Below the pieces are notes generated by a model that ran no database searches, was not told the DNA's origin, and saw nothing but the letters and a program-made list of their open reading frames with translations. A stretch of 64,000 nt of DNA from assembly GCA_011503125.2 (NCBI GenBank), contig WWBZ02000001.1, forward strand, positions 5,208,001-5,272,000. The letters run 5' to 3'. Numbering within the stretch: position 1 is the stretch's first letter; the number at the start of each line of letters is the position of its first letter. Below, piece by piece: positions 1-64,000 of the stretch. The position numbers and the translations under genes were made by a program. Source of the DNA: Botryosphaeria dothidea (Eukaryota; Ascomycota; Dothideomycetes; Botryosphaeriales; Botryosphaeriaceae).

Positions 1-1244
1 TTTTCAGACGCAGTATCTCGATCCATCTCTCCCCGATTCCGATGAGACGTCCTCAGATGATGAAGAGTTCTCGTACATGGTTGCAAAAGACATACCACGT
101 GTGGTTCCGAAACCGTCCAGACATCTGGAAACACTGTTGAAGTACGACAAGGCCAGAGCTCAGGTAGCGATGAATTTCTACCCGGCGGAGAAGAAAGAAG
201 CAGATGACTTCCTTTCGCTCGTTGAAGCCGTACAACCCTTGGCTGAGATGGCAAATCCACGACCTTGGCATGGCTCTTACCCATTGACATCTGGAAGTGA
301 CACGTGCACATGGTGTGCGAATGAGTATACCAGCAAGTATGTCTTTACTCTCTAGAGGTCTACCTTCGTAGCACTGATAAGATTGCAGTGCCGGCCGAAC
401 CAAGTTTAATGCTCATCTGCTTTCTTGCCATAAGACGCACTGGATGAAGCAGAAGAAAAAGTATTTCGATTACCCTCTCTGGAAGAAGCCCGAGACACCC
501 AGTATGGCGTGCTTAGATATACAACCTTCGTCTATTTCCGAAACTGTCGTTGCAGTGGTTCACAGGCTCAGGCAGTCTAGGTGCCAATGGAAAGGATGTC
601 AGCATGACTTCGTAGACAAGTCAGTCAACGCAATTGCACAACACATCAGTGGCCACAGCTACAATCGCGGAAAGCGCTGTCGGTGGAGTGGCTGTTATGT
701 CGGTGCTTCCGACCCGAGACAGTTGAGCGCTCACATGCTCAATACCCACGGTATTTTTTCCAACTACACACTTCCAGACCAAGCGTTCTATTGCCACCAG
801 TGCGCAGAATGGTCAGAGTCTTTATACTCATGGGACAAACACTGTGAAGAGCACGTGGAAAAATTGAAGGACCGTTTCTGTGGGAGAATCTGCCGGGAAC
901 ACGTAGTAATCTGTGCTGCGTTGTGTCCATTCTGTCTGGGGAAATCAGGCACACCATTAGAACGGTACCGTCAGTTCACAGGTAATGACGCCAAACTACA
1001 CATTCTCAAACATATCTCTGACCTCGGTAACCTTACCTATGAATGCCCATATCCTCTATGTAATGAGACAATTGCTGGACTAGAAGGGGCAAAAAAACAC
1101 ATTACAGATGTGCATGGCATTGGTATGGAGGTACACGAGAGACCTAAGATGGAGTATGTATCCAGAGAAGAAAGAAGGGACAACGATACAGTTAGTAATG
1201 CATTGAAGGAGACCGATAGTGATGAGGTGGTCCTGATTTTATGA
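1..1244 (+). CDS. C-terminal C2H2-rich part of a DUF3435-like tyrosine recombinase (putative Starship captain), 5' partial
   Basis: The reading frame is open from base 2, so the gene starts outside the window. An intron at about 337-388 (GTATGT...TTGCAG) joins the first exon to the exon ending with TGA at 1242-1244. The joined protein has a CTWC...HLLSCHKTH finger across the splice, then CQWKGCQ, CRWSGCY with H-x4-H, CHQCAEW with H-x3-H, CPFCLG and CPYPLC...H-x4-H. This order, with a FCG stretch before CPFCLG and CPYPLC, is what I know from the tails of fungal DUF3435 (FluG-like/Crypton-type) tyrosine recombinases, which mobilise Starship elements. The R-H-R-Y catalytic domain would lie upstream and cannot be seen, so this could instead be an orphan C2H2 protein. 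If it is a captain, the element extends rightwards through the window. Confidence 0.6.
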
Positions 1245-1673
1245 CTACTATATCTAGGACGGAAGTTTTATATGTTACGGTTTGAACCCTGAAGGTGCCT
1301 TGGATGATTCCTGCGGCAAGACCCTGGGTCGAGAGGACCCTAAAGCTCAACAAGAAAACCCTACAACTCGGTACCAGTAAAAGAGAACTTAGAAGGATAT
1401 ATAAAGACCTTGTCTTTACTCGAATCTCGCTTTCTTTTCTTTTTAGCTTAGTCTTCTCGTAGATAGCAATGCCACTGCATTTCCGCGAGTGCACCGGATG
1501 CAAGCCATCACATTATATTTATATAATTACCTTAAAGTGCTCTATTTTAGCTAGCCTATATTGTTTATATCCTCCTATTATTAACTAATAGTTATAATCT
1601 ATAGAACTAGAGGCCTTCTAAAAGGAAAGAGTGCACCATTAGCGCCATAGTAGACTTTTATAGACGGCTTAGA
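1245..1673. other. Gene-free, AT-rich stretch between the captain tail and the solo LTR
   Basis: No open frame with coding character. From about 1500 to 1660 the sequence is strongly AT-rich with TA-rich words, which could reflect RIP mutation. The last five bases (TTAGA, 1669-1673) are the left target-site duplication of the LTR. Confidence 0.5.
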
Positions 1674-2084
1674 TGTTACGGGTCGAGTTTACGGCGTAGC
1701 ACCCAGAGGTGGGGAGGAAGGTCGGAACAGGTGCAGCACTCGCTTAGAAAATATCCGTGCCGAGGATCACGGTCACGTGGCACGCTAAGCCCGTGATCCA
1801 GCAGAGGATCACGACTCCAGCCTAGTGATCCAAAAGGGGATCACCGTGGTCCCTAGTGATCCATCTCTATATATATATCACACTCTCTTATAGTAGATAG
1901 AACCTTCGTGGTCAATTCCAATCATTGCTTAACACCCATCTTGTTTACCTTCCCTGCCTGGCTACGGCTGCTATCCCTTTGCATAAGTGACATCCCGATA
2001 GCGGTAGCAAAACCCTTAGACGCTGCGCACCTCCCCGACACCTAAGTCCCTTAGGTTCCCTTGTTCCCAAGGCCCAGCGTAACA
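1674..2084. mobile_element. Solo LTR of an LTR retrotransposon (411 bp) with 5-bp target-site duplication
   Basis: The segment begins TGTTACG and ends CGTAACA, a perfect terminal inverted repeat with the TG...CA ends of retroviral-type LTRs. It is flanked on both sides by TTAGA (1669-1673 and 2085-2089), a perfect 5-bp target-site duplication. Inside there is a TATATATATATC run near 1867, suitable as a promoter, and several GGATCAC/GTGATCC words in both orientations between 1755 and 1862. No gag-pol or second LTR lies nearby, so this is a solo LTR left by LTR-LTR recombination. Copia versus Gypsy cannot be decided from the LTR. The intact duplication and ends suggest a fairly recent insertion. 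Confidence 0.88.
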
Positions 2085-2205
2085 TTAGATTAGTTTCGTA
2101 ACATATTCCTATAAGTTTTAAATATTTTATATATATTGTTTTTTCCCTTACAACTAAAATGAAATAGGTGATGAACTGCTTATCTGCTACATCGCTTCAT
2201 TCGTT

Positions 2206-2314
2206 CTCCGCTTGGTGTAGTTGGTTATCACGTTTGACTGTAATATATTGCGCTCGTCATTGAGCATTAGCAGATGTCATCAAAAGGTCCCTAGTTCGAT
2301 TCTGGGAGCGGAGA
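2206..2314 (+). tRNA. tRNA-Tyr(GTA) with a 35-nt intron
   Basis: A full cloverleaf can be drawn. The acceptor stem is CTCCGCT (2206-2212) with AGCGGAG (2307-2313) and discriminator A2314. The D-arm contains GTG/CAC. The anticodon stem is TTTGA (2233-2237) with TCAAA (2280-2284). The variable loop is AGGTC, and the T-arm CCTAG-TTCGATT-CTGGG. The anticodon loop C-T-GTA-A gives a tyrosine anticodon at 2240-2242. A 35-nt insertion (2244-2278) sits after position 37, the canonical site for nuclear tRNA introns, and eukaryotic tRNA-Tyr genes characteristically carry one. A B-box-like GTTCGATTC and a T-run from 2318 (Pol III terminator) agree. The gene lies 121 bp downstream of the solo LTR. Confidence 0.9.
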
Positions 2315-2790
2315 TTCTTTTTGGCTTTGTTTCGTCTTTTTAGAGTAACTACTATTACGAAGAGAACACAATGTAGATGAACGAAATGCCGGTGAAGATA
2401 TTCCTTCCAAGTATCTCCTACATTCTAGCAGATACTCGAACGGTGGTGAAAGTCGCTATAGCCTATTTGCGCACAGTAGGCTAACCGTCCACGTAATTTC
2501 ACGTCAGCTAGGAACGTCTCACACCTTAAATGACAAGACTCTAGTAATTTTCTTGCCTATTTTTGGCGTCTGGGCAACACTACATACAGTACCAGGACTT
2601 TCATGCGTGGCTTAGGCCTGCCACCGGAACTTGAAAGAGCTATGGTCTTATCACCTATTACAGCACTCTTCTAGATGAGTATCTATTGTGTAGCAGTGGA
2701 CAGAGAAGGAATGATACAGAGTAATTCAATTTCTAATTCTTACCAACCGCTAAGTAGAAACCCGAGACCAAAAATGTTCCTCAAGAAGAC
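2315..2790. other. Gene-free spacer
   Basis: After the Pol III T-run at 2318-2322 I see no open frame of note, repeat or RNA structure up to the stop of the BTB gene. Confidence 0.5.
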
Positions 2791-4172
2791 TCATGAGGCC
2801 ATTCGCGGCCGAAATACCAGAGTCTGAGGATTGGTCGTTTCTTGGATGACATCCAAATCCTCATCTGAATCCTCATCTGTTTCCCAACTTTCGTCCATGC
2901 TTGAACCTTTATCGCTACCATTTGCTTCGCCCTGTCCTGTCGCACCATTACTTATATCTGATGTGGCGTCTGTGGCCGAGGCGACATCTCCGTTCCATGG
3001 AAATTGGCCGTGGAACACTGGGGTAAAGTAGCCCAGACCTTGATCATCTTCGAAAAGAGGTTGGAGGATAGAGTTCAAAGCTTTCATGAGCCGTTCGGTC
3101 GCTCTCTTGACTGAGTCTGAGCGAAGGTCCACCGTTTCGTAAGTGCACCTATGGCCGGGCTCTTCGACCTTGCGTGGCCTAGTATGGATGTAATCCAACA
3201 ACTCCATCTGACGCATCGCCTTTTTTTGACTCAAGATTTGCCCACTACTCCGTGCATAGTAGAGCGGGCTGAATAGATCCCAGGATGTCTCGAGGCTTGG
3301 ATGAACAATGCTTCTGTAGTTGATGGCGAATTCTTGGCGCAGACAATGAGCGGCTACGATATAGCAGATGTCGTGTACGCCAAGTAGGACTCTCTCAATT
3401 CTCCTCGCAGCCGAGTAAATTAGGTCCTCAAACTTCTTCATCTCGCTCCTAACGAGAGTCTCGATGTGCTTAGGCAAATCTTCTCGCGGGGTACTTTTGA
3501 ACCACTGGCCTACGGCATGTGGCATTGCCCGAGCGAAAAGGTCCTCATCTCGGATGATATCTGAAATCTTGAGAATCAGGTATGGGTCGAGTTCGGGGCT
3601 TAGGCCGGTTTCGGAGATGAACAATCCTTTGACATCTTGGGTATATTGATAAACATAGATTGCTTCGCTGAGGCTCAAGATGAAGTCCTTTTCATTAGAA
3701 GGTAAACCAGTAGGGAGTTCACGGCAGGAAGGGCAGATGAGACTAAGTATAGTCTTTTGGAAATCGTACGCGTCCGTTAATTCCTCCGGGTCGTGGGTAT
3801 TTCCTCTGTGTAAACCGGAGGCGGCCTATAATCGCGTATCAGTGGTGAAGCGTTTCCTCAAATCAGGATGTTACTTACGAGCTCAGGAGAAATAACCCAG
3901 CAACACATTTGGTCTATGTTGATCCCGGGAACAAGAACGAATCGTTCTGGAAATTCGTTTTCTGGAAACATCGCGAAGTAGCCCGACCTAGCTCGCAACT
4001 CCTTTTTGCGTAGTCTGATGGTCTCGGAACCCAGAGATACGACCACATCACCTAATTCAAAGTTTATGGGTCTGCCTCTGGAGAAATCTTTTTGGCTCCT
4101 CAATCTTGTGGTTGGCGGATGGTACGTGGAGACGGTAGTGTCATCGAGATCGGCCGGACGCTTGGAGGCCAT
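2791..4172 (-). CDS. BTB/POZ-domain protein (442 aa)
   Basis: Exons are 4172-3879 and 3825-2791, with a 53-bp phase-0 intron 3826-3878 (GTAAGT...TTATAG). The start is the ATG at 4172 (MASKRPADLDD). Residues about 40-110 contain the fungal BTB signature GDVVVSLGSETIRLRKKEL followed by ARSGYF, that is, a strand/helix pair for dimerisation. The middle is helical, with RAMPHAVGQWF, and the C-terminus is acidic (DEDSDEDLDV). A C-x2-C (CPSC) follows the BTB core. Fungal BTB proteins of this type are mostly uncharacterised; some act as Cullin-3 adaptors or in transcription. A shortened relative of the C-terminal half lies at 15308-15748, so the family is duplicated within the window. Confidence 0.75.
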
Positions 4173-4486
4173 GTTGTCTTTGAAGAGGATAGCCTTTCGA
4201 TGAGGAGAGGGTCTGCTTGATCGAATACTCAGTAAATTTATATTACAGAAGTAAATGAGACTTTCCCGCAAGCTAGTCGAATCTGATCTCCTGAAGCACC
4301 TTCAGCGGTGTGCTAGTTTGTGGGCATCATTGCTGTCCCGAAAGTCCCACAAGCCACGAAAGTCCGAACCTGCAAAGAGCGGTGAAGAGGGTTGATGACC
4401 TGTCAAATAATCGCATTTTGACACTGTATGGCGCTCTTATCTATGTTCCGTCCCAAGAAGGAGATCGTAGCATAGCTATTGAGGAT

Positions 4487-4885
4487 TTAACCTAGCTCCG
4501 ATAGTTCTGCCGAGACCCTCCGCATGAGTCCAGGAGCGGGTCTCTTCCACTCTCTGCAAGAATTCCTTAAACCAGCCCCTTGAATGTGGCAAGGACCTTT
4601 GAAATACTTTCTACGTGCTTCCCTTTCGATTTGCCGATGATACTCTTTTCTACTTATGGGTCCATTACCCAGTGTACCGACCCTCCTTTCTTCAAGCTTC
4701 TCTTTCCACCTTAAATGATGCTCTATTCCAGTACTGGAGACTAGAATCCATTCATAAAAATGAATACTACGAGCTCTAAGAAGGTCTTTCTTCCCTTTAT
4801 GCTCATTTTCTTCATCTATCGGCTTAACGATTGCCACTTGAGATTTGCGTCCACAAGTATCAGCATCAGTCTCGAGGACTTTCAT
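4487..4885 (-). CDS. Hypothetical small basic ORF (132 aa)
   Basis: An ATG at 4885 opens a frame of 132 codons ending with TAA at 4487. The product is charged (YEWILVSSTGIEHH, then KEKLEERR and RREARRK-like basic stretches). I recognise no domain and see no clear intron. It lies among broken genes (STAND fragment and kinase pseudogene) on the same strand, so it may be the tail of a decayed gene rather than a working one. Confidence 0.25.
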   Translation of the reverse strand: MKVLETDADTCGRKSQVAIVKPIDEENEHKGKKDLLRARSIHFYEWILVSSTGIEHHLRWKEKLEERRVGTLGNGPISRKEYHRQIEREARRKYFKGPCHIQGAGLRNSCREWKRPAPGLMRRVSAELSELG

Positions 4886-5369
4886 CCCGCCCGAAAATGC
4901 GGTACTCCACAAGTGACCTTGAGTACTTGATGATCCCTATTAAAGGCTTAGTGAAGTGTTCTTAATTATCCGGCAAAAATATTTTCATACAGTGTCAAAT
5001 AGAATTGGGATGATCCCGTCTTCGATCGGTGAGCCGTGATTGAGAATATGGCCCACGTTGAACAAGAGAGGAGAACAAAGCGGGCGACAGGAGATTTCAT
5101 CGTCGAGGACTTCTTTAAGGTAAGAGGTCCCGCGATTTATGTTTGCACTTGGGGTCCGAGCGATCATCTTGTCGTTCGCCTCCAAGTACACGAAGTGCAT
5201 ATATATGCCGCTCAGAAACCTCGCGCTTTTGTTCACGCTTCATAATTTATGAATCTTGTATGATTGCCAAGAACAAACGCACGATTAGGGCATGCTCGAT
5301 CACGCGCGCCATGCAGCCAAGTACCAAAGCAGCTCCACGGCCGTGCATCATATCATGGCCCACCGTGCG

Positions 5370-5510
5370 TCACTGGCCATGCGCAAGCCTATTCATGCTA
5401 GGTGAATCAAATGATTCGGCGTGGGTTACACGAAGAAGCATCCTTCCGGCTTCTCCGACAGTAGCTCTTATTCCCGTCACCGCAATGACTGAGAGTGGAT
5501 CTGAGAACAT
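5370..5510 (-). pseudogene. Remnant of a STAND/NLR-type N-terminal domain (46 codons)
   Basis: From an ATG at 5510 the minus strand reads MFSDPLSVIAVTG followed by a helical stretch (VGEAGRMLLRV) and a stop at 5370. 'DPLSV(I/T)A...' near the initiator is a hallmark of the Fungal_N domain at the head of many fungal STAND/NLR and heterokaryon-incompatibility-like proteins. No NACHT/NB-ARC, ankyrin or WD segment follows. It is short, so chance resemblance is possible. If real, it is a severely truncated NLR remnant, and NLRs are common Starship cargo. Confidence 0.35.
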
Positions 5511-5632
5511 GTCGCGCTATTGGCAGGAAAAATCAATTTAACTACTGGTGAAAATTTTCCTTAACCTCTGAGGTCGACTCGCATCTGCCGTACTGATCTT
5601 CGTCGTAGGTCAACTGCCTTACCCGTGCCTAT

Positions 5633-6327
5633 TTATTCCTTGACTATAGCACGTAGTAGCACTTCTCTCTCCGTTCTATTCCAATCCATAGTACCAAAAT
5701 TTTCTTGTATTGAAATTTCTGATTCGGTCGTGAGGTGAATATGCCCGTGGCATCGTGTAGCAATAATCTTTCTCTTGCCTCTGGAAGCATTTCTGTGATA
5801 TAATTCTGCAATGCAGCCATTCGCTCGACATTCAGCGAAGAAGGGGCCGTTGTGTTGGCGAAGAAGGTCATCATCCGCTTTTTGCCTGTGGGAGCTAAAT
5901 AAACCCAATGAGTATGGATCTTAAAACTTTAACTATGATTATGTCAATGCCATCTTAGTCTTGCTATGATTCTGGATAAGTACATAATACCTGCAGTGAT
6001 AATACTGCTCCATTTATCCTAGCTTTGAATACACATCCTTCGTCCTTAGTCCTCAAAAGCTTGTTAAATTTGGCGTCTGGATAAGGATCCAATTGTGGGC
6101 CAAAACAAATCGGAGTGGTTCTCTCGACGATGGTTTGAAGGGGACGGAAAAACCTTCTTGAGTTTTCTGGCAGCTTCCGTGAGTTTGAGGCATTGCCGTG
6201 GTAGAATTTTGGAAGGACGTGGCGGGTCGAGAACAGGCAGCAAAGGATCAAGTGGCAGGATACCATATGTAGGATTTTGAGTGGACCGATCAAAAATTGA
6301 AGCGCATCGCACGGGAAAATTCCCCAC
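5633..6327 (-). pseudogene. Frameshifted and truncated fungal protein kinase-like gene
   Basis: Read on the minus strand, one frame gives PLLPVLDPPRPSKILPRQC and LTEAARKL. The homology then jumps by one frame near 6170 to FFRPLQTIVERTTPICFGP, QLDPYPDAKFN, and a P-loop-like KDEGCVFKARINGAVLSLQ. An intron (about 5900-6000) leads to a third segment, PFFAECRANG...CHGHIHL...LRAIVKE, ending at TAA 5633. This is the N-lobe order of a fungal kinase-like family (glycine loop, alpha-C, hinge with 'RAIVKE'). Three defects argue for a dead gene: a frameshift, Gln where the beta-3 lysine is expected (LSLQ for xALK), and no C-lobe after the hinge. No in-frame ATG is obvious for the first segment. Confidence 0.6.
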
Positions 6328-6520
6328 CTTGACAAATACCCTTGGTTGCAGGTAGTGGAGATTGGTCTTTTTGCGGTGACAGCGATTGAGATCACACCCT
6401 TGATCTATTATCCGAGCGAAGCGGGTCTCGACTCAATGAAGGAAAGTTCAACCGGTGGCTTTTCTCCGACTAATGCACTTTCCCGCTGGCAATGGCTATA
6501 AAATCTTTCGAAAAAGCTCG

Positions 6521-7563
6521 ATGTCCCACAACCCATCGTTCAATCAAGCAGACTGTCCCTACTATAGCTCTGTGTCTCCCACTTGTCGCCATCCAAAATC
6601 AACTATGAATATTTCACTCTTGGTCAAAGAGAGAGAATTCGAGTCAGGCACTCATGGGCTAGGTGAGGCCTCCCAAACCTTTCCGTATCCATTATCCGGT
6701 TTGTCTCCATCTCAAATGGCATGGTATTAAGCTAATACCTTGATGCAGATGGGAAAATCTCTTCAAAGAACTCAGATCACAGCTACGGAGACGCTGGGAG
6801 CCAACTTCACAATGACACCAGTAACGACCTTGAGAGGGAGGGTCTCGAGTTGGGAGAGGAGATCATGCGTGAGTGGATCTTTTGAAAGTCTATTCAACGA
6901 TATGCTGAGTTGCACGCACCAGAAGCTCAAGTGCCAGAGGAACAATTTCCCTACGAAGAGGACCCGTGGAACAACCCTTATCAGACTAAAGCCGGGCAAA
7001 ATCAGAAGCAAATTAAGGCTCTACTGGAAGATCCGGGTGTCTTTATAGCCTCTCTCAGCTATGAAGGATTTCCGTTTCATCCAGACTACTATGAAGAGTT
7101 GAGGAAAGGCCATCCTTCCTGGATCAAAGACATGGACATGTTTCATGTCACTTACATGGAATTCAACCCGAAGTGGGGTAAGTCGGCCTATCCACCAACA
7201 AGGCTATGAACTAAGTTTAGAACAGATTCCCTCGACGCTCTCACGCCTACAGTTGAGTACGGGAGCAAAGCTGGAGACCAAGCCACAAACGAAGCTGATG
7301 ACCAAACTACCGGCCGTACGGCCTTTGAATGTAAGCATGTACAAGGAGAAGTCTCACCTCATGAAAGTGTGAGGGAGGTAGGTATTCCTATTGAATGTAG
7401 GCCTGCTGTCTTCCATGTTGATGGTCTGAGAGAGGAATATTCTCAGGACATGGTCGAAAAGAAGAGACAGGAGGAACCAAAATTCGCCGAGAAGTCCCGC
7501 AAAAGGTCAGCAGATGAGGAAATTAGTATCGCAGAGAGGGTGAAGACGTTTCGCCGTAAATAG
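6521..7563 (+). CDS. Hypothetical protein (284 aa), four exons
   Basis: Exons are 6521-6662, 6749-6868, 6923-7177 and 7226-7563; introns are 86, 54 and 48 bp with GTGAGG/GTGAGT/GTAAGT donors. Each junction restores a single frame, although the frames differ in the unspliced DNA. A TATAAAA box at about 6496 precedes the chosen ATG; an in-frame ATG at 6473 is the alternative. The third exon encodes an acidic, aromatic-rich core (EEDPWNNPY, GVFIASLSYEGFPFHPDYY, MFHVTYMEFNPKW). The C-terminus is basic (KSRKRSADEE, VKTFRRK) and may be a nuclear signal. I recognise no family. Confidence 0.55.
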
Positions 7564-7652
7564 GAGAATTGACGCCCCTGTTTCTGCAGAGAGGTGGCTA
7601 TCTAGAAAAGGCACCAGGGCTTAGGTAGTCGATTTACTATGTATGCTATGAA

Positions 7653-8488
7653 CTACAAGATCTCAATGTCCATGCAGCTTGTATATATCTCTTGCTCCCA
7701 TTGTTGCGGCTGCTCATTGAGTAGCGTCGGCCAGCTCCAAACCCAGTAGAGCGTGTAATTGGTACCGGCTTGCAAATCAGATGGAAGGCGTAATGCTATT
7801 CCACACCACAAATCTCTCCCCTCTCTCTCTGTATGCCTTCTTTGTGGCAACGCCTGACGCCTTACAGACTCCTCACTCTCATTAACCTGGTAGCATTCGC
7901 CGTCATCAAAAGGCGCCTCCGCCAAGAGGATACCCCTTCCATCTCCACCGGTGCCGTCTTTGTTCCAAACTCCGTGAATGCTCATGATCTTGTCATCTTG
8001 TGAGGATCTATTTGTCCCGTACACCCAAACAGTTCCGGCAGTCGGCTTTCGTGGTAAGCTTGCGCCGTCATCCCGGTACCTCAGCGTTACATGGCCATTC
8101 TCCTGATATCTAAGTAGGAGTTTGCTCGAAGCTGAAATTTGCAACATAGGGCTATAATCTGTGACATTAGGCTTTCTCTGGGTGGACTTACAGATATTGT
8201 CCGTAGCGAGAATCTCCGACCGCCCATTTGGAGGTATGAGGTTCTGCATCGCGAAGTCATTAAACGCTGGGTTTGGTCCAGGTGTGGAAAACGCAAGAAC
8301 ACGGGGGACTACTTTCATGAGCACTGAAAACGACTCAGTCTGGCTGGTATCTCACCGTTTCCTCGTATGTAGCCGGGATCGCCCGTGAGATTACCGTCTT
8401 CCGCGAGCTGGTATACATCGTCAACCCAGGAGTGACTAACAGATGCGTGCGCGAGGCAGAGAATGATAGCAAAGATACAGGGCAGCAT
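7653..8488 (-). CDS. Secreted protein of the DUF7492 type (about 260 aa)
   Basis: The ATG at 8488 opens a classical signal peptide (MLPCIFAIILCLAHASVS) followed by HSWVDDVYQLAEDG and GDPGYIRGN. A short intron starts at 8355 (GTGAGA). Acceptors at 8324 (32 bp) and 8312 (44 bp) both keep frame; the longer is more plausible. The second exon has PGPNPAFNDFAMQNLIPP, LLLRYQENGHVTL, VWVYGT, IHGVWNKDGTGGDGRG, DDGECYQVN, DLWCGIALRLPSDL, YTLYWVWSWPTL and IYTSCMDIEI, the conserved order I know for the DUF7492 family of secreted fungal proteins. A histidine directly after the probable cleavage site resembles the His-1 of LPMO-like copper proteins, but that link is speculation. A TATAAAC box lies at 8547-8553. 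Confidence 0.8.
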
Positions 8489-8985
8489 TTTCGTTTTGCT
8501 TGCTGTTGATTCTGATGGTGTCGATTCCCATAGAAGGTGGCGTTATGTTTATATTTATCTTTGCGGGAACAAGTACAGTGGACGACACCGCCGCAAAGCT
8601 GCCCTCCAGGAAGTCTATATGTGACTGACTCGTAAGGCATGTTTGACAGTGTCGGAAAAGCGCATGAGAGATGAAGTTCTTTGACGAAGGCATGCAGGGT
8701 TGGAAGATGGATGCCAGCTTTGGGCATGCCGGCCGTCATCAATGCAACGGATGGCAGAAAGCTTGACGCTTGCAGGTGTTTCAGTGCTGGATGCCAGGAT
8801 CCTGGAATTGTCTGCAAGGGCTACGGCGCTAAAGTCATGACGACCCTACCCCCAAAAAGCTATCTTTACAACATGCGCAAATATAAAGTGATTTGATTGT
8901 CCGGAAATTTGCCAACTGAAAAAAAGTTGCAATATTTGATTCTGGTTCAGAAAAGGGCGCTGGTTTCATTTAGTGCTACGCAGCC

Positions 8986-9465
8986 ATGGAGCCAATCAAG
9001 CGAGAACCCAGCGACCGGAACACTGTCTCGGATCTGCCCGAATCCATTCCTTCATCCGAGATAAGCTTCGGTCCTTTCGTCATGCCAGAGGTCGAATACG
9101 ACAGAAACAGCGGCTGCGCCGCTGAGTCCGAGGAATCCTGTCCTCAAATGCACTTCTTGCCCCCAGATGAAGGCAAGTGCGCAGCCCAGATGCTCAACAT
9201 CGAAATTATGGCGCATGCGCACACGGACATGGCTCTTCAAATGGCTACCATTAAGGCTTCCAACCTCGAGAGACACTACACTCACCAGAGCATCGCCCTT
9301 GCAGCTTGGCAACACTACTACCAGGTGTCTGTGGCCAAAATGCAAGCGCAAGAAGAAGAAATTGAGCGACTGAAGGAACAGATTGAGGCTCTCAAACAGA
9401 AGAACGAAGCTCTTTTTAAAATTCAGCAATGCTCTCGCGGTAGTTTTAGACCTGCATCGAGGTAG
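8986..9465 (+). CDS. Small coiled-coil protein (159 aa), W-x3-Y family
   Basis: Single exon from ATG 8986 (context GCAGCCATGG) to TAG. The first 60 residues are acidic and probably disordered (KREPSDRN). A helical middle contains HQSIALAAWQHYYQVS. Residues about 118-150 form a regular heptad coiled coil (EEEIERLKEQIEALKQKNEA), suitable for dimerisation. There is no DNA-binding basic region, so this is not a standard bZIP. The W-x3-Y motif followed by an acidic coiled coil recurs in the proteins at 41741-42285 and 50242-51008, suggesting a small family spread through the window. Function unknown. Confidence 0.65.
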   Translation: MEPIKREPSDRNTVSDLPESIPSSEISFGPFVMPEVEYDRNSGCAAESEESCPQMHFLPPDEGKCAAQMLNIEIMAHAHTDMALQMATIKASNLERHYTHQSIALAAWQHYYQVSVAKMQAQEEEIERLKEQIEALKQKNEALFKIQQCSRGSFRPASR

Positions 9466-9632
9466 GAAGGTGATACGCAGTGAGCGAAACAATGGATGGT
9501 TCATTGAAACTTTAGTTAGCTTTAGATGCGTGAAGCGATTGCAATGCTCAGAGTTTTTCTCCGCTGAATCAACCTGATCGGTTTGACTACTAGCTAATTC
9601 TACCTATTGCACCCTTTCTTCATCGCTGTCCG

Positions 9633-10336
9633 TCAAAATTCTGTCAGAAAATGGAGAAGCAAGTCCCTGTGCCCATTCGACAAGCTCGTGATTCCCATCA
9701 GCACGAACCAAAGCCAGTCCTCACCACGATGAACCAGGAACCAATAGAGATCCCAATCGCGACCCAGAGGATCCTGTTCAACTCCATAATCAAGTGTCCA
9801 AAAACCAAAGCTGTCGAGCACCTCATCATCGTTCCCTTCCAGAAGCAACTTCTCCTGAAAATTTTTAGGGAAATGAGAAAATTCGCCTTCGAAGCGCTCT
9901 TTCTTGTCGATCTCTCCTGGAATATTCCACTTGTGCCTTTTACTGTAAAAGACAAGACCGTTGGTAGCCCAAACCTTCAAGCCATAGACGACTCTATTGG
10001 TTACAAGCATGTTCTTGTATTCGTGGAAGGCTCTATGAGATGCCGCTGGTGGTGGTATCTTGTAGCACTTTCCATTTGCCCATTTGGAAACCTCTATTCC
10101 ATTGCCATCATCACGGGCTAGGCTCTGTCGCTTGGTGCTCAAGGAGCCTATGCAAACATGAGTTACGGGGAGACTACAAATATTCGCGAGCACTTACATA
10201 AACCTTCTGCTTGAGATAGGCGACCGAAGAATTTTTGCTGGTCGACGCTGAGAGGAGCGATGGAATGGTTGTGGTCATCTGTGCCCCCCCCGAAGAGGTT
10301 CTCAAACATTGTATCAAGGTGTGGAGTGCGAGGCAT
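9633..10336 (-). CDS. Hypothetical protein (217 aa), two exons
   Basis: Exons are 10336-10198 and 10147-9633. The 50-bp intron (GTAAGT...TGCATAG) joins phase 1 to phase 2 cleanly. The start is ATG 10336 (MPRTPHLDTMFENLFGG). The second exon is rich in aromatic residues (YGLKVWATNGLVFYSKRHKW, FGFWTLDYGVE, DWDLYWFLVHRGEDWLWFVL), which may form a beta-rich or SMI1/KNR4-like fold, but I cannot assign a family. The open frame on the opposite strand is taken as a shadow because it lacks matching splice structure. Confidence 0.55.
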
Positions 10337-13201
10337 GATGAGCTGTGTCACACAGGATCAGCGAAGAGTGGCGGTGTATCTTGTATTAAACAGGCCGGCC
10401 AGACAAGTGTCAGAAAGGCCAGCACCGGGAATGCATCCACATGGAAAGGTTTGCTCTTCACATGCAGCATGCAAGCCGGAGTCATGCTCATGCTCATGAT
10501 CAATTACCAATCCTTTGGTGGCTTGGCCCACAGCTGTCTGAGCGCGTTTGGCACATTGAATGCTGTGCCGCACCAATCCTGAACCCGGTCTATCCGCACG
10601 CTTGATGGGAAAGTGTATGCATGAAACCCTAGGATCGGCAGTGGTTCTTGTAAGAAGACGCTTCAACTCAGCATAGAAGGAATTGCGGTGAGAAGATCGA
10701 CTTATATTTATGACACGAACATGGTACAGCACAGATTAAGCAAAGATTTGGATTTCTCAAATAACATTTCAATCTACTGACTGGCATCTTCTATCAAAGG
10801 AGGAAGAGGACGAAGCATGGTAGACATAAGGGAGCTGAGTACTAATGAGCTGAACGGCAGCAGACTGATTTAAGTTGGAGACTCACACCAGAATGACCTG
10901 TGGCTTACACGAGCTTTCTAGGTAAAGGTCACTTTTGCGTTGGTTTGAGGTAGGTTCGAGGCGGCTTCGGTGTTCCAGTCGTGTCGTATCCACCACGTCT
11001 ATTCATTTCGTTTTGAGTGTGCATAACTAAATAGATCAGACTAATCATCATTTAATTGTGGACACAGAAGCTTACCTGCCAGTAAGATGAGGAAGGAGTG
11101 AAGTTTGTTGATCTGAACAATGCTCGAGCACAAAGCGTGGTCATCCCCCTTAAATGCCTCGAGTGGCCCTATGCTGGTCCACTGAAGGAATATATAGCGC
11201 CTAGATATCGTGGGGCTACAAGACCCATTCATGCTCGGGGGTTTGAGTCCGAAGCTGCTGGCGTATCAGCCTGCCCAGGCCAATACGAGTTGAATAGGCC
11301 CACCTTTGAAGCGAACAGCTTTGCCTACGGAACCAGTCCAGCCTGAAAATCGGTTTTGCTGTTTTCCCAGGTACCATTTTGCTCGAAATTGCATGCTGGT
11401 ACAGGAACTCTCGCCATATTTTAGCGGAGAAGCATAGCTGGGGACGTCTACTTCCTCCATTTCCTTCTCCCTCTCCCTGCCCGGTGCTACGAATACTGGT
11501 GTGATTGAGGTCAACAGGGTCTATGCTCCAGGACCCAGGCCGTGCAAGGTCATTCCCGTGTTGCGTGCTGAGACCTACGTTGAGCGCCCACCGGCCATTT
11601 CTCTCCTTTGGACGCTGTGTTTCCGAACATCTCCACCTATCCGCCATTTCCCGCCATTTCAGCAGTACCAGCGCTTCCGGCGGTGACGAAACCATGGTCC
11701 CCACAGTGGCAGCGACCCACCAAGTAGTGCAGGGTACCGATACGATCAGAGGGATTTTTATTTTAATTGGGGCTTGAGCAACCTTGCAGTCGCAAATGTC
11801 ACTCCCTCCGTCCTCGGCGTCTCTTCGGCAAACGATGGCATTGCGAACCCCCACTTAGCACCCCCGCTTCCGCTTCGGCGCTGCAAGGCGCCTGGCCAGC
11901 TACTCAATTTGCTTCCTTGCTCTTTGCCTGAACGACCCACATAGCTCGGCTACACTTGACCTCGCTCGCTGTGTCGCCAGCGTGTGCCTGTCCTACTCCA
12001 CTTTGCTTGTTGAGTAGTCGTTGTCACCCCACACCAGCGAAGCACAGCCGTGTAGCAGAGGCCCTTCAGAGCGAAATGCATACAGACCGGTATTCTGCAA
12101 CGGAGTCTAGCCCGTATAGAACTACCGCAGGGGTTGCGACAAAATATGCACTTTACTACTTCTTGAAGTTGGCGTAGATCAGCCTCGCCGCCTATCAAAC
12201 AATCAGGCTCTACCCGTCCATCCACTCTTAACTACCATCCATGTCAACGCTGCGAAGTTAAATGATGAGAGAAGAGGTACAGTAGCTTTGAGGTTGGTCT
12301 AATCTACAATATAAATTATTCATGGTAAGTAAAATAGCAAAGCGGTGGATCCGGCGAGCGCTCACCAGGGCCAAAGAACATCCTTATTAATGAGGGCAAA
12401 GTGGAAACTCCTCCCGTGGCTTCGCAACGAGCAAAGTACGTTCGGGGATCCCGTTTTTTTCTTCCTTTTGCGATCAGCTGAATGTATGCGCCCGCGAAGA
12501 AAAAGTTGCTCTTTAACGCGCAAGGACGGGGCTCAGTCTTGCAGCCGCGCCGGCATTGCCCGCCGGGCGGGAATCCGACCCTGTCCTGGAAGGAGAGGCA
12601 GAATCCCGCCAGGCGGCACACCAACCGCCCGCCCGCCAACACTCTTAAGCCTCGGGATACTATAACCCGGCCGCGGATACTGTGAAGGGAAATCCTGGCA
12701 CGGCCTAGCGAGTTTAATTTTAATGGTTCGGGATCCTCGCCTTTTCGGGCTGCGAAAAGGCGTGAGGTTGTCACCTGTCAGTAGCTTTCTAATCACAATC
12801 ACACTCTAGACAATGGACTATCTTTGGCTTTGCCGTCTACCGTCATTCAATGCTTAACAACTAAGCCGTCAGTAATATCTTTGCCCAAATGCGAGCGCTC
12901 TAGAGTGTTGGTCTTGCGGCCCAAGTGAGCTTGTATCGTAGGCTCGACCGTCGGTCGGCCGTTGGCCTTGCAAGATCCTCCAAGCGCTAGCTCAACACAA
13001 AGCCGGACTGTCTGGTTGGATAATCAGTGAAGTCAAGCACTGGCCACTATGGTGGGTTTACGAAAGATCATAATCACCGACCCCTGTCCGAGGTGGGCGG
13101 CAATCGTGACAATGGCACTTCGCCGAAATGCGCCCCTTCAGCACCGTACTTAAAATCCTGCTGTCACCAAAAAAAAAGAGGAACATTCTCATACACTCAA
13201 G
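10337..13201. other. 2.9-kb stretch with no supportable gene
   Basis: Several open frames exist on both strands, but none shows a domain, consistent splice sites or convincing composition. A GC-rich block (12540-12770) holds a good hairpin, CGCCTTTTCG (12738-12747) with CGAAAAGGCG (12753-12762), and CCCGCCGGGCGGG-like words near 12560. This may be decayed sequence or a regulatory or structural region. Confidence 0.4.
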
Positions 13202-14857
13202 ATGACTTCCTCCCGCTCGGATATAATTCTTCGGTCTCCGACTACCCCCAACTCAAGTCTTGTACAGTTCAATTGCTGCTCGGCGGGCTGGTCAACAATC
13301 TATTCCGAACAGCTTGACGTGCTCGACTTCACGTATGTCCCGGAAACGGATCAAACGACCATGACAATCTCCATTGGCGGAAGGATATTCGACCTTGCCT
13401 GCTCTGCTGCTCTTTTCCCTTCCGCTGTTGCCGCAGTCGAGCTGTGGGCTCCCGGGCCAGAGATAACATCCTTATTCTCTAACCTTGCGGGGTTACTTCG
13501 CCGTCTCTGTGGAAAGCAGCTTCTGACTTTCAACCGAGAAAATGTCAGCCTCATGGCCTTCCTCCATATCTGGAACGTAAGGGCTGATCCATACGATGGA
13601 CACTTTGGTCTCGGCCTTCCTACTCCCGGAAAGCGCATTGACGAACTCTTCGAAGGCATCGAATACCACGACACCGATCTCTCATGGTACGAATGGAACC
13701 TTATCACTGTTATGGAGAAGATGTCGGACACACATTTCCTAGTCACTATGAACAATCAGTGTTTTGGTTGTTACATACCGGAGGGGGCTTTCGAATACGA
13801 GGGTTATAGCATCTTTCTTCAGGAAGTACGAAGCTGGAAAAGAATCTCGTTCGCCCGCAATGTCCCTCCCTCCATCTCGCGGCTCTCTGGTTTTGTGTAT
13901 TCACGATACAAGCCAACCAAGCTACAAGGGGTGCTCTACGAGTGGGTAGAGCCCAGTCATGCAATCCCATACTTGAGCAAGGTGCAGGTGGACGAAGTGC
14001 CTATTCAGCAGAGGAAGGCTTGGAGTGACCAGATCGAGCATGCTCTGGCGTTCCTACATGAGAGGTCTGCCAGCTTCACAAGGGAAGGATGTAAAGGGAA
14101 CATCACCGAGCGCATCACGATCACCACCAACATGGAGGCACATTTGAGGCTTATCCATTTTGGTGATGGTGAGCCGCATCGTGGATCTATAAGGTTTGTT
14201 CCTCATCGAAGGGCAGATTACCGCGCACTCGCCCAGATTCGCAAATTCCTTAGGGTTGACGCGGACGCCACTTGCATCGTAAACCCTCAAACTGTCGGAT
14301 TCCTCTGCATCCCGAGCGAGATTAGGAACAGGATCTACGAGCTGCTTCTGGTGTTGCCTGGCTATGTCAGATGGCACTGGGGCTACCGACATCAAATCGA
14401 TGTGGTTGCAGGCCTGGAAAGTGATAAGATCGCTGGCATCGGGCTCCTTGGCACCAACCGACAAGTGCGTCACGAGTCACTGTCATTCCTCGTCAGTCGA
14501 AACAACATAGCCGTTGATGCTGTCTGGCTCAAACCATTTTTGAGAACAAGAATGCCGGTCTGCCGCAGTTTGGAGCCAACAGTGGTGGGCTCGTACCTCC
14601 GAAGGGCTACTGTCACCATTACGTTGACTTGTAATGACCGGAGTACAAATGAGCAGCGTAAAGGTATCAAAGAGCTTGTAAAGTATTCTTCTTTATTAAG
14701 CCATGTCGATCTCCTGGTTTACAACAAGCACACATGGTATTGGGAGGACGATAATATTTGGGCTGACCTTAAGAAATTACCCGGCGTGCACCTGGAGGAG
14801 CATCTAGATACTAATTTCCTCGATCGAGTGCAACTATATCAATCTTTTGTGATCTGA
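13202..14857 (+). CDS. Pseudokinase-like protein with C-terminal 2EXR/F-box-like domain (551 aa)
   Basis: Single exon from ATG 13202. The N-terminal half has a degraded kinase plan: VLYEWVEPSHAIPYL at the hinge, then QIEHALAFLHERSASF, then GNITERITITTNMEA and LRLIHFGDG in place of the catalytic loop and DFG. The HRD aspartate is missing, so catalysis is unlikely. The last third starts FLCIPSEIRNRIYELLLVLP and continues with LLGTNRQVRHESLSFLVSRN, the LPPEIRNxIYxxxL...LLxTNRQIxxEA pattern of fungal 2EXR/F-box-like domains. The fusion could couple recognition to ubiquitin ligase recruitment, but that is inference. Other kinase-like genes lie at 5.6-6.3 kb and 40.0-41.3 kb. Confidence 0.65.
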   Translation: MTSSRSDIILRSPTTPNSSLVQFNCCSAGWSTIYSEQLDVLDFTYVPETDQTTMTISIGGRIFDLACSAALFPSAVAAVELWAPGPEITSLFSNLAGLLRRLCGKQLLTFNRENVSLMAFLHIWNVRADPYDGHFGLGLPTPGKRIDELFEGIEYHDTDLSWYEWNLITVMEKMSDTHFLVTMNNQCFGCYIPEGAFEYEGYSIFLQEVRSWKRISFARNVPPSISRLSGFVYSRYKPTKLQGVLYEWVEPSHAIPYLSKVQVDEVPIQQRKAWSDQIEHALAFLHERSASFTREGCKGNITERITITTNMEAHLRLIHFGDGEPHRGSIRFVPHRRADYRALAQIRKFLRVDADATCIVNPQTVGFLCIPSEIRNRIYELLLVLPGYVRWHWGYRHQIDVVAGLESDKIAGIGLLGTNRQVRHESLSFLVSRNNIAVDAVWLKPFLRTRMPVCRSLEPTVVGSYLRRATVTITLTCNDRSTNEQRKGIKELVKYSSLLSHVDLLVYNKHTWYWEDDNIWADLKKLPGVHLEEHLDTNFLDRVQLYQSFVI

Positions 14858-15307
14858 TGGATGGAGCATTCGATGTACTGTACATAAGGAGATATCTGAC
14901 TCTTTATTATTTTATTATTCGTATCAGTATTAGTTGTACAATCTTGGATAAATCTCACTCACCATAAATTCAACGTATGCGCCAAATAATTATAGGAACA
15001 AGGCGAACAACGTAAGCACACTCATGACTCTGGAGCCTGTGGGCTTGCCGCACCAAATTTTCGGCTACCTGAGCTACGAATTACCTCAATTTCTAAAGTA
15101 AAGCATGGTTCACAGACGAAAACCATCAGTTATCGCTGAACACCAGAACTCGATGCCTCCAAAACGCCGAGCCACGTCCGGAGCCACTCGTTCGAGCAAG
15201 CGGATACGTTCCAAAAACAAATCCGCATAAAACAAACCGCGCGATGGCTTTTCCCACATATCTCTTAGGCCTCTGAGCCTAGAAATAAACGAAGAAACTT
15301 TGTAGAA
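14858..15307. other. Gene-free spacer
   Basis: AT-rich just after the stop (14880-14940, a likely polyadenylation region). No gene or repeat recognised. Confidence 0.4.
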
Positions 15308-15748
15308 ATGCTCTGGCTACCACTCCTGACACAGATGCGTTGCAGCAGGCGGTCGCTGCCCACAGCGGCGCGCTTCGATTCAGAGACTCTTGTAACTGAA
15401 TTGTTCTTCCGAGTTTTTAACAGGCGCCTCCGCATCGCATACTACTTGCGAAGAAACGATCTGTGGCACCGAGCAGTACCGCACGTGCTTGGTCACTACA
15501 TCGCTCATAAACAAGGCATTGGAGAGCACGACATCAGGCAAATACCACCAAAAGCTCAGGATTTCATTCAATCGGAGGGACGCTATGTTGACCAGAAACT
15601 CACATCGGCGATGCGCAAGGTCGAGGAAGTCTTCGCAAGCCAAACCCACCCTTTTATTACTTGGGTGGTGCGACTAATCGAAGGGTATATTTTTCAGCAT
15701 TTCGAAGGCTACTCTTACTCGGTCGGATGTTCTAAAGTGCCCTGGTAG
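15308..15748 (+). pseudogene. Truncated relative of the BTB-protein C-terminal half (146 codons)
   Basis: An open frame from ATG 15308 encodes RNDLWHRAVPHVLGHYI and a later segment KLTSAMRKVEEVFASQ. These align in order with DEDLFARAMPHAVGQWF and SAARRIERVLLG of the BTB protein at 2791-4172. The spacing is similar, but the BTB domain and acidic tail are absent. It is best explained as a decayed duplicate; a short expressed protein cannot be excluded. Confidence 0.5.
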
Positions 15749-16168
15749 TGTTGGACAAATTATTTACAGAGCTAGTATGCTGTCTTGAACTTGTAACTGA
15801 GGTTATGTATTCTAAGTAGAAACCAATTGGGATGTACGTGGTTGAGAGCGAGACATATAGAGAAGACCAATTTATTTGCAAATATTTTGAGCCTCTTGAA
15901 CAGTGCTCTTTCTGGCGAGACAACATCAGCCAACATGAGAAACAGTGGTGCCCACAATCCTTGAATCGCCGCGTATCGAGCCACATCAGTAGAACAAGAG
16001 AGGCGCAAGCTCCGGAGACGGCCGGTGGTGACCTGGCATTACGTCGGGCCAATACAAGGGCCGACTGTTCAAACCCCGCCGAGGAAATCGGCCACCCAGC
16101 CGTTTCACACTTTCGCGCAGCATCGCCTTCCATCCCGCTCCAACGACACGACGGACGGCACGACGTCC
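15749..16168. other. Gene-free spacer
   Basis: Open frames here overlap one another on both strands without coding character. Probably the upstream region of the 16169 gene. Confidence 0.35.
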
Positions 16169-16620
16169 ATGGCCATGGCCAGTAGCGAGAGCAGGCAGTC
16201 ACACCTCAGCCAAGATGACCTAAGCCCGCTAGTAACAGGTCTCCTGCAGGAAATATCGCAGGCCCTCGATAATGAGTGGGACAGGGCGACAGAGGCGTTG
16301 GAATTCGTCACACGGTATGGGACCATTCGCGAGCCTATGCTCAAGCTGATAGAGCATCGAGAGGTATTCTTCTATCCATCTTGATGGACGCAAAGACTAA
16401 TGCAGTCCAGGAGCTGAGAGGAAAAGACTTCAGTTTTATTCGATTCAAAGCCAAATACATCTTCAACGCTCGCGAGCCCGTGTTCTTCTTTCCCATCAAG
16501 GCAGACTCTGAAACTTCGCCGTCGATATGCGATATACCCCTTGAAGTTGGAAAGCGTATTTCTGTAACACGCGACGAAGAAGTGACGCCTATGGTGGACG
16601 TGCTGGTCGTGAAGCAGTAG
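16169..16620 (+). CDS. Hypothetical protein (134 aa), two exons
   Basis: Exons are 16169-16363 and 16411-16620, with a 47-bp phase-0 intron (GTATTC...GACTAATG...TCCAG) containing a clear branch site. The start is one of two in-frame ATGs (16169 or 16175). The N-terminus is helical (LVTGLLQEISQALDNEWDRA). The second exon reads like a compact beta-rich domain (FIRFKAKYIFNAREPVFFFP). No family recognised. It ends 6 bp before the stop of the convergent 16627 gene, so the transcripts must overlap. Confidence 0.5.
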
Positions 16621-16626
16621 AGGCAT

Positions 16627-18038
16627 CTACATCATTCTGGTTGAATCAGGGTCAAGGAAAATATTCGAGTTGCCCCACAGCAACCAGTCCCAGTGAAGGA
16701 CTGAACTGTCCACAGACGGCTGCAGAACTTCATCCAGTCGCTGCTGTCCTTGCAGCATACTGTACTGTGACTGGGCCGCTTCAGAATCAAGCTGGTCATG
16801 AATGTAGTGGCTCTGTGCCGCAGCCTCGTGATCCATATCCATGATATGCGGTGCAGCAGCGCTGGAAGTTCCATCTGATACGGATACGATGTTCTGGGAA
16901 GCGTTACCTGAACGAGGTGGGAGGTTTTCGTGGGAATCTTCAACAATTGTTTGCTCAGGCTCGCTGAGGTCTGTTTGAGCATCTAGACTCATTGTATTAG
17001 CTTCATCCCAAAAGAAGAACCAAATTCATGACCTCCTGATGTAAAGTGCTGCTGTGATGTTCCTGGCCCTGTCCTCTGAGGAGTTGCTGGCCAACACTGC
17101 TGCTGGAGACACGGTCGTTTGCTCCTCTTTGCCTGCTCGGATGGCCGCTCATCGGGGTTCCGCTTCCGTTGGTCATCGAAGTTACTCGGCAAAGATAACT
17201 TCAAGGCTCTGGTTTCGTTCACTCTCCTGCAGCGTTCTGACTGGTGTGAGGCGGAGGAAGTAGGATGGGCTTATCGGACAGGGCAGCGGTGGGTACACAT
17301 ACCATCATAGATAGCTTGACATCTCTCAAACCAATGCCTACATTCCACAAGCTTCTTGAATAGCGCTGGATCGTATGCACGAAGGAGCTTCACAAAGTTG
17401 GGGATATCTCCATAAGCATCAGTGTTCAGACTGTGCGCTTTTGTCCAGAGAAATGTGAACAGTATTGAAATGCCTGGTGTCGCGTTTTTTTCGAAGAGGA
17501 GAAGCCTCGAGCCCTGTGTGACATATTTCCTGAACCTCTCACTGTCGTTTCCGAAAGCTTTGGACCAACGAGTTTTGTTGATGGGACGATTGTTTTGGTC
17601 GCAGAACTGCCGGGAGCCATACTCAAGAGCCAGGCTTCGAGCAGCTAAGACTTTGCGAAACTTCGCTTCGACCGGCTGTTGACTCCCCACCTGAATATCG
17701 GTGACTCTGATATCCTGGTTATCCTCTAGCGGGTTGTCGCCGAGTGCTTCCTCGGGCGGTCTCGCCAGAAGTGCGTCGATGGCCCCTTGTTTGTCGCGCA
17801 AAGCTTGGAATAAACTCTTGACATTACCTGAAACCCCTTCCAGATTGTCTTTCTGACAGCCGGTTTGATTAGCTGACTGCAGCTGGCGTCAGTACATGTC
17901 AATGAAAGAAGCGAAGTGTTGACACACTGCGCATATTTTGCCCAGCTTTCCGGAAAGGCTTTTGGCATACGTGTGATACGGCTGTAGCTCTTTAGAAGTG
18001 GCATTCAGGATCCGCAGAAAACATTGCTCGAGGTCCAT
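16627..18038 (-). CDS. Hypothetical nuclear-type protein (414 aa), four exons
   Basis: Exons are 18038-17928, 17876-17303, 17236-17033 and 16982-16627; introns are 51, 66 and 50 bp. Every splice fits phase (0, 1, 1). The first intron has a perfect ACTGAC branch, and the third uses a weak GTCATG donor with GCTAATAC. The N-terminus is helical (MDLEQCFLRILN). A globular middle contains LALEYGSRQFCDQ, RFRKYVTQGSRLLLFEKN and LVECRHWFERCQAIYDE. The C-terminal third is disordered, Gln/Ser/Asp-rich, with a basic patch (RKRNPDERPSEQAKRSKR) resembling a bipartite nuclear signal. No family recognised; a transcriptional role is only a guess from composition. Confidence 0.55.
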
Positions 18039-18611
18039 CTTGAAAGAAGTGTGGTGGGCTTGGGGGAGGGGAGGAACCTGAAGTGGACCCAGTGGTGGGA
18101 GCAATGGGCGGTCCGGGTCGTCGATTATCCTAACGCAAGAGCTGGCATGCAAGTGCTAGCGATTACGAGGACAATACTCCTAATTATGCCATCCCAACCC
18201 CTTTTGGTCATTTCTGGACGGCAGTCCAACTCTTCCCTGAAAGGATTCATGGGCGCAGCGGTGTGCGCGCATCAAACCAAACCTGTTTTGGACAAAAATG
18301 GACTGCTGTCCAAACATGCCCCAAATGGGAGAAATCTCCGACCTGCTGCGCTTCCTGCATTGATACCTGGCGCATCACACAGAATGTGAGATTTCAGACC
18401 CATTTCAAATTATCTGTGGCCGGCCCAGAAGACTCCACTTTGAGGATAGGTAGCACAGGCGATGCCGACACGCCTGCTGACCCGGGGGGAATCCTTGTCT
18501 GTAGTTGCTGGTGCCCGTGGAAAGCCAGATACAAAATGAGCTTCGCTCGAACCGTGTCTCGGAACCCCCTATAAATAATTACAACACTCTGCGCCTTACT
18601 TCCAGCACGAA
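18039..18611. other. Divergent promoter region between the 18038 (-) and 18612 (+) genes
   Basis: No gene seen. A TATA box serving the right-hand gene lies at 18570-18577. Confidence 0.45.
18570..18577 (+). promoter_or_regulatory. TATA box of the RING-finger gene
   Basis: TATAAATA about 42 bp upstream of ATG 18612. Confidence 0.5.
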
Positions 18612-19975
18612 ATGCTGATGCAGAGTCTTACCGAAGGGAAGACAGTGCAGATGCTGTCTACTATCCATGCAGGTAACGCACAGTTCGTTCGTCAGCCAAT
18701 GCAAATGAGTCGGAATGCCACCTTGATCCGCCGATTCCTCAATTGTTGCCGGTCATGCGGCGGGTCATTAGATTCTCAGGAAGTAAGAGTTCTCATTTGC
18801 AGTCATTATGTCTGTAATTCTTGCAAAGGTATGTTAGCTTGAACCAATCGACGTGTTTTGCTAATTAGAAGATATCCGTGCCTGTCCGAGATGTGGCCCA
18901 ATTTTCGCCCGGAAGCTGAATCTCGCAGTTCCAATCGGAATAGTCATTCCTCCAATAAAATGGCCAGATGCAGCACATGTGTCAAGAGCACAACCATTTT
19001 TGCAGGAGTTGAGCGAATTCGCGGGATCCGTGGCCCTAAAGCATCGCGACGCCATGAAAGCGCTCCCTGTGGAAATCTTTGTTTCTTACGCGCTTAACGG
19101 CTCTGTGGAACACATCTTTCCTTTTTTACAATCCTACATGAACCTTGCATGTGCAGTTGAGGCCAGCATGTCGAATGCCGAGACCGCGTTTACTTGGGAC
19201 CATACATTGAGGGTGAGTTAATATCGGAAGAAGACGTTTAAATTTTCTAACTGTGAAGTAGGAAATGCCTCTCGTCGGCCTCCCCCGGCAGGCGCTACGG
19301 AAAGGAATCCAAGCTCAGTCAAGTCAATGGGACGTATTGCAATCGGACGAGAATGAGCTCTATCTACACACGCTTAAGCCAATTCGAGACATGTACAAAG
19401 TCTACTCTACAACGGAGTTCTTACGACGCCTCCCAATTCTTTCCAAAAGACTAGCACGCACAGGCGAGGTTGAAGCCGAGTTTCATGTTTTTGACGAGAT
19501 CGGTGGTCGTTCGCAAGGCAATGGGCCGAAAAAACTGGCCACCTGGATAAAGCGATCATACAAAGCTTTCAGCACAAGCATTGAAGTGGAGAAATCGGCG
19601 AATTCTAGAAGAGAGTACTTGAACGTATGGAGTGCTAGACTGGTGCAAGACGTTATTGACGTTTGCTCAGTGTATCCAGAGCTTGTCGAAGCGTTCCAAG
19701 TCCTCGTTCTAGTAAGTAGATGCCCAAGCATATTATTCTGCTAGCTAATTCCGTGATAGATGTTGCAAGATGCGAAGGACTTCTTGAGTGCCAGTGCAAT
19801 TGTAGAAGGTCTAGTCCCTTCAGTCGGCTCCGATGTAGCTGACGCAACACTTCGAAGCCTCAGACTCCGAATGAGATTCAACAGACCATGCATTCCAATG
19901 ATAGACCAGAATGAGGACTGCTTTAAGTTGTTTGACGGATTTGATTTGCAGCAAGTGGTTGATTTGGAGCTCTGA
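18612..19975 (+). CDS. RING-finger protein (408 aa), possible E3 ubiquitin ligase
   Basis: Exons are 18612-18828, 18869-19212, 19262-19711 and 19760-19975; introns are 40, 49 and 48 bp, all frame-consistent with good donors. The first splice falls inside a RING-HC finger. Residues about 46-81 read CRSCGG...CSHYVCNSC, then CPRCG across the junction, giving C-x2-C-x11-C-x-H-x2-C-x2-C-x5-C-x2-C. The rest is helical (SYALNGSVEHIFPFLQ, MYKVYSTTEFLRRLP, DVIDVCSVYPELVEAF) without a recognised domain. RING fingers bind E2 enzymes, so ubiquitin ligase activity is likely in principle; the substrate is unknown. The patatin gene 1.5 kb downstream carries a RING of similar type. Confidence 0.75.
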
Positions 19976-20509
19976 GGGGGGTTGTTTGGGCTTTTTCGTT
20001 GACCATTACCGCTAAAATTTATATTTCATAATCAGAAGTTTCAGTGACCTTACTTTCTAGTTGAGCATCCGCATGTGGAGATTTTTTCTCGCTCTTTCCT
20101 TCTACTGAAGTCTAGCCTGCAGGTCGTGCATGCGTCAAAGTTGTGAGCTGATCCCACTATGACATCAGCCACCTAAGCGCCTCCATGCAGCTGACTGCAT
20201 AGTTTCCCAGGGTGATCCGGAGATGGTGCAGGTAAGAACTGTTTGTACCATGAAGTATGATTGGCTATGATCCATCCACATCCGTCTCGAGGCACAGTCG
20301 TCCCCGCGTAGCAAAGAAGGGAATGTGTGCGAGGGCTCCACTCCGGAGATAATGAGCTATTTCTGTCCTATGTGAGAGATGTGATACACGGAGCGGTACA
20401 CATAATGTGACAGTATAATGCTGGTACCACCCAGACACTCCAAGGGCCTCGCTTCTCAAGATATAAAGCCCAGAAAGAACTTGAATCGTTCCAAATTGTC
20501 GGCAAAATC
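19976..20509. other. Gene-free promoter region
   Basis: No gene seen. A TATA box for the next gene is at 20462-20468. Confidence 0.4.
20462..20468 (+). promoter_or_regulatory. TATA box of the 20510 gene
   Basis: TATAAAG, 42 bp upstream of ATG 20510. Confidence 0.45.
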
Positions 20510-21151
20510 ATGGCTGCCTCTTTGCATGTCAGATGGGAAGGACCGAGATTGGGTGTGATGCCAAGCGTGGATGCTTCAAGCTGGACCTTATGGTCAGAGG
20601 TGAGTAAGACTGGCCCAAATGCGAGCAGTGAGCTGAAAGAATCAGGATGATTTCCTTGACAAATGCGGTCTCTCCATGGAATACCAGCTGCACAGAGATA
20701 CCTATAAGGATATGAAGGTGATTGTTCCTTACCTTATTATTCATTTTCCACTGACCAATTCGAACAGAGAGTTGCACGTAGCAGCATCATAAAGATGGGG
20801 GTCGGCAAAGGGTTGGCGTTCGTAGACCTCCTCACGCCGGAGAAGAGTTATATTCTGGACCTTGAGCAGCCGAACATCTGGAAATACGCTCCCAAACGAG
20901 CCGAAGAAGTCTTTAGTCGGACATGGGCAAGGGGAAGTAAAACGGGCTCGTGGTTCAATTGGGGCTGGAGAGCAGTCACGATGCTGGTGGCGAAGGAAAA
21001 CAATCTCTTTGAGATCCGTAAGTCTGATATGAAGAGCGACTAAGCGCAAAACTAACAAAAACCTCCAGGGAACCGAGAATATCCGACAGAGTGGGTGAAT
21101 GAGGTTGCGTTGACCGGAGCTACAGAGAGGGTCTCAGCGAAAGGACATTAA
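20510..21151 (+). CDS. Hypothetical protein (164 aa), four small exons
   Basis: Exons are 20510-20599, 20646-20717, 20768-21017 and 21069-21151; introns are 46, 50, 50 and 51 bp or close to it, with GTGAGT/GTGATT/GTAAGT donors. All junctions keep one frame to TAA 21149-21151. Sequence blocks include LHVRWEGPRLGVMP, GKGLAFVDLLTPEKSYILDL and GSWFNWGWRAVTMLVAKE. The pattern suggests a small soluble globular protein. No signal peptide, membrane segment or known domain. It lies between the RING gene and the patatin gene. Confidence 0.55.
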
Positions 21152-21446
21152 GTGGCTTCTGTATTTATGGCATATTTGTGGCCGAACTGTTGTTACCAGG
21201 TGATTTGATCGTGGTCATCGGTCTGAAAATGTGAGAATATGAAACATGTAAATGCCAAAGACCGACTTTGTACGTCAGCAGCAATGACGTCCAGGGAGCC
21301 CTGAAAGCATCTGAACGTGTGGCCTATATCGCAACATCCATTTCATGGAATGAATCCACATTCAGCTTATCGTTTAGCAAATAAAATCAATTAAATTTCT
21401 TGAACACTTCATCTATGATCTGAGTAGAGGAGCTTTTTCATGCCCT

Positions 21447-24400
21447 CTAGAAGAATATCCCACTCTCGGGCTTGCCGCGCTTGCGTTTGATTGGTAACGC
21501 AGGAAGGCTCCTCCCGAACGACTGGTGGTTTACCCGCCCAAACGGCGCATCGAGCCTCTGGCATGCCATTAGATCATTTAAGCTCTTTGGCAATCCGCTA
21601 ATGTAGTGAGAAGAAGCCGACCCGCCTAAGGTAATCAACACGTTCGAGTCGAGGCTGGGCACTCGAAAGTCGACTCGCTTACGGTACAACGGAATGCCCT
21701 TAGGTACTGTCTCAACGCAGCGTATAGGCCGTCCCTCAACAAGAAAACAGTAGGAGAGTGCAAGCAATTCGCGGTATAAAGCCTCCCTTGCTTCTCGAGA
21801 TAGATTTATACGGCAGAATATCACGCCTGTGCACTTGTAAGCGTCGCCCTCAAAGATGGGCACATCTTCGAGCTCGAAATAGAACATAGATGCAAGTAAG
21901 GCCTCTCTGGCGGATACGATCGCAGAGGATGTCTGAGCATACTGTTCTGCCAAATGACGCACTCGTTTCATGGACGAGACGTCATCAATATCCGGATCAA
22001 CTCCACTAAGGCTAATGTTAAGACGGTGGTAGCGATGACGTTGACTCTCGGGAACAGCATTAATGAAATCTCGCCATGCTTTTTCGCCATCGGTATTCCT
22101 CATAAACGACCGGAACAACCGCCGAAGTGTTCGATCTTGGACCGGAGAGCGAGGTTCGAAGACAGCGCGGGCATCATTGAAACTGGTACCGGTCCCAATG
22201 GATAGGGCAAAGTCAGGCTGCTTATCTGGCCAGATGAAACGATGCTCGCTCAGAGCGATGCCAAGTGGATTGTTGTGCTGTAGGCCACCATCCTGGAAAG
22301 TGCCAAGATTTTTCAACACCTTCGGCTTGAAGAACCTATCAACCATTAGCTTGGGCAGAAAAGATATTTGATTTTACATACCAGGGTGCTGCAGATGTTG
22401 ATGAAGCCCTACGTGATCAATCAATTAGCCAGCCTAGAAGATAATCAGGCGACGGGTAAGCTTACGCCTCGGGTATGGATACATCATCCTCTGGTTTTCG
22501 GGCGCGTACTATTTGGTAGCCGATGCTAGAAGGTCTACGTCGCCTATTATAATTGGCGAATAAGCAAGTAAAGATATCCTTTGCTGTGGTAGTAGTAACT
22601 GCGACCTTTGTTTCTGTTTTAAGGGGATTAAACATTTGCGTCGGTCTTTTGGTGAGGGTTTGAAAGGCAGCCTCGATAGTATCAGATTCGTATTTACCGT
22701 CTTTCATATAAGATACGATTGTATGGCGGAGACGGGATATCGAATTCGGTTTTGTTGAATTGCCAAATGTCTGAACTGCCAATTTCTCAAACTTTTCAAG
22801 GCATTGATCCGGTGTCCATTGCATTAAGAAAAGGCCAAGGATAATTAGCCCGCCTGCCGGGGTTTTTAGAAATGGAAATTATAAATTCATTTTAATAAAG
22901 ACTTACCTGCAGACGTACCGCAGACGTAATCGAAGTAATGCCAGAAGGGTAGGTGAAAGTGAGAGAATTGTGCGTGGAGCTCTTTGAGAATGGCAAGTTC
23001 CACCACACCTCGAACACCTCCGCCGTCCAGACTTAGTATTCTTATACCGGCGGTAGGTGGTATAAAGCTAAAGACTGCGTCCTCGTCTTCGCTTCCGCAG
23101 ATAGGGCAGCAGCGCAGTGAGAATGTATTTTTTTCAGAAATGGATGGGGCTCCAAACGTCTGTATGCACGCGTCACAGAGGGCGTGTTTGCACCCGAGAA
23201 CTTTCTCAGGCGTTCGCATTAAACAGCAAAGACAAGACCTATGACTCCTCAACTCATTCAAAGCGGGGTGGAGGACTTTGAGAGTGTCCCAGTGCAGGCG
23301 TGCAGCTGTTGTTCCCTCACCAGAAACAAGATCGCGGAACAAAGATTTGAATTCGCTCTTCACACAATTGGCAAATTTTCCACGCACTTCTGGAATAATG
23401 CTGAAGTCCATTATGGCGATATCGCATGATCCGGCGTAGAGTCGGGAGAACACGGATTCTGGACAGAAATCTGGAAAAATATATTAGTAGTGATCGGGCG
23501 AAGAAAATTTTTCCTTATAGTGAGAACCTGGAGGGTAGCTGGCTAGGAAAAGGGCAGAAGCAACGAGTGGCACAACAGTATGCCACAGCCAAGCTTCAGA
23601 GGGAATTATATCGAGGAGTTCTTTAAGGTGTATTAGAAAGTCGTCCGCATAATACCCCGCTGCGCGAGAGGCTTTGATGTAGTCGAATTGTTTCCGACAA
23701 TCGCAGAAATTCTCAATCAGCATGCTAAGGAAGCAATGCTCGTGATTGCTTGAGAAGAGTGTGCGCGAAAGACGCCTTTCAGACCGAACAGAAGCCGACA
23801 CAGAGGCCAGGCGCCTCCGTAGGGCCCGAGAGCGAAGCTCGGGACTGGAATCTTTGTGCAGACCCAACACTCGAACATCCCGAAAGTGGTCGAGAAGGCG
23901 AGGCATAAGCTCACGAGGGTCGAGGTTACTTTCCAATAGAGCGGCGTCTAGCTCCTTGTATAATCTGGTCTCCGCTTCCCATGAGTCGAAGACGTACGAA
24001 GAGGTATCAACGACTATCAGGGCTCGAGGAAGGGCGTCCGGCCGGAGACGGTTGCCTGGCATATCGAAGATAAGCAGTTGTGCCAGCAACTTGGCGACCC
24101 CACGCAAGCCGCCCAGATCAGAAGCGAAATAACAGACAACCGACGAAAGGGGAGCTAAGACGCGATTGTACAGGATGTGGGCAATCTCGGCGTGCCCGTA
24201 CTGCCCAGCCCAAGAAATGTCGCGATGACGCTTCGGAAGCTTTTTCGCATGGTGCTGCTGAGTCATTGATAGCCGCTCGCGGTGCAGCTCACAGTCGAGG
24301 AATATTCGAGGCGTGTCCCACTGGTAGGATCGAGGCTCGGCCCATAAGTGAACTGTGCTGTGGGGGCCAAGCTGGGACACTGCGTGAGTAGCGATCAGCT

Positions 24401-24560
24401 CGCGTAACAGCTTCGACTTCGCTGATCCGCCAATCATGGCAATAAGCTCCGGCGACTGCGTATCCGAGAGGGAAAGTGACGGAAAAGCGCTGGTCCATTC
24501 TTCCACACGCCAGCGGTCGCCTTCGAAGAGCGAGATAGCTATCCAAGGGTGGTCGGCCAT
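21447..24560 (-). CDS. RING-patatin-like phospholipase (PLP), 966 aa
   Basis: Exons are 24560-23528, 23470-22907, 22853-22466, 22408-22382 (27 bp) and 22335-21447; all four introns (57, 53, 57, 46 bp) fit phase. The N-terminal 340 residues hold a degraded P-loop (IAMIGGSAKSKLL) and the ILYNRVLAPLSSVVCYFASD segment typical of these proteins. A RING follows at about 424-470 (CLCC...CKHALCDAC...CCPICG). The patatin domain has the oxyanion motif DGGGVRG (about 493-499), the nucleophile elbow GTSAG (about 529-533, split by an intron) and the catalytic aspartate in FQDGG (about 686). All catalytic elements are intact, so acyl hydrolase activity on lipids is expected. PLPs of this type are a recurrent Starship cargo family. 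It is divergent from the DUF3723 gene, sharing a 0.27-kb promoter region. Confidence 0.9.
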
Positions 24561-24825
24561 AATTGAATTTGATTTTCATCTCGCATTTGGTGATGGCTCG
24601 ATTGTTTTATAGATTCCGCCCAGTGAGATGCCGCCGAGTGCCCGCCGAGAAGCCAGCTTCCAGCTTCCGGCCCGCTGCCGCCGAGACCCTCAGAGCTGAC
24701 GGCGTATCGCAGCAAACCGTTATACCGACTGCTAACATGTGCGACCAAGCTGGACACAAAAAATGTATATGCGATGTATAATCTGTGTGAGGGGCTCTCT
24801 GGCGCCAACCGCGATACGGAGAGCC

Positions 24826-27800
24826 ATGGACAGGGACACGAAAGTCTCAGATGCATTACGTGATCCGTGGCTGCTACCGGCCTTCCTCGGTGTTGCAAGA
24901 CTGCCCATCAACAATCTGAACTTTGAACATGAAATCTTCAAGAAGCATCATAGGCCAGTATCCGAAAAAATACTTACCCGTCTGCGTTCTGTCTTCCAAC
25001 GAGAAGGGTTCCTTCGTTCTAAGAGTAAAAATTGGATTGACGCAGTGGTTGAGCCTCAGAAACTTCTCTCTGCACTCGCTCAATGCGGGAAAACTCGGGA
25101 TGATATCAGTTCTGAAAAGAAGGACTTGCCTATTCTTGACTTGGGTACTGTCGACTGCCTTCAAGGAGTGCACCGTATTCTTGCTGCCGCGGACGGACTG
25201 AATCCGAATGACCAATGGTGGACGGTAAGGCTCTATTCTCGAGGTGAGTTCCTTATCAATTTCGCTAAGATTCGGATCTGACAAGACGCAGACCTGCTTT
25301 CTGAAGTCGAGGGCCTTAAGATCATTGAGGGAACGCTCAATGAACAGCCATTTTCAGACGGCGAAATATTCCGCAAGATTCGTATTTACCGGAAACAAGG
25401 CAGTCAAGGGACCGAAAGCAAATGGTGGGCCCGTTTGACTCCAACTAAGCAGAAGGACCTTAAACAACTTCTTAAAAACCCACACCTTGCGAAAGCATTT
25501 GACGATCTGATTGATTTGCCTGGCCTTTGGCATCCAGTCAAACTTGGCACATTACATCGGCTCTTAACTCTCCGATGCGATGAGGTCAGTAGCACAAGGT
25601 CGATCAATACGATTCTATACTTACGTCAACAAGGAGATAATCCGATATTTAAGACATGTCCGCCATACCTGGACAACCGTGCTTGAGAACACCAGGATAT
25701 CACCCGGCGCGGTAGACCGAGAGACAGTAGAAAGGCTCGAACTTCTCGGACCTAGCGTATCAATAAGTGATCGCAACCTCATAAAGGGCTATGTTGAATC
25801 CGGGCAGGTATTCAGTGCAGTCACTTGTGAAGCAGCAAGGGGGAGGATCCTCCAGACTGTAATATCGCTTCCCGGCTTAATCCCCTCGCTGAGAAGCTTT
25901 TTTGAAAACCTTAAATATCTTGAACCATGTTGCAATATCCTTAAAAAACTTCTTAATCCTAAGGAGAAGAAGAGCATCTATCAAGCCCTTTCAGGCGCGT
26001 ATTTTCCCCCAGACAAGCATAGGGTAGAGTACTCCGAGGGGAAGTTGAGAATGACAAGGACTGGTAACGATGACGACAATGGTTTGTGGATCTCATACGT
26101 CCAGCTTTGGGCTTTTTGCATGCGCCACTTTCCATCCATGACGCAATTAGTACCACGCAAGGAACCCAGAGAGGACAAACCATCTATCCAGTCAAATTCA
26201 GCACTTTGGCACTATTTGGGCGACCTGGCAGTGGAGTTGGGATTCCGAACCGAGCAAGCCATAGAATTCAAGCAGCAGGACCCGTATAGGACTCTCGCTG
26301 AACAGTCTCTGAGAAGCCTGCATCCAGACAAAACGCCAGATGCAACGCTGGTAGCACAAATGGCCAAAACACTCAGACGGGCCGATCCAGGAGCTGGAAG
26401 AGCAAACATACCACAGCACACTGCAACCTATTATCTGTCCCCGGACAGAAGATGCGGACGTCCTTTCTACCGTGACTATACTCAAGACAAGAACTCGTTG
26501 TTCATTCCGTTGATATATGGGACGGAAACCGTAGAGGGATTAGACACGAGCACTTTTTTCGTGAAGAGGGATATATTTTTGAGCTTTTTTGGAAATAAAT
26601 ATAATAAGGTAAATTCACTCGCTTATTTTTCAGTGTCGGTAAGCTCACTATTCAGCCTCAGGAACTCAATGACGATTCAAACAGGCAAGGCGACGCCATC
26701 GACGATAACGGCGATGTTGAAATGACGACTGAGAATTTTCACTCTTTGGATCAACCTGATCCGGACTCGGGGCAACAATCTGATCAACTCCAACGGTTGA
26801 GAGCTGATCTTGAAAATGAGAAGAAAGAGAAAGCCGGACTTCAAGAGCGAGTCGGGAGTATTACGAACGAGAAAATCCGGATGCAGAATGCACAAGATAT
26901 CTTAAAAGCTCAAAAAGATGATCTTGAAAGTAGGCTTAAAAGTCTCAACCAGAGGTTACAAGAGAAAGAAGAAGAACTAGAAAGACAAAGGACATATACA
27001 GAGAGCAGACAAACAGACGACTTCAACAAAGAAAAGCAGCTGAAAGCCGAGCTCCTTAAGGAACAGGAACAAAGGGCTGAGCTACAAGAGCAGATCGAGA
27101 ATATGCTTGAGAAACAGAATCAACTAGAGAATGCAAAAGATAATATACGGGCTCAAAAAGAGGAGGTTGAAAGTAGGCTCGAAGACGTCTCTCGACAATT
27201 GAAAGAAAGAGGGCTTGAATTAGAAAAGGAAAAGAAAATTGCGGGGAACCGCTTGGGGGAGAACGAAAATCTCAAAAAGGAAAGGGATCGTCTTAGAGAA
27301 GAGCTCGAGTGTGACATTGCCGGAATTTGCGAGCGGCATCCTAAAGATATACTACCAGAAGACGACCTAAACAAATCACTTCAACATACGAACGAGGCAC
27401 TAGGAGATGCGAGGACAACAATTTCAAGGCTTGAAGAAGAGAAAAAAAAACTCGTCGATGAGCGAGACCGACTGAAAACTGAAAAAGAAAAGTTGGAGTC
27501 AGAGCTGAGTCGCTTAAAACTCACTATCCAAGGAATGGAGGGGGCGGTTCTTGAGAGTAGAAAAGAAAACGAGGCGCTCGAGCTGGAGCGTGACCGGTTG
27601 GCAAAAGAAATAAACACATTGAAAAAGAAACAGGAACAGGATGATGCACAGATCACTCATCTGCGCCAAGAGCTTGACACGGCCATGAGGGAGACCGATG
27701 AGCTTAGGATGGACGTGGAGGATTGGAGGGGTGACGGAGCAGAGCTTTCCGTTGTACGGTCGCCGGCGCAAGGAGATCTTATCCGCAACCAAGCCTACAA

Positions 27801-28380
27801 GAATACCGACCGCAAGCATGGACCAAACGGGGTTGATAAGCTCCTTACAATATCTAATGCTTTTGCATTTGAAAGAGAAACGCTCGGGGGGTTCGTTGTA
27901 TTCCTCGCTAACAGCACCACCATTGTGAAAGTCCCGCACATCAGCTTAGAGGATGTCATCGAGCAGGTACTGTCTGCAGTCAAAGAAGAGGAACAACGGT
28001 GGCAAGAAGAATGGGCTATGGAAATCAAAGAGCGAAATGTCTCCCAAAATAATTGGACGGGAGAATATATTGCGAAAGCAATGGAAGAACACGGCGTCTG
28101 TTTCGTGGGGCCAGTAAGCATGATAAATGCCGCAAAAGGGCGTTTCGATCTTAGAGGGGTGGGCATAGACCAAGTTGAAACGGGCCTTCTTGCTGTAGAA
28201 CTTTACAGCAGCTGGACGAAAGGTTCAGTGAGTGGCAAGAAGCGAAGGCTTGCGAATTCATCCTACAGGGGATTGAGCCCGGACCGAGCGCAAAGGAATG
28301 AGGAAATTCAGTGGGATATCGAAGATATTGGAGAAGAAGCAGTTGAAGATCGCCCGCGAAAGCTTCCGCAACATGAATAG
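24826..28380 (+). CDS. DUF3723-family protein with long coiled coil (about 1136 aa)
   Basis: Exons are 24826-25243, 25292-25584, 25634-26608 and 26656-28380; introns are 48, 49 and 47 bp, all in phase. The start is ATG 24826 (GAGCCATGG); an in-frame ATG at 24763 would add 21 residues. DUF3723 hallmarks in order are LPINNLNFEHEIFKKHHRPV, DCLQGVHRILAAA, DQWWTVRLYS, LWHPVKLGTLHRLLTLRCDE, SPGAVDRETVERLELLGPSV, SLPGLIPSLRSFFENLKYLEP and TFFVKRDIFLSFFG. The last exon adds an acidic linker, about 300 residues of heptad coiled coil (DLENEKKEK to HLRQELDTA) and a C-terminal globular part. DUF3723 genes have no known biochemical role but are among the accessory genes most strongly associated with Starships. 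Confidence 0.9.
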
Positions 28381-28482
28381 AGCAGGACGAGCTCCTCTGG
28401 AGATGGATTAGGACAAGCAACGTAAGAAAGGATGAGCATTATGATTTATTCTTTTATCTGCTACGAAGCATTACGAGAAACG

Positions 28483-29870
28483 TTAATATTTGCGAGTGCT
28501 GCTACCACGAACAGGAGCTCTTGGAAGAGGGCGTAGCAACTGATGAGATGGGCGACGGTTGGGACTCGGGCTAACGCCATGGACCGATCTGACCGGCTCT
28601 CGGAACTTCTGTGGGCTGCAGTCTAGTGTGGGGCCCGTGAAGCTGAAATCCCGTTGGTGGTGTTCAACATTGTTGCCGTGCGTTGGTCTCTCAGTTTCGT
28701 GGATGGTCTGAGTATAACCGCGCGAGGACGGCAGCTGTTGTGGAGTCCGCTCGTCATGAAGACGGTTCTTTCCGTGTTCGGAATTCAGGCTGCTACTTGG
28801 CAGATTCACATGTGCGTTGCCTGTCGAACCCGAAAGGATAGCCAACCCAGGTGCTCCGTGAAGCTGATGAGCGCGCTGTAGATTTATGGTGCTCATGTCA
28901 GACCGGTTGAGCATTGTTCTAGAGCCGCGAATAGCTCCGTCGTGAACATGGCTTTCGCGCAGCTCGAAGTTGTTCGCCACTCGAGCTGGGCGGTTGGCAT
29001 CAGTTGCGACATGTCCCGTGTGGTTCGAGGTCGGATTTTGATGGGTACTTGGATGGTACCTTGGCTCCTCGCGAACATGCATCATGTTACCATTCTCAGC
29101 CAGATAACTGTATTTTCCCACACGCTCCTCCATCGTATCGACCCCAGACATGGGCGTGTCTCCTGTCTCGCCAGGGATCTGGAACAATCCTGGATTGTCG
29201 GACTGTGAAGAAGGTCGAGGTTCTACACGGTATTGGTATGATTGCGGCGGGCATGGGCTCGTTTCGCACGCCGGCTCCTGATGGTATGTCTGGTCTTCAT
29301 CTACTGTGCGACGTGGAGTTGGTCCATCATGAGACGCGGCGCGTAAGGAAGTCGTCTCCTCGGTGTCTGAAGAGATCAGACCCGCTGTGTCAGCGTCTCT
29401 GACGGTCTGGAAGTCGGCAGGAAACATTGTTCTGGCTCTGCGAATCTCCTGCACGGGGTGAGAATTATCGAGTGAGGGGACTTGGAGCGTCTTACGGTAG
29501 CTTCATGGGATGGCGGCCAATTGGATGGTCGCTCTGAGTGACGATACACATCGTATATACCATGGCGCTCTATGACGATATATACCCTAGCCTGGAATTT
29601 TTTCTGGAACTCGTAGCCTTTTCTGAATAGCGATTGTTTCCGCCGTAGAAAGGCACGCCGTTCGTTGCTGTTACTGTACATGGCGATCGCGAGATAGAGC
29701 AACGGAACGCCGAAGATATGCCGGACGGTCTGGAACAAAGGTAATTGCGGGGTAACTGAAAAGGGTCTGACGTGCGAAGGGAACAAACTTGCCTGCCATA
29801 TTCCAGGAAACATCAAGTTTTTATTCTCAGCTACGCGCTTGCAATGAAGCTTCCAGCCCCCTTCCGGCAT
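28483..29870 (-). CDS. Single-pass membrane protein with long disordered tail (446 aa)
   Basis: Exons are 29870-29496 and 29448-28483, joined by a 47-bp phase-0 intron (GTAAGA...GTGCAG). The N-terminal exon has one hydrophobic segment (IFGVPLLYLAIAMYS) followed by a strongly basic stretch (RRAFLRRKQSLFRKGYEF). The second exon is Ser/Pro/His/Asn/Arg-rich and surely disordered (RRPSHQLLRPLPRAPVRGSS at the end). A GC-AG intron (GCAAGT...TTCCAG, phase 0) may exist before the hydrophobic segment, which would shorten the N-terminus. No family recognised. It is convergent with the DUF3723 gene, about 100 bp apart. Confidence 0.5.
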
Positions 29871-30270
29871 GCCACGATCCAGCCTTCACACTCTAACCGC
29901 CGCGGATGGTTCCTCCTCCCCACTTTTACCGGGCCCACTGATGAGCCAACTTTAGCTACGGCGTCACGCATAGCTCGCGGGCTTGCTTTCTCGGCTGGAG
30001 ATTGTTACCTGAGCATAGCGCGCTGTTCCGATTTCCCCGATCCCGAACGTCTGGACATACTACACCGGAACAGAACCGTGTGCGGCGCAGCTTCACGATA
30101 CACCTCGTAATGACCACGAAGCACGAACGCTTGCTGTGCCGCCAACGAGTCAATGAGTCGCAAAGCATGGCAACGGGCCTAGCGGAGACATGCTATTTCA
30201 GCTGTTCGCCCTCTCCTGGATCGAGCCTCGCAAGCCGCCCAACCAGCAAGGACATACATCGCACACCATA

Positions 30271-30576
30271 ATGGCAAGAGGCCCTCTATACAGCGACGAA
30301 GAGGATGCCATGATTTTGGAACTAAGCCAATTGCCGTGGGTGTGGAAAGACAAGACTAAAATGTTTAATAGCAGGTTGAAGGAGGGAAGGCCCGCCCGTA
30401 CCTGTGGCGCTCTGAAGCAAAGATGGAGCCGCCTGCTACGCGGCCCGAAGCAAGCGGAAGAGTCAGACCAGCTCTCACCTTCCCCAGCTTCACCCGACAA
30501 CCAGGGCTATAATAAAGAAAGAAATGAGACCCAGGTTTGCTCTTCCTCGCGCAATGATGGAGCAGGACTGACTTGA
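30271..30576 (+). CDS. Small Myb/SANT-like protein (101 aa)
   Basis: Single exon from ATG 30271. Residues about 7-55 follow the SANT/Myb helix pattern: YSDEEDAMILELSQLPWVWK, then a basic helix ending CGALKQRWSRLLRG. Conserved tryptophans sit at expected places, although the first is replaced by Tyr. The rest is Ser/Pro-rich and short. Many fungal genomes carry such single-repeat proteins, some derived from transposons. DNA binding is likely. The protein could continue through an unrecognised 3' exon. It lies between the divergently placed membrane-protein gene and the coiled-coil gene. Confidence 0.6.
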   Translation: MARGPLYSDEEDAMILELSQLPWVWKDKTKMFNSRLKEGRPARTCGALKQRWSRLLRGPKQAEESDQLSPSPASPDNQGYNKERNETQVCSSSRNDGAGLT

Positions 30577-30821
30577 TAATAGCATTCATCGAAAGATTCC
30601 TATACTTGATTGGTGAGGGGCGATGGCAGAGGAGAGTTTCCTGTGGACTGGACTCAGTGGTGGCTTATGCATCAACAGGAGGCGGATTGAACAAAGTGCG
30701 AGGAATGGCAAGGGGAGAAACATGTTTGATGATGATGGCCCCGTTATTATGTTTGACTCTTGTATTGTACAACTGGAGAAGGGATGATGCTTAAAGGCAG
30801 ACACTAGTTTCTACGGCTTTC

Positions 30822-31352
30822 CTACTGCTGACTTCGGAACTTTTGCACCTCCACTTTCAGTCTATTATTCTCATCGACCAAATTTTTCCAGCTTTGCGGA
30901 CACTTTAATGGCCCCAAAAAGTCCTTAAACATTTGTTTGTACCCTTTCGCTTCGCTCCGGACGTGTTTTAACTCGTGAATAACTTCCTGTAAGGAGGCAA
31001 CTGCACTCTCCTCTGATGCCTGAGCTTGGTCGATTTCTCTCTTAGCTCTGTCCACTGAAGACTTGAGCTGCATAAACCTGCCCTCAAGGCATGCCTTTTC
31101 CATCTCCAATTCCCGCACTCTGGTTTCGAGCCCTCGCACGTGTGTTAAGTAACGTCTGGCTTCCGCGTTCTGAGGGGGCTGGCGATAAGGTGCTGGCGGT
31201 ATCCGCATTGGATGCATTCTGATGCACATTAGCCACACAACAATCCCCATTTCACCATCACGTACCTTTAGAAATTCGCGAAGGTGGACTATTCTTTCCT
31301 GCAGTAGTTGTGTAGCAGTGGTAGCTTCAGTCTTCTTACTCGCACTACTCAA
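30822..31352 (-). CDS. Coiled-coil protein (up to about 176 aa), start uncertain
   Basis: The frame ends with TAG near 30822 and is open to 31352 upstream, where there is no ATG. The clear coding part is a coiled coil: RRYLTHVRGLETRVRELEME, then SSVDRAKREIDQAQASEES and ENNRLKVEVQKFRSQQ at the end. An in-frame ATG within about 31200-31230 (MCIRMHPMRI) is one possible start. A GTACGT...CATCAG sequence there looks like an intron but would shift the frame, so the 5' structure is unresolved. No DNA-binding or enzymatic motif is seen. Confidence 0.4.
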   Translation of the reverse strand: MSSASKKTEATTATQLLQERIVHLREFLKVRDGEMGIVVWLMCIRMHPMRIPPAPYRQPPQNAEARRYLTHVRGLETRVRELEMEKACLEGRFMQLKSSVDRAKREIDQAQASEESAVASLQEVIHELKHVRSEAKGYKQMFKDFLGPLKCPQSWKNLVDENNRLKVEVQKFRSQQ

Positions 31353-31719
31353 AGATTGGCGCCGTCAAATCTTCTACCACGCACAGAGCCCGGCATTTAT
31401 GCCCGGTCGGCCTCCCCGTGCATCGTAATTGAATCCGAGAGCTCGCCATCATTGCTGCGGCGTTGACCGGAGGCACAGCATTGGACACGGCGGTCGTGAT
31501 ATTGAGCTTCAGTGAGTGAGCATTGGGGATTAGCGGTTAGTGATAAGGGTACGCGGACCACAGTACCCGAGTGGGGGCCGCGCGGCAAACGGGCAAAAGC
31601 CGCCGTCAGGCTTCCGGATTACCAACAGTCCGTTTCCAGGCTCGTCGTAAAGCCGGCTTTCGTACTTATTGCGCCGGTCTCGGACTTATATAATATGGCC
31701 CCCCCTCGTAACAATTCTC
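31353..31719. other. Promoter region of the ferric reductase gene
   Basis: No gene. A TATATAAT box lies at 31687-31694. Confidence 0.4.
31687..31694 (+). promoter_or_regulatory. TATA box of the ferric reductase gene
   Basis: TATATAAT 26 bp upstream of the proposed ATG 31720. Confidence 0.45.
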
Positions 31720-33453
31720 ATGAAGGCGCGCTACGATGAAAATTTACATTGCGTACGGCATCGCCTTCTGGTGCTCATTTGGGGCCCTCGCTCTTTTTTA
31801 AACCTACTAAATACTACAGCATCATGCTGGCCGATTTCTCGCACCGCTGCTGCGCAAATGGCTTTTATACCCCATTATCTTCCCTAGACGATCTGGAAGT
31901 TCCGACTGCACCATGCTGGCTGCGTTTACGCTCACTACGTACGTAGTGGGCCATGCCTATTGCGCATTCATGGGTACGCCATCACGGGAACAGCTAATTA
32001 AGCGGCTCGGAAAGCTCTGTCTCATCAACATGACTCCATTATTTTTGGGCGGCCGAACTAGCTATCTTGTCGACAAAGGCCTTGGTGTGGGTTTAAGCAA
32101 CTATTATTTCATGCACCGCTGGGTTGGTCGAGTATGTTTAATACATGGGTTGTCTCATAGAGTTCTCCGTGCCATCGACAACATGAGTAGGGTGGGCGGA
32201 GTTGAGATCGCCGTGAGTAAACATCGTAACCCGGACATGTCCACATTGCTAACAGTAAGTAAGCTTCTTGCTACTTGTAGTGCAGTTGCGTTCCTATCGT
32301 TTGTATATATACGGAGAAAAGCGTATGAACTTTTCCTTTTGTTACATATCTGCGCGGCCCCAGCTATTCTAGTGTTGATTTGGATCCACGTCTCCGCTCG
32401 CGACCGCCTATTCTACGGCACTGCTGGAACCTGTGTCGGTCTCTGGGCCACCCAGAAGATAATTTGGTTACTATTTCTTTTACGCAGGAACCGAGGGATC
32501 ACGTCTTCAAGTGCTGTGACCATCAGGCCACATCGGTCGGGAATCATCGAAGTCGCCATCCGCCTTCGGAGGTCTTTCTGCGTCCGTCCAGGCCAGTACA
32601 TCTATATATCGCTTCCACACACACGCTCTCTTGGACTTGGCTACCTAGAGTCCCACCCTTTCTATATTACATGGCAGCCTGTGCTGGTGCCCTTGACATC
32701 ACTGAGTTTGGAACCCGAGTCGAGGGCTGAAAAGCGCCGAGATCCTCCAACAGACATTGAAGAGCCGGCCTCACGCTACGTGAATGATACAATCATTCTT
32801 CACGTACAAGAGGCACAAGGCTTTACTAGAAGAATTGCTCAATCTAACGTAGACGGCCTTTCTATCATCGTCGACGGTCCATATGGCAGGCAACCTGCCC
32901 TAGATCGATTTGACAAAGTCCTGTTTTTGGCTAGCGGCATTGGTATTGCAGCCCAGCTCCTACATGTTCGACATCTTGTAGAAGCGCATAATGCTAAAAC
33001 TGCCCGAGCAAGAAGAATTACTATCTGTTGGTTCCTCCAAAGGGATGACCAGCATAAGTGGGCTGAGGACTACTTGAACGAGATATTCCAACTGGACATC
33101 CGGGATATTGTTGTGATGCATACTTATAAGAGCGATAGTTATATCATATCAAAAAGGGGAGATTGGGGTGATAAGAAGGATCATGTACTCCCGTATGAGG
33201 TCTTGGACATAAGCAGTTTCTTTGAACTGGAGTACTCATCAGAGGCTGGGAACATGGCTATATGCTGTAAGTTCATCTAAACAAATCACTTCTGTGCTAA
33301 CATCCTCTGGCAGTGTGTGGACCACCAAGTTTCGAGACCGCCGCTAGGAAAGCTTTGGTGTTGTCAAGGAGGGATATTTACCTCTTTACGACCTCGTTTC
33401 AACCAGATGAAACCATTTCTAGTCGCTTATGTAAGAGTCGTTTTAAATCTTAA
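31720..33453 (+). CDS. Ferric reductase-like transmembrane oxidoreductase (FRE, 545 aa)
   Basis: Exons are 31720-31770, 31820-33266 and 33314-33453, with 49- and 47-bp introns. The first intron removes two in-frame stops and restores FLAPLLRKWLLYPIIFPRRS before the previously open frame; GTACGG at 31753 is an alternative donor. Transmembrane helices carry heme-ligand-type histidines (YYFMHRWVGRVCLIHGLSHR; FLLLHICAAPAIL). The FAD-binding site is FCVRPGQYIYISLP and SHPFYITW. The NAD(P)H-binding site is FLASGIGIAAQLL, and the C-terminal CGPP motif lies across the last splice. These proteins move electrons from NADPH through FAD and heme to extracellular Fe3+ or other metals, and FREs are common Starship cargo. 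All key motifs are present, so it is probably functional. Confidence 0.88.
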
Positions 33454-33794
33454 TCGAGCTCTAGCTTTGTGAGGAAGTGGGTCTGTAGGATAGTTTATCG
33501 GACGGTTTTGCTGTCACCCAACATGCTGTGCCGCACCGACTCGGCCAAATAAAAGATAGTGAATGTCAGACTGAAAGCAGCTGCCAATAATTAGGCGGTC
33601 TTGTGATTTGAACTGCTATTGGCGCGCTTATCACCTATGGCGTTGGCCAGTGCCTCCATGTTCATCGGAAGGTTGCCCGATTCCCACCGGGCAGTTTTAT
33701 CCCGGGATGGCAGGGTTCCGAGACATTGAAACTATTTAAGACATGTTCAAACGGCGTAGAATTTCGACAGTACCCGCTCAGCAGAGTTCTTCCC
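33454..33794. other. Gene-free promoter region
   Basis: No gene or clear TATA box. A small GCCCG...CGGGC hairpin lies near 33676-33692. Confidence 0.35.
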
Positions 33795-35758
33795 ATGTCG
33801 AAGTCCAGCGACGACGTCTCCGTCGGTAGAGGAGATTTACCCTCCTCTGCCAGCTCCACGGAAGACGATGAACTATCTCAATCAATGGGAGCAACCCATG
33901 AGGTTCGAATCTTCTTTTCCTTTTCTTTTCTTCAAGAACACGTTTCTTACAATGCCCTTAGGGAGGCCAACGCTCTAAGTCAAGCTGCTTTACTTGTCGA
34001 CGTCGGAGGAAGAAATGTGACGAAAGGAAGCCCTGCTGTAAGACATATGATATCTCACGACGGCCCATTTGCTAAGATTTATACAGGCCAGAACTGTGAA
34101 GAACAAGGGCTTCAATGCATGTGGGCAACGAAGATCGCCCGATCCCGATCCTTATCCCACCTTCACGCTGAACAAACAGGAACTTCTGAGGCAGGGAGGT
34201 TAGTCGCTGCCAGTCTACGGAATTTGATGACTTCTGACACATTGGGTTACAGCGAACGCAAGCCTCCAAAGACCGAGTACCCTGTGGTTATTTCCATAGA
34301 GGTCGACTCTGATAAGGAGGTAGACCAATCCGCCTCAAACACGAACAACATCCGTCAACCAGCCACAGGTGGTGAAGACGGTGCATCCAAGTACGTCTTC
34401 CATTGCCTATTCAATTTTCGTCGATCTTAATGCTCTTAGGCGGAGTCCCATGACTGTCGACCATCCAGGATGGCATCGTGATGAGCAGCACAACTCTCGA
34501 TATCCATACTTGCCCCACGGACCTACTGAATCCCCCAAGAAGGGAGGAATACCGATGGGGGATGCCGATCTGCCGGCGCGCTTTCCAGTCAAGCGCCTGG
34601 AAGACGCCCAGACCGATGCGCCAACGCATTCTCAGCGCCACGAGCAAGATCAGTTGCAGAGAAGTACCCGGTCAGGTGTTGCCATCGAGTTTGCTCAAGA
34701 TACCCGGCATCACGTCCACCATGACGTCCAGAAGACCTTTCGGCATCCTCCCACTCAAAAGCTACCGAGCAGATCTGAGGATAAAGCCCAAAATCAACCT
34801 CAGGTCCAGCCCCGTGAAGCTCATAAGGTTGATACGCTTCCAGGCATTCCGCAATTTCCTCCTGGTCAATTTGACCCCCAACAACAGGCCCAAGCCTCAA
34901 ATGTCCAAAGTGCTTTCCAGGTTTTTCCGATGCGGCCTGGCTCGCAGAAGAAGATGCTACCTCGGCTTCTTCCTCAGCCTTGTCAGAGTGTTGAGCAGAC
35001 TTCAAGGGGTCCTCTGGCCCTCTTCCCGAGTCAGTACGACACCTCATCGCGATCTCAACCTCGGAACTTCACGTACCCTTATCCTCCGGCCCCTACCTCG
35101 CATCCAGCCACGTACCGGATGTCTCCGAGCAAAACAAAGATGCTGAAGGGTCAAACTTATAGTCCCTCTAACTCTGAATTGGTATACGACCGGACGAAGT
35201 GCCGCGCCATGCTTTCCCACTTTAACTCCGGCGAGAACGCTTCCGCATCGGCGGAGAAACGAAGGCAGCTGGCGAGGGGCATCCTGGCCAGCGTCGGAGT
35301 TGGTGTGGAGATCGAATCTCCCTTCCGCTGTGAGTATGGATACAATATCCGAATTAGATCAGGCACCTTCATTGGCCCGGAATGTATCATCGAAGATCCA
35401 TGCATTATTTCCATTGGCTCAAACTGCGTTATCGGCCCCCGAGTTACCATCTCTGGCAAGAAGAGCTCGTCTAATATGAATGATCGTAATGGAAGTCGAT
35501 CTCTCTTCTTTGGCTCCGAAGTATGGATCGGAGATCAGGTATGCATTAAGACTGGGGTGGTTATCCACGCCGGTGTAAGAATCGGCCGAGGTTCCACGAT
35601 ATTGGCTGGCGCAGTTGTTACAGAGGTGAGTGTTTGTTCCAAACCATGCTTAAGCCTGGAAACTAAACTTTCAGTCTATCGAGGAAAATGGAAAGGCCGG
35701 TGGCAATCCCGCAACTATCTTTACCTATTGGCCCCCGTACAAACGGGTGAAGATTTGA
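33795..35758 (+). CDS. Zn2Cys6 zinc cluster fused to a hexapeptide-repeat acetyltransferase (585 aa)
   Basis: Exons are 33795-33902, 33962-34037, 34087-34390, 34440-35625 and 35675-35758. Introns are 59, 49, 49 and 49 bp; the first has a weak GTTCGA donor. Splicing builds a complete binuclear cluster that no unspliced frame shows: cysteines 45, 48, 55, 62, 65 and 72 (C-x2-C-x6-C-x6-C-x2-C-x6-C, starting CFTCRRRRKKCDE). A disordered Pro/Gln/Ser-rich linker follows. The last ~160 residues have a Mac-like helix (YDRTKCRAMLSHFNSGENA) and a left-handed beta helix (NIRIRSGTFIGPECIIEDP, IGSNCVIGPRVTI, VWIGDQVCIKTGVVIHAGVR), as in maltose/galactoside O-acetyltransferases. Some fungi carry this fusion; it may be a regulator derived from, or using, an acetyltransferase. 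Confidence 0.8.
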
Positions 35759-36677
35759 TTTTAGATGGAGTTTCTTAAATTAAAGACAGCTCTCTCGGCC
35801 CATTTTCACCTCTGGCGAGATATAAAATGCAACATTTGAATCCATTCATATCTTCGTATTCCGTAATTCCATGTATAAACCTATATATAACTTCCTTTCG
35901 CGGGTTATAGACCACTGTGTACCATTGTTGGTGCAGAAAATTCGCCTTCATCCATGCACTCTACCTCCACCTCAACCTTCGCAGTGTCAAAGCTGTATTA
36001 ACAGACATCTCCAATCCCGCTAGTGACGTTACCAAGCATACAGGATGAGGCTGACGCGCCGAAGCATTCCCTGAAGCTTCTGTCAGCGCGCACAAGCAAA
36101 GTCAGTAACTTGTAGGCAGTCACACCATTGAATCATGACAATTCCATTAGGTATGCTCTTTGGGAGTGCAATGCGGACAGCCTGATCCCCGGCACAATCC
36201 CTAGGTTAAGCTGTTGTAGCAAATGGGAGGAAGCTACTATTTTGGAAGCTTATGGTCGCCTCACAGCTGACATTTCTTTTATTTGAGAGTCTGGAGAGTC
36301 GTTGAGTGATAATCATTCTAATACCGAGGTGCAAAGACAGACTCGAAGATTAGGTCCGCACCGGCTTGCAGAGTGGCCACCGGAGACGTCATGCATGGAA
36401 GGGGTTGGTTGAACGGAAGTATTTGCGCAGTGGCCCGATTCAGAACAATAACAGAGACGAGAGTGAAAGCAAACATATTGAGTGAGATGACGGATCAATG
36501 CGACCTTCTGTTTCAAGCGTGGCAAAGGCTATATATATCACTTTAGGCGCTGGGCCGATGGTCGAGATCCACTTTCCACCCACCGGCATCCCTTCGTGCG
36601 TATTCCCGCAACCCGGAAACGGGTGTGCTGGAAACTAGTAAGCACGCCAGGTCAAGGGCCTGAGTTCCTGATTATTT
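35759..36677. other. 0.9-kb gene-free stretch
   Basis: I see no gene. A TATATATAT run (about 36529-36537) may serve the gene at 36678 or mark a separate promoter. Confidence 0.4.
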
Positions 36678-37234
36678 ATGGTCCTTGGCTATCTACACGA
36701 TCCACCAAACAGGATGACGTTTCCATACTTAATCAAGACACGGGACGCTCTAGTCTTCACCATCCCCTCTCAAGCTGTAGTGAATAAAATTGAGGAAGAT
36801 GCAGAGGCAACACAGTTACGGGTCCGGGCTGCAGCTCGAGTTCTTGAGAGAAACGTGCGTCGAGTGAACGTACTACTCGATGTAATGCCCTTCGAAATCT
36901 TGCCGGTGGCCGACAGGAGCGAGAGGCTCATAAGGTTGTTCCTACCTCCACCACCTCACCTAGAAGCTACACTCGCTAGCTCCACTCCAACTCGATATAC
37001 TCTGCCTTCATATCCCCATTCCAAACCGACCAGGACGAACTACAAGCCGAAACTTGCGACGATACCAGAGGAAGCTATTCCGTCCGAGCTGCAGTCTTCT
37101 TCCAAAAACAATAAGGTGAGTCAGACGTCAAAAACTCTATATCACTTGCTGAGTTATGAATGTAGGTCTATTTCAAGCTCAGGTCTAAATACATTGAACT
37201 CCGAGATATATGGTCGCTGTGGCCAAGAATTTGA
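36678..37234 (+). CDS. Hypothetical protein (168 aa), two exons
   Basis: Exons are 36678-37115 and 37166-37234, with a 50-bp phase-0 intron (GTGAGT...GAATGTAG). ATG 36678 or the in-frame ATG 36714 (MTFPYLIKTRDALVFTIPSQ) may start it, and an upstream exon is possible. A helical basic segment (LRVRAAARVLERNVRRVNVL) is followed by a Pro/Ser/Thr-rich region and a short terminal exon (VYFKLRSKYIELRDIWSLWP). No recognised domain or targeting signal. Confidence 0.45.
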
Positions 37235-38080
37235 TCCGTATGTATATAGCAATCAATAAGAATCATCTTCTGGTTAATGAGGATGAGACGGTACCCAGCT
37301 TGATATCCATCTATGTGACACGAGCGCCGTTACTTCATCTAAAGTTCCGGGGTTTGAGTGCTGCTGACCACTTGCGAATGCATTTATAGGCAGAATAAGA
37401 ACGTCTCCGAAGAGGATGGCGTCTTCCAAGCCCGAAAAAGCCTCTCCGCTCCCAGTGTAACCACTACTCTCTAAGACATGCCGGTAAACAGCGGCTGTAA
37501 ATGCTCGAGGCCCAGTAAGACTGATGACATCATCGAAGGATAAGTAAGATAATTGACATTCTTCTGGACATCTTTAACCACATGGCGCATTAAGGGGTGG
37601 TGCGGCTTGGACATGATTGTAAACGGAGTCTACGTGACCATGACACAATGCGTGCCAGCGTGCACGGCAAAGCCAGATGAACGAAATCAAAGTGCAGGCG
37701 CCGAGAAAGAGCCGTCTGGCCCTTGCCGACGTTGGTATCGAACGCTGAGAAGAACGAAGCAGCATTTCCGTGGTAGCTCAAAAATGTAATGGGGAGGGAT
37801 GGTTGAAATTGCTCTCTACTCCACATGTTTTGAGGATTATTTGTAGGCGCTGACCATACGCGCTGGTCATGCCCGACGATCTAACCTCCGCCGGGTTCGG
37901 AGGAACGCAGTAAAGTAGGTATGGAAAATAATCAACAGACGCCATAGGTAACTTCTAGTCCAAGAAATTACATGTTACAAGACAATACATTTACTATAAG
38001 GAATCGATAGAGGAATAGAGTAGAAATTCTCTACAAACGCAGACACTTTTCCTTAATATCCTGTCATTCGTGGGCAGTTA
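37235..38080. other. Gene-free stretch left of the MITE
   Basis: Overlapping open frames on both strands near 37550-37830 look like shadows of each other and show no domain. A CCTCCG...CGGAGG hairpin lies around 37886-37904. Confidence 0.35.
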
Positions 38081-38374
38081 AACGTCGTTGGCGGGGAGGC
38101 GGAACGGACGGGGAGACGGAACCACCAATAGGATATTTGTCGGTTCTACTGCCAAGCGCGATAGATCACGCAAAACGTAGCTTACTTAACCCAACCCTCT
38201 CCCGCCTAGCTAGCGGCATCGCCAATTAGCTGCTAGGGATTGAGGAGCGGTAAGAAGATATCGCGGGATATTACCGTATTCCTATTTAATTTCGCTGATA
38301 AGCTGGTATAACCGATGAAACTCCTATTGGTGGTTCCGCCTCCCCGTCCGTTCCGCCCCCCCGCCAACGACGTT
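38081..38374. mobile_element. MITE-like element with 53-bp terminal inverted repeats
   Basis: The left arm (38081-38133, starting AACGTCGTTGGCGGGG) and the right arm (38322-38374, ending CGCCAACGACGTT) are inverted copies of each other over 53 bp with only two mismatches. Both mismatches are G/A transitions. The 188-bp centre has no open frame, so the element is non-autonomous. The total is 294 bp. I cannot fix the target duplication; the flanks contain TTA on both sides but not in perfect register. A DNA transposon of unknown superfamily must have moved it. Confidence 0.82.
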
Positions 38375-38921
38375 AGTCTGGTGTTCCTGCTCGTTGCCGC
38401 TTGGGCCCTGGCGGACCATGTTCCCCAAATCCCGAACGCCTGCAGCGCGAGTCACTCGCGTCGCCAGTCCGCTGAAGCCGAACCAAGACTTAACAGCACA
38501 CGACTCAGCTGCAGACGCGCCATGCGCCGATGCAGGGGAATCCTTGTATATCACGTCAACGCCGCACACCGCGCCAGGATCCAACCAGCAAAGCTTTCCA
38601 ACACGCCACTCGGGACACCAGCTCCATTGAGATGCTAGAGCATCCTCGCTCCGAAGCAATGTTGAAAGTTATACTATTCCCTAGCTGTGCGGCCGCTCAT
38701 TCCTAAGAATTTGGAATTGATGTGCGTCGCGTAATCTTTTCTGGGGTGACGGCGGCTAAGATCATCGGGTGGATTCTCGGAGGTATACACTGACGCACAG
38801 ATTGAATACCCATTCGTTCGGTAGTTGGATCTACATATGTGGGCCCTAGGCAGACGCCGGGGAAGCCGGGAGCTGAAGCTCTTCGGCCATAGTGACTATA
38901 TGAATCATGGCCCCAACGGTA
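38375..38921. other. Gene-free stretch right of the MITE
   Basis: GC-rich with open frames on both strands and no domain or splice pattern. No gene called. Confidence 0.35.
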
Positions 38922-39608
38922 TCACTGCGCAACGGTTTCCATCCGCTGCGCCGCATCCTCGTACTCGCAGGTACATCCAGGCTCCTCGCAGGTGCCTTGG
39001 GGCGATTGCTGGCTGTACCGCTCAACAATCACGCTGTGAACTGACTCGATCCATCGGGTAACCTCCTCCAGCCAAGCCCGGTGGCTGTCCATGTCCTGGC
39101 GTATCTCACGCAACTCACTTCTCACCCTGGACAAATCGCTACCAAATTAGCACAAATCTGACAGCTGTCAATGATTTTCCGCTCACTTTTTCAATTCAGC
39201 CATCGGGTAAAGCTCGCGTGCTTGGTCGTCCGCGAGGTCTGCATCTGAGATTGAGCGCTTCAGTTTGCCCCTGGCCTCCCCCAGGCATTCGTTGTCAACT
39301 CCGGATCCTTCGCCCGCTTCCGAGCGCTTAACACGGTCCACGGGAACTGGATCCTGCCCAGTTCCGGGCCAATCGGTCTCTGCCGTGCGCTTAATGCTTT
39401 CATCCGATGCATTTTCCAGGCTGACGTCGGGCCAGCCGACCTCAGACGACAGTGCATTACACAGCCTGGAGAATTCTGTGGGGGAAAAAGGAGAAGCCGT
39501 GCTGAATTCATGGCCAAAGAAGGGATTGGAGGGAGACCATGAAACGAAAGTTCCGCCATCCGTACTAATAGTCGGATTCATGTCGGAGGGGTGATTTCCG
39601 GTGTTCAT
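38922..39608 (-). CDS. Hypothetical helical protein (208 aa)
   Basis: Exons are 39608-39187 and 39126-38922, joined by a 60-bp intron (GTGAGC...GTCCAG) in phase 2. The start is ATG 39608 (MNTGNHPSDMNPTISTDGGT), preceded by a TATA box. The N-terminal part is Ser/Pro-rich. The second exon encodes an amphipathic helix or coiled coil (VRSELREIRQDMDSHRAWLE, EVTRWIESVHSVIVERYS) and a Cys-containing acidic tail (CEEPGCTCEYED). No family recognised. Confidence 0.5.
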
Positions 39609-39685
39609 GTTGGGGAGATTTTTGCCTCGTTGATAGACACACTTGCGATTTACGGACTGTACACTGTGGTCTCAGTCTACACATA

Positions 39686-39693
39686 TATTTATA
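39686..39693 (-). promoter_or_regulatory. TATA box of the 39608 gene
   Basis: TATAAATA on the minus strand, about 78 bp upstream of ATG 39608. Confidence 0.4.
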
Positions 39694-40046
39694 TGCCCTC
39701 TGTCACAACTCTGGCAGGACATGATTAATGCATATCTTGGATAAATCGGTTGGCACGTTCTTGAAAGCCGCCATACAACAAGCCGCGTTCCGGGAGCCAG
39801 GAACTGTAATCCTGCAAGCTTCAATCACGCCGGCTGGCAGGGTTACATTCTACAAAGAGAAAACTATATCATTAGCCGATTTTTGGTGATATGGAAGCGC
39901 TAGGTCACTACGTCATCATGCAACGGTGTTACTCACGGTGGCAAGGGCGAAGCGGTTGCGGTAAATGTGCCCATTGGACTAATAAAAACAAACTAAAAAA
40001 AATAGTCCACCTTCATCACACTGCCTTTCTCCACAGTACAAAGGAT
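39694..40046. other. Gene-free spacer
   Basis: No gene or repeat recognised. Confidence 0.35.
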
Positions 40047-41309
40047 TCAAACCCGGCCAGCTCCACAAACGGCAGCAGCGACAAAGAAGGGACGTCCTCT
40101 CGGAGGTAAGGGTGCTGCGTGGGTTAGCGTCATCCCACAGGCTGGGTTGACTTCACGTACTGGCTTCTCCACCTTGGCATCCGCACTTTTTCCTTGGTTG
40201 AACAAATCATCCAAAAAGTCTATCAGCTGCTTGGCTCCACTCCAGGGCTTAGGCTTGATGAGGCCAAACACTTTATTAGTGGCTCTCTGTTGACGTACGC
40301 GTTCCACATCTGTGTGTCTATCGGCATCTCGCGCGTCCATACACTGTAACAGCAATAGACCAAGTTGCTCAAAGTCTGAATTCGGTAGTTTACCTTGAAA
40401 TTCAGTTGCATTACCAAAATCAGCTGTATAACGTGAGATTCTTGACCAAAGCTCGAAAGATGGACACAATACCTAATTTAAGGAGCATTGACCTCCCGCA
40501 AACCCTCGTCGTTTGTAATGATATGTTTCCGTGGGTAATTCCAAGTGCGCTGATGTGGCGAATAGCAGAGAAGACCTGAAGAGTTTAAGTACGATTCAAC
40601 AGTGCGAAGGGGAATAGCAGTACCGATTGTGCAATAAGACGGATATGCGGTTCTTCAAATCTGACATGAACGCTGAGAACTTCTTCAAGGGTGAACCGGC
40701 AATATTCCAGTTCAATATAGACATCGTCATCCTGAAGGAATACTTCGATCATCTTGACGATATTTGGATGTGAGAGCTTTCGCAGCAAGTTGGCTTCTTT
40801 AAGACCTCCACCAGCACGGCTTAACTCTTTCACCATAGACATTGATTGGGGTTCGTCCTTGTTCATGCACACGATAAGCTCAGACTTTCCTTGTATAACC
40901 GTTCCGAGGCGTTTCAGATGATCCCAGGGGTCACCATCCTGCGTGCGAACGTACACGTCGACAGCCAAAGACTTGCCAACCCCCCGCGGAGACAAAAAGT
41001 TATTACTTTCAGAGACTTTGTCGGGCGAAATCCCCCGAGCGACTGCCTTTGTGGGGGGTAGATGAGCAGGCGGCGGAGATGCTGGTGGAGACCTGGTATG
41101 AGTGTCGACTGGTTTGGGTTGGACTAGAGGTGGAGGTGGAGTGATTGCAGGTGACCGCTTCTTGGACGAATTCTCGAGAATCGTATCTTCTCTGGCTAGG
41201 AACGTTTCACGCCAGTAGATTGAGCTTTCTGAAAGATGAGCGCACTATGAGTTGGCACGAAAGGAGCCTAAGGCCTCGGGTGACGGTTGAAAGCTTCTTC
41301 GGTAAGCAT
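40047..41309 (-). CDS. Protein kinase-like protein, probably a pseudokinase
   Basis: Exon 1 is 41309-41285 (MLTEEAFN). An intron 41229-41284 leads to exon 2, 41228-40624, and an intron 40576-40623 to exon 3 from 40575. The last exon is 40472-40047. The donor ending exon 3 is uncertain: the best fit, GTTTGC, would give a 31-bp intron. The N-terminus is Pro-rich and basic (SSKKRSPAITPPPP). The kinase N-lobe has ELSRAGGGLKEANLLRKLSH, PNIVKMIEVFLQDDDVYIEL and EYCRFTLEEVLS. The catalytic loop reads ITHGNISLQT, lacking the HRD aspartate, and there is no DFG. The C-lobe is SDFEQLGLLLLQCMD...KPWSGAKQLIDFLDDLF. Catalysis is unlikely. Confidence 0.6.
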
Positions 41310-41740
41310 CGTGCGCGTTCTCTGTATATTTCCTTGGTTTACTGTAGAATAATAACACTAGAGTGAGAGGGCGGGCTGAAGTCTCAAAGATCTTCAGCAC
41401 CCAGCATGGCGAAATCCTGCCCGCTAACCCATGACACGCGCGCGCCAACGCACCGTGGGGCGGAACCAATTCATCGGACTGTTTTAGACTCCACTATCCC
41501 AATCGCGCGTATTTAAAGCATTGAAGTTTTTTTTTCTTGCTAATTATAGCCTGGATATGTAGGTGGAAAATACTAGCATTGATAAATAAGCCTATTTCTA
41601 AGTCAATAAACACCATGCCCTTTTCACAGCCACCCACCTCACCAACGCATTCATGCTTCCGGTCACTATCAATTAGCCACTCTCTCAAGACACAATTACC
41701 GCCCACATACTTCAGTCTTTACCCGTCATTGAGATCCAGC
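41310..41740. other. Promoter region of the 41741 gene
   Basis: A TATTTAAA word lies near 41511-41518. An in-frame ATG at 41615 could extend the next gene by 42 Ser/Pro-rich residues. Confidence 0.35.
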
Positions 41741-42285
41741 ATGGCAACCGGAAACAGCCACACCAGCGGATACCCCAATATCGTGTCGCTGCCACAACTC
41801 CCTACTAGCGCCATAGACGGCCAAACTCTCTCGCGGCTCCTTCAATTCGAGAGACAAGCTCATCAGCTTACTTTGGAAGCTTTTGAAGATCGTGGCCAGA
41901 AAATTCGAGCTCTTGAAGATGAGGTCCAGCGGCAATCGAATGCTTCAACCGGCTGGGCGTGGAGCTACTCTCAGTGTGCGGCCCTCCTCCGTGAAAAGGA
42001 TCTAGAAATTCAGCAATTAAGGAACAAAGTACAAGAAGTAGAGAGACAGGAAAGAAACCCTTCCGTTATATTGCAATATTCTATTAACTTTACTTGCAGC
42101 AACGGTTCCGACTCGATCATGGTGCCCCAAAAGACCGACAAATCAAGGTTCTCAAGAGACGGCTTGCTCGCCTGAGCAGGGATTTGACCAGGGACGTTCG
42201 AGGCTTAGAAACTCCTCATCAGCAAGATTTAAAAGAAAGTGGTTCACACGATATAGAATCAGCTTGTCCTGATCATGCCCCTTAA
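41741..42285 (+). CDS. Small coiled-coil protein (157 aa), W-x3-Y family
   Basis: Exons are 41741-42028 and 42100-42285, with a 71-bp phase-0 intron (GTACAA...CTATTAAC...TTGCAG); a 35-bp alternative starting GTTATA also keeps frame. A helix (LLQFERQAHQLTLEAFEDRG) leads to STGWAWSYSQCAALLREKD, then an acidic coiled coil (LEIQQLRNK) and a basic second helix (QIKVLKRRLARLSRDL). The W-x3-Y plus acidic coiled-coil layout matches the proteins at 8986-9465 and 50242-51008. Function unknown. Confidence 0.55.
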
Positions 42286-42354
42286 GCATCAATAAGTCAA
42301 GGTCATTAGTTGTATCATAGGTCATTAAATCGACACAGCTTAATATAAATTCCC

Positions 42355-43439
42355 CTAATGAAATTTTTGTTGACGAGATTCGAAAGCTTCAACGAGATCG
42401 GCATGGATATGCCTCTTGAGTACCCAGCTGTTATGCTCCGGACCATACCCCTCCCACTTGACCAGATAACTAACAACTCGCCTCTTTCCCCCATACCGCC
42501 GACGCGCACGACGCTTAAGTAGGCAGTCAACGTAGTACCGATTGGTCACAGGATCAACCGGGGGCGGCGGTGATTTCAGCGGAAGTATATTTGTTCCGGC
42601 TGCGGTGATCTCGTCGTGATCGATGACATCACTAAGATCAATAATGCGCTCCAGGTGGTTATCCCTTCCGCTTCGACGTCGAATACCGTGCAATGCAGTC
42701 CCTTCAGAAGAGAATGGAGAAGGAGAGGCTTCCAAGTGTCCTGTTGCCAACATCTGACGAGCGGAGAGGGGCTTGGTGTTGTTTTTGGTTCCAACTGTAA
42801 GAGTTGTTTGACGGGATGTTTCACCCACCATTCCAGAGGAATCTGGGGTTTCTAAAGAAAATATCAGTAATGCAAACCTCTAACCAACTACTCAAACACA
42901 GTCTCGGCTCTTCTTGTCATACCTTGAATAGGCCGAGTCCGTGGGATTGCCCCATTGGACGTCCCGGATACATCTCTCTATCTGATCATCTGATGTTGCG
43001 CCGCGATTTCATAAAAACCGTTGTGCATGATGCCTTCAGGTACGCTCAATCGGCTAACCGTGAAGGGCTCGACCAGAGGCTTTGGCACGGAGATCTCCGG
43101 AAGGACACACTGATTATCAAGATCTAGGCCGCTGGTATTCACCTGCGGAGGAAAAGGGTCCGTAAGAGCCATAGTTTGTTGCCTCCTCCAATGCGAATGT
43201 GGCAGAAGTGTAGAAGGAGAGGGAAGGGGGCTGCTGGACAAAGCACCATCCTCCAAGTCGAAAAGGTCCGAAACTGCTTCTCGGTCTCTATCATGATGTT
43301 GAGAAGGGATAGTTTCAGAGGTCACACGCCCTCGACCACGGAGAATTGCTCCGAGAGAAGGAAGGGAGGAGCCGTCCGTGGACGAGCAAACCTCTGGGTC
43401 AAAACGGGTAGAAGGAGTGCTGAGTTTCAAAAAAGCCAT
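42355..43439 (-). CDS. Chromodomain protein (315 aa)
   Basis: Exons are 43439-43044, 42977-42923 and 42851-42355; introns are 66 and 71 bp. The first intron removes an in-frame TAG while keeping the frame. The start is ATG 43439 (MAFLKLSTPSTRFDPE), downstream of a minus-strand TATA box. The C-terminal 60 residues are a chromodomain: YYVDCLLKRRARRRYGGKRR, then VVSYLVKWEGYGPEHNSWVL and a terminal helix (DLVEAFESRQQKF). The aromatic cage is partly kept (Y, W, with W/N-S-W). Chromodomains bind methylated histone H3; in fungi they occur in HP1-like proteins and in retroelement integrases. There is no integrase or reverse transcriptase here, so it is a stand-alone gene. Confidence 0.75.
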
Positions 43440-43522
43440 TTCTTCGATAAGTCGTGACTTAAATGAGGCGGCGGGTTGATAGAATGTGTCGAGGAAACGG
43501 TGAAATGCGAGAGCGCAGCCCA

Positions 43523-43530
43523 TATTTATA
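43523..43530 (-). promoter_or_regulatory. TATA box of the chromodomain gene
   Basis: TATAAATA on the minus strand, about 84 bp upstream of ATG 43439. Confidence 0.45.
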
Positions 43531-43932
43531 ATGGCAGCCGTGTGCACAGACTCTCGTGATCCAATTGCGACAGCTTATATCCTGGGCCCACTTCTCGGAA
43601 TTAGGTCGCCGCGACCTTCCTCTGGATGAATCACCAGAAGTCTACAATGACATAAGTTTACTTTATCCTGTGTCACAAACGTCAAAGGCAGTGCAATGCA
43701 AGGTCTCCATTGGAATACCCTACTGGCATTTATGCAAAGAGACAGCATTAACAAGAACACACGATAAGAGAACTTGTAAAAATATACATTTATTCTGGAG
43801 TAACTCCTAATCTATATGGCTAAGTAAAAAGAGAAACGAGTGTGGAGCTCAATTTATGAAATTTTATCTGATGCGTCAACATCGCATATCCTCGGCCAAT
43901 GTTGTTTGCGTTGACTAAATACACCTCCACAC

Positions 43933-46137
43933 CTAGGTCTTAGTCTTATTAAACATTTCAAAAACAGATTGCATCATCCTTTCAAGCTGTACCTTCTGCT
44001 GGGGTGAAAAGGCCTCCTTAGTTGTGCTCACAGGATACTTTGTTCCGGAGGTATCAATGGAGCCATTGTCGGGAGGCTCAACCTTGCGAGCCTGTGACAG
44101 CTGGGAGAACATATCTGCTACAATCTCGTCATCATCATCGTTAATCAATTTTGTGTGATTTTGACCTCCAGAGAATGATGTAGAGTACGCGGAGTCTTCC
44201 AGGTCTGAGCCGTCTCCGAATAACCAGGGCGTTTGGTCCTTGTCGGAAGCACTCAGAGACGCCGCAGTGTCTGGGTGTATTCCCCTGGATCTGGCGTCTG
44301 CCAGTACCTGCTTGCGTATTTGTCTGATTGCTTCTCGCTTTCTCAGTGCTCCTTCCGCCATCTTCTTGCCGAAACAAGACTCGAATTCAGACTTAGTCCA
44401 TATGACAGGTCTGCCGTCTTCCATTCCATAAACGTACGAGGGGGGGGCCCTTCCTTTCTTCATCAGTCCTCCTTCAATCTTCATACTTGGTCCATCTCCT
44501 GTTTTGATATAGTCCCTACACGTGAAAAATTTAGATCTTGGGCCCTTTTGCCTTGAGCTGTCCGATTTGAAGCTTTCATTTTTGGACCACTCTTCGGCGA
44601 ACCCTCTTGGAAAGTCAGATCCGTTGCGCACGACCACGAAAGGCTTTGCTTCCGTCCCGGCGTTAAGGAATACTCGATACGAGCCCCGTCCGGCGTTTCT
44701 TACGAACATGACCTTCCCCTGAGGTGTAATACCCTCTGATAGGCGAGGATGGATCATTAACATTCCCTCATCCCAGATTTCATTCTCAGAGATGTTATTA
44801 GTTTGCATGGGGAGACCTGATGTGCCTCCCAGCTGTTGCTGGTTGGAAGACATAAATACTTGAGGTGGAGATGGTCCGCCAAAGCCTTGTTGGTTGGAAG
44901 GCATGAGACCTTGAGGTGGAGACTGGCTGCCAAAGCCTTTGAAATCTTGTGCAAACTTCTGTATCTTTTGTGCGGCACCTCGATGATCGAACGGCGGCTT
45001 ATCAGTATCCAAATGGTATTGTAGCAGAATCCGTCTGATTGGATACTGCTGCTGCCGCTTCACCTCGGGAGTGGGCTCCAATGCGGTAAAATTGGGAATT
45101 TTGACATCTTTGAGGCAAAAGATCTCCCAGTTCGCCACTGATTTCTGAGCAAATTCAACTAGACCGTTCTCGTCATACTTCCCAGAGGGAGCTTGGCATT
45201 CCCTCCAAAGCTCATCAAGTTCTTCCAGAGGTAAATTGTGATCATCCTCTTTGAATCCGTGCTTTTTATTCTCATCTCTGAGTTGCTGGTTCACGTTGTG
45301 TAGGTAAGCGAGCATTGGTTCCGCCGCTTTGTAATTACTTGCACCGAGGGCCCGGAAGTACTGCTCCACCGTTTGGTGAGAGTGTTGGATGATATCCTGT
45401 TGCCACACGGTTGGCTCCTGGAAGACGGCGATGATATCCGAGAAATCGGCGCTATCTCCATGTTGCTCAAGCACCTTTTTCATAGTGTCGTAGACTTCGG
45501 CTGTCAAGAGACGTTTGTAATTGATGCCTCGCTGCCGGAGGTCAATCATGAACATTTTATTACCTTCGAGGTATTTTTTAGCTATGGCGGGCTGTTGTTC
45601 GGATGGAGTTTGGACTATGTCTTTGTGAATCTCGCGATAGCTAGTGAACATATCCGTGATATACTTCCATGGAAACAAGAACTGATTGTGGTCCCTGTGA
45701 GCCAAATAGTTCGCCATTACCACGTTCTGATCTGTTGTAGTAAATTTATTTTGCACATCCTCGGTCATGCCTTGGCTCCACCATGTTTGCATAGCCTCGT
45801 AAGCAGTCTCGTAATGTATTAAGATCTCTCGTGGAGGCTTTTCAACCGCTGGTCTTTCTTGTCGAAGGGCGTTTAATTGACCGGTTGCTTTCAATTGGGC
45901 GGCCTGCATTCTCTCTTCCAGAGTAATGGGGTCATTGTCTTCCTTCTGCTCATCTGGGTTTATTTGTGCTGCAGATATTGTACCGTCCTCATTGGTTTGT
46001 GCAAACTCGGGCTTATCGACATTTCCGTCCCAGTTCGTGGCCGCGTGGGAAGGTGCTGCAGCTGGAAGTGTCTGCTGACCAGCAGCATGACTGGATCCTA
46101 AGACAAAGTTCGGCGGTGCGACAGACGGTGCGGCCAT
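43933..46137 (-). CDS. Large hypothetical protein (734 aa)
   Basis: Uninterrupted frame. The start ATG 46137 (MAAPSVAPPNFVLGSSHAAG) is chosen because a TATAAAA box lies 130 bp upstream; the frame also runs back to ATG 46302. The N-terminus is Ala/Pro/Gln-rich. A helical domain follows (YETAYEAMQTWWSQGMTEDV, QFLFPWKYITDMFTSYREIH, GINYKRLLTAEVYDTMKKVL). Then come two imperfect copies of a PPQ-x2-M-x-SNQQ repeat, and a C-terminal domain with VMFVRNAGRGSYRVFLNAGT and VYGMEDGRPVIWTKSEFESC. The tail is acidic (NDDDDEIVADMF). I recognise no family. The lack of introns over 2.2 kb is unusual for this window. Confidence 0.7.
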   Translation of the reverse strand: MAAPSVAPPNFVLGSSHAAGQQTLPAAAPSHAATNWDGNVDKPEFAQTNEDGTISAAQINPDEQKEDNDPITLEERMQAAQLKATGQLNALRQERPAVEKPPREILIHYETAYEAMQTWWSQGMTEDVQNKFTTTDQNVVMANYLAHRDHNQFLFPWKYITDMFTSYREIHKDIVQTPSEQQPAIAKKYLEGNKMFMIDLRQRGINYKRLLTAEVYDTMKKVLEQHGDSADFSDIIAVFQEPTVWQQDIIQHSHQTVEQYFRALGASNYKAAEPMLAYLHNVNQQLRDENKKHGFKEDDHNLPLEELDELWRECQAPSGKYDENGLVEFAQKSVANWEIFCLKDVKIPNFTALEPTPEVKRQQQYPIRRILLQYHLDTDKPPFDHRGAAQKIQKFAQDFKGFGSQSPPQGLMPSNQQGFGGPSPPQVFMSSNQQQLGGTSGLPMQTNNISENEIWDEGMLMIHPRLSEGITPQGKVMFVRNAGRGSYRVFLNAGTEAKPFVVVRNGSDFPRGFAEEWSKNESFKSDSSRQKGPRSKFFTCRDYIKTGDGPSMKIEGGLMKKGRAPPSYVYGMEDGRPVIWTKSEFESCFGKKMAEGALRKREAIRQIRKQVLADARSRGIHPDTAASLSASDKDQTPWLFGDGSDLEDSAYSTSFSGGQNHTKLINDDDDEIVADMFSQLSQARKVEPPDNGSIDTSGTKYPVSTTKEAFSPQQKVQLERMMQSVFEMFNKTKT

Positions 46138-46268
46138 GATAGTTAACGTCTGGTTTCTGGTTTCAAATTGATGTGGAAGGTAGTTTGATGGTAATTGCTT
46201 GAGTTCTTGCTTGATAATGATTTTGATTAGATTTGCTTGGTCGATGGGCGTAGCGAAGGAGATTGACG

Positions 46269-46275
46269 TTTTATA
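46269..46275 (-). promoter_or_regulatory. TATA box of the 46137 gene
   Basis: TATAAAA on the minus strand; part of a compact bidirectional promoter (46138-46469). Confidence 0.45.
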
Positions 46276-46441
46276 CCTGATGGCCAGATGAGATAGAGCC
46301 ATTTGGAATGCTTTGGTGCCCAATATTCAATTGTCGGATGCTGTCCGGCTGGATCCTGTATGTTATCTCCTGGTTAAGCCCGCTTGTCAGTGGGCGGGAA
46401 ACCGACCACCGACGTGTGGCCGCCCCACTCGGCGTTTAAAT

Positions 46442-46449
46442 TATAAATA
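46442..46449 (+). promoter_or_regulatory. TATA box of the 46470 gene
   Basis: TATAAATA 21 bp upstream of ATG 46470. Confidence 0.4.
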
Positions 46450-46469
46450 GCGAACGCCCACATCAAAAG

Positions 46470-46928
46470 ATGCCAGACACTATGCTTGCGACTTTAATCA
46501 CACTCGCTCTGGCAACGCCAGGATCCTGCCTGGGTAAAATTCAGTATCCTCGCGCATGGAACATTTCTTCAGCACATCTCGCCTACACATTTCCAAACTC
46601 AACAACGTCCAGTATCATTTCATTCACCCCATGGACTGTTTCTGCAACCAGCGCTACAGATATAAACTTCTGTCACACTTTCGAAACCCTATCGCAAACC
46701 ACTTCTGACATCGCCAGCCTCCCCGCACTTGCTACCGCCAATTCCTTCAGTAAGGCAGATGGCTACAGCAACACCACCTCTGCATCGAAAGTATCGCATA
46801 GTCCTCCATCAGTAGTTGCTGTCACTCCGGTCTTCTCGAATGATGGGGGCCTAATCTACCAACCTGTCTCTCGAAATATCACGCTATTTTGGGTTACTGT
46901 AATCATTTCTCATGTACTGCTCCAGTAA
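46470..46928 (+). CDS. Small secreted, probably GPI-anchored protein (152 aa)
   Basis: Single exon from ATG 46470. The N-terminus is a signal peptide (MLATLITLALATPGSCLG after MPDT). The mature part is Ser/Thr-rich with several N-x-S/T sites (NISS, NSTT, NTTS, NITL). The C-terminus is hydrophobic with no charged tail (NITLFWVTVIISHVLLQ), as in GPI-attachment signals. Only one cysteine remains in the mature part, unlike typical cysteine-rich effectors. A cell-wall or surface role is likely. Divergent from the 734-aa gene. Confidence 0.65.
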   Translation: MPDTMLATLITLALATPGSCLGKIQYPRAWNISSAHLAYTFPNSTTSSIISFTPWTVSATSATDINFCHTFETLSQTTSDIASLPALATANSFSKADGYSNTTSASKVSHSPPSVVAVTPVFSNDGGLIYQPVSRNITLFWVTVIISHVLLQ

Positions 46929-47905
46929 TGGTATACACAAGAGACGTAGATAGTTTTTATAGATCAAATTAGAGAAGCATTAGTCTTGCTCAACAGAACG
47001 GAACCAGTTGATCAATCTGTGCTTATTATGCACGCATGCAGCTATTATACTAGACCAGGATGTCCCCATAGTGCGCTCATATCTTGAACAACATGTTCAC
47101 TCATGCACCTAATTCTTCGCGCCTACTTGATAATGAAGTGGATACTTTTTCTGGATCATCACCTTGAATTTGGGAGAAGGGATACATCATCGAGCTTCAG
47201 AGGGGGTGAGAGTGGATCAGCGGCTTCGTGGAGAGTGACAGCTGGCTATCCGCTGACTTGTCCAAGCAGCAAGTAACACCTCGGCGGCAGTGTGCTGGTA
47301 CATGTCCCTGCAAGGGCTTTGTGGTAGTCTGGAAAGGTCCAGTCCCACATTCTGTGCAGGGCCATCATGTGGACCTACTCAGAGCATGCCAGCTCATCGA
47401 CTATCATCTTCAGTTACAGAATGACAGGCTCCACAGTGGCATCTTTAATGAACATTGAAGTCAGCATAGCCATAGGCATCTTCATCTCGCGTTTGCTCCT
47501 GCATAGGGATAGCCGTTGCATTACTCCAAGTGCCGAGCTTGTCCACCCGTACGCAACTCAGCTATACGGGTCCTCCGGAAGGATAATCGTGTTGGTTGTC
47601 GAGGCTCCAGGGGCTCTCTCTGCCTTACTGGCTGAGGTCATTGACATGCTGGTTAGCGCGCGGCGTACACACCGCAACATGCATGGGAGAGTGACTCGGA
47701 TCGCGCAAAGACGTGTCATTGCTACATTTTGGAAGGCACAGTCTTCGGGATTTGGAACAGTGGGGTGTGCTGAGCCTCGTTCGAGTCGTGCTGTGCCGGT
47801 AGAGTGCATAAAGAGGGGGCGACGCCCAGCTGCCATCGGTCACCAAACGTCCAACTTCCACCATCACTGAAGCGCCATCATTCTACTGTTCTCCCGTCAG
47901 TTATC
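46929..47905. other. 1-kb stretch without a convincing gene
   Basis: An open frame at 47367-47870 (+) overlaps another on the minus strand; neither shows a domain. It may be 5' untranslated and promoter sequence of the 47906 gene. Confidence 0.3.
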
Positions 47906-49110
47906 ATGACTCTATTTATCAACGGCATCCTTCGGGCTCATAACCTACAACTTACGCCAGAGATTGCTCACCTCATCCACACTGGGCACCTCACCTTAGA
48001 GCTCAACCTTGAAGACGCGCTTCACCATCAACTCCAAGACACAACTCTGGAGAACCAAACTGGTGAAGGCCTTGGATACGCGCACGAAATGGCTCAGACC
48101 CTCACTCCTGCCTGCTTCACTTGGCGCGAGGAAGAAGGAAATCATGTACGAGAGACGAACACGCTTCCGTGCCCTGGCTCGGCTCAGCCCGAGGTAGAGG
48201 AGTCAGACGCTACCCAACCCACCTCCGGCGGGATGCCAACAACTCATCAGTCCAACAGACTACCGCAGAGTCTTGTGTCGGTTGAGGAAGAAGCAGCGTT
48301 GGATGAGACCGAGATTCTGGTGCTGGAACAGCTTGCTGTTGCTCATACGTCATGTGATACCCCCATTTCGAGCATTGAGGAATGCCTTTGGGGGGCTTGT
48401 TTCGATTTCGATGGGTATGAGCACTCAAGCACTTCCGGGTCGGTGTCGAGCTCATGTGATGAGCCAGTATGTGGTCCCGAATGCCGGAAAAGTGTTTGCT
48501 CCCAGGGTACGGATTGCGCTGCTATTCCGTCATCGATAACGGAAGATAAAGAAAAAGACAAATTGGGTAAGTGTTTGTATCCAGGTTTCTGCAGACCAGG
48601 TACTGATTGATGTCAGAAATACCCTGCTCTGACGATGAGCTTGTTATTACAAAGGTTCGCTCAGTCGGCAAGGAGACGATTATCATCGCGGATGATGATG
48701 ATGATGATTATGTAATCATCACAGACAGTTTTACTCTTCAGCAGGACAAGAAGCCGGCAGGGCCAACGGCACGTTTACGACGAGCACGTGCTTCCAGGCG
48801 CGGGCCCTACAAACGCCCCGCGACACGCCCTGTGAATAGCTCAAGCAAGAGAAAGCTCGAGAAGTGGAGCGATTTCGTTGCCGAATGGTCCGAAATCGAG
48901 GAGGCCCTTCTATTAAGGTCGGATCTGGTTGAGAAAGTCGTCGAATTCAGTGGGTGGGTTGAACTCCTGCAACGTGACGACGCACTTGAGTTATGGGAAG
49001 AGCCCCTGCTGGAACGGTGGCACGGCCTAAAGAAAGCTGTTGGAGATAGCGACGATGCAAGCTTGCTCGAATGGGCTGAGGGGATGCTGATGGGTGCATT
49101 CAAGCTGTAG
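47906..49110 (+). CDS. Hypothetical acidic/basic protein (384 aa), two exons
   Basis: Exons are 47906-48566 and 48617-49110, with a 50-bp phase-1 intron (GTAAGT...GATGTCAG). The start is ATG 47906 (MTLFINGILRAHNLQLTPEI). The first exon is acidic with a Cys cluster (CDEPVCGPECRKSVCSQGTD). The second has a run of aspartates encoded by a GAT microsatellite (about 48690-48711), a basic AT-hook-like patch (RRARASRRGPYKRPATRP) and a helical, Trp/Glu-rich C-terminus (WSDFVAEWSEIEEALLL, ELWEEPLLERWHGLKKAV). Probably nuclear. No family recognised. Confidence 0.55.
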
Positions 49111-50241
49111 ATTTTTTAAACAAAGTTTCAGCATATTTTTTGCACGTTCAACGCGGCTCATGCCTCTCTGGAAATGTCTCTTTGCCTTTGCGTTATCCTT
49201 CTTCTTTCTGCTGGAGGGGCGCACGTATGCCGTGAGAGGGAGAGAGGGCCATTCTCTGTTGAACGGGGCTGGTAATTTCAACGGTGACATCGCAGCTGGA
49301 TCCACCCTTGCTGCATCGGCTCCTCTTCCTTTATCCAGGTTAGATAATTCTTCGAGCTTGGGCCCATGAATGCAAGGATACGGCGGCGCAGCATGCGAAC
49401 GGGGCTGTGCCCGCTTGCAGATGCCGTGTATCTCTTCCTTCGCTGGTTTGACCTTGAACAGGGCTAAGCGCCGGGAGATCAAAGGGCGAGGCAGCAAAGC
49501 GTTTGGAGCTTGCACAACCCGTACGAGAGAGGCTGAGGACGTCTGGCCCGTGTGGGAAGCGGACGAGCGTTTACAGGATCGGCCGCACTCCGGGATGGAA
49601 GCCCGCCCGCAGGGGATCTGCGCTCTGGGCAGTGTTAGCGTCTGTGGGCCTCGATCCCGCAGGGGCCTCATCTACGCCGCTGTTCAGGCCCGTGGGGGAA
49701 CGACTCCCGCATTCGCCGAAGTCGATAGTCAGCCCCACCCGCAGGGTCTCCATTCCCGCAGGGGAAATCAACCCCACCCAATTTTCTGGAAATTTGGGAT
49801 ACCGGCAATCCCTGCATGCAAAAAGCCCGCAGGGGCATCGTCGCCCTAGACGCCCAACGATCCTTCGCCGGCCTTCCCGTACGGGATAAATTACCGTACC
49901 CGCTCAGGCATGCGCTCGTCCGCTGTCCCGCAAGGGCTACGGTATGCGCAGCCCATCGGTCCCGGCTCAGCTTCCCGTGCGGGCTGATTCCTACGCTTAT
50001 CTACGACCATCGGCTGTCCCGTAGGGGCGCTGCTGGCTTAAACGAGTACCTGCTATCCTGCAGGGCGTCTCACTCTATCACCCGATAGCACCCGCGGCTT
50101 CGAGTAACTTTCTCGAGCTAACAAGCTGCTTTACGCCACCTGTAGCGATCTAGTAACAATAACGGCATTCACGAGCACGTCACCTGCGGCCATTCTCAAC
50201 CACGACAGACGGTCTGAGATATCTACATGCATCAATTATGT
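49111..50241. other. 1.1-kb gene-free, GC-rich region holding a palindrome cluster
   Basis: No gene is supportable; long frames on both strands arise from GC-rich composition. Its right half contains the interspersed palindromes described separately. Confidence 0.45.
49606..50065. repeat. Cluster of about eleven CCCG(C/T)(A/G)-type palindromes
   Basis: Near-palindromic 10-mers recur over 460 bp. CCCGCAGGGG occurs at 49606, 49656, 49755 and 49826. Variants are at 49689 (CCCGTGGGGG), 49738 (CCCGCAGGGT), 49876 (CCCGTACGGG), 49927 (CCCGCAAGGG), 49974 (CCCGTGCGGG), 50018 (CCCGTAGGGG) and 50057 (CCTGCAGGG). Spacing is irregular, mostly 40-70 bp, and the sequences between copies are unrelated, so this is not a tandem satellite and not a CRISPR array. 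It may be a set of hairpins or protein-binding sites. Confidence 0.7.
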
Positions 50242-51008
50242 CTACGTGCGGGGTCTCCTCGAATCTACAAAATGGTAAATGCAGTTAAACACATCTATCA
50301 GGCAAGCAATTTGCTGCGCTGAAGACTCCCGTACTTGTCCAAGATCCTTCACCTTCTCGAAAAGCTCTTCCGTTTGAGCAATTCGTGCCTCGTGCTTTTC
50401 CACGAGCTCCCAATAAGCCTGCCTCTGCTGAACAAATCGCTGTATAAGCTGTCGTAGCTCACATCTCTCCGCCTCGACGGTCTTACAGAACTTCACCATT
50501 TCCCTCTCGCGGCTCGCCAGGTGTGCCGAGTAATGTTCAAACCACCTGGACTGGGTAGACTTTTGCCACGTAAGCTCCTCCCGCATCTGCTCTAGCTGAC
50601 GATACTCTTGCTTGACGTTTGCGTAAAGTCCTTCGAACTCCCTCTTACGCTCTTCCATCTGTTTTTCGTGGTCTTCGATCATCTTTGACTGCTCCTGGTT
50701 GCACAGACAATCCCCGGGACGGTGAGGACAACAATGTCCGGATTCCGAGCTATCCGGTGTGCCCGACCCCTGGTAGTAAAGCTTCTGAACGGCCCTGCCA
50801 TCCAGAACCTCCCATGTTCCGCATCCCATTGATTCCGCAGATGTCTTTGTGTGATCCACGAGCGAGGATGCGTCATGATTGTTATTCGGCAATTGCTCGG
50901 ATGGTGGGCTTGGAAGACCCTCAGAGGACCTGAGGTTCTGCGCGCGTGTTGTCTGCAGATGTCAGCATTTATTGGGCTTCAATCTCCTCGCAATGGCCTT
51001 ACCACCAT
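50242..51008 (-). CDS. Coiled-coil protein (233 aa), W-x3-Y family
   Basis: Proposed exons are 51008-51003 (ATG GTG) and 50937-50242, with a 65-bp phase-0 intron (GTAAGG...TGCTGAC...GCGCAG). The tiny first exon makes the start tentative. The N-terminal 80 residues are disordered with a Cys/His cluster (HCCPHRPGDCLCNQEQ). The rest is almost continuous coiled coil (REFEGLYANVKQEYRQLEQM, REREMVKFCKTVEAERCELR, YWELVEKHEARIAQTEELFE). QSRWFEHYSAHLASRE carries the W-x3-Y motif seen in the proteins at 8986 and 41741. Confidence 0.55.
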
Positions 51009-51357
51009 AATTGAGGAGGAATTTAATGTGTATTCTCGTTTGTGAGGCTCGCAGTGGAGAGTAGATGGAACGGAGCACTTCTTGGTCTTCATATATGTGT
51101 CCGAGTCAGTCTCCAATGTCACATCGAGCACTCTCGCTAAATCCCTGCCAGCTAAGCGCCCGGGGAACCATCCGAGTCCCGTGGCGACGGGAGGCATGCA
51201 TATGCACGCGCTCGTGCAAGATCCGCTTCCTGGCTGCCGGTTTGCTGCCCACGGGCTTCATGGAGCAGAAACCTTGCCCCTGATATACCGGGCTAGCTGC
51301 CAACGCATTGACGCTGTTAAATCCAAGCTGCGTCATTGCCGGACATCGCCACCGAAC
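51009..51357. other. Divergent promoter region
   Basis: No gene recognised between the divergent genes at 51008 (-) and 51358 (+). Confidence 0.35.
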
Positions 51358-51888
51358 ATGGAATCCAAGAAACGTGTTGGTTCTTCTCACGATGAACCCT
51401 CCTCCCCAAGTACTCTACACCGCCTGGTGTTAGATCTCTAGCTGAACTTTACAGGAGGCATATTGCGCCACATAGACGGCCTCATCACCATGGAGAACCA
51501 CCGACATGACGCCATTTTGGCTCAGCTGAGCCTATTAAGGGAACAAGCCCTCGAAGGCCCGCCGCCTCGGAAAAAGCGAAGAGTCGCCACCAAGAACGAA
51601 ACCCATTCGGACGGCTTTGAGTCATCCGAAGAGTTTCGCCACAGCCAACTTGCGATACTAGATGAGCTCAGGATGAGAGTTGGTGTGAGCGAGAAGCTTC
51701 CTGGCCTTAAGGCAATAGCTGGCCGCGTAGCCGTTCGGCTTCTGGCTCGGATAATCAATGATATGAAGAGTAAGGGGAAAGCCATCAATCTTGATAACAC
51801 GGCTGGACGATCCACTGATGTGGTACAAAGTGGCGTCTGGAAGGACATAGTTGCAGCTGTAGGGTTCAATCATATTATGAAGGCGTAG
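51358..51888 (+). CDS. Hypothetical protein with nuclear signal (161 aa)
   Basis: Exons are 51358-51409 and 51455-51888, with a 45-bp phase-1 intron (GTACTC...TAGCTGAAC...TTTACAG). The start is ATG 51358 (MESKKRVGSSHDEPSS). A helical region (HDAILAQLSLLREQALEG) precedes a classical monopartite nuclear signal (PPPRKKRRVA). The C-terminal half is helical (SQLAILDELRMRVGV, VAVRLLARIINDMKSKGK). No DNA-binding fold recognised. Confidence 0.5.
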
Positions 51889-51942
51889 TCTATATAGATT
51901 CCTGAATATCTAGCCGGTCTATAGAGCAACGATAGGCCTCAC

Positions 51943-52266
51943 TTATACTATGTCCATCCTGAGTCCCATGAACAGTCCCAACTCCCTCCTCTTCATGAAC
52001 ACTCGCATGGTCTCACTCATCCGATCGAATGTTCGGTCATCCCAGTTCATCGGACGTGGGTACATCATGGTATACTGGTCTGGCTTGACTTGGGAGTAAT
52101 AGCGTGCCATGTCGTCAATCTCGGCTTCAGACAAGAGCCAAAAGTGCAGTATGGTCCTTGGGGAAAGAGGATGAGGAGGCCCCGATGGTAATGGAAAGAT
52201 TGGAGAGAGGGATAGCTTCATAAGTTCGATTTTTGCGTAGAACTGTGGGTGCTTTGCGGAACCCAT
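51943..52266 (-). CDS. Conserved-looking hypothetical protein (107 aa)
   Basis: Single exon from ATG 52266 (MGSAKHPQFYAKIELMKLSL) to TAG. The core SPRTILHFWLLSEAEIDDMA, RYYSQ, YTMMYPRPMNWDD and KRRELGLFMGLR has the look of a small conserved fungal family that I have seen annotated only as hypothetical. It has no signal peptide or membrane segment. Function unknown. Confidence 0.55.
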   Translation of the reverse strand: MGSAKHPQFYAKIELMKLSLSPIFPLPSGPPHPLSPRTILHFWLLSEAEIDDMARYYSQVKPDQYTMMYPRPMNWDDRTFDRMSETMRVFMKRRELGLFMGLRMDIV

Positions 52267-52630
52267 GATGTTTGTTGTCTGTGAGTGGTGGCCGATTTCT
52301 GAACATAGGACAATTTTATATAGTTTACATGTGTCCTCCTTCCGGGAAACCGGCAACCTGCCAGCGGCTTTCTGAGAATAGACGCTAAATTTGGCTACAT
52401 GCAGCGGCTCAGGCAAGACGGGTGGGGTCCCGAATATACCCAGTTCAGTGAACCCAACCAAGAAAAAAAGTTACATTTCATTCTCGTGTGCTCATCATTT
52501 TCCCCAGCTAACAATTCACAGCGTAAACTGAATAATCTACGGCCTATAGCATCATCTGAGAGGCTAAAGAGCATGGTTAGCACATTTGACCAAACCATTC
52601 ATGCATTATTAAGCGTTTTCAACGTACAAC

Positions 52631-53781
52631 TCATTTGGTCAATGACCTTGTGTTCGCCAACTGGTTGTCCAGCAGTGATCGGACCCTAGTAGCATATGCC
52701 GCAAGCTCATCCTCCGCACGCAAAGCCACCGGAGGCCGTTGCGGGACCAAAGCCGAGGGATATGGTACATAGCGGCTAGCCTTGGTGATAGATCTGCCAC
52801 GAGGAGCAAGTGGACGGTATTTTGGACGCAGTCCATATTGGTTGAACCGATCGGATCTTTCGGACGGCGGGCTGTAGGTCTTCCTGCGTTCAATTCCAGG
52901 GTTCACTGTTTCCCTGTTCTTGACTACATCCAAGTGTCAGCGAATTAACAACTCATAGGAACCCTCAAGGCATACCTTTACTCTGAGTCAAAATCCCATT
53001 AAGAGCATTGTGGCCGTTAGGATCTAAGAATGGGGGCATTTGGTGGTCCCGAATGCCCGAAAAGATGCCTGATGTTTTTTCCTTCGTAGACTTGCACAAA
53101 TTCGCCATTTCGAGACCTTTCCTTGTTGTTGAATGCTGAGGGCCTGTGTCTCGGGAGACGCATGCTTTCCCTATCTGTTCAGGGGCGCACGGGTCGGTCA
53201 CTCGAAGGGCATTCCTCTTTGCGCCAGAACTATGAGGTTTCAGAGCAGCAGAAGTGGGATATGTCTCCGTTGTCTCCCCGCAAAGATCTGCGATAGACAT
53301 GACTTTCTTTGTTGGCCCGTGATGCTGCGACTGGAAAGACTCCGTGGAAGACCTCTGTGCATAATTGCCTTCATTATACATCGGCGGCGAAAACGGCACA
53401 ATGCTAGAGCTGTCTAGGCGAGAGGCGACCGCTTTCACAAACGCTGTGTCGAGCCACTCACGTTGTTTCTCGGCTTTGCCGTCTTTGCCTACGAACATCT
53501 CTTTGTTTTGGGGGTTTCGGTCTCCGGGAAATGGGTAGCAATTTTCCGAGCTCTGAAAACGATCAGTTGAAAAACGACAGGCTTACTAAAGCATCTCAGA
53601 GCTTACTTGCTGAAGAAAGAACTTAGCTAGATGAGCATTGCATGAGTCTTGGGAAGTCTGGCGCTTTCGTTAGTTAGTTTTCACGACCATAAGCGCTTGC
53701 AACACATACCGAAGATTGGTTAAGCACCAGGGCGTAGGGTTCGCCATGTTCCTGTTCTTCCCAAACAGCAGACGGGGGCAT
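52631..53781 (-). CDS. Hypothetical protein (330 aa), four exons
   Basis: Exons are 53781-53710, 53657-53607, 53552-52976 and 52923-52631; introns are 52, 54 and 52 bp. Donors GTATGT/GTAAGC/GTATGC and CTAAC/CTGAC branches are clear, and all phases agree. The start is ATG 53781 (MPPSAVWEEQEHGEPYALVL). The N-terminus is compact (CNAHLAKFFLQQ, CYPFPGDRNPQ). The rest is Ser/Pro/Arg-rich and probably disordered, with a C-terminal helix (EDELAAYATRVRSLLDNQLA). No known domain. The strong splice signals make this a confident gene of unknown role. Confidence 0.6.
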
Positions 53782-54936
53782 TCTAAAAGCGTGAGAGAGT
53801 GGAGTGTTTGTGGTAGAGCTTCACTAGACAACGAGGTAATAGGAACCGGCGCGCTGATTCTGTTGAAGGATGCAAGAAGATGTTGGTCTTATTTATATAT
53901 GCGGTGACTCTCAAACAGGTGAGATCAGTCATTTTCGGATATATGAGGTTTCCACCGCGACGGGCAATAATCCGAGCACTCCGAGGGTCGATTGGACCGA
54001 CGTGCAGCTCTGCAACGCGCACGATTCATAAATGTGGCGTGGTAGACCGCCTCAGACAGCGATCTGGACCGTAAATTCGTCACTCAACCCAAATAAAGAC
54101 ACAAAGTCCGGAGTATTTCACTCAATCATATGGAACTGATGGGCACGAAGTCGAAGAGAAAGCACTTACATGCGGCATCGAAGATACAGTCCAAATTAAC
54201 GCAATTGAGGCTGAAGCTAAACTCTTGAAGCTTGCTTCCTCATCTCTCTCTCTACCCTGGTGTCCATGATTAGAAACTCTCGTGAAAAACCGCTTGCTGG
54301 TGCATACGCTTTTCTAACGGAGAATGGATCAGCACCGAAAGGAATGCTCCACGGAAACTCCGTACTGGGGTTGATTAGAAGATGAACAGTACCGCTTCAT
54401 GCATGACCACGTAGGCCACCAGCCTTCTCATGGATCTCCCTAGGATGATCACTGATATTTCGGTATTGCTTCTGGGCCGGTACTTCTTCACACGTCACTT
54501 CAACCATACCCTCAGGCGGCCTTAGCACTCGAAAATTTAAGACGGCAGCTAACCCGAGCAGTTAGATTTATCCGTGCTCTAGACCCCATGGGCCGAAGAG
54601 AAACCGCCGAAAAGAAGGGGCTGCCGCGGTGGGGGCACGAACGGGGCACGTTCACCGCACTTTGTAGGCGAATGTCTTACACGGTGGAGCCAGCTAGTAA
54701 ACAAGGTCAGCATGCAGGGTGAACGTGGAGTCGGTTTGGATATTGGCTATTTTATCCGCTTTCAGTAGCTTCGTGACCGGAGTATCTTCCGTAGGCATCA
54801 AGATATAATGAATAAGTAATGGCCAAGAAAGTTCTAGTTGAAGCAAGATACACGGCACCTACGTGTTCAGGATACTCTTAGAAGTCCCCGAAATTTGCCT
54901 TCCGGCTATTCGTTCTCTCACTTCGCCAGCCCCACC
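53782..54936. other. 1.1-kb gene-free stretch
   Basis: No frame with coding character on either strand; no repeat recognised. It includes upstream regions of the two divergent neighbours. Confidence 0.4.
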
Positions 54937-56739
54937 ATGTCTACGGCAGAGCATCCCTCAGGACAATGGTCATGTGTCTCACCATGGGAGAACACACTCA
55001 TCAGCTGGAAATACGACCAGTATGACGTTGAGGTTGTTTTCAGGCACGGCGTCCAGGAGTTCTGCGTTGAATCATGCGTTTGGTATCACCCTTTCCTCCG
55101 ACATGCACTGGATACTGAGGACGAAATGATGGTAAAGGCACTAAAGGGTGTCGTTTTTCACCAGATTTTGCGAGATCTGGATCCAGAACTCTCGAGATTG
55201 CAAAAACCTGGCCAGATTTCCCAGCGCTTGTCATGGTTCTTCAACCATTTGGTCGATCCGAAAAACATTGCCAATTGGCGCGCGTTCCCTGACGACAACC
55301 TCATTAGGGATATACCCTACGACAATCCATCCATGCTACCTTTGTACAACTGGAACCACTTTCGGGTCTTAGAGGCCTTCAGAGATGGTTTAAAGGTGCA
55401 AGCTGAGGCTGGAACTATCGCCGAGACACTCACCAGGGGCGAAGTGTACGGGTGTATTCTTTTCAAGGACAAGCAATTGGCAGCGGATGGTGCCTATCAT
55501 TCGTACTTAGAAGCACTGGTTCGTTTGACGAAAGATGCAGAGAAGGGCAAATTTGATGAGCCTGATTCTGGCTATTATTTCGTTGTCCCACGACTTCGAG
55601 CATTCCTTCGCACCGATGATTACAGCACATCAGCTATGGGATTCCTATTCTCCTGGATAAACTCATGGACTAAAGCTCCGTGCTTAAGCCAGCTTTCTCC
55701 CAACGATATTCGGAACGGAGAGTCCGCGAACATTTACAGGTCCTGTTACCGCCTTTTTAGGGCTTTTGAACGCTTGGGTTATGCTGTCGTTGCAGAAGGC
55801 CGTGCTGAAGATGTCCTCGACATGGTTGGACTTACGCCCACGGGCCAAGCGTTTATCAGACTGCCAGACCTCGGAACGTTTGTGAAGACATTGGAACCCG
55901 CAGATAGTGGTCTTCGAGAACCCTCGTTTTCGTTCTTCAGAGGAAGAAACGACGATGCTGTTGCACTTGAGAGGATTTTGTCTTTCCTGGGTTCGGGCGG
56001 ATCCCACCAAAGTCCTCTCTCGCCCTTCTCCGTGGACAAAGGTCTAAGAAGCTTACGCCCGCAGCCACAAAATCATCTCGAAAAACTGCCACAAGAACTC
56101 CTCGATAGAATTCTGGATCTCCTACTGCTGAGACCGAGTGTCTATTGTACTAAACAAGGGTTCTACGCCTCGCCTCCACTTGAAACGGCTCTCTTTGAGA
56201 CTTCTAAGCGTATTCGACACTCTGCGCTACTCCGCTTCGTTAGGAATTCTTTTGTGGTCCAGCATAGCTGTCTCCAAGAATTCCTTGATCGCTGTGTTGG
56301 CATCAATAATCCGGCGGAGCTCACGCGGAGCAATACCGATTACTGGGCTTCAGTTCAGCATATCACTCTTCTTGTGACGATCGATGCGAGTTATGAATGG
56401 GATCTTGCAGATGAAGTCGATTCGTGGGAGGAAAGTGGACGTGCTCTATGTGAGCTTTTGAGAAAGAAAAAGGGGGATAAGGCGGACCAACAGACGAAGG
56501 TAACACTCGCTTTTCTTGACACCCCCGAGAGTTACCCGGAGGGATACCTGCGTCCATTCTTCCGCACGTGTCGGCATTTCAAACAATTTGCTTCTATTGA
56601 GATTCAACTATGTGGTTCCGAGGACTACGAGTATGGAGATGGGCGGCGCCTTGAGAAAGCGTATGAGTTTTTGGAGGAGGAAAGCAGAGAAAGGGCCGAG
56701 GGCGCAGATGCGGAAAGCGGCCAAGAGCGAGATGCTTGA
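54937..56739 (+). CDS. Large single-exon protein with F-box-like segment (600 aa)
   Basis: The start is ATG 54937 in good context (CCCACCATGTC); the frame is open further upstream but without ATG. The N-terminal part opens like a BTB-type fold (YDVEVVFRHGVQEFCVESCV, WYHPFLRHAL). A long helical middle follows (YRSCYRLFRAFERLGYAVVA). At about residues 400-420 an F-box/2EXR-like segment (LEKLPQELLDRILDLLLLRP) precedes LFETSKRIRHSALLRFVRNS. The tail is acidic and charged (EEESRERAEGADAESGQE). A BTB-plus-F-box-like layout could mean recruitment to a ubiquitin ligase; this is inference from short motifs. It resembles the 13202 gene in its F-box-like C-terminus. Confidence 0.6.
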   Translation: MSTAEHPSGQWSCVSPWENTLISWKYDQYDVEVVFRHGVQEFCVESCVWYHPFLRHALDTEDEMMVKALKGVVFHQILRDLDPELSRLQKPGQISQRLSWFFNHLVDPKNIANWRAFPDDNLIRDIPYDNPSMLPLYNWNHFRVLEAFRDGLKVQAEAGTIAETLTRGEVYGCILFKDKQLAADGAYHSYLEALVRLTKDAEKGKFDEPDSGYYFVVPRLRAFLRTDDYSTSAMGFLFSWINSWTKAPCLSQLSPNDIRNGESANIYRSCYRLFRAFERLGYAVVAEGRAEDVLDMVGLTPTGQAFIRLPDLGTFVKTLEPADSGLREPSFSFFRGRNDDAVALERILSFLGSGGSHQSPLSPFSVDKGLRSLRPQPQNHLEKLPQELLDRILDLLLLRPSVYCTKQGFYASPPLETALFETSKRIRHSALLRFVRNSFVVQHSCLQEFLDRCVGINNPAELTRSNTDYWASVQHITLLVTIDASYEWDLADEVDSWEESGRALCELLRKKKGDKADQQTKVTLAFLDTPESYPEGYLRPFFRTCRHFKQFASIEIQLCGSEDYEYGDGRRLEKAYEFLEEESRERAEGADAESGQERDA

Positions 56740-57139
56740 AGGATTACAATAGTGTGCAGTAGAGTGTAAATTGATGTCTCAATAGGTGCACAACCCATAT
56801 TTTGGTTAGTGAGTGTACTTGTGACAATAGCAGGCTTTCCACGTTCTAGAGAGACTTGCCTACTCCAGGCGGTTGGGCAGTGATGGTAGATCCTCTATGC
56901 CAACGTCAACACGTCGCCTGTGGAGAGGTTTCAGAATCGTATGACTACTGCGCTGATTGAAAATCGAGGCCTTTGCGGTATTGTGGTGATATGGCAAGTC
57001 AGAACGACTTGGCATAGGATGGCGGTCGAACGGTGTCGGTGATCGCTGTGGGCGCGCATGGACCACGTCTAAACCCCACTAGCCCGCCTTCTTCTTCTTA
57101 CCCTTCTCATTCTTCTCACACGACCCGAGCTCGGCCATC
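56740..57139. other. Gene-free spacer
   Basis: No gene recognised. Confidence 0.35.
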
Positions 57140-57767
57140 ATGATTAACACAAAAGTCACCACAAAATGGAAGGCATCCGATATTCAGGCCCTTCTCAATT
57201 ACAATAGCACACAGTGGAAGAAATTCAATGTACGGGTTACTATCCTGTTTTTAAGTTTTTTCTATTAACTTTTCTTCAGGGGTTCACCAGCGACGAAGGA
57301 GAGAAAGTCCTACGCTTCGACGACAAGTATTGGGCAGGAGAGGTAAAGAAACCGATCTACAACTGGCTGGATGTTCCGTCTCGCATCAATGACAGGCTTC
57401 TCGACGTGGTAAACGCCTGCCTCCGGAGTGAAGGGATGGCCGAGATCGACAATGATATTTTGTACTGGCGAATCGTACAAGTTGTTAGGTCTGAATGTAC
57501 GTCCAAATTCAAGGTCAACCCTGCAATTATGGCTAATATTTCGAAGTGAGGAAAGTCAAAGCGTCACTGTCTAAGGGAGCCCGCGCCGTTCTGGTGCCGC
57601 CCACGTCGAGTCCTTCAACTGCTCCCGAGTCGCTGATGCCGCCAACCGCCGGTGAGGCGTCAAATGCCCCCCTGCCCAGTACTAGCAGTGCGAATTTCGA
57701 TCCTGTACAGGATGCGTCGGAGCAGAATCGGCGTCTTTTGAGCCGAGAAGGGAATGTGGATAGATGA
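57140..57767 (+). CDS. Hypothetical protein (175 aa), three exons
   Basis: Exons are 57140-57229, 57280-57496 and 57547-57767; both introns are 50 bp (GTACGG...CTTCAG; GTACGT...GGCTAATAT...CGAAG). The start is ATG 57140 (MINTKVTTKWKASDIQALLN). Residues 1-105 form a compact helical domain (YNSTQWKKFNGFTSDEGEKV, YWAGEVKKPIYNWLDVPSRI, NDRLLDVVNACLRSEGMAEI). The C-terminal third is Ser/Pro-rich and disordered. No recognised family. Confidence 0.6.
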
Positions 57768-59482
57768 TCTAGGTCAGATGACGTGAATAGCCGTGTCTGA
57801 ACCGATGTCGTGTTACATGAACAGCAGCTAGCCCAGAGGTGTTGCGATAGCTATCGAATCATTACATCCGAATAGAATTTGATGTGATACTTGCCCCATA
57901 TTTCACCATGGTCTGGAGGCGAAACAGGGTGGGTACTGGACTATTCTGCCTCAGATGACTCATTATCATGGTGACTCTAATTACGATAGACACTGAATAC
58001 TTGTCCGATGTGCTGGCATCGGTGCCACCCGCGAGAGGTGGGGCTAGAAAAAAAAGGGACGAACTCCTCTCTCGCATATACACTTCGAGCAGCTGGTGAT
58101 TTGAGCAGGTTCTCCATTATTCTCTATCGGTGAGACGGTCTGGACAGGCCGAATGCAAGAAAGAAATGATTGAGTGGAGGCACTTGAGAATACGAGTATG
58201 GCCGATGCATGCGCGCATGATTCTTTAGGATGTACAACCAATAGGCCGTCTGTTGCGAAGCAAATCATCTCAAGCGGTATGTGATTGACACCCTGGTCAA
58301 TCATAGGCGAATCGCGGGTCAGCTGCACCGGAATGGCTGGAAATACTGGAATGGTGTGAAACGGTGATTTAGTGGAGATGTCCGGGAAGACTGCTCCGAA
58401 CGCGAGTCGTGCATAGTTAACAGGATGCTGTTGGTGGAGTGTCAGTGTGGGTCTGGATAAACGAAAAACGCGTCGCAGAGAGCGGTGTAACAACAACAAT
58501 AATAATGGCCCGGTCGACTCTAACCGAGAGAACTGCCGGAAGTGCCGGAACTGCTAGAACTGCTGAAACGGAGGAGAAGGTCGATTCGGCGGAATGTACA
58601 GAAATGACGAGAGTGCGGACGCAGGGGCCAACTTGTCATGCGCTGTTACCTGTGCATTATTAGTTATTACCAAAACAGACAGGCCTGGCTTTCCCTCTTG
58701 GGCACGGTCCTTAGGATCCCTGGGCGGGAAAGCTGGACTCAGAGGGCACATTAAGCGAGCTAATAATACAGCCTGTGGAGCCCGTCAAAGCGTCTAGCGT
58801 AACCGCGGAACCTGTCGTACGATGCCGCTTCCCGCCACCTCAATTTTGATTTTCGGGCGCATTATTCGCGTCTCGGTCGCGTTCAAATACGCATGGCACC
58901 GCTCGCTTGCTCACCATATCTCTTGCTTCCTCAGCCTTTCCTTTCCATCCGCCGAGTGTCATTCTTCGTCTGCTTCGCCAACGCACATATCTTCCAATCC
59001 TACTTGCAAGCACTGTACGTATTTTGTTTGTTTCTCTTCGATTTCCGCTTTCTAAATTCTTCGGCCTGGATGAGTTAACGCTCAAAATTATCGGGTTCCA
59101 GACAAGTCGGCCTTTTCATCCACACCATTTCCCACCTCGTGCGACTCAGTTCTGGAGATCGGCCGACGGCCTGTCGACCTACAACGGTCCGCGGGCCTCG
59201 CCAAGTCCCTGACTCGTGGTACAAGGTAGATTCGGTGTGTGTCCTGCAGTGCCCTCACCTATGGTGGGTGGCGTTGTCGACCGGATGATTTGGCGCCAGA
59301 CGTTGTGTAGTAATCTGAGTCAAGGCTGCTCGCGAGTAAAATGCTTGCTAAAGCCTGGGTGGGCGGGATTCCTACCGCGAATGCGTGTAGGGGCTTTTAT
59401 TTCTTCTGTCTTTTTCTTTCCTTGAATAGATACACAATATCTACTGTATTGAATTCAATTAATTTTCTGTTTACATGATTAG
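57768..59482. other. 1.7-kb stretch without a confident gene
   Basis: A minus-strand frame at 58044-58499 (NYARLAFGAVFPDISTKSPF, then HIPLEMICFATDGLLVVHP) has some coding look but no ATG and no intron pattern, so it is not called. An AAC/AAT microsatellite lies at about 58488-58505. The region may include a long 5' untranslated region of the 59483 gene, since a TTAG acceptor-like site sits directly before its ATG. Confidence 0.3.
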
Positions 59483-61375
59483 ATGGAGAGCCACTTTTCC
59501 AGCCATGAATCTTCCGATCCACTGCCCAAGCAACATCGTGCCTTGACAACACGTCCGGAAATGCAGTTTGTCATGTTCAGCCGGTTCTTCCTGGCGTGGC
59601 GCGAAGCCACGACAGGCCACCAGCAGTTCCTGGGTGACCTGTCGGCCGACCGCCATAGCAAGCCAATTTTTTTGACTCTCAGTCTGAGCGGCGAAGGGTG
59701 CACTTTATTGGTCTATCTCCACGTTCCAATCAAAGTCAATGCTACGTCCAAGGGATTGAGGAACTTCTACGTGGTCATGTCCGCCGAGTCCTTCCAGACG
59801 GAGGTTGGCTCCACGTCTCCGGCTGTATCTCGTTTCGTCTACGACGCCGGAGAACCCGTGGAGTTAGCCAAGGCCGGGGTGCAAACTGGTGCGGATCTTC
59901 TTCGGGCCCGTTTTGTGCTGAAGGAACCAAGCCCTGTTGTTATGCCTGTCCCAGAGGTAGTGAAGGACGTCAACGAACGGTCTCGAGGATTGCTACTAAG
60001 CCTCAAATCTCTATCCCGAGCTACGAGCTTTGACTTGTACATTCAGGACCGAGACATCATCAGCGAATCGATGAACGTTTTCCTCGAAATGCTCTGCACA
60101 GGCACGATGCGAAGCCCCGAAATCGACTGGAAGAGCACATTCAACGGACGCTGCTGGGGAACAAACAGCTGGGAATCGTATGGAGTCGGCGACGAGGAAC
60201 CCATGCCAAGATCTTGGAACCCGTTGGTTGAGGACTTACCGCCATCCTATGACAGGGTCGTACAGACCTCTACATCTCGAGCCCCTCCGATAATATTCGC
60301 AGAGCCTGGTACGCATCCAGATTTCTCAAAAGGTCCGGCGCAACATCCAGGCCCGGATTATTGCCCCGACACCGAGTCCGCGTCTTCGACGATTGACTTG
60401 GAGACTGATACCGAACCTGCTGATGTTGGAGCACTCGATGGAGCGCACAGACCCGCTGATGGGAAAGATTTTCATCAAAAGGTTCGCGATGGACAACACA
60501 TATCTCAGCAAATGACAAAGGAACAGCATCCCACGCAAGAGGAGGAGAAAGAGCGACGTGGAACTAGGGCCGACCTCGAATTGAATGGAAATCACCAGGA
60601 GGAAAGCGGGAAGCGTAAGGCTGGAGAAGCCCTTTCCGACGCCGAAACAATTATTATGGAACCCAGGGTTCGCAAGTGGAAGCGTAAGACTGATCGCAAG
60701 CGAGTCCCGCACCGTGATGCGGAAACACTAGAACGGAAATTCGACAGCGAAATCGACCACGTTATGGAGCATCTAGATCTTCCCCTTCCGCCTCAATCCG
60801 TATTCAAAGGAGGTCCTAACAGGAAATTACTTGATAAGGTTCAGTGGCCTCTGTTTCAAGATGCTGCTCTTTGGCTTAGTGCGGCATGGACCAGGAACCC
60901 CTCTGCTCTTAAGGATTACTGGCTGGAGTGCAACTTGCTCTCGCAGGCGATTCGATTGCGAGACCGATTCGAGTTTCGCAATATCAGACTTAAGTGTATG
61001 TATATGTTCGCTTACGAGCTGCGGAAGAGTGAGGATAAAGGCCTCTCTGTGTGCGCACTTCGAGACCGACCGCAGTGGATGGCCGAGTTTATCTTCCGCC
61101 GGCTGGGCCCAGGCCACGATACCCTCATCATGGATGATCTGTGCGCACTGTATCACTCGTCGTGTCATTGGATTCAAGTTGGAGGCGATGAGGGCCCCCA
61201 AAGCCCTGGCAATGAGAGGGAGTACGCTCGTCGTGAGCAGGCATTTCACCTGCAGATGGCGGCATGTATCTTTCTCGCGCTCATCTTGGACAACCGCAGG
61301 TGGCCGATGGACGACCAGCAGGCGTGGCAGAAAGCGACGCCCTCGGGCGCTCGAAACCGGGCATCTCAGGGCTAA
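59483..61375 (+). CDS. Large single-exon hypothetical protein with nuclear signal (630 aa)
   Basis: ATG 59483 to TAA 61373-61375. The N-terminal 190 residues look globular and beta-rich (PIFLTLSLSGEGCTLLVYLH, GLRNFYVVMSAESFQTEVGS). A second conserved-looking block follows (SFDLYIQDRDIISESMNVFL, GRCWGTNSWESYG, LPPSYDRVV). The middle is acidic and disordered, then comes a basic patch (RVRKWKRKTDRKRVPHRD) fit for nuclear import, and a helical C-terminal domain (DKVQWPLFQDAALWLSAAWT, AFHLQMAACIFLALILDN). I have seen this layout in fungal genomes only as an uncharacterised multicopy family; no function known. Confidence 0.65.
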   Translation: MESHFSSHESSDPLPKQHRALTTRPEMQFVMFSRFFLAWREATTGHQQFLGDLSADRHSKPIFLTLSLSGEGCTLLVYLHVPIKVNATSKGLRNFYVVMSAESFQTEVGSTSPAVSRFVYDAGEPVELAKAGVQTGADLLRARFVLKEPSPVVMPVPEVVKDVNERSRGLLLSLKSLSRATSFDLYIQDRDIISESMNVFLEMLCTGTMRSPEIDWKSTFNGRCWGTNSWESYGVGDEEPMPRSWNPLVEDLPPSYDRVVQTSTSRAPPIIFAEPGTHPDFSKGPAQHPGPDYCPDTESASSTIDLETDTEPADVGALDGAHRPADGKDFHQKVRDGQHISQQMTKEQHPTQEEEKERRGTRADLELNGNHQEESGKRKAGEALSDAETIIMEPRVRKWKRKTDRKRVPHRDAETLERKFDSEIDHVMEHLDLPLPPQSVFKGGPNRKLLDKVQWPLFQDAALWLSAAWTRNPSALKDYWLECNLLSQAIRLRDRFEFRNIRLKCMYMFAYELRKSEDKGLSVCALRDRPQWMAEFIFRRLGPGHDTLIMDDLCALYHSSCHWIQVGGDEGPQSPGNEREYARREQAFHLQMAACIFLALILDNRRWPMDDQQAWQKATPSGARNRASQG

Positions 61376-61834
61376 TGGTTTTCACCTCTGTCAACGAAGC
61401 AGCCAATCAATGGTGATTTGATGAGATCTTCATTTGTGTATCAATCAATAAGTGCAGAAAACTCCAGTCGTACATTGATAAGCCCTTCCCATATTTCTCT
61501 GCCCAATCTCTTTCCACGAGAGCTTCTCTCATATTGCGCTTGGAACGCACCTAGCGTTGAACAATTTCCCGGCATGGGGGAGTGGTGCATTCGTTGAATA
61601 GCCTCGTCGCCCCCACGAGGGCTGACCAACTCGTCTAAGCGCCCTCGGGCCGCGGCTTCCGCAACGCTAGCACAAGTAAGGCTAGCGGGAATTACACGTC
61701 ATATCCATCGCGGCTGCGCGGTCTTCTCCGCCGGTCTACAATTCTCTTCGTTGGTTGTATTAAGTGTGTTGTCTAAGGCGCCCTCTATCACATCTTCTTC
61801 CTATACGCATTACAGGGACTCTTAACCTCGTGAT
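61376..61834. other. Promoter region of the 61835 gene
   Basis: No gene. A CGCTAGC...GCTAGCG inverted repeat lies at about 61665-61692. Confidence 0.35.
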
Positions 61835-62422
61835 ATGGCGTCAAGCCTAAGGAGGCCTCTGCTTTCGATTGCACGTCCTTCGTTCCGTCGCAACTTGTAT
61901 AGTAAACGCGCTGCATTTACCGCCATCAACGCCCAAGGATCGCCGACTACTGAACAGGTGGATGTTTGGTTGGGTGATCCCCATGAAGCATACGCGATTG
62001 TGCCGAAGCACGTCGGAGACGCTCTGAAGGCAGCTTGTGCTCACGGCAATCCATCTATCACTACCAATCCAGACACGTATCCACTAATTTTCGATCACCG
62101 TACCCGGCATTTCGCCCATAGTAAGAGCTTCGATACCATCCTTAAACCTTTGCTGATGCTCGCTGGAATATAGGCTCGACCCCGTTACCCAGACTTGTCA
62201 TTCCCCAAGATCTCCCAGCCCAGTCGGGCGCCCCGATCAGTCCAGCAACGCTCTTTATTTTCGGTCCAACAGACACGATTACATTAGATGGAACGCCGGA
62301 TTGTAAGCGCACTATTGCGAGAATGGCTTCATAGCTAACTTTTCACAGTTGAATTTGCGCGACAATCAGGAGAGAGCTTCCGTAGATTGGCACGGCCGCT
62401 TGACCAACTCGCCGACAGATGA
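61835..62422 (+). CDS. Hypothetical, possibly mitochondrial protein (162 aa)
   Basis: Exons are 61835-62120, 62174-62302 and 62349-62422; introns are 53 and 46 bp (GTAAGA...AATATAG; GTAAGC...TTCACAG). All phases agree. The N-terminus is rich in Arg/Ser/Leu without acids (MASSLRRPLLSIARPSFRRN), as in mitochondrial presequences. Later blocks are VDVWLGDPHEAYAIVPKHVG, FDHRTRHFAHSSTPLPRLVI and TLFIFGPTDTITLDG. No known domain. It is convergent with the Fic/Doc gene 53 bp away. A partnership, for example as a cognate inhibitor, would be an attractive but unsupported guess. Confidence 0.55.
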
Positions 62423-62475
62423 AATCGACAACAAAATCCCATCACTCCGAAAGGGTGTCGAAATTAACTGCCATA

Positions 62476-62925
62476 CTAGTGCCATTCCGCCTCATTACGA
62501 TATGCTGTAACTTCCGGTCCAGGCTCGGCCAGTGGAGCTACAATACTTTGGTAGAAGCTCGCCAATTCGGTGGATGACCATGCTCCAGTGGCGACCTTAA
62601 CGTGCGCTTGCGCGATGTTGTCGTTATTCGGGTCAGCGCCCATTGGAGTGACTTGGAGCATGAAGCCATTAATTTTGAGGAACATGTCGGCAGCAAGGAG
62701 AGCTACCCTCTTATTCCCGTCTTGGTACGCGTGATTCTTGACGATTCTTTCGGAGAGTATGGCAGCCAATACGATGAGATCTTCCTGTCCGTAATTCTTG
62801 TTGTTGATTGGTGATGAAACAGCAGAGTCTAGGAGCCCGAGTTGAGTTGGCTCAGTGGCAAATAGCCGAGATATGTAAAGTCGTCTGACTTGCCGAGAGG
62901 TGAGGAAATGATATCGTAGGGCCAT
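62476..62925 (-). CDS. Fic/Doc-family protein (149 aa), death-on-curing type
   Basis: Single exon from ATG 62925 (MALRYHFLTSRQVRRLYISR). Residues 65-73 read HAYQDGNKR, the catalytic Fic/Doc signature HxFx(D/N)xNKR with His, Asp/Asn and Arg intact. The flanking helices IVLAAILSERIVKN and VALLAADMFLKINGF fit the short Doc/death-on-curing architecture (about 125-150 aa), not the long eukaryotic FICD type. Such proteins transfer AMP or phosphate to target proteins; in bacteria, Doc is the toxin of Phd-Doc modules. No inhibitory (S/T)xxxE(G/N) helix is evident in the protein. The absence of introns and the bacterial-type layout suggest horizontal origin. The target in a fungus is unknown. Confidence 0.85.
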   Translation of the reverse strand: MALRYHFLTSRQVRRLYISRLFATEPTQLGLLDSAVSSPINNKNYGQEDLIVLAAILSERIVKNHAYQDGNKRVALLAADMFLKINGFMLQVTPMGADPNNDNIAQAHVKVATGAWSSTELASFYQSIVAPLAEPGPEVTAYRNEAEWH

Positions 62926-63359
62926 CTTTGACGCCTTGAAATACTGTTAAGCACATGCAATAAAGCAGGCTCAGCGTTGGCTTTTATTCATCCTCATATC
63001 TAGGCTACACGTCCAGTTGAAGGGCGTGATGCTCGGGAGCAGCTGCTTGATACGCTGTCGTGGTGATGCATGAGTTGGCTACACAATGACGGACATATGC
63101 GCCAGAAGCAAGTTTGAGGTAATTACATTTCTATTGGCTATATACATATGCGAAAGAACAAATTGAGCTCGCCGTACCACCAATCTATTGCAGATCATAG
63201 ACTATCAACCCTTGGTTGATCTGCGTGATGATGACAGTGCAGGTTGCTTATGCGTGATGTACGTCGATCTACCGTCCGTCTCAGCCTCCGTTAGCGTATT
63301 AGCTCCAACCGTCAAGGGCAGCGTCTTCGTAATGCTTCGCTTACTTAAGAGACCGCTAC
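62926..63359. other. Gene-free spacer
   Basis: No gene recognised. Confidence 0.35.
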
Positions 63360-63992
63360 TCAGCACTCGATGTGAGCTTCATTGCGGCTTAAATCACGCA
63401 CTGCTGATGTTTGTGTTGAAGTGGTACCCATCTCGGTGTCCTCGTAATTTTCGTCGTCGCTGCTGTCTTCGCTGGCACTATCCAGCTCTGAAACGGACCA
63501 CTCGGTGAACTGCCCAACATGCGACGTATAAGGGGGAGGATGAGAAGACTGATTGTAGAAGATTGGATAGTAAATCACCTGCGGCTCAGCGAAGCGGCGT
63601 TCAGAGACAGGGTCAATATAGGAAGACGGATATCTGGGCGTTGACTGCCGGGAGAATGCCCAGGAGGGAAGCTTTGCCAGCCGCTCGCCGCACTTTCGCA
63701 AGAATAATTTGCAACGGGAACAGCTCTCTCGGGCAGCATCAGCAACACTAAAATCATTGAGTGGGATAATAATAAGGCACATGTTTGCAAGATGATAGTG
63801 CTTTGCATCCGCTTTCACCAGTCTCCTAGCTAGTCTCCTAGCCCTTATACAGGCAAATAAGGATAAGGCTGGTGTCCAGCAAACATCCCACCGGATTTGC
63901 GCACTCATCAAGGATGCGGACATATGTCTGCTGGGTGGTTCACCGACATTTGCCCGCGAAGTGAGGATGGGCGTAGTGCTGCCGGGCGACAT
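63360..63992 (-). CDS. Hypothetical protein, probably 5' incomplete
   Basis: The frame ends at 63360 and stays open to the right edge. The convincing part is the last ~120 residues: ARESCSRCKLFLRKCGERLA (a C-x2-C-x5-C cluster), RQSTPRYPSSYIDPVSERRF, PQVIYYPIFYNQSSHPPPYT and an acidic tail (SASEDSSDDENYEDTEMGTT). A GATTTTAG acceptor near 63752 suggests that the segment upstream is intron, so the true start is probably in another exon, perhaps beyond the window. No family recognised. Confidence 0.4.
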   Translation of the reverse strand: MSPGSTTPILTSRANVGEPPSRHMSASLMSAQIRWDVCWTPALSLFACIRARRLARRLVKADAKHYHLANMCLIIIPLNDFSVADAARESCSRCKLFLRKCGERLAKLPSWAFSRQSTPRYPSSYIDPVSERRFAEPQVIYYPIFYNQSSHPPPYTSHVGQFTEWSVSELDSASEDSSDDENYEDTEMGTTSTQTSAVRDLSRNEAHIEC

Positions 63993-64000
63993 CAACCCCC

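What the first reader, a model, noticed from the sequence alone, without database searches (positions are those of the whole stretch)
1..64000. The window looks like the interior of a Starship giant transposon
Seen: a DUF3435-like C2H2 tail at the left edge pointing inward, a DUF3723 gene, a RING-patatin gene and a ferric reductase within 33 kb, plus a possible NLR remnant and many unplaced hypotheticals. Known: Starships of Pezizomycotina carry a DUF3435 tyrosine recombinase as first gene and are enriched in exactly DUF3723, FRE, PLP and NLR genes. Inference: most genes here are cargo, including undescribed families (734-aa, 630-aa, W-x3-Y coiled-coil, Fic/Doc). Neither end is visible.
Basis: partly seen in the sequence, partly recalled or inferred. 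Interest (0 to 1): 0.95.

Follow-up and report, generated by a model that had tools for sequence, protein, structure and literature searches.

The report
Giant transposon inserted in tRNA gene
The window is the inside of a 67.5-kilobase fungal 'Starship' giant transposon that has cut a tyrosine tRNA gene in two and carries its own tyrosine tRNA gene, one base different at exactly the place where it cuts, which suggests a giant transposon that breaks a gene and brings its own replacement.

Summary
A DUF3435 tyrosine recombinase (captain) with its catalytic residues lies across the left window edge and points inward. Extending the contig gave both ends. An 11-bp direct repeat, GTTGGTTTATC, sits at window -2324..-2314 and 65192..65202, with short imperfect inverted repeats just inside it. 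The element unit is 67,516 bp, so the whole window is interior. Joining the flanks at the repeat rebuilds an intact intron-containing tRNA-Tyr(GTA) gene; neither junction alone does. The Starship sits in the D-arm of a tRNA-Tyr gene and splits it.

Its exons match the host copies except for one T missing inside the 11-bp target word. My best reading is a tRNA-Tyr-targeting Starship that brings a replacement tRNA whose target word is altered. Boundaries and insertion site are close to proven; target specificity, rescue and self-immunity are inferred from one insertion. My searches of the held open-access library showed no report of a Starship in a tRNA gene; two key Starship papers are not held.

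The parts
1..1244 (+). 3' part of the captain (DUF3435 tyrosine recombinase, 860-aa spliced model, 6 exons, C-terminal C2H2 region); the gene starts at -1598, 715 bp from the left direct repeat. Outside the window on this side: direct repeat GTTGGTTTATC at -2324..-2314 (L012:7676-7686; position 0 is the last base before the window), preceded by the 5' half of the split tRNA-Tyr (TCTCCGCTTGGTGTA), and the left inverted repeat region from -2313 (core TTGTTCGCC)
   Evidence: captain; left end:
1273..1515 (.). 243-bp dispersed repeat (many copies in this genome)
1673..2082 (.). 410-bp LTR-like repeat; some copies elsewhere come in pairs about 6.4 kb apart
2205..2315 (+). intact tRNA-Tyr(GTA) gene carried by the element, own intron, T5 run just downstream; one T missing in the D-loop within the target word
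   Evidence: (RF00005 50.2 bits)
2791..4172 (-). hypothetical cargo gene, 442 aa
   Evidence: no Pfam match
7653..8488 (-). DUF7492 gene
   Evidence: (E 2.1e-71)
13202..14857 (+). 551-aa hypothetical, weakly similar to the 600-aa protein at 54937
21409..24560 (-). RING-patatin gene (933-aa model)
24826..28380 (+). DUF3723 gene (1136-aa model with coiled-coil C-terminus)
31811..33277 (+). ferric reductase ORF
34324..35775 (+). maltose/hexapeptide acetyltransferase-like ORF
40016..41309 (-). protein kinase-like gene, possibly incomplete
42355..43523 (-). chromodomain gene
43933..46302 (-). 789-aa (734-aa from inner Met) cargo protein without Pfam match
54937..56739 (+). 600-aa cargo protein; DNA of 54358-56704 matches C6:664506-666957 (70%)
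59483..61375 (+). 630-aa cargo protein without Pfam match
62476..62925 (-). Fic/DOC gene; DNA match on C6 (66%)
63360..64000 (.). last 0.6 kb of element inside the window (140-aa ORF on minus strand, no Pfam match). Outside the window on this side: right inverted repeat region just before 65192, direct repeat GTTGGTTTATC at 65192..65202 (L013:1192-1202), then the remaining 3' part of the split tRNA-Tyr gene (65203-65294)

Best explanation
The window is roughly positions 2.3 kb to 66.3 kb of a 67.5-kb Starship. SHOWN: the captain is the first gene and points inward; the ends are an 11-bp direct repeat plus imperfect inverted repeats; the insertion splits a host tRNA-Tyr(GTA) gene in its D-arm; the element carries a complete, differently introned tRNA-Tyr(GTA) gene next to the captain, whose only exon difference from host copies is one T missing inside the 11-bp repeat word. 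INFERRED: the captain recognises the tRNA-Tyr D-arm, an address identical in every tRNA-Tyr copy found elsewhere in this genome, and recombines a circular element form into it, leaving the 11-bp repeat. Each insertion kills one tRNA-Tyr gene, and the carried copy replaces the lost dose. Because its target word is one base short, it is a poor substrate for the captain, so the element does not recombine with itself. The rest is accessory cargo (DUF3723, ferric reductase, patatin, Fic and families without Pfam match).
For: Captain; R197, R355/R356, H377 and Y386 are identical in the Bipolaris maydis relative. Ends. Flanks joined give ARAGORN tRNA-Tyr(gta) with a 42-nt intron; left junction, right junction and the decayed copy upstream give none. 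Of 10,000 joins of the left flank to positions 60000-69999, 38 gave a tRNA call, all at 65157-65247; the call was Tyr(gta) at 65157 and 65202-65206 only. Carried tRNA: ARAGORN and Rfam tRNA 50.2 bits, against 47.7-50.4 for the three host genes that cmscan listed. Exons: the 4 host genes and the rebuilt one are identical over 74 nt; the carried one lacks one T. With 5 other tRNA-Tyr loci in 51.7 Mb, a tRNA-Tyr falls in a 67.5-kb stretch by chance with P 0.0065. It is the only tRNA that ARAGORN calls in 164 kb. The genome search finds no second copy of either end. Third-position GC and codon usage differ from both flanks.
Against: One insertion only, so specificity for tRNA-Tyr is not shown. A random single exon difference would fall in the 11-bp word with P 0.15, so the missing T is weak evidence for immunity; the shorter form may simply be the ancestral or donor sequence (no other fungal genome was available to check). 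The host keeps 4 intact tRNA-Tyr genes, so rescue need not matter. Expression and recombination were not measured. The 11-bp repeat alone is not significant: one search gave 13 direct matches of 11 bases or more, where 13 to 18 are expected by chance; the boundary call rests on the tRNA. The inverted repeats are short and imperfect. The five other DUF3435 loci show no tRNA in the 5-6 kb fetched, so tRNA targeting is not seen there.
Confidence: 0.72

Rival explanations
1. It is a Starship with these ends, but the tRNA site is an accident and the carried tRNA-Tyr is a passenger picked up by chance; the missing T is drift or a donor-species difference.
For: Single insertion; the probability that one exon change falls in the target word is 0.15; no tRNA at the five other DUF3435 loci in the stretches fetched; four other intact tRNA-Tyr genes exist.
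Against: Chance presence of a tRNA-Tyr in the element has P about 0.0065, and it sits beside the captain; its tRNA model score is within the range of the host genes listed, so it has not visibly decayed.
Confidence: 0.25
2. A fossil Starship: correct ends and captain, but no longer mobile, with repeats inserted and cargo eroding.
For: A dispersed repeat and an LTR-like repeat lie just behind the captain; the kinase gene looks incomplete; no second copy of either end was found.
Against: The captain model is open over 860 aa with the catalytic residues present; repeats and tRNA halves are exact; no RIP signature inside the element, whereas most of -22 to -6 kb of the left flank has one.
Confidence: 0.2
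3. No element: an accessory region joined to core sequence by a rearrangement or misassembly between tRNA-Tyr copies.
For: tRNA-Tyr genes are dispersed and identical in exons; a decayed partial tRNA-Tyr lies 1 kb left of the site.
Against: Exchange between two tRNA genes would leave chimeric full-length genes, not two halves overlapping by an 11-bp word, with inverted repeats inside and a captain 0.7 kb from the edge.
Confidence: 0.03

Closest known systems
Starships that insert into 5S rDNA (Osiris, Enterprise family, in A. fumigatus; Voyager, whose 12-bp site is quoted in a passage of PMC10128009)
   Same: DUF3435 captain at the 5' end, direct repeat longer than 6 bp, insertion fragments a short conserved RNA gene (PMC12153272: section 6 and passages seen)
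   Different: Target is tRNA-Tyr, not 5S rDNA (Rfam at gathering threshold gave no match in L012, window or L013); the element carries a complete gene of the target type. No such carried copy is mentioned in the passages I saw.
Sanctuary and Horizon Starships (Bipolaris, Pyrenophora)
   Same: [quoted passage not shown] PMC9594970 passages)
   Different: Repeats ATWHCT/ATACCT and TTTAC (PMC12257634 passages); no tRNA target mentioned in what I saw
Prokaryotic tRNA-targeting integrative elements (genomic islands, archaeal integrative elements)
   Same: Tyrosine recombinase uses a tRNA gene as the address
   Different: There the integration restores an intact tRNA gene at the junction (PMC8371274 passages; PMC4383910 abstract start in a listing). 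Here both halves stay broken and a separate full copy with its own intron is carried. No claim of homology.

Membership tests
Starship | DUF3435 tyrosine recombinase as first gene at the 5' edge, pointing inward | tested here: met
   start codon 715 bp inside the left repeat
Starship | Flanking short direct repeats from a target site | tested here: met
   11-bp repeat; flanks joined rebuild a tRNA-Tyr gene
Starship | Terminal inverted repeats, often asymmetric (frequent, not universal) | tested here: met
   short and imperfect
Starship | Accessory gene families DUF3723, FRE, PLP, NLR (frequent, not universal) | tested here: met
   three of four found; NLR not found in what was scanned
Starship | Size about 15 to 700 kb | tested here: met
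   67,516-bp unit; range quoted from PMC12134995 passages
Starship | Presence/absence among strains or the same element at two sites | not testable with these tools
   no relatives of this genome held; no second copy found in this genome
Named captain family (Voyager, Enterprise, Phoenix and others) | Captain clusters with a family's reference captains | not tested
   reference captains not available; nearest proteins found are a Bipolaris maydis hypothetical (33% over 63% of the 860-aa query) and one unnamed protein
Prokaryotic-type tRNA-integrating island | Integration restores the split tRNA gene at the junction | tested here: not met
   neither junction gives a tRNA call

The most novel reading that the evidence does not exclude
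A eukaryotic giant transposon whose captain is specific for the tRNA-Tyr D-arm and which carries a recoded, target-resistant tRNA-Tyr beside the captain. Every insertion breaks one gene of an essential tRNA family and supplies one that the recombinase cannot hit: a built-in combination of self-immunity and host compensation.
Probability: 0.35. Interest if true: 0.88.

Novelty: new variant of a known kind. Interest (0 to 1): 0.76.

Why it matters
How Starships choose sites, and how they limit the harm they do, is largely open. 5S rDNA is the only RNA gene named as a Starship target in the passages I saw. A Starship exactly mapped in a tRNA gene extends that to a second conserved Pol III gene and recalls the tRNA addresses of prokaryotic integrases, reached by another route: replacement copy instead of junction repair. 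The carried tRNA with an altered target word makes two ideas directly testable, self-immunity and host compensation. It also gives a simple way to find ends in single genomes: join flanks and ask whether an RNA gene reappears.

Tried and rejected
Rejected: the 152-bp dispersed repeat at 67465-67616 as a 5S rDNA target; it is a solo-LTR-like repeat (TG...CA ends, ATCAT on both sides, read by eye) with no Rfam match. Rejected: the longest direct match, a 14-mer at -4400 and 69412, as the direct repeat; about 0.3 such matches are expected by chance, and the left copy lies within the host repeat that ends at -4211. Rejected: -4211 itself as the element edge. Considered: weak Pfam hits of coiled-coil ORFs; all below cut-off. 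PDB sequence search with the captain's first 433 aa: nothing at E 1. Search of viral contigs for a fungal tRNA-Tyr pattern: no match. Structure prediction was not run: too few relatives of the captain.

Limits. Gene models come from my own simple splice-aware predictor, not from transcripts; element and host models were made with differently trained codon tables, which may inflate the codon-usage difference (models under 150 aa were dropped). ARAGORN without introns and Rfam at gathering threshold both missed the carried tRNA, so the negative result is weak. An own-genome DNA search of window 20001-24000 was not done, and 24001-44000 came back unscored, so cargo paralogs there are unknown. Searches scored only 39-40 of 205-753 candidates. 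cmscan at E 0.01 listed 4 of the 6 tRNA loci given: L024 is the split gene, but L025 was also missed although ARAGORN calls it. The tRNA family search of the genome scored only 63 of 1497 candidates, so no tRNA census is claimed. One search (131 papers, 15 listed) was not followed up.
Full report
The window lies at C1:5208001-5272000 of a 51.7-Mb, 78-contig genome. A CDC14 gene in the right flank is 92% identical to that of Diplodia intermedia, with Phyllosticta (81%), Saccharata (79%) and Aplosporella (77%) next. Diplodia is in the Botryosphaeriaceae, so the host is most likely in or near that family; the species was not identified. Positions outside the window are given on the same scale: 0 is the last base before it, and numbers above 64000 lie to its right.

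Captain. A genome search with the DUF3435 family gave 19 matches at six loci; one locus is C1:5206989-5207995, plus strand, ending five bases short of the window. A splice-aware model, with its last exon read to the stop of its open frame, runs from -1598 to 1244 and gives 860 aa. PF11917 matches residues 162-462 (132.7 bits, E 2.3e-38). The only named relative found is a Bipolaris maydis hypothetical protein, 33% identical over 63% of the query; an alignment search added one unnamed protein. Both searches scored only the roughly 8000 candidates sharing most words. Against the Bipolaris protein the stretches TGIRPGE, YCFRRG, MGH and FQHYIS keep R197, R355/R356, H377 and Y386; that these are the catalytic residues is from general knowledge of tyrosine recombinases.

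Finding the ends. I fetched 40 kb on the left and 60 kb on the right. Most of the left flank from -22 to -6 kb carries strong RIP signatures; the element does not. Host repeats end at -4211. On the right are host genes: NDUFB7 at about 68.5-69.4 kb (Pfam E 4.1e-30) and CDC14 at 70.4-72.5 kb. Comparing the stretch upstream of the captain with the right side gave, among chance matches, GTTGGTTTATC at -2324 and 65192. By itself this is not significant: 13 direct matches of 11 bases or more were found where 13 to 18 are expected. Three facts make it the boundary. First, the flanks joined at this word give an ARAGORN tRNA-Tyr(gta) with a 42-nt intron in the anticodon loop, while left junction, right junction and a decayed copy upstream give nothing. 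As control, the left flank was joined to each of 10,000 positions from 60000 to 69999: 38 joins gave a tRNA call across the join, all between 65157 and 65247, with Tyr(gta) at 65157 and 65202-65206 only. Second, just inside the repeats are imperfect inverted repeats (TTGTTCGCC core; 4 of 1000 shuffles score as high; 13 shared 9-mers against a control mean of 1.44, reached by 0.5% of 4000 controls). Third, the captain starts 715 bp inside the left repeat. In the 164-kb region the 11-mer occurs only at these two places. The element unit is 67,516 bp. Genome searches with the two ends alone, one candidate each, find only themselves.

The carried tRNA. Searching the genome with the rebuilt tRNA-Tyr gave six places: the split gene; four genes on C1 (two), C18 and C29; and one at window 2205-2315, inside the element. 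ARAGORN with introns calls the last five as tRNA-Tyr(gta). The carried gene scores 50.2 bits with the Rfam tRNA model, against 47.7 to 50.4 for the three host genes that cmscan listed (a fourth, L025, was not listed). Over 74 exon bases the four host genes and the rebuilt gene are identical; the carried gene lacks one T, turning GTTGGTTTATC into GTTGGTTATC. Its intron differs, it has a T5 run just downstream, and it lacks the hairpin-like sequence that I read by eye upstream of the host genes. It follows the captain, with a dispersed repeat and an LTR-like repeat between them, so the two were probably closer neighbours before those insertions. It is the only tRNA that ARAGORN calls in the whole 164 kb. 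With five other tRNA-Tyr loci in the genome, chance presence in a 67.5-kb stretch has P about 0.0065; that a single exon change falls in the target word has P about 0.15. So the presence of the gene is hard to put down to chance; the place of the missing T is only suggestive.

Cargo. My models give 33 genes of 79 aa or more inside the element, 23 of them of 200 aa or more. Recognisable: DUF7492, DUF3723, RING-patatin, ferric reductase, hexapeptide acetyltransferase, kinase-like, chromodomain and Fic. No NLR domain was found in the ORFs and models scanned. Mean codon score against host usage is -0.043 for 24 element models, 0.081 for 8 left and 0.079 for 14 right host models; third-position GC is 0.53, 0.68 and 0.65 (Mann-Whitney p 7.6e-8 against all host models; models under 150 aa dropped). 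The two sets were predicted with differently trained tables, which may widen the gap. All eight own-genome DNA matches of window 44-64 kb lie on contig C6, a 1.05-Mb contig that holds three of the six DUF3435 loci.

Mechanism. Shown: ends, insertion point, split tRNA, carried tRNA, one-base difference. Inferred: captain-catalysed site-specific insertion, replacement of the lost tRNA dose, and a target word that the captain no longer uses. Against specificity: one insertion, and the five other DUF3435 loci show no tRNA in the 5-6 kb fetched (a split tRNA would be missed by both programs).

Literature. In the held library, A. fumigatus Starships are described with direct repeats of 2-12 bp in 19 of 20 elements, inverted repeats in 18 of 20, and repeats longer than 6 bp generally tied to 5S rDNA, with Tardis as an exception (PMC12153272, section 6 and passages). 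Captain position and accessory genes match PMC12506042 (section 8). Searches for Starship with captain and tRNA terms gave no paper describing a tRNA gene target: one search listed two papers without 'tRNA gene', none, and one, in which the single mention is a tRNA-modifying enzyme gene (passage seen). The word tRNA is absent from the main text of five Starship papers in which I looked for it. The 2022 and 2024 papers that I recall as defining Starships and their target sites are not held, so a report there cannot be excluded. Prokaryotic tRNA-targeting integrases restore the tRNA at the junction (PMC8371274 passages); this element does not.

Verdict. The Starship call is correct and now has exact ends; it is a new member of a known kind by its captain and cargo, and a new variant by its tRNA-Tyr site and carried tRNA-Tyr.

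Noticed in passing
-3363 to -3290 (L012:6637-6710): Decayed copy of the tRNA-Tyr leader and 5' half about 1 kb left of the split gene; local alignment score 36 against a maximum of 23 in 300 shuffles. It may mark a tandem tRNA pair or an older event.
   Followed up: partly
C6 (1.05 Mb contig); L019, L020, L021: Three of the six DUF3435 loci and all eight DNA matches of window 44-64 kb lie on this small contig, perhaps an accessory chromosome.
   Followed up: no
59268-62925 and C6:73926-75778: Three pieces match the same C6 stretch in order: one just 5' of the 630-aa ORF, one in the spacer and one in the Fic ORF. The 630-aa coding part itself is not matched at DNA level, so the two genes may or may not travel as a pair.
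   Followed up: no
66451-68045 (L013:2451-4045): Gene remnant outside the element (218-aa part without Pfam match; looks kinase-like by eye), interrupted by a 152-bp solo-LTR-like repeat with ATCAT on both sides.
   Followed up: partly
13202-14857 and 54937-56739: Two cargo proteins of 551 and 600 aa are weakly similar to each other (BLASTP E 0.001, 21%): possibly one diverged cargo family.
   Followed up: partly
L025, L026, L027, L029: Host tRNA-Tyr genes share a hairpin-like sequence (such as GGCGGTCCACCGCC) shortly upstream, absent before the carried tRNA (read by eye).
   Followed up: no
-14194 to -11792 (L011:5806-8208): 801-aa reverse transcriptase ORF still open inside the largely RIP-marked left flank.
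   Followed up: no
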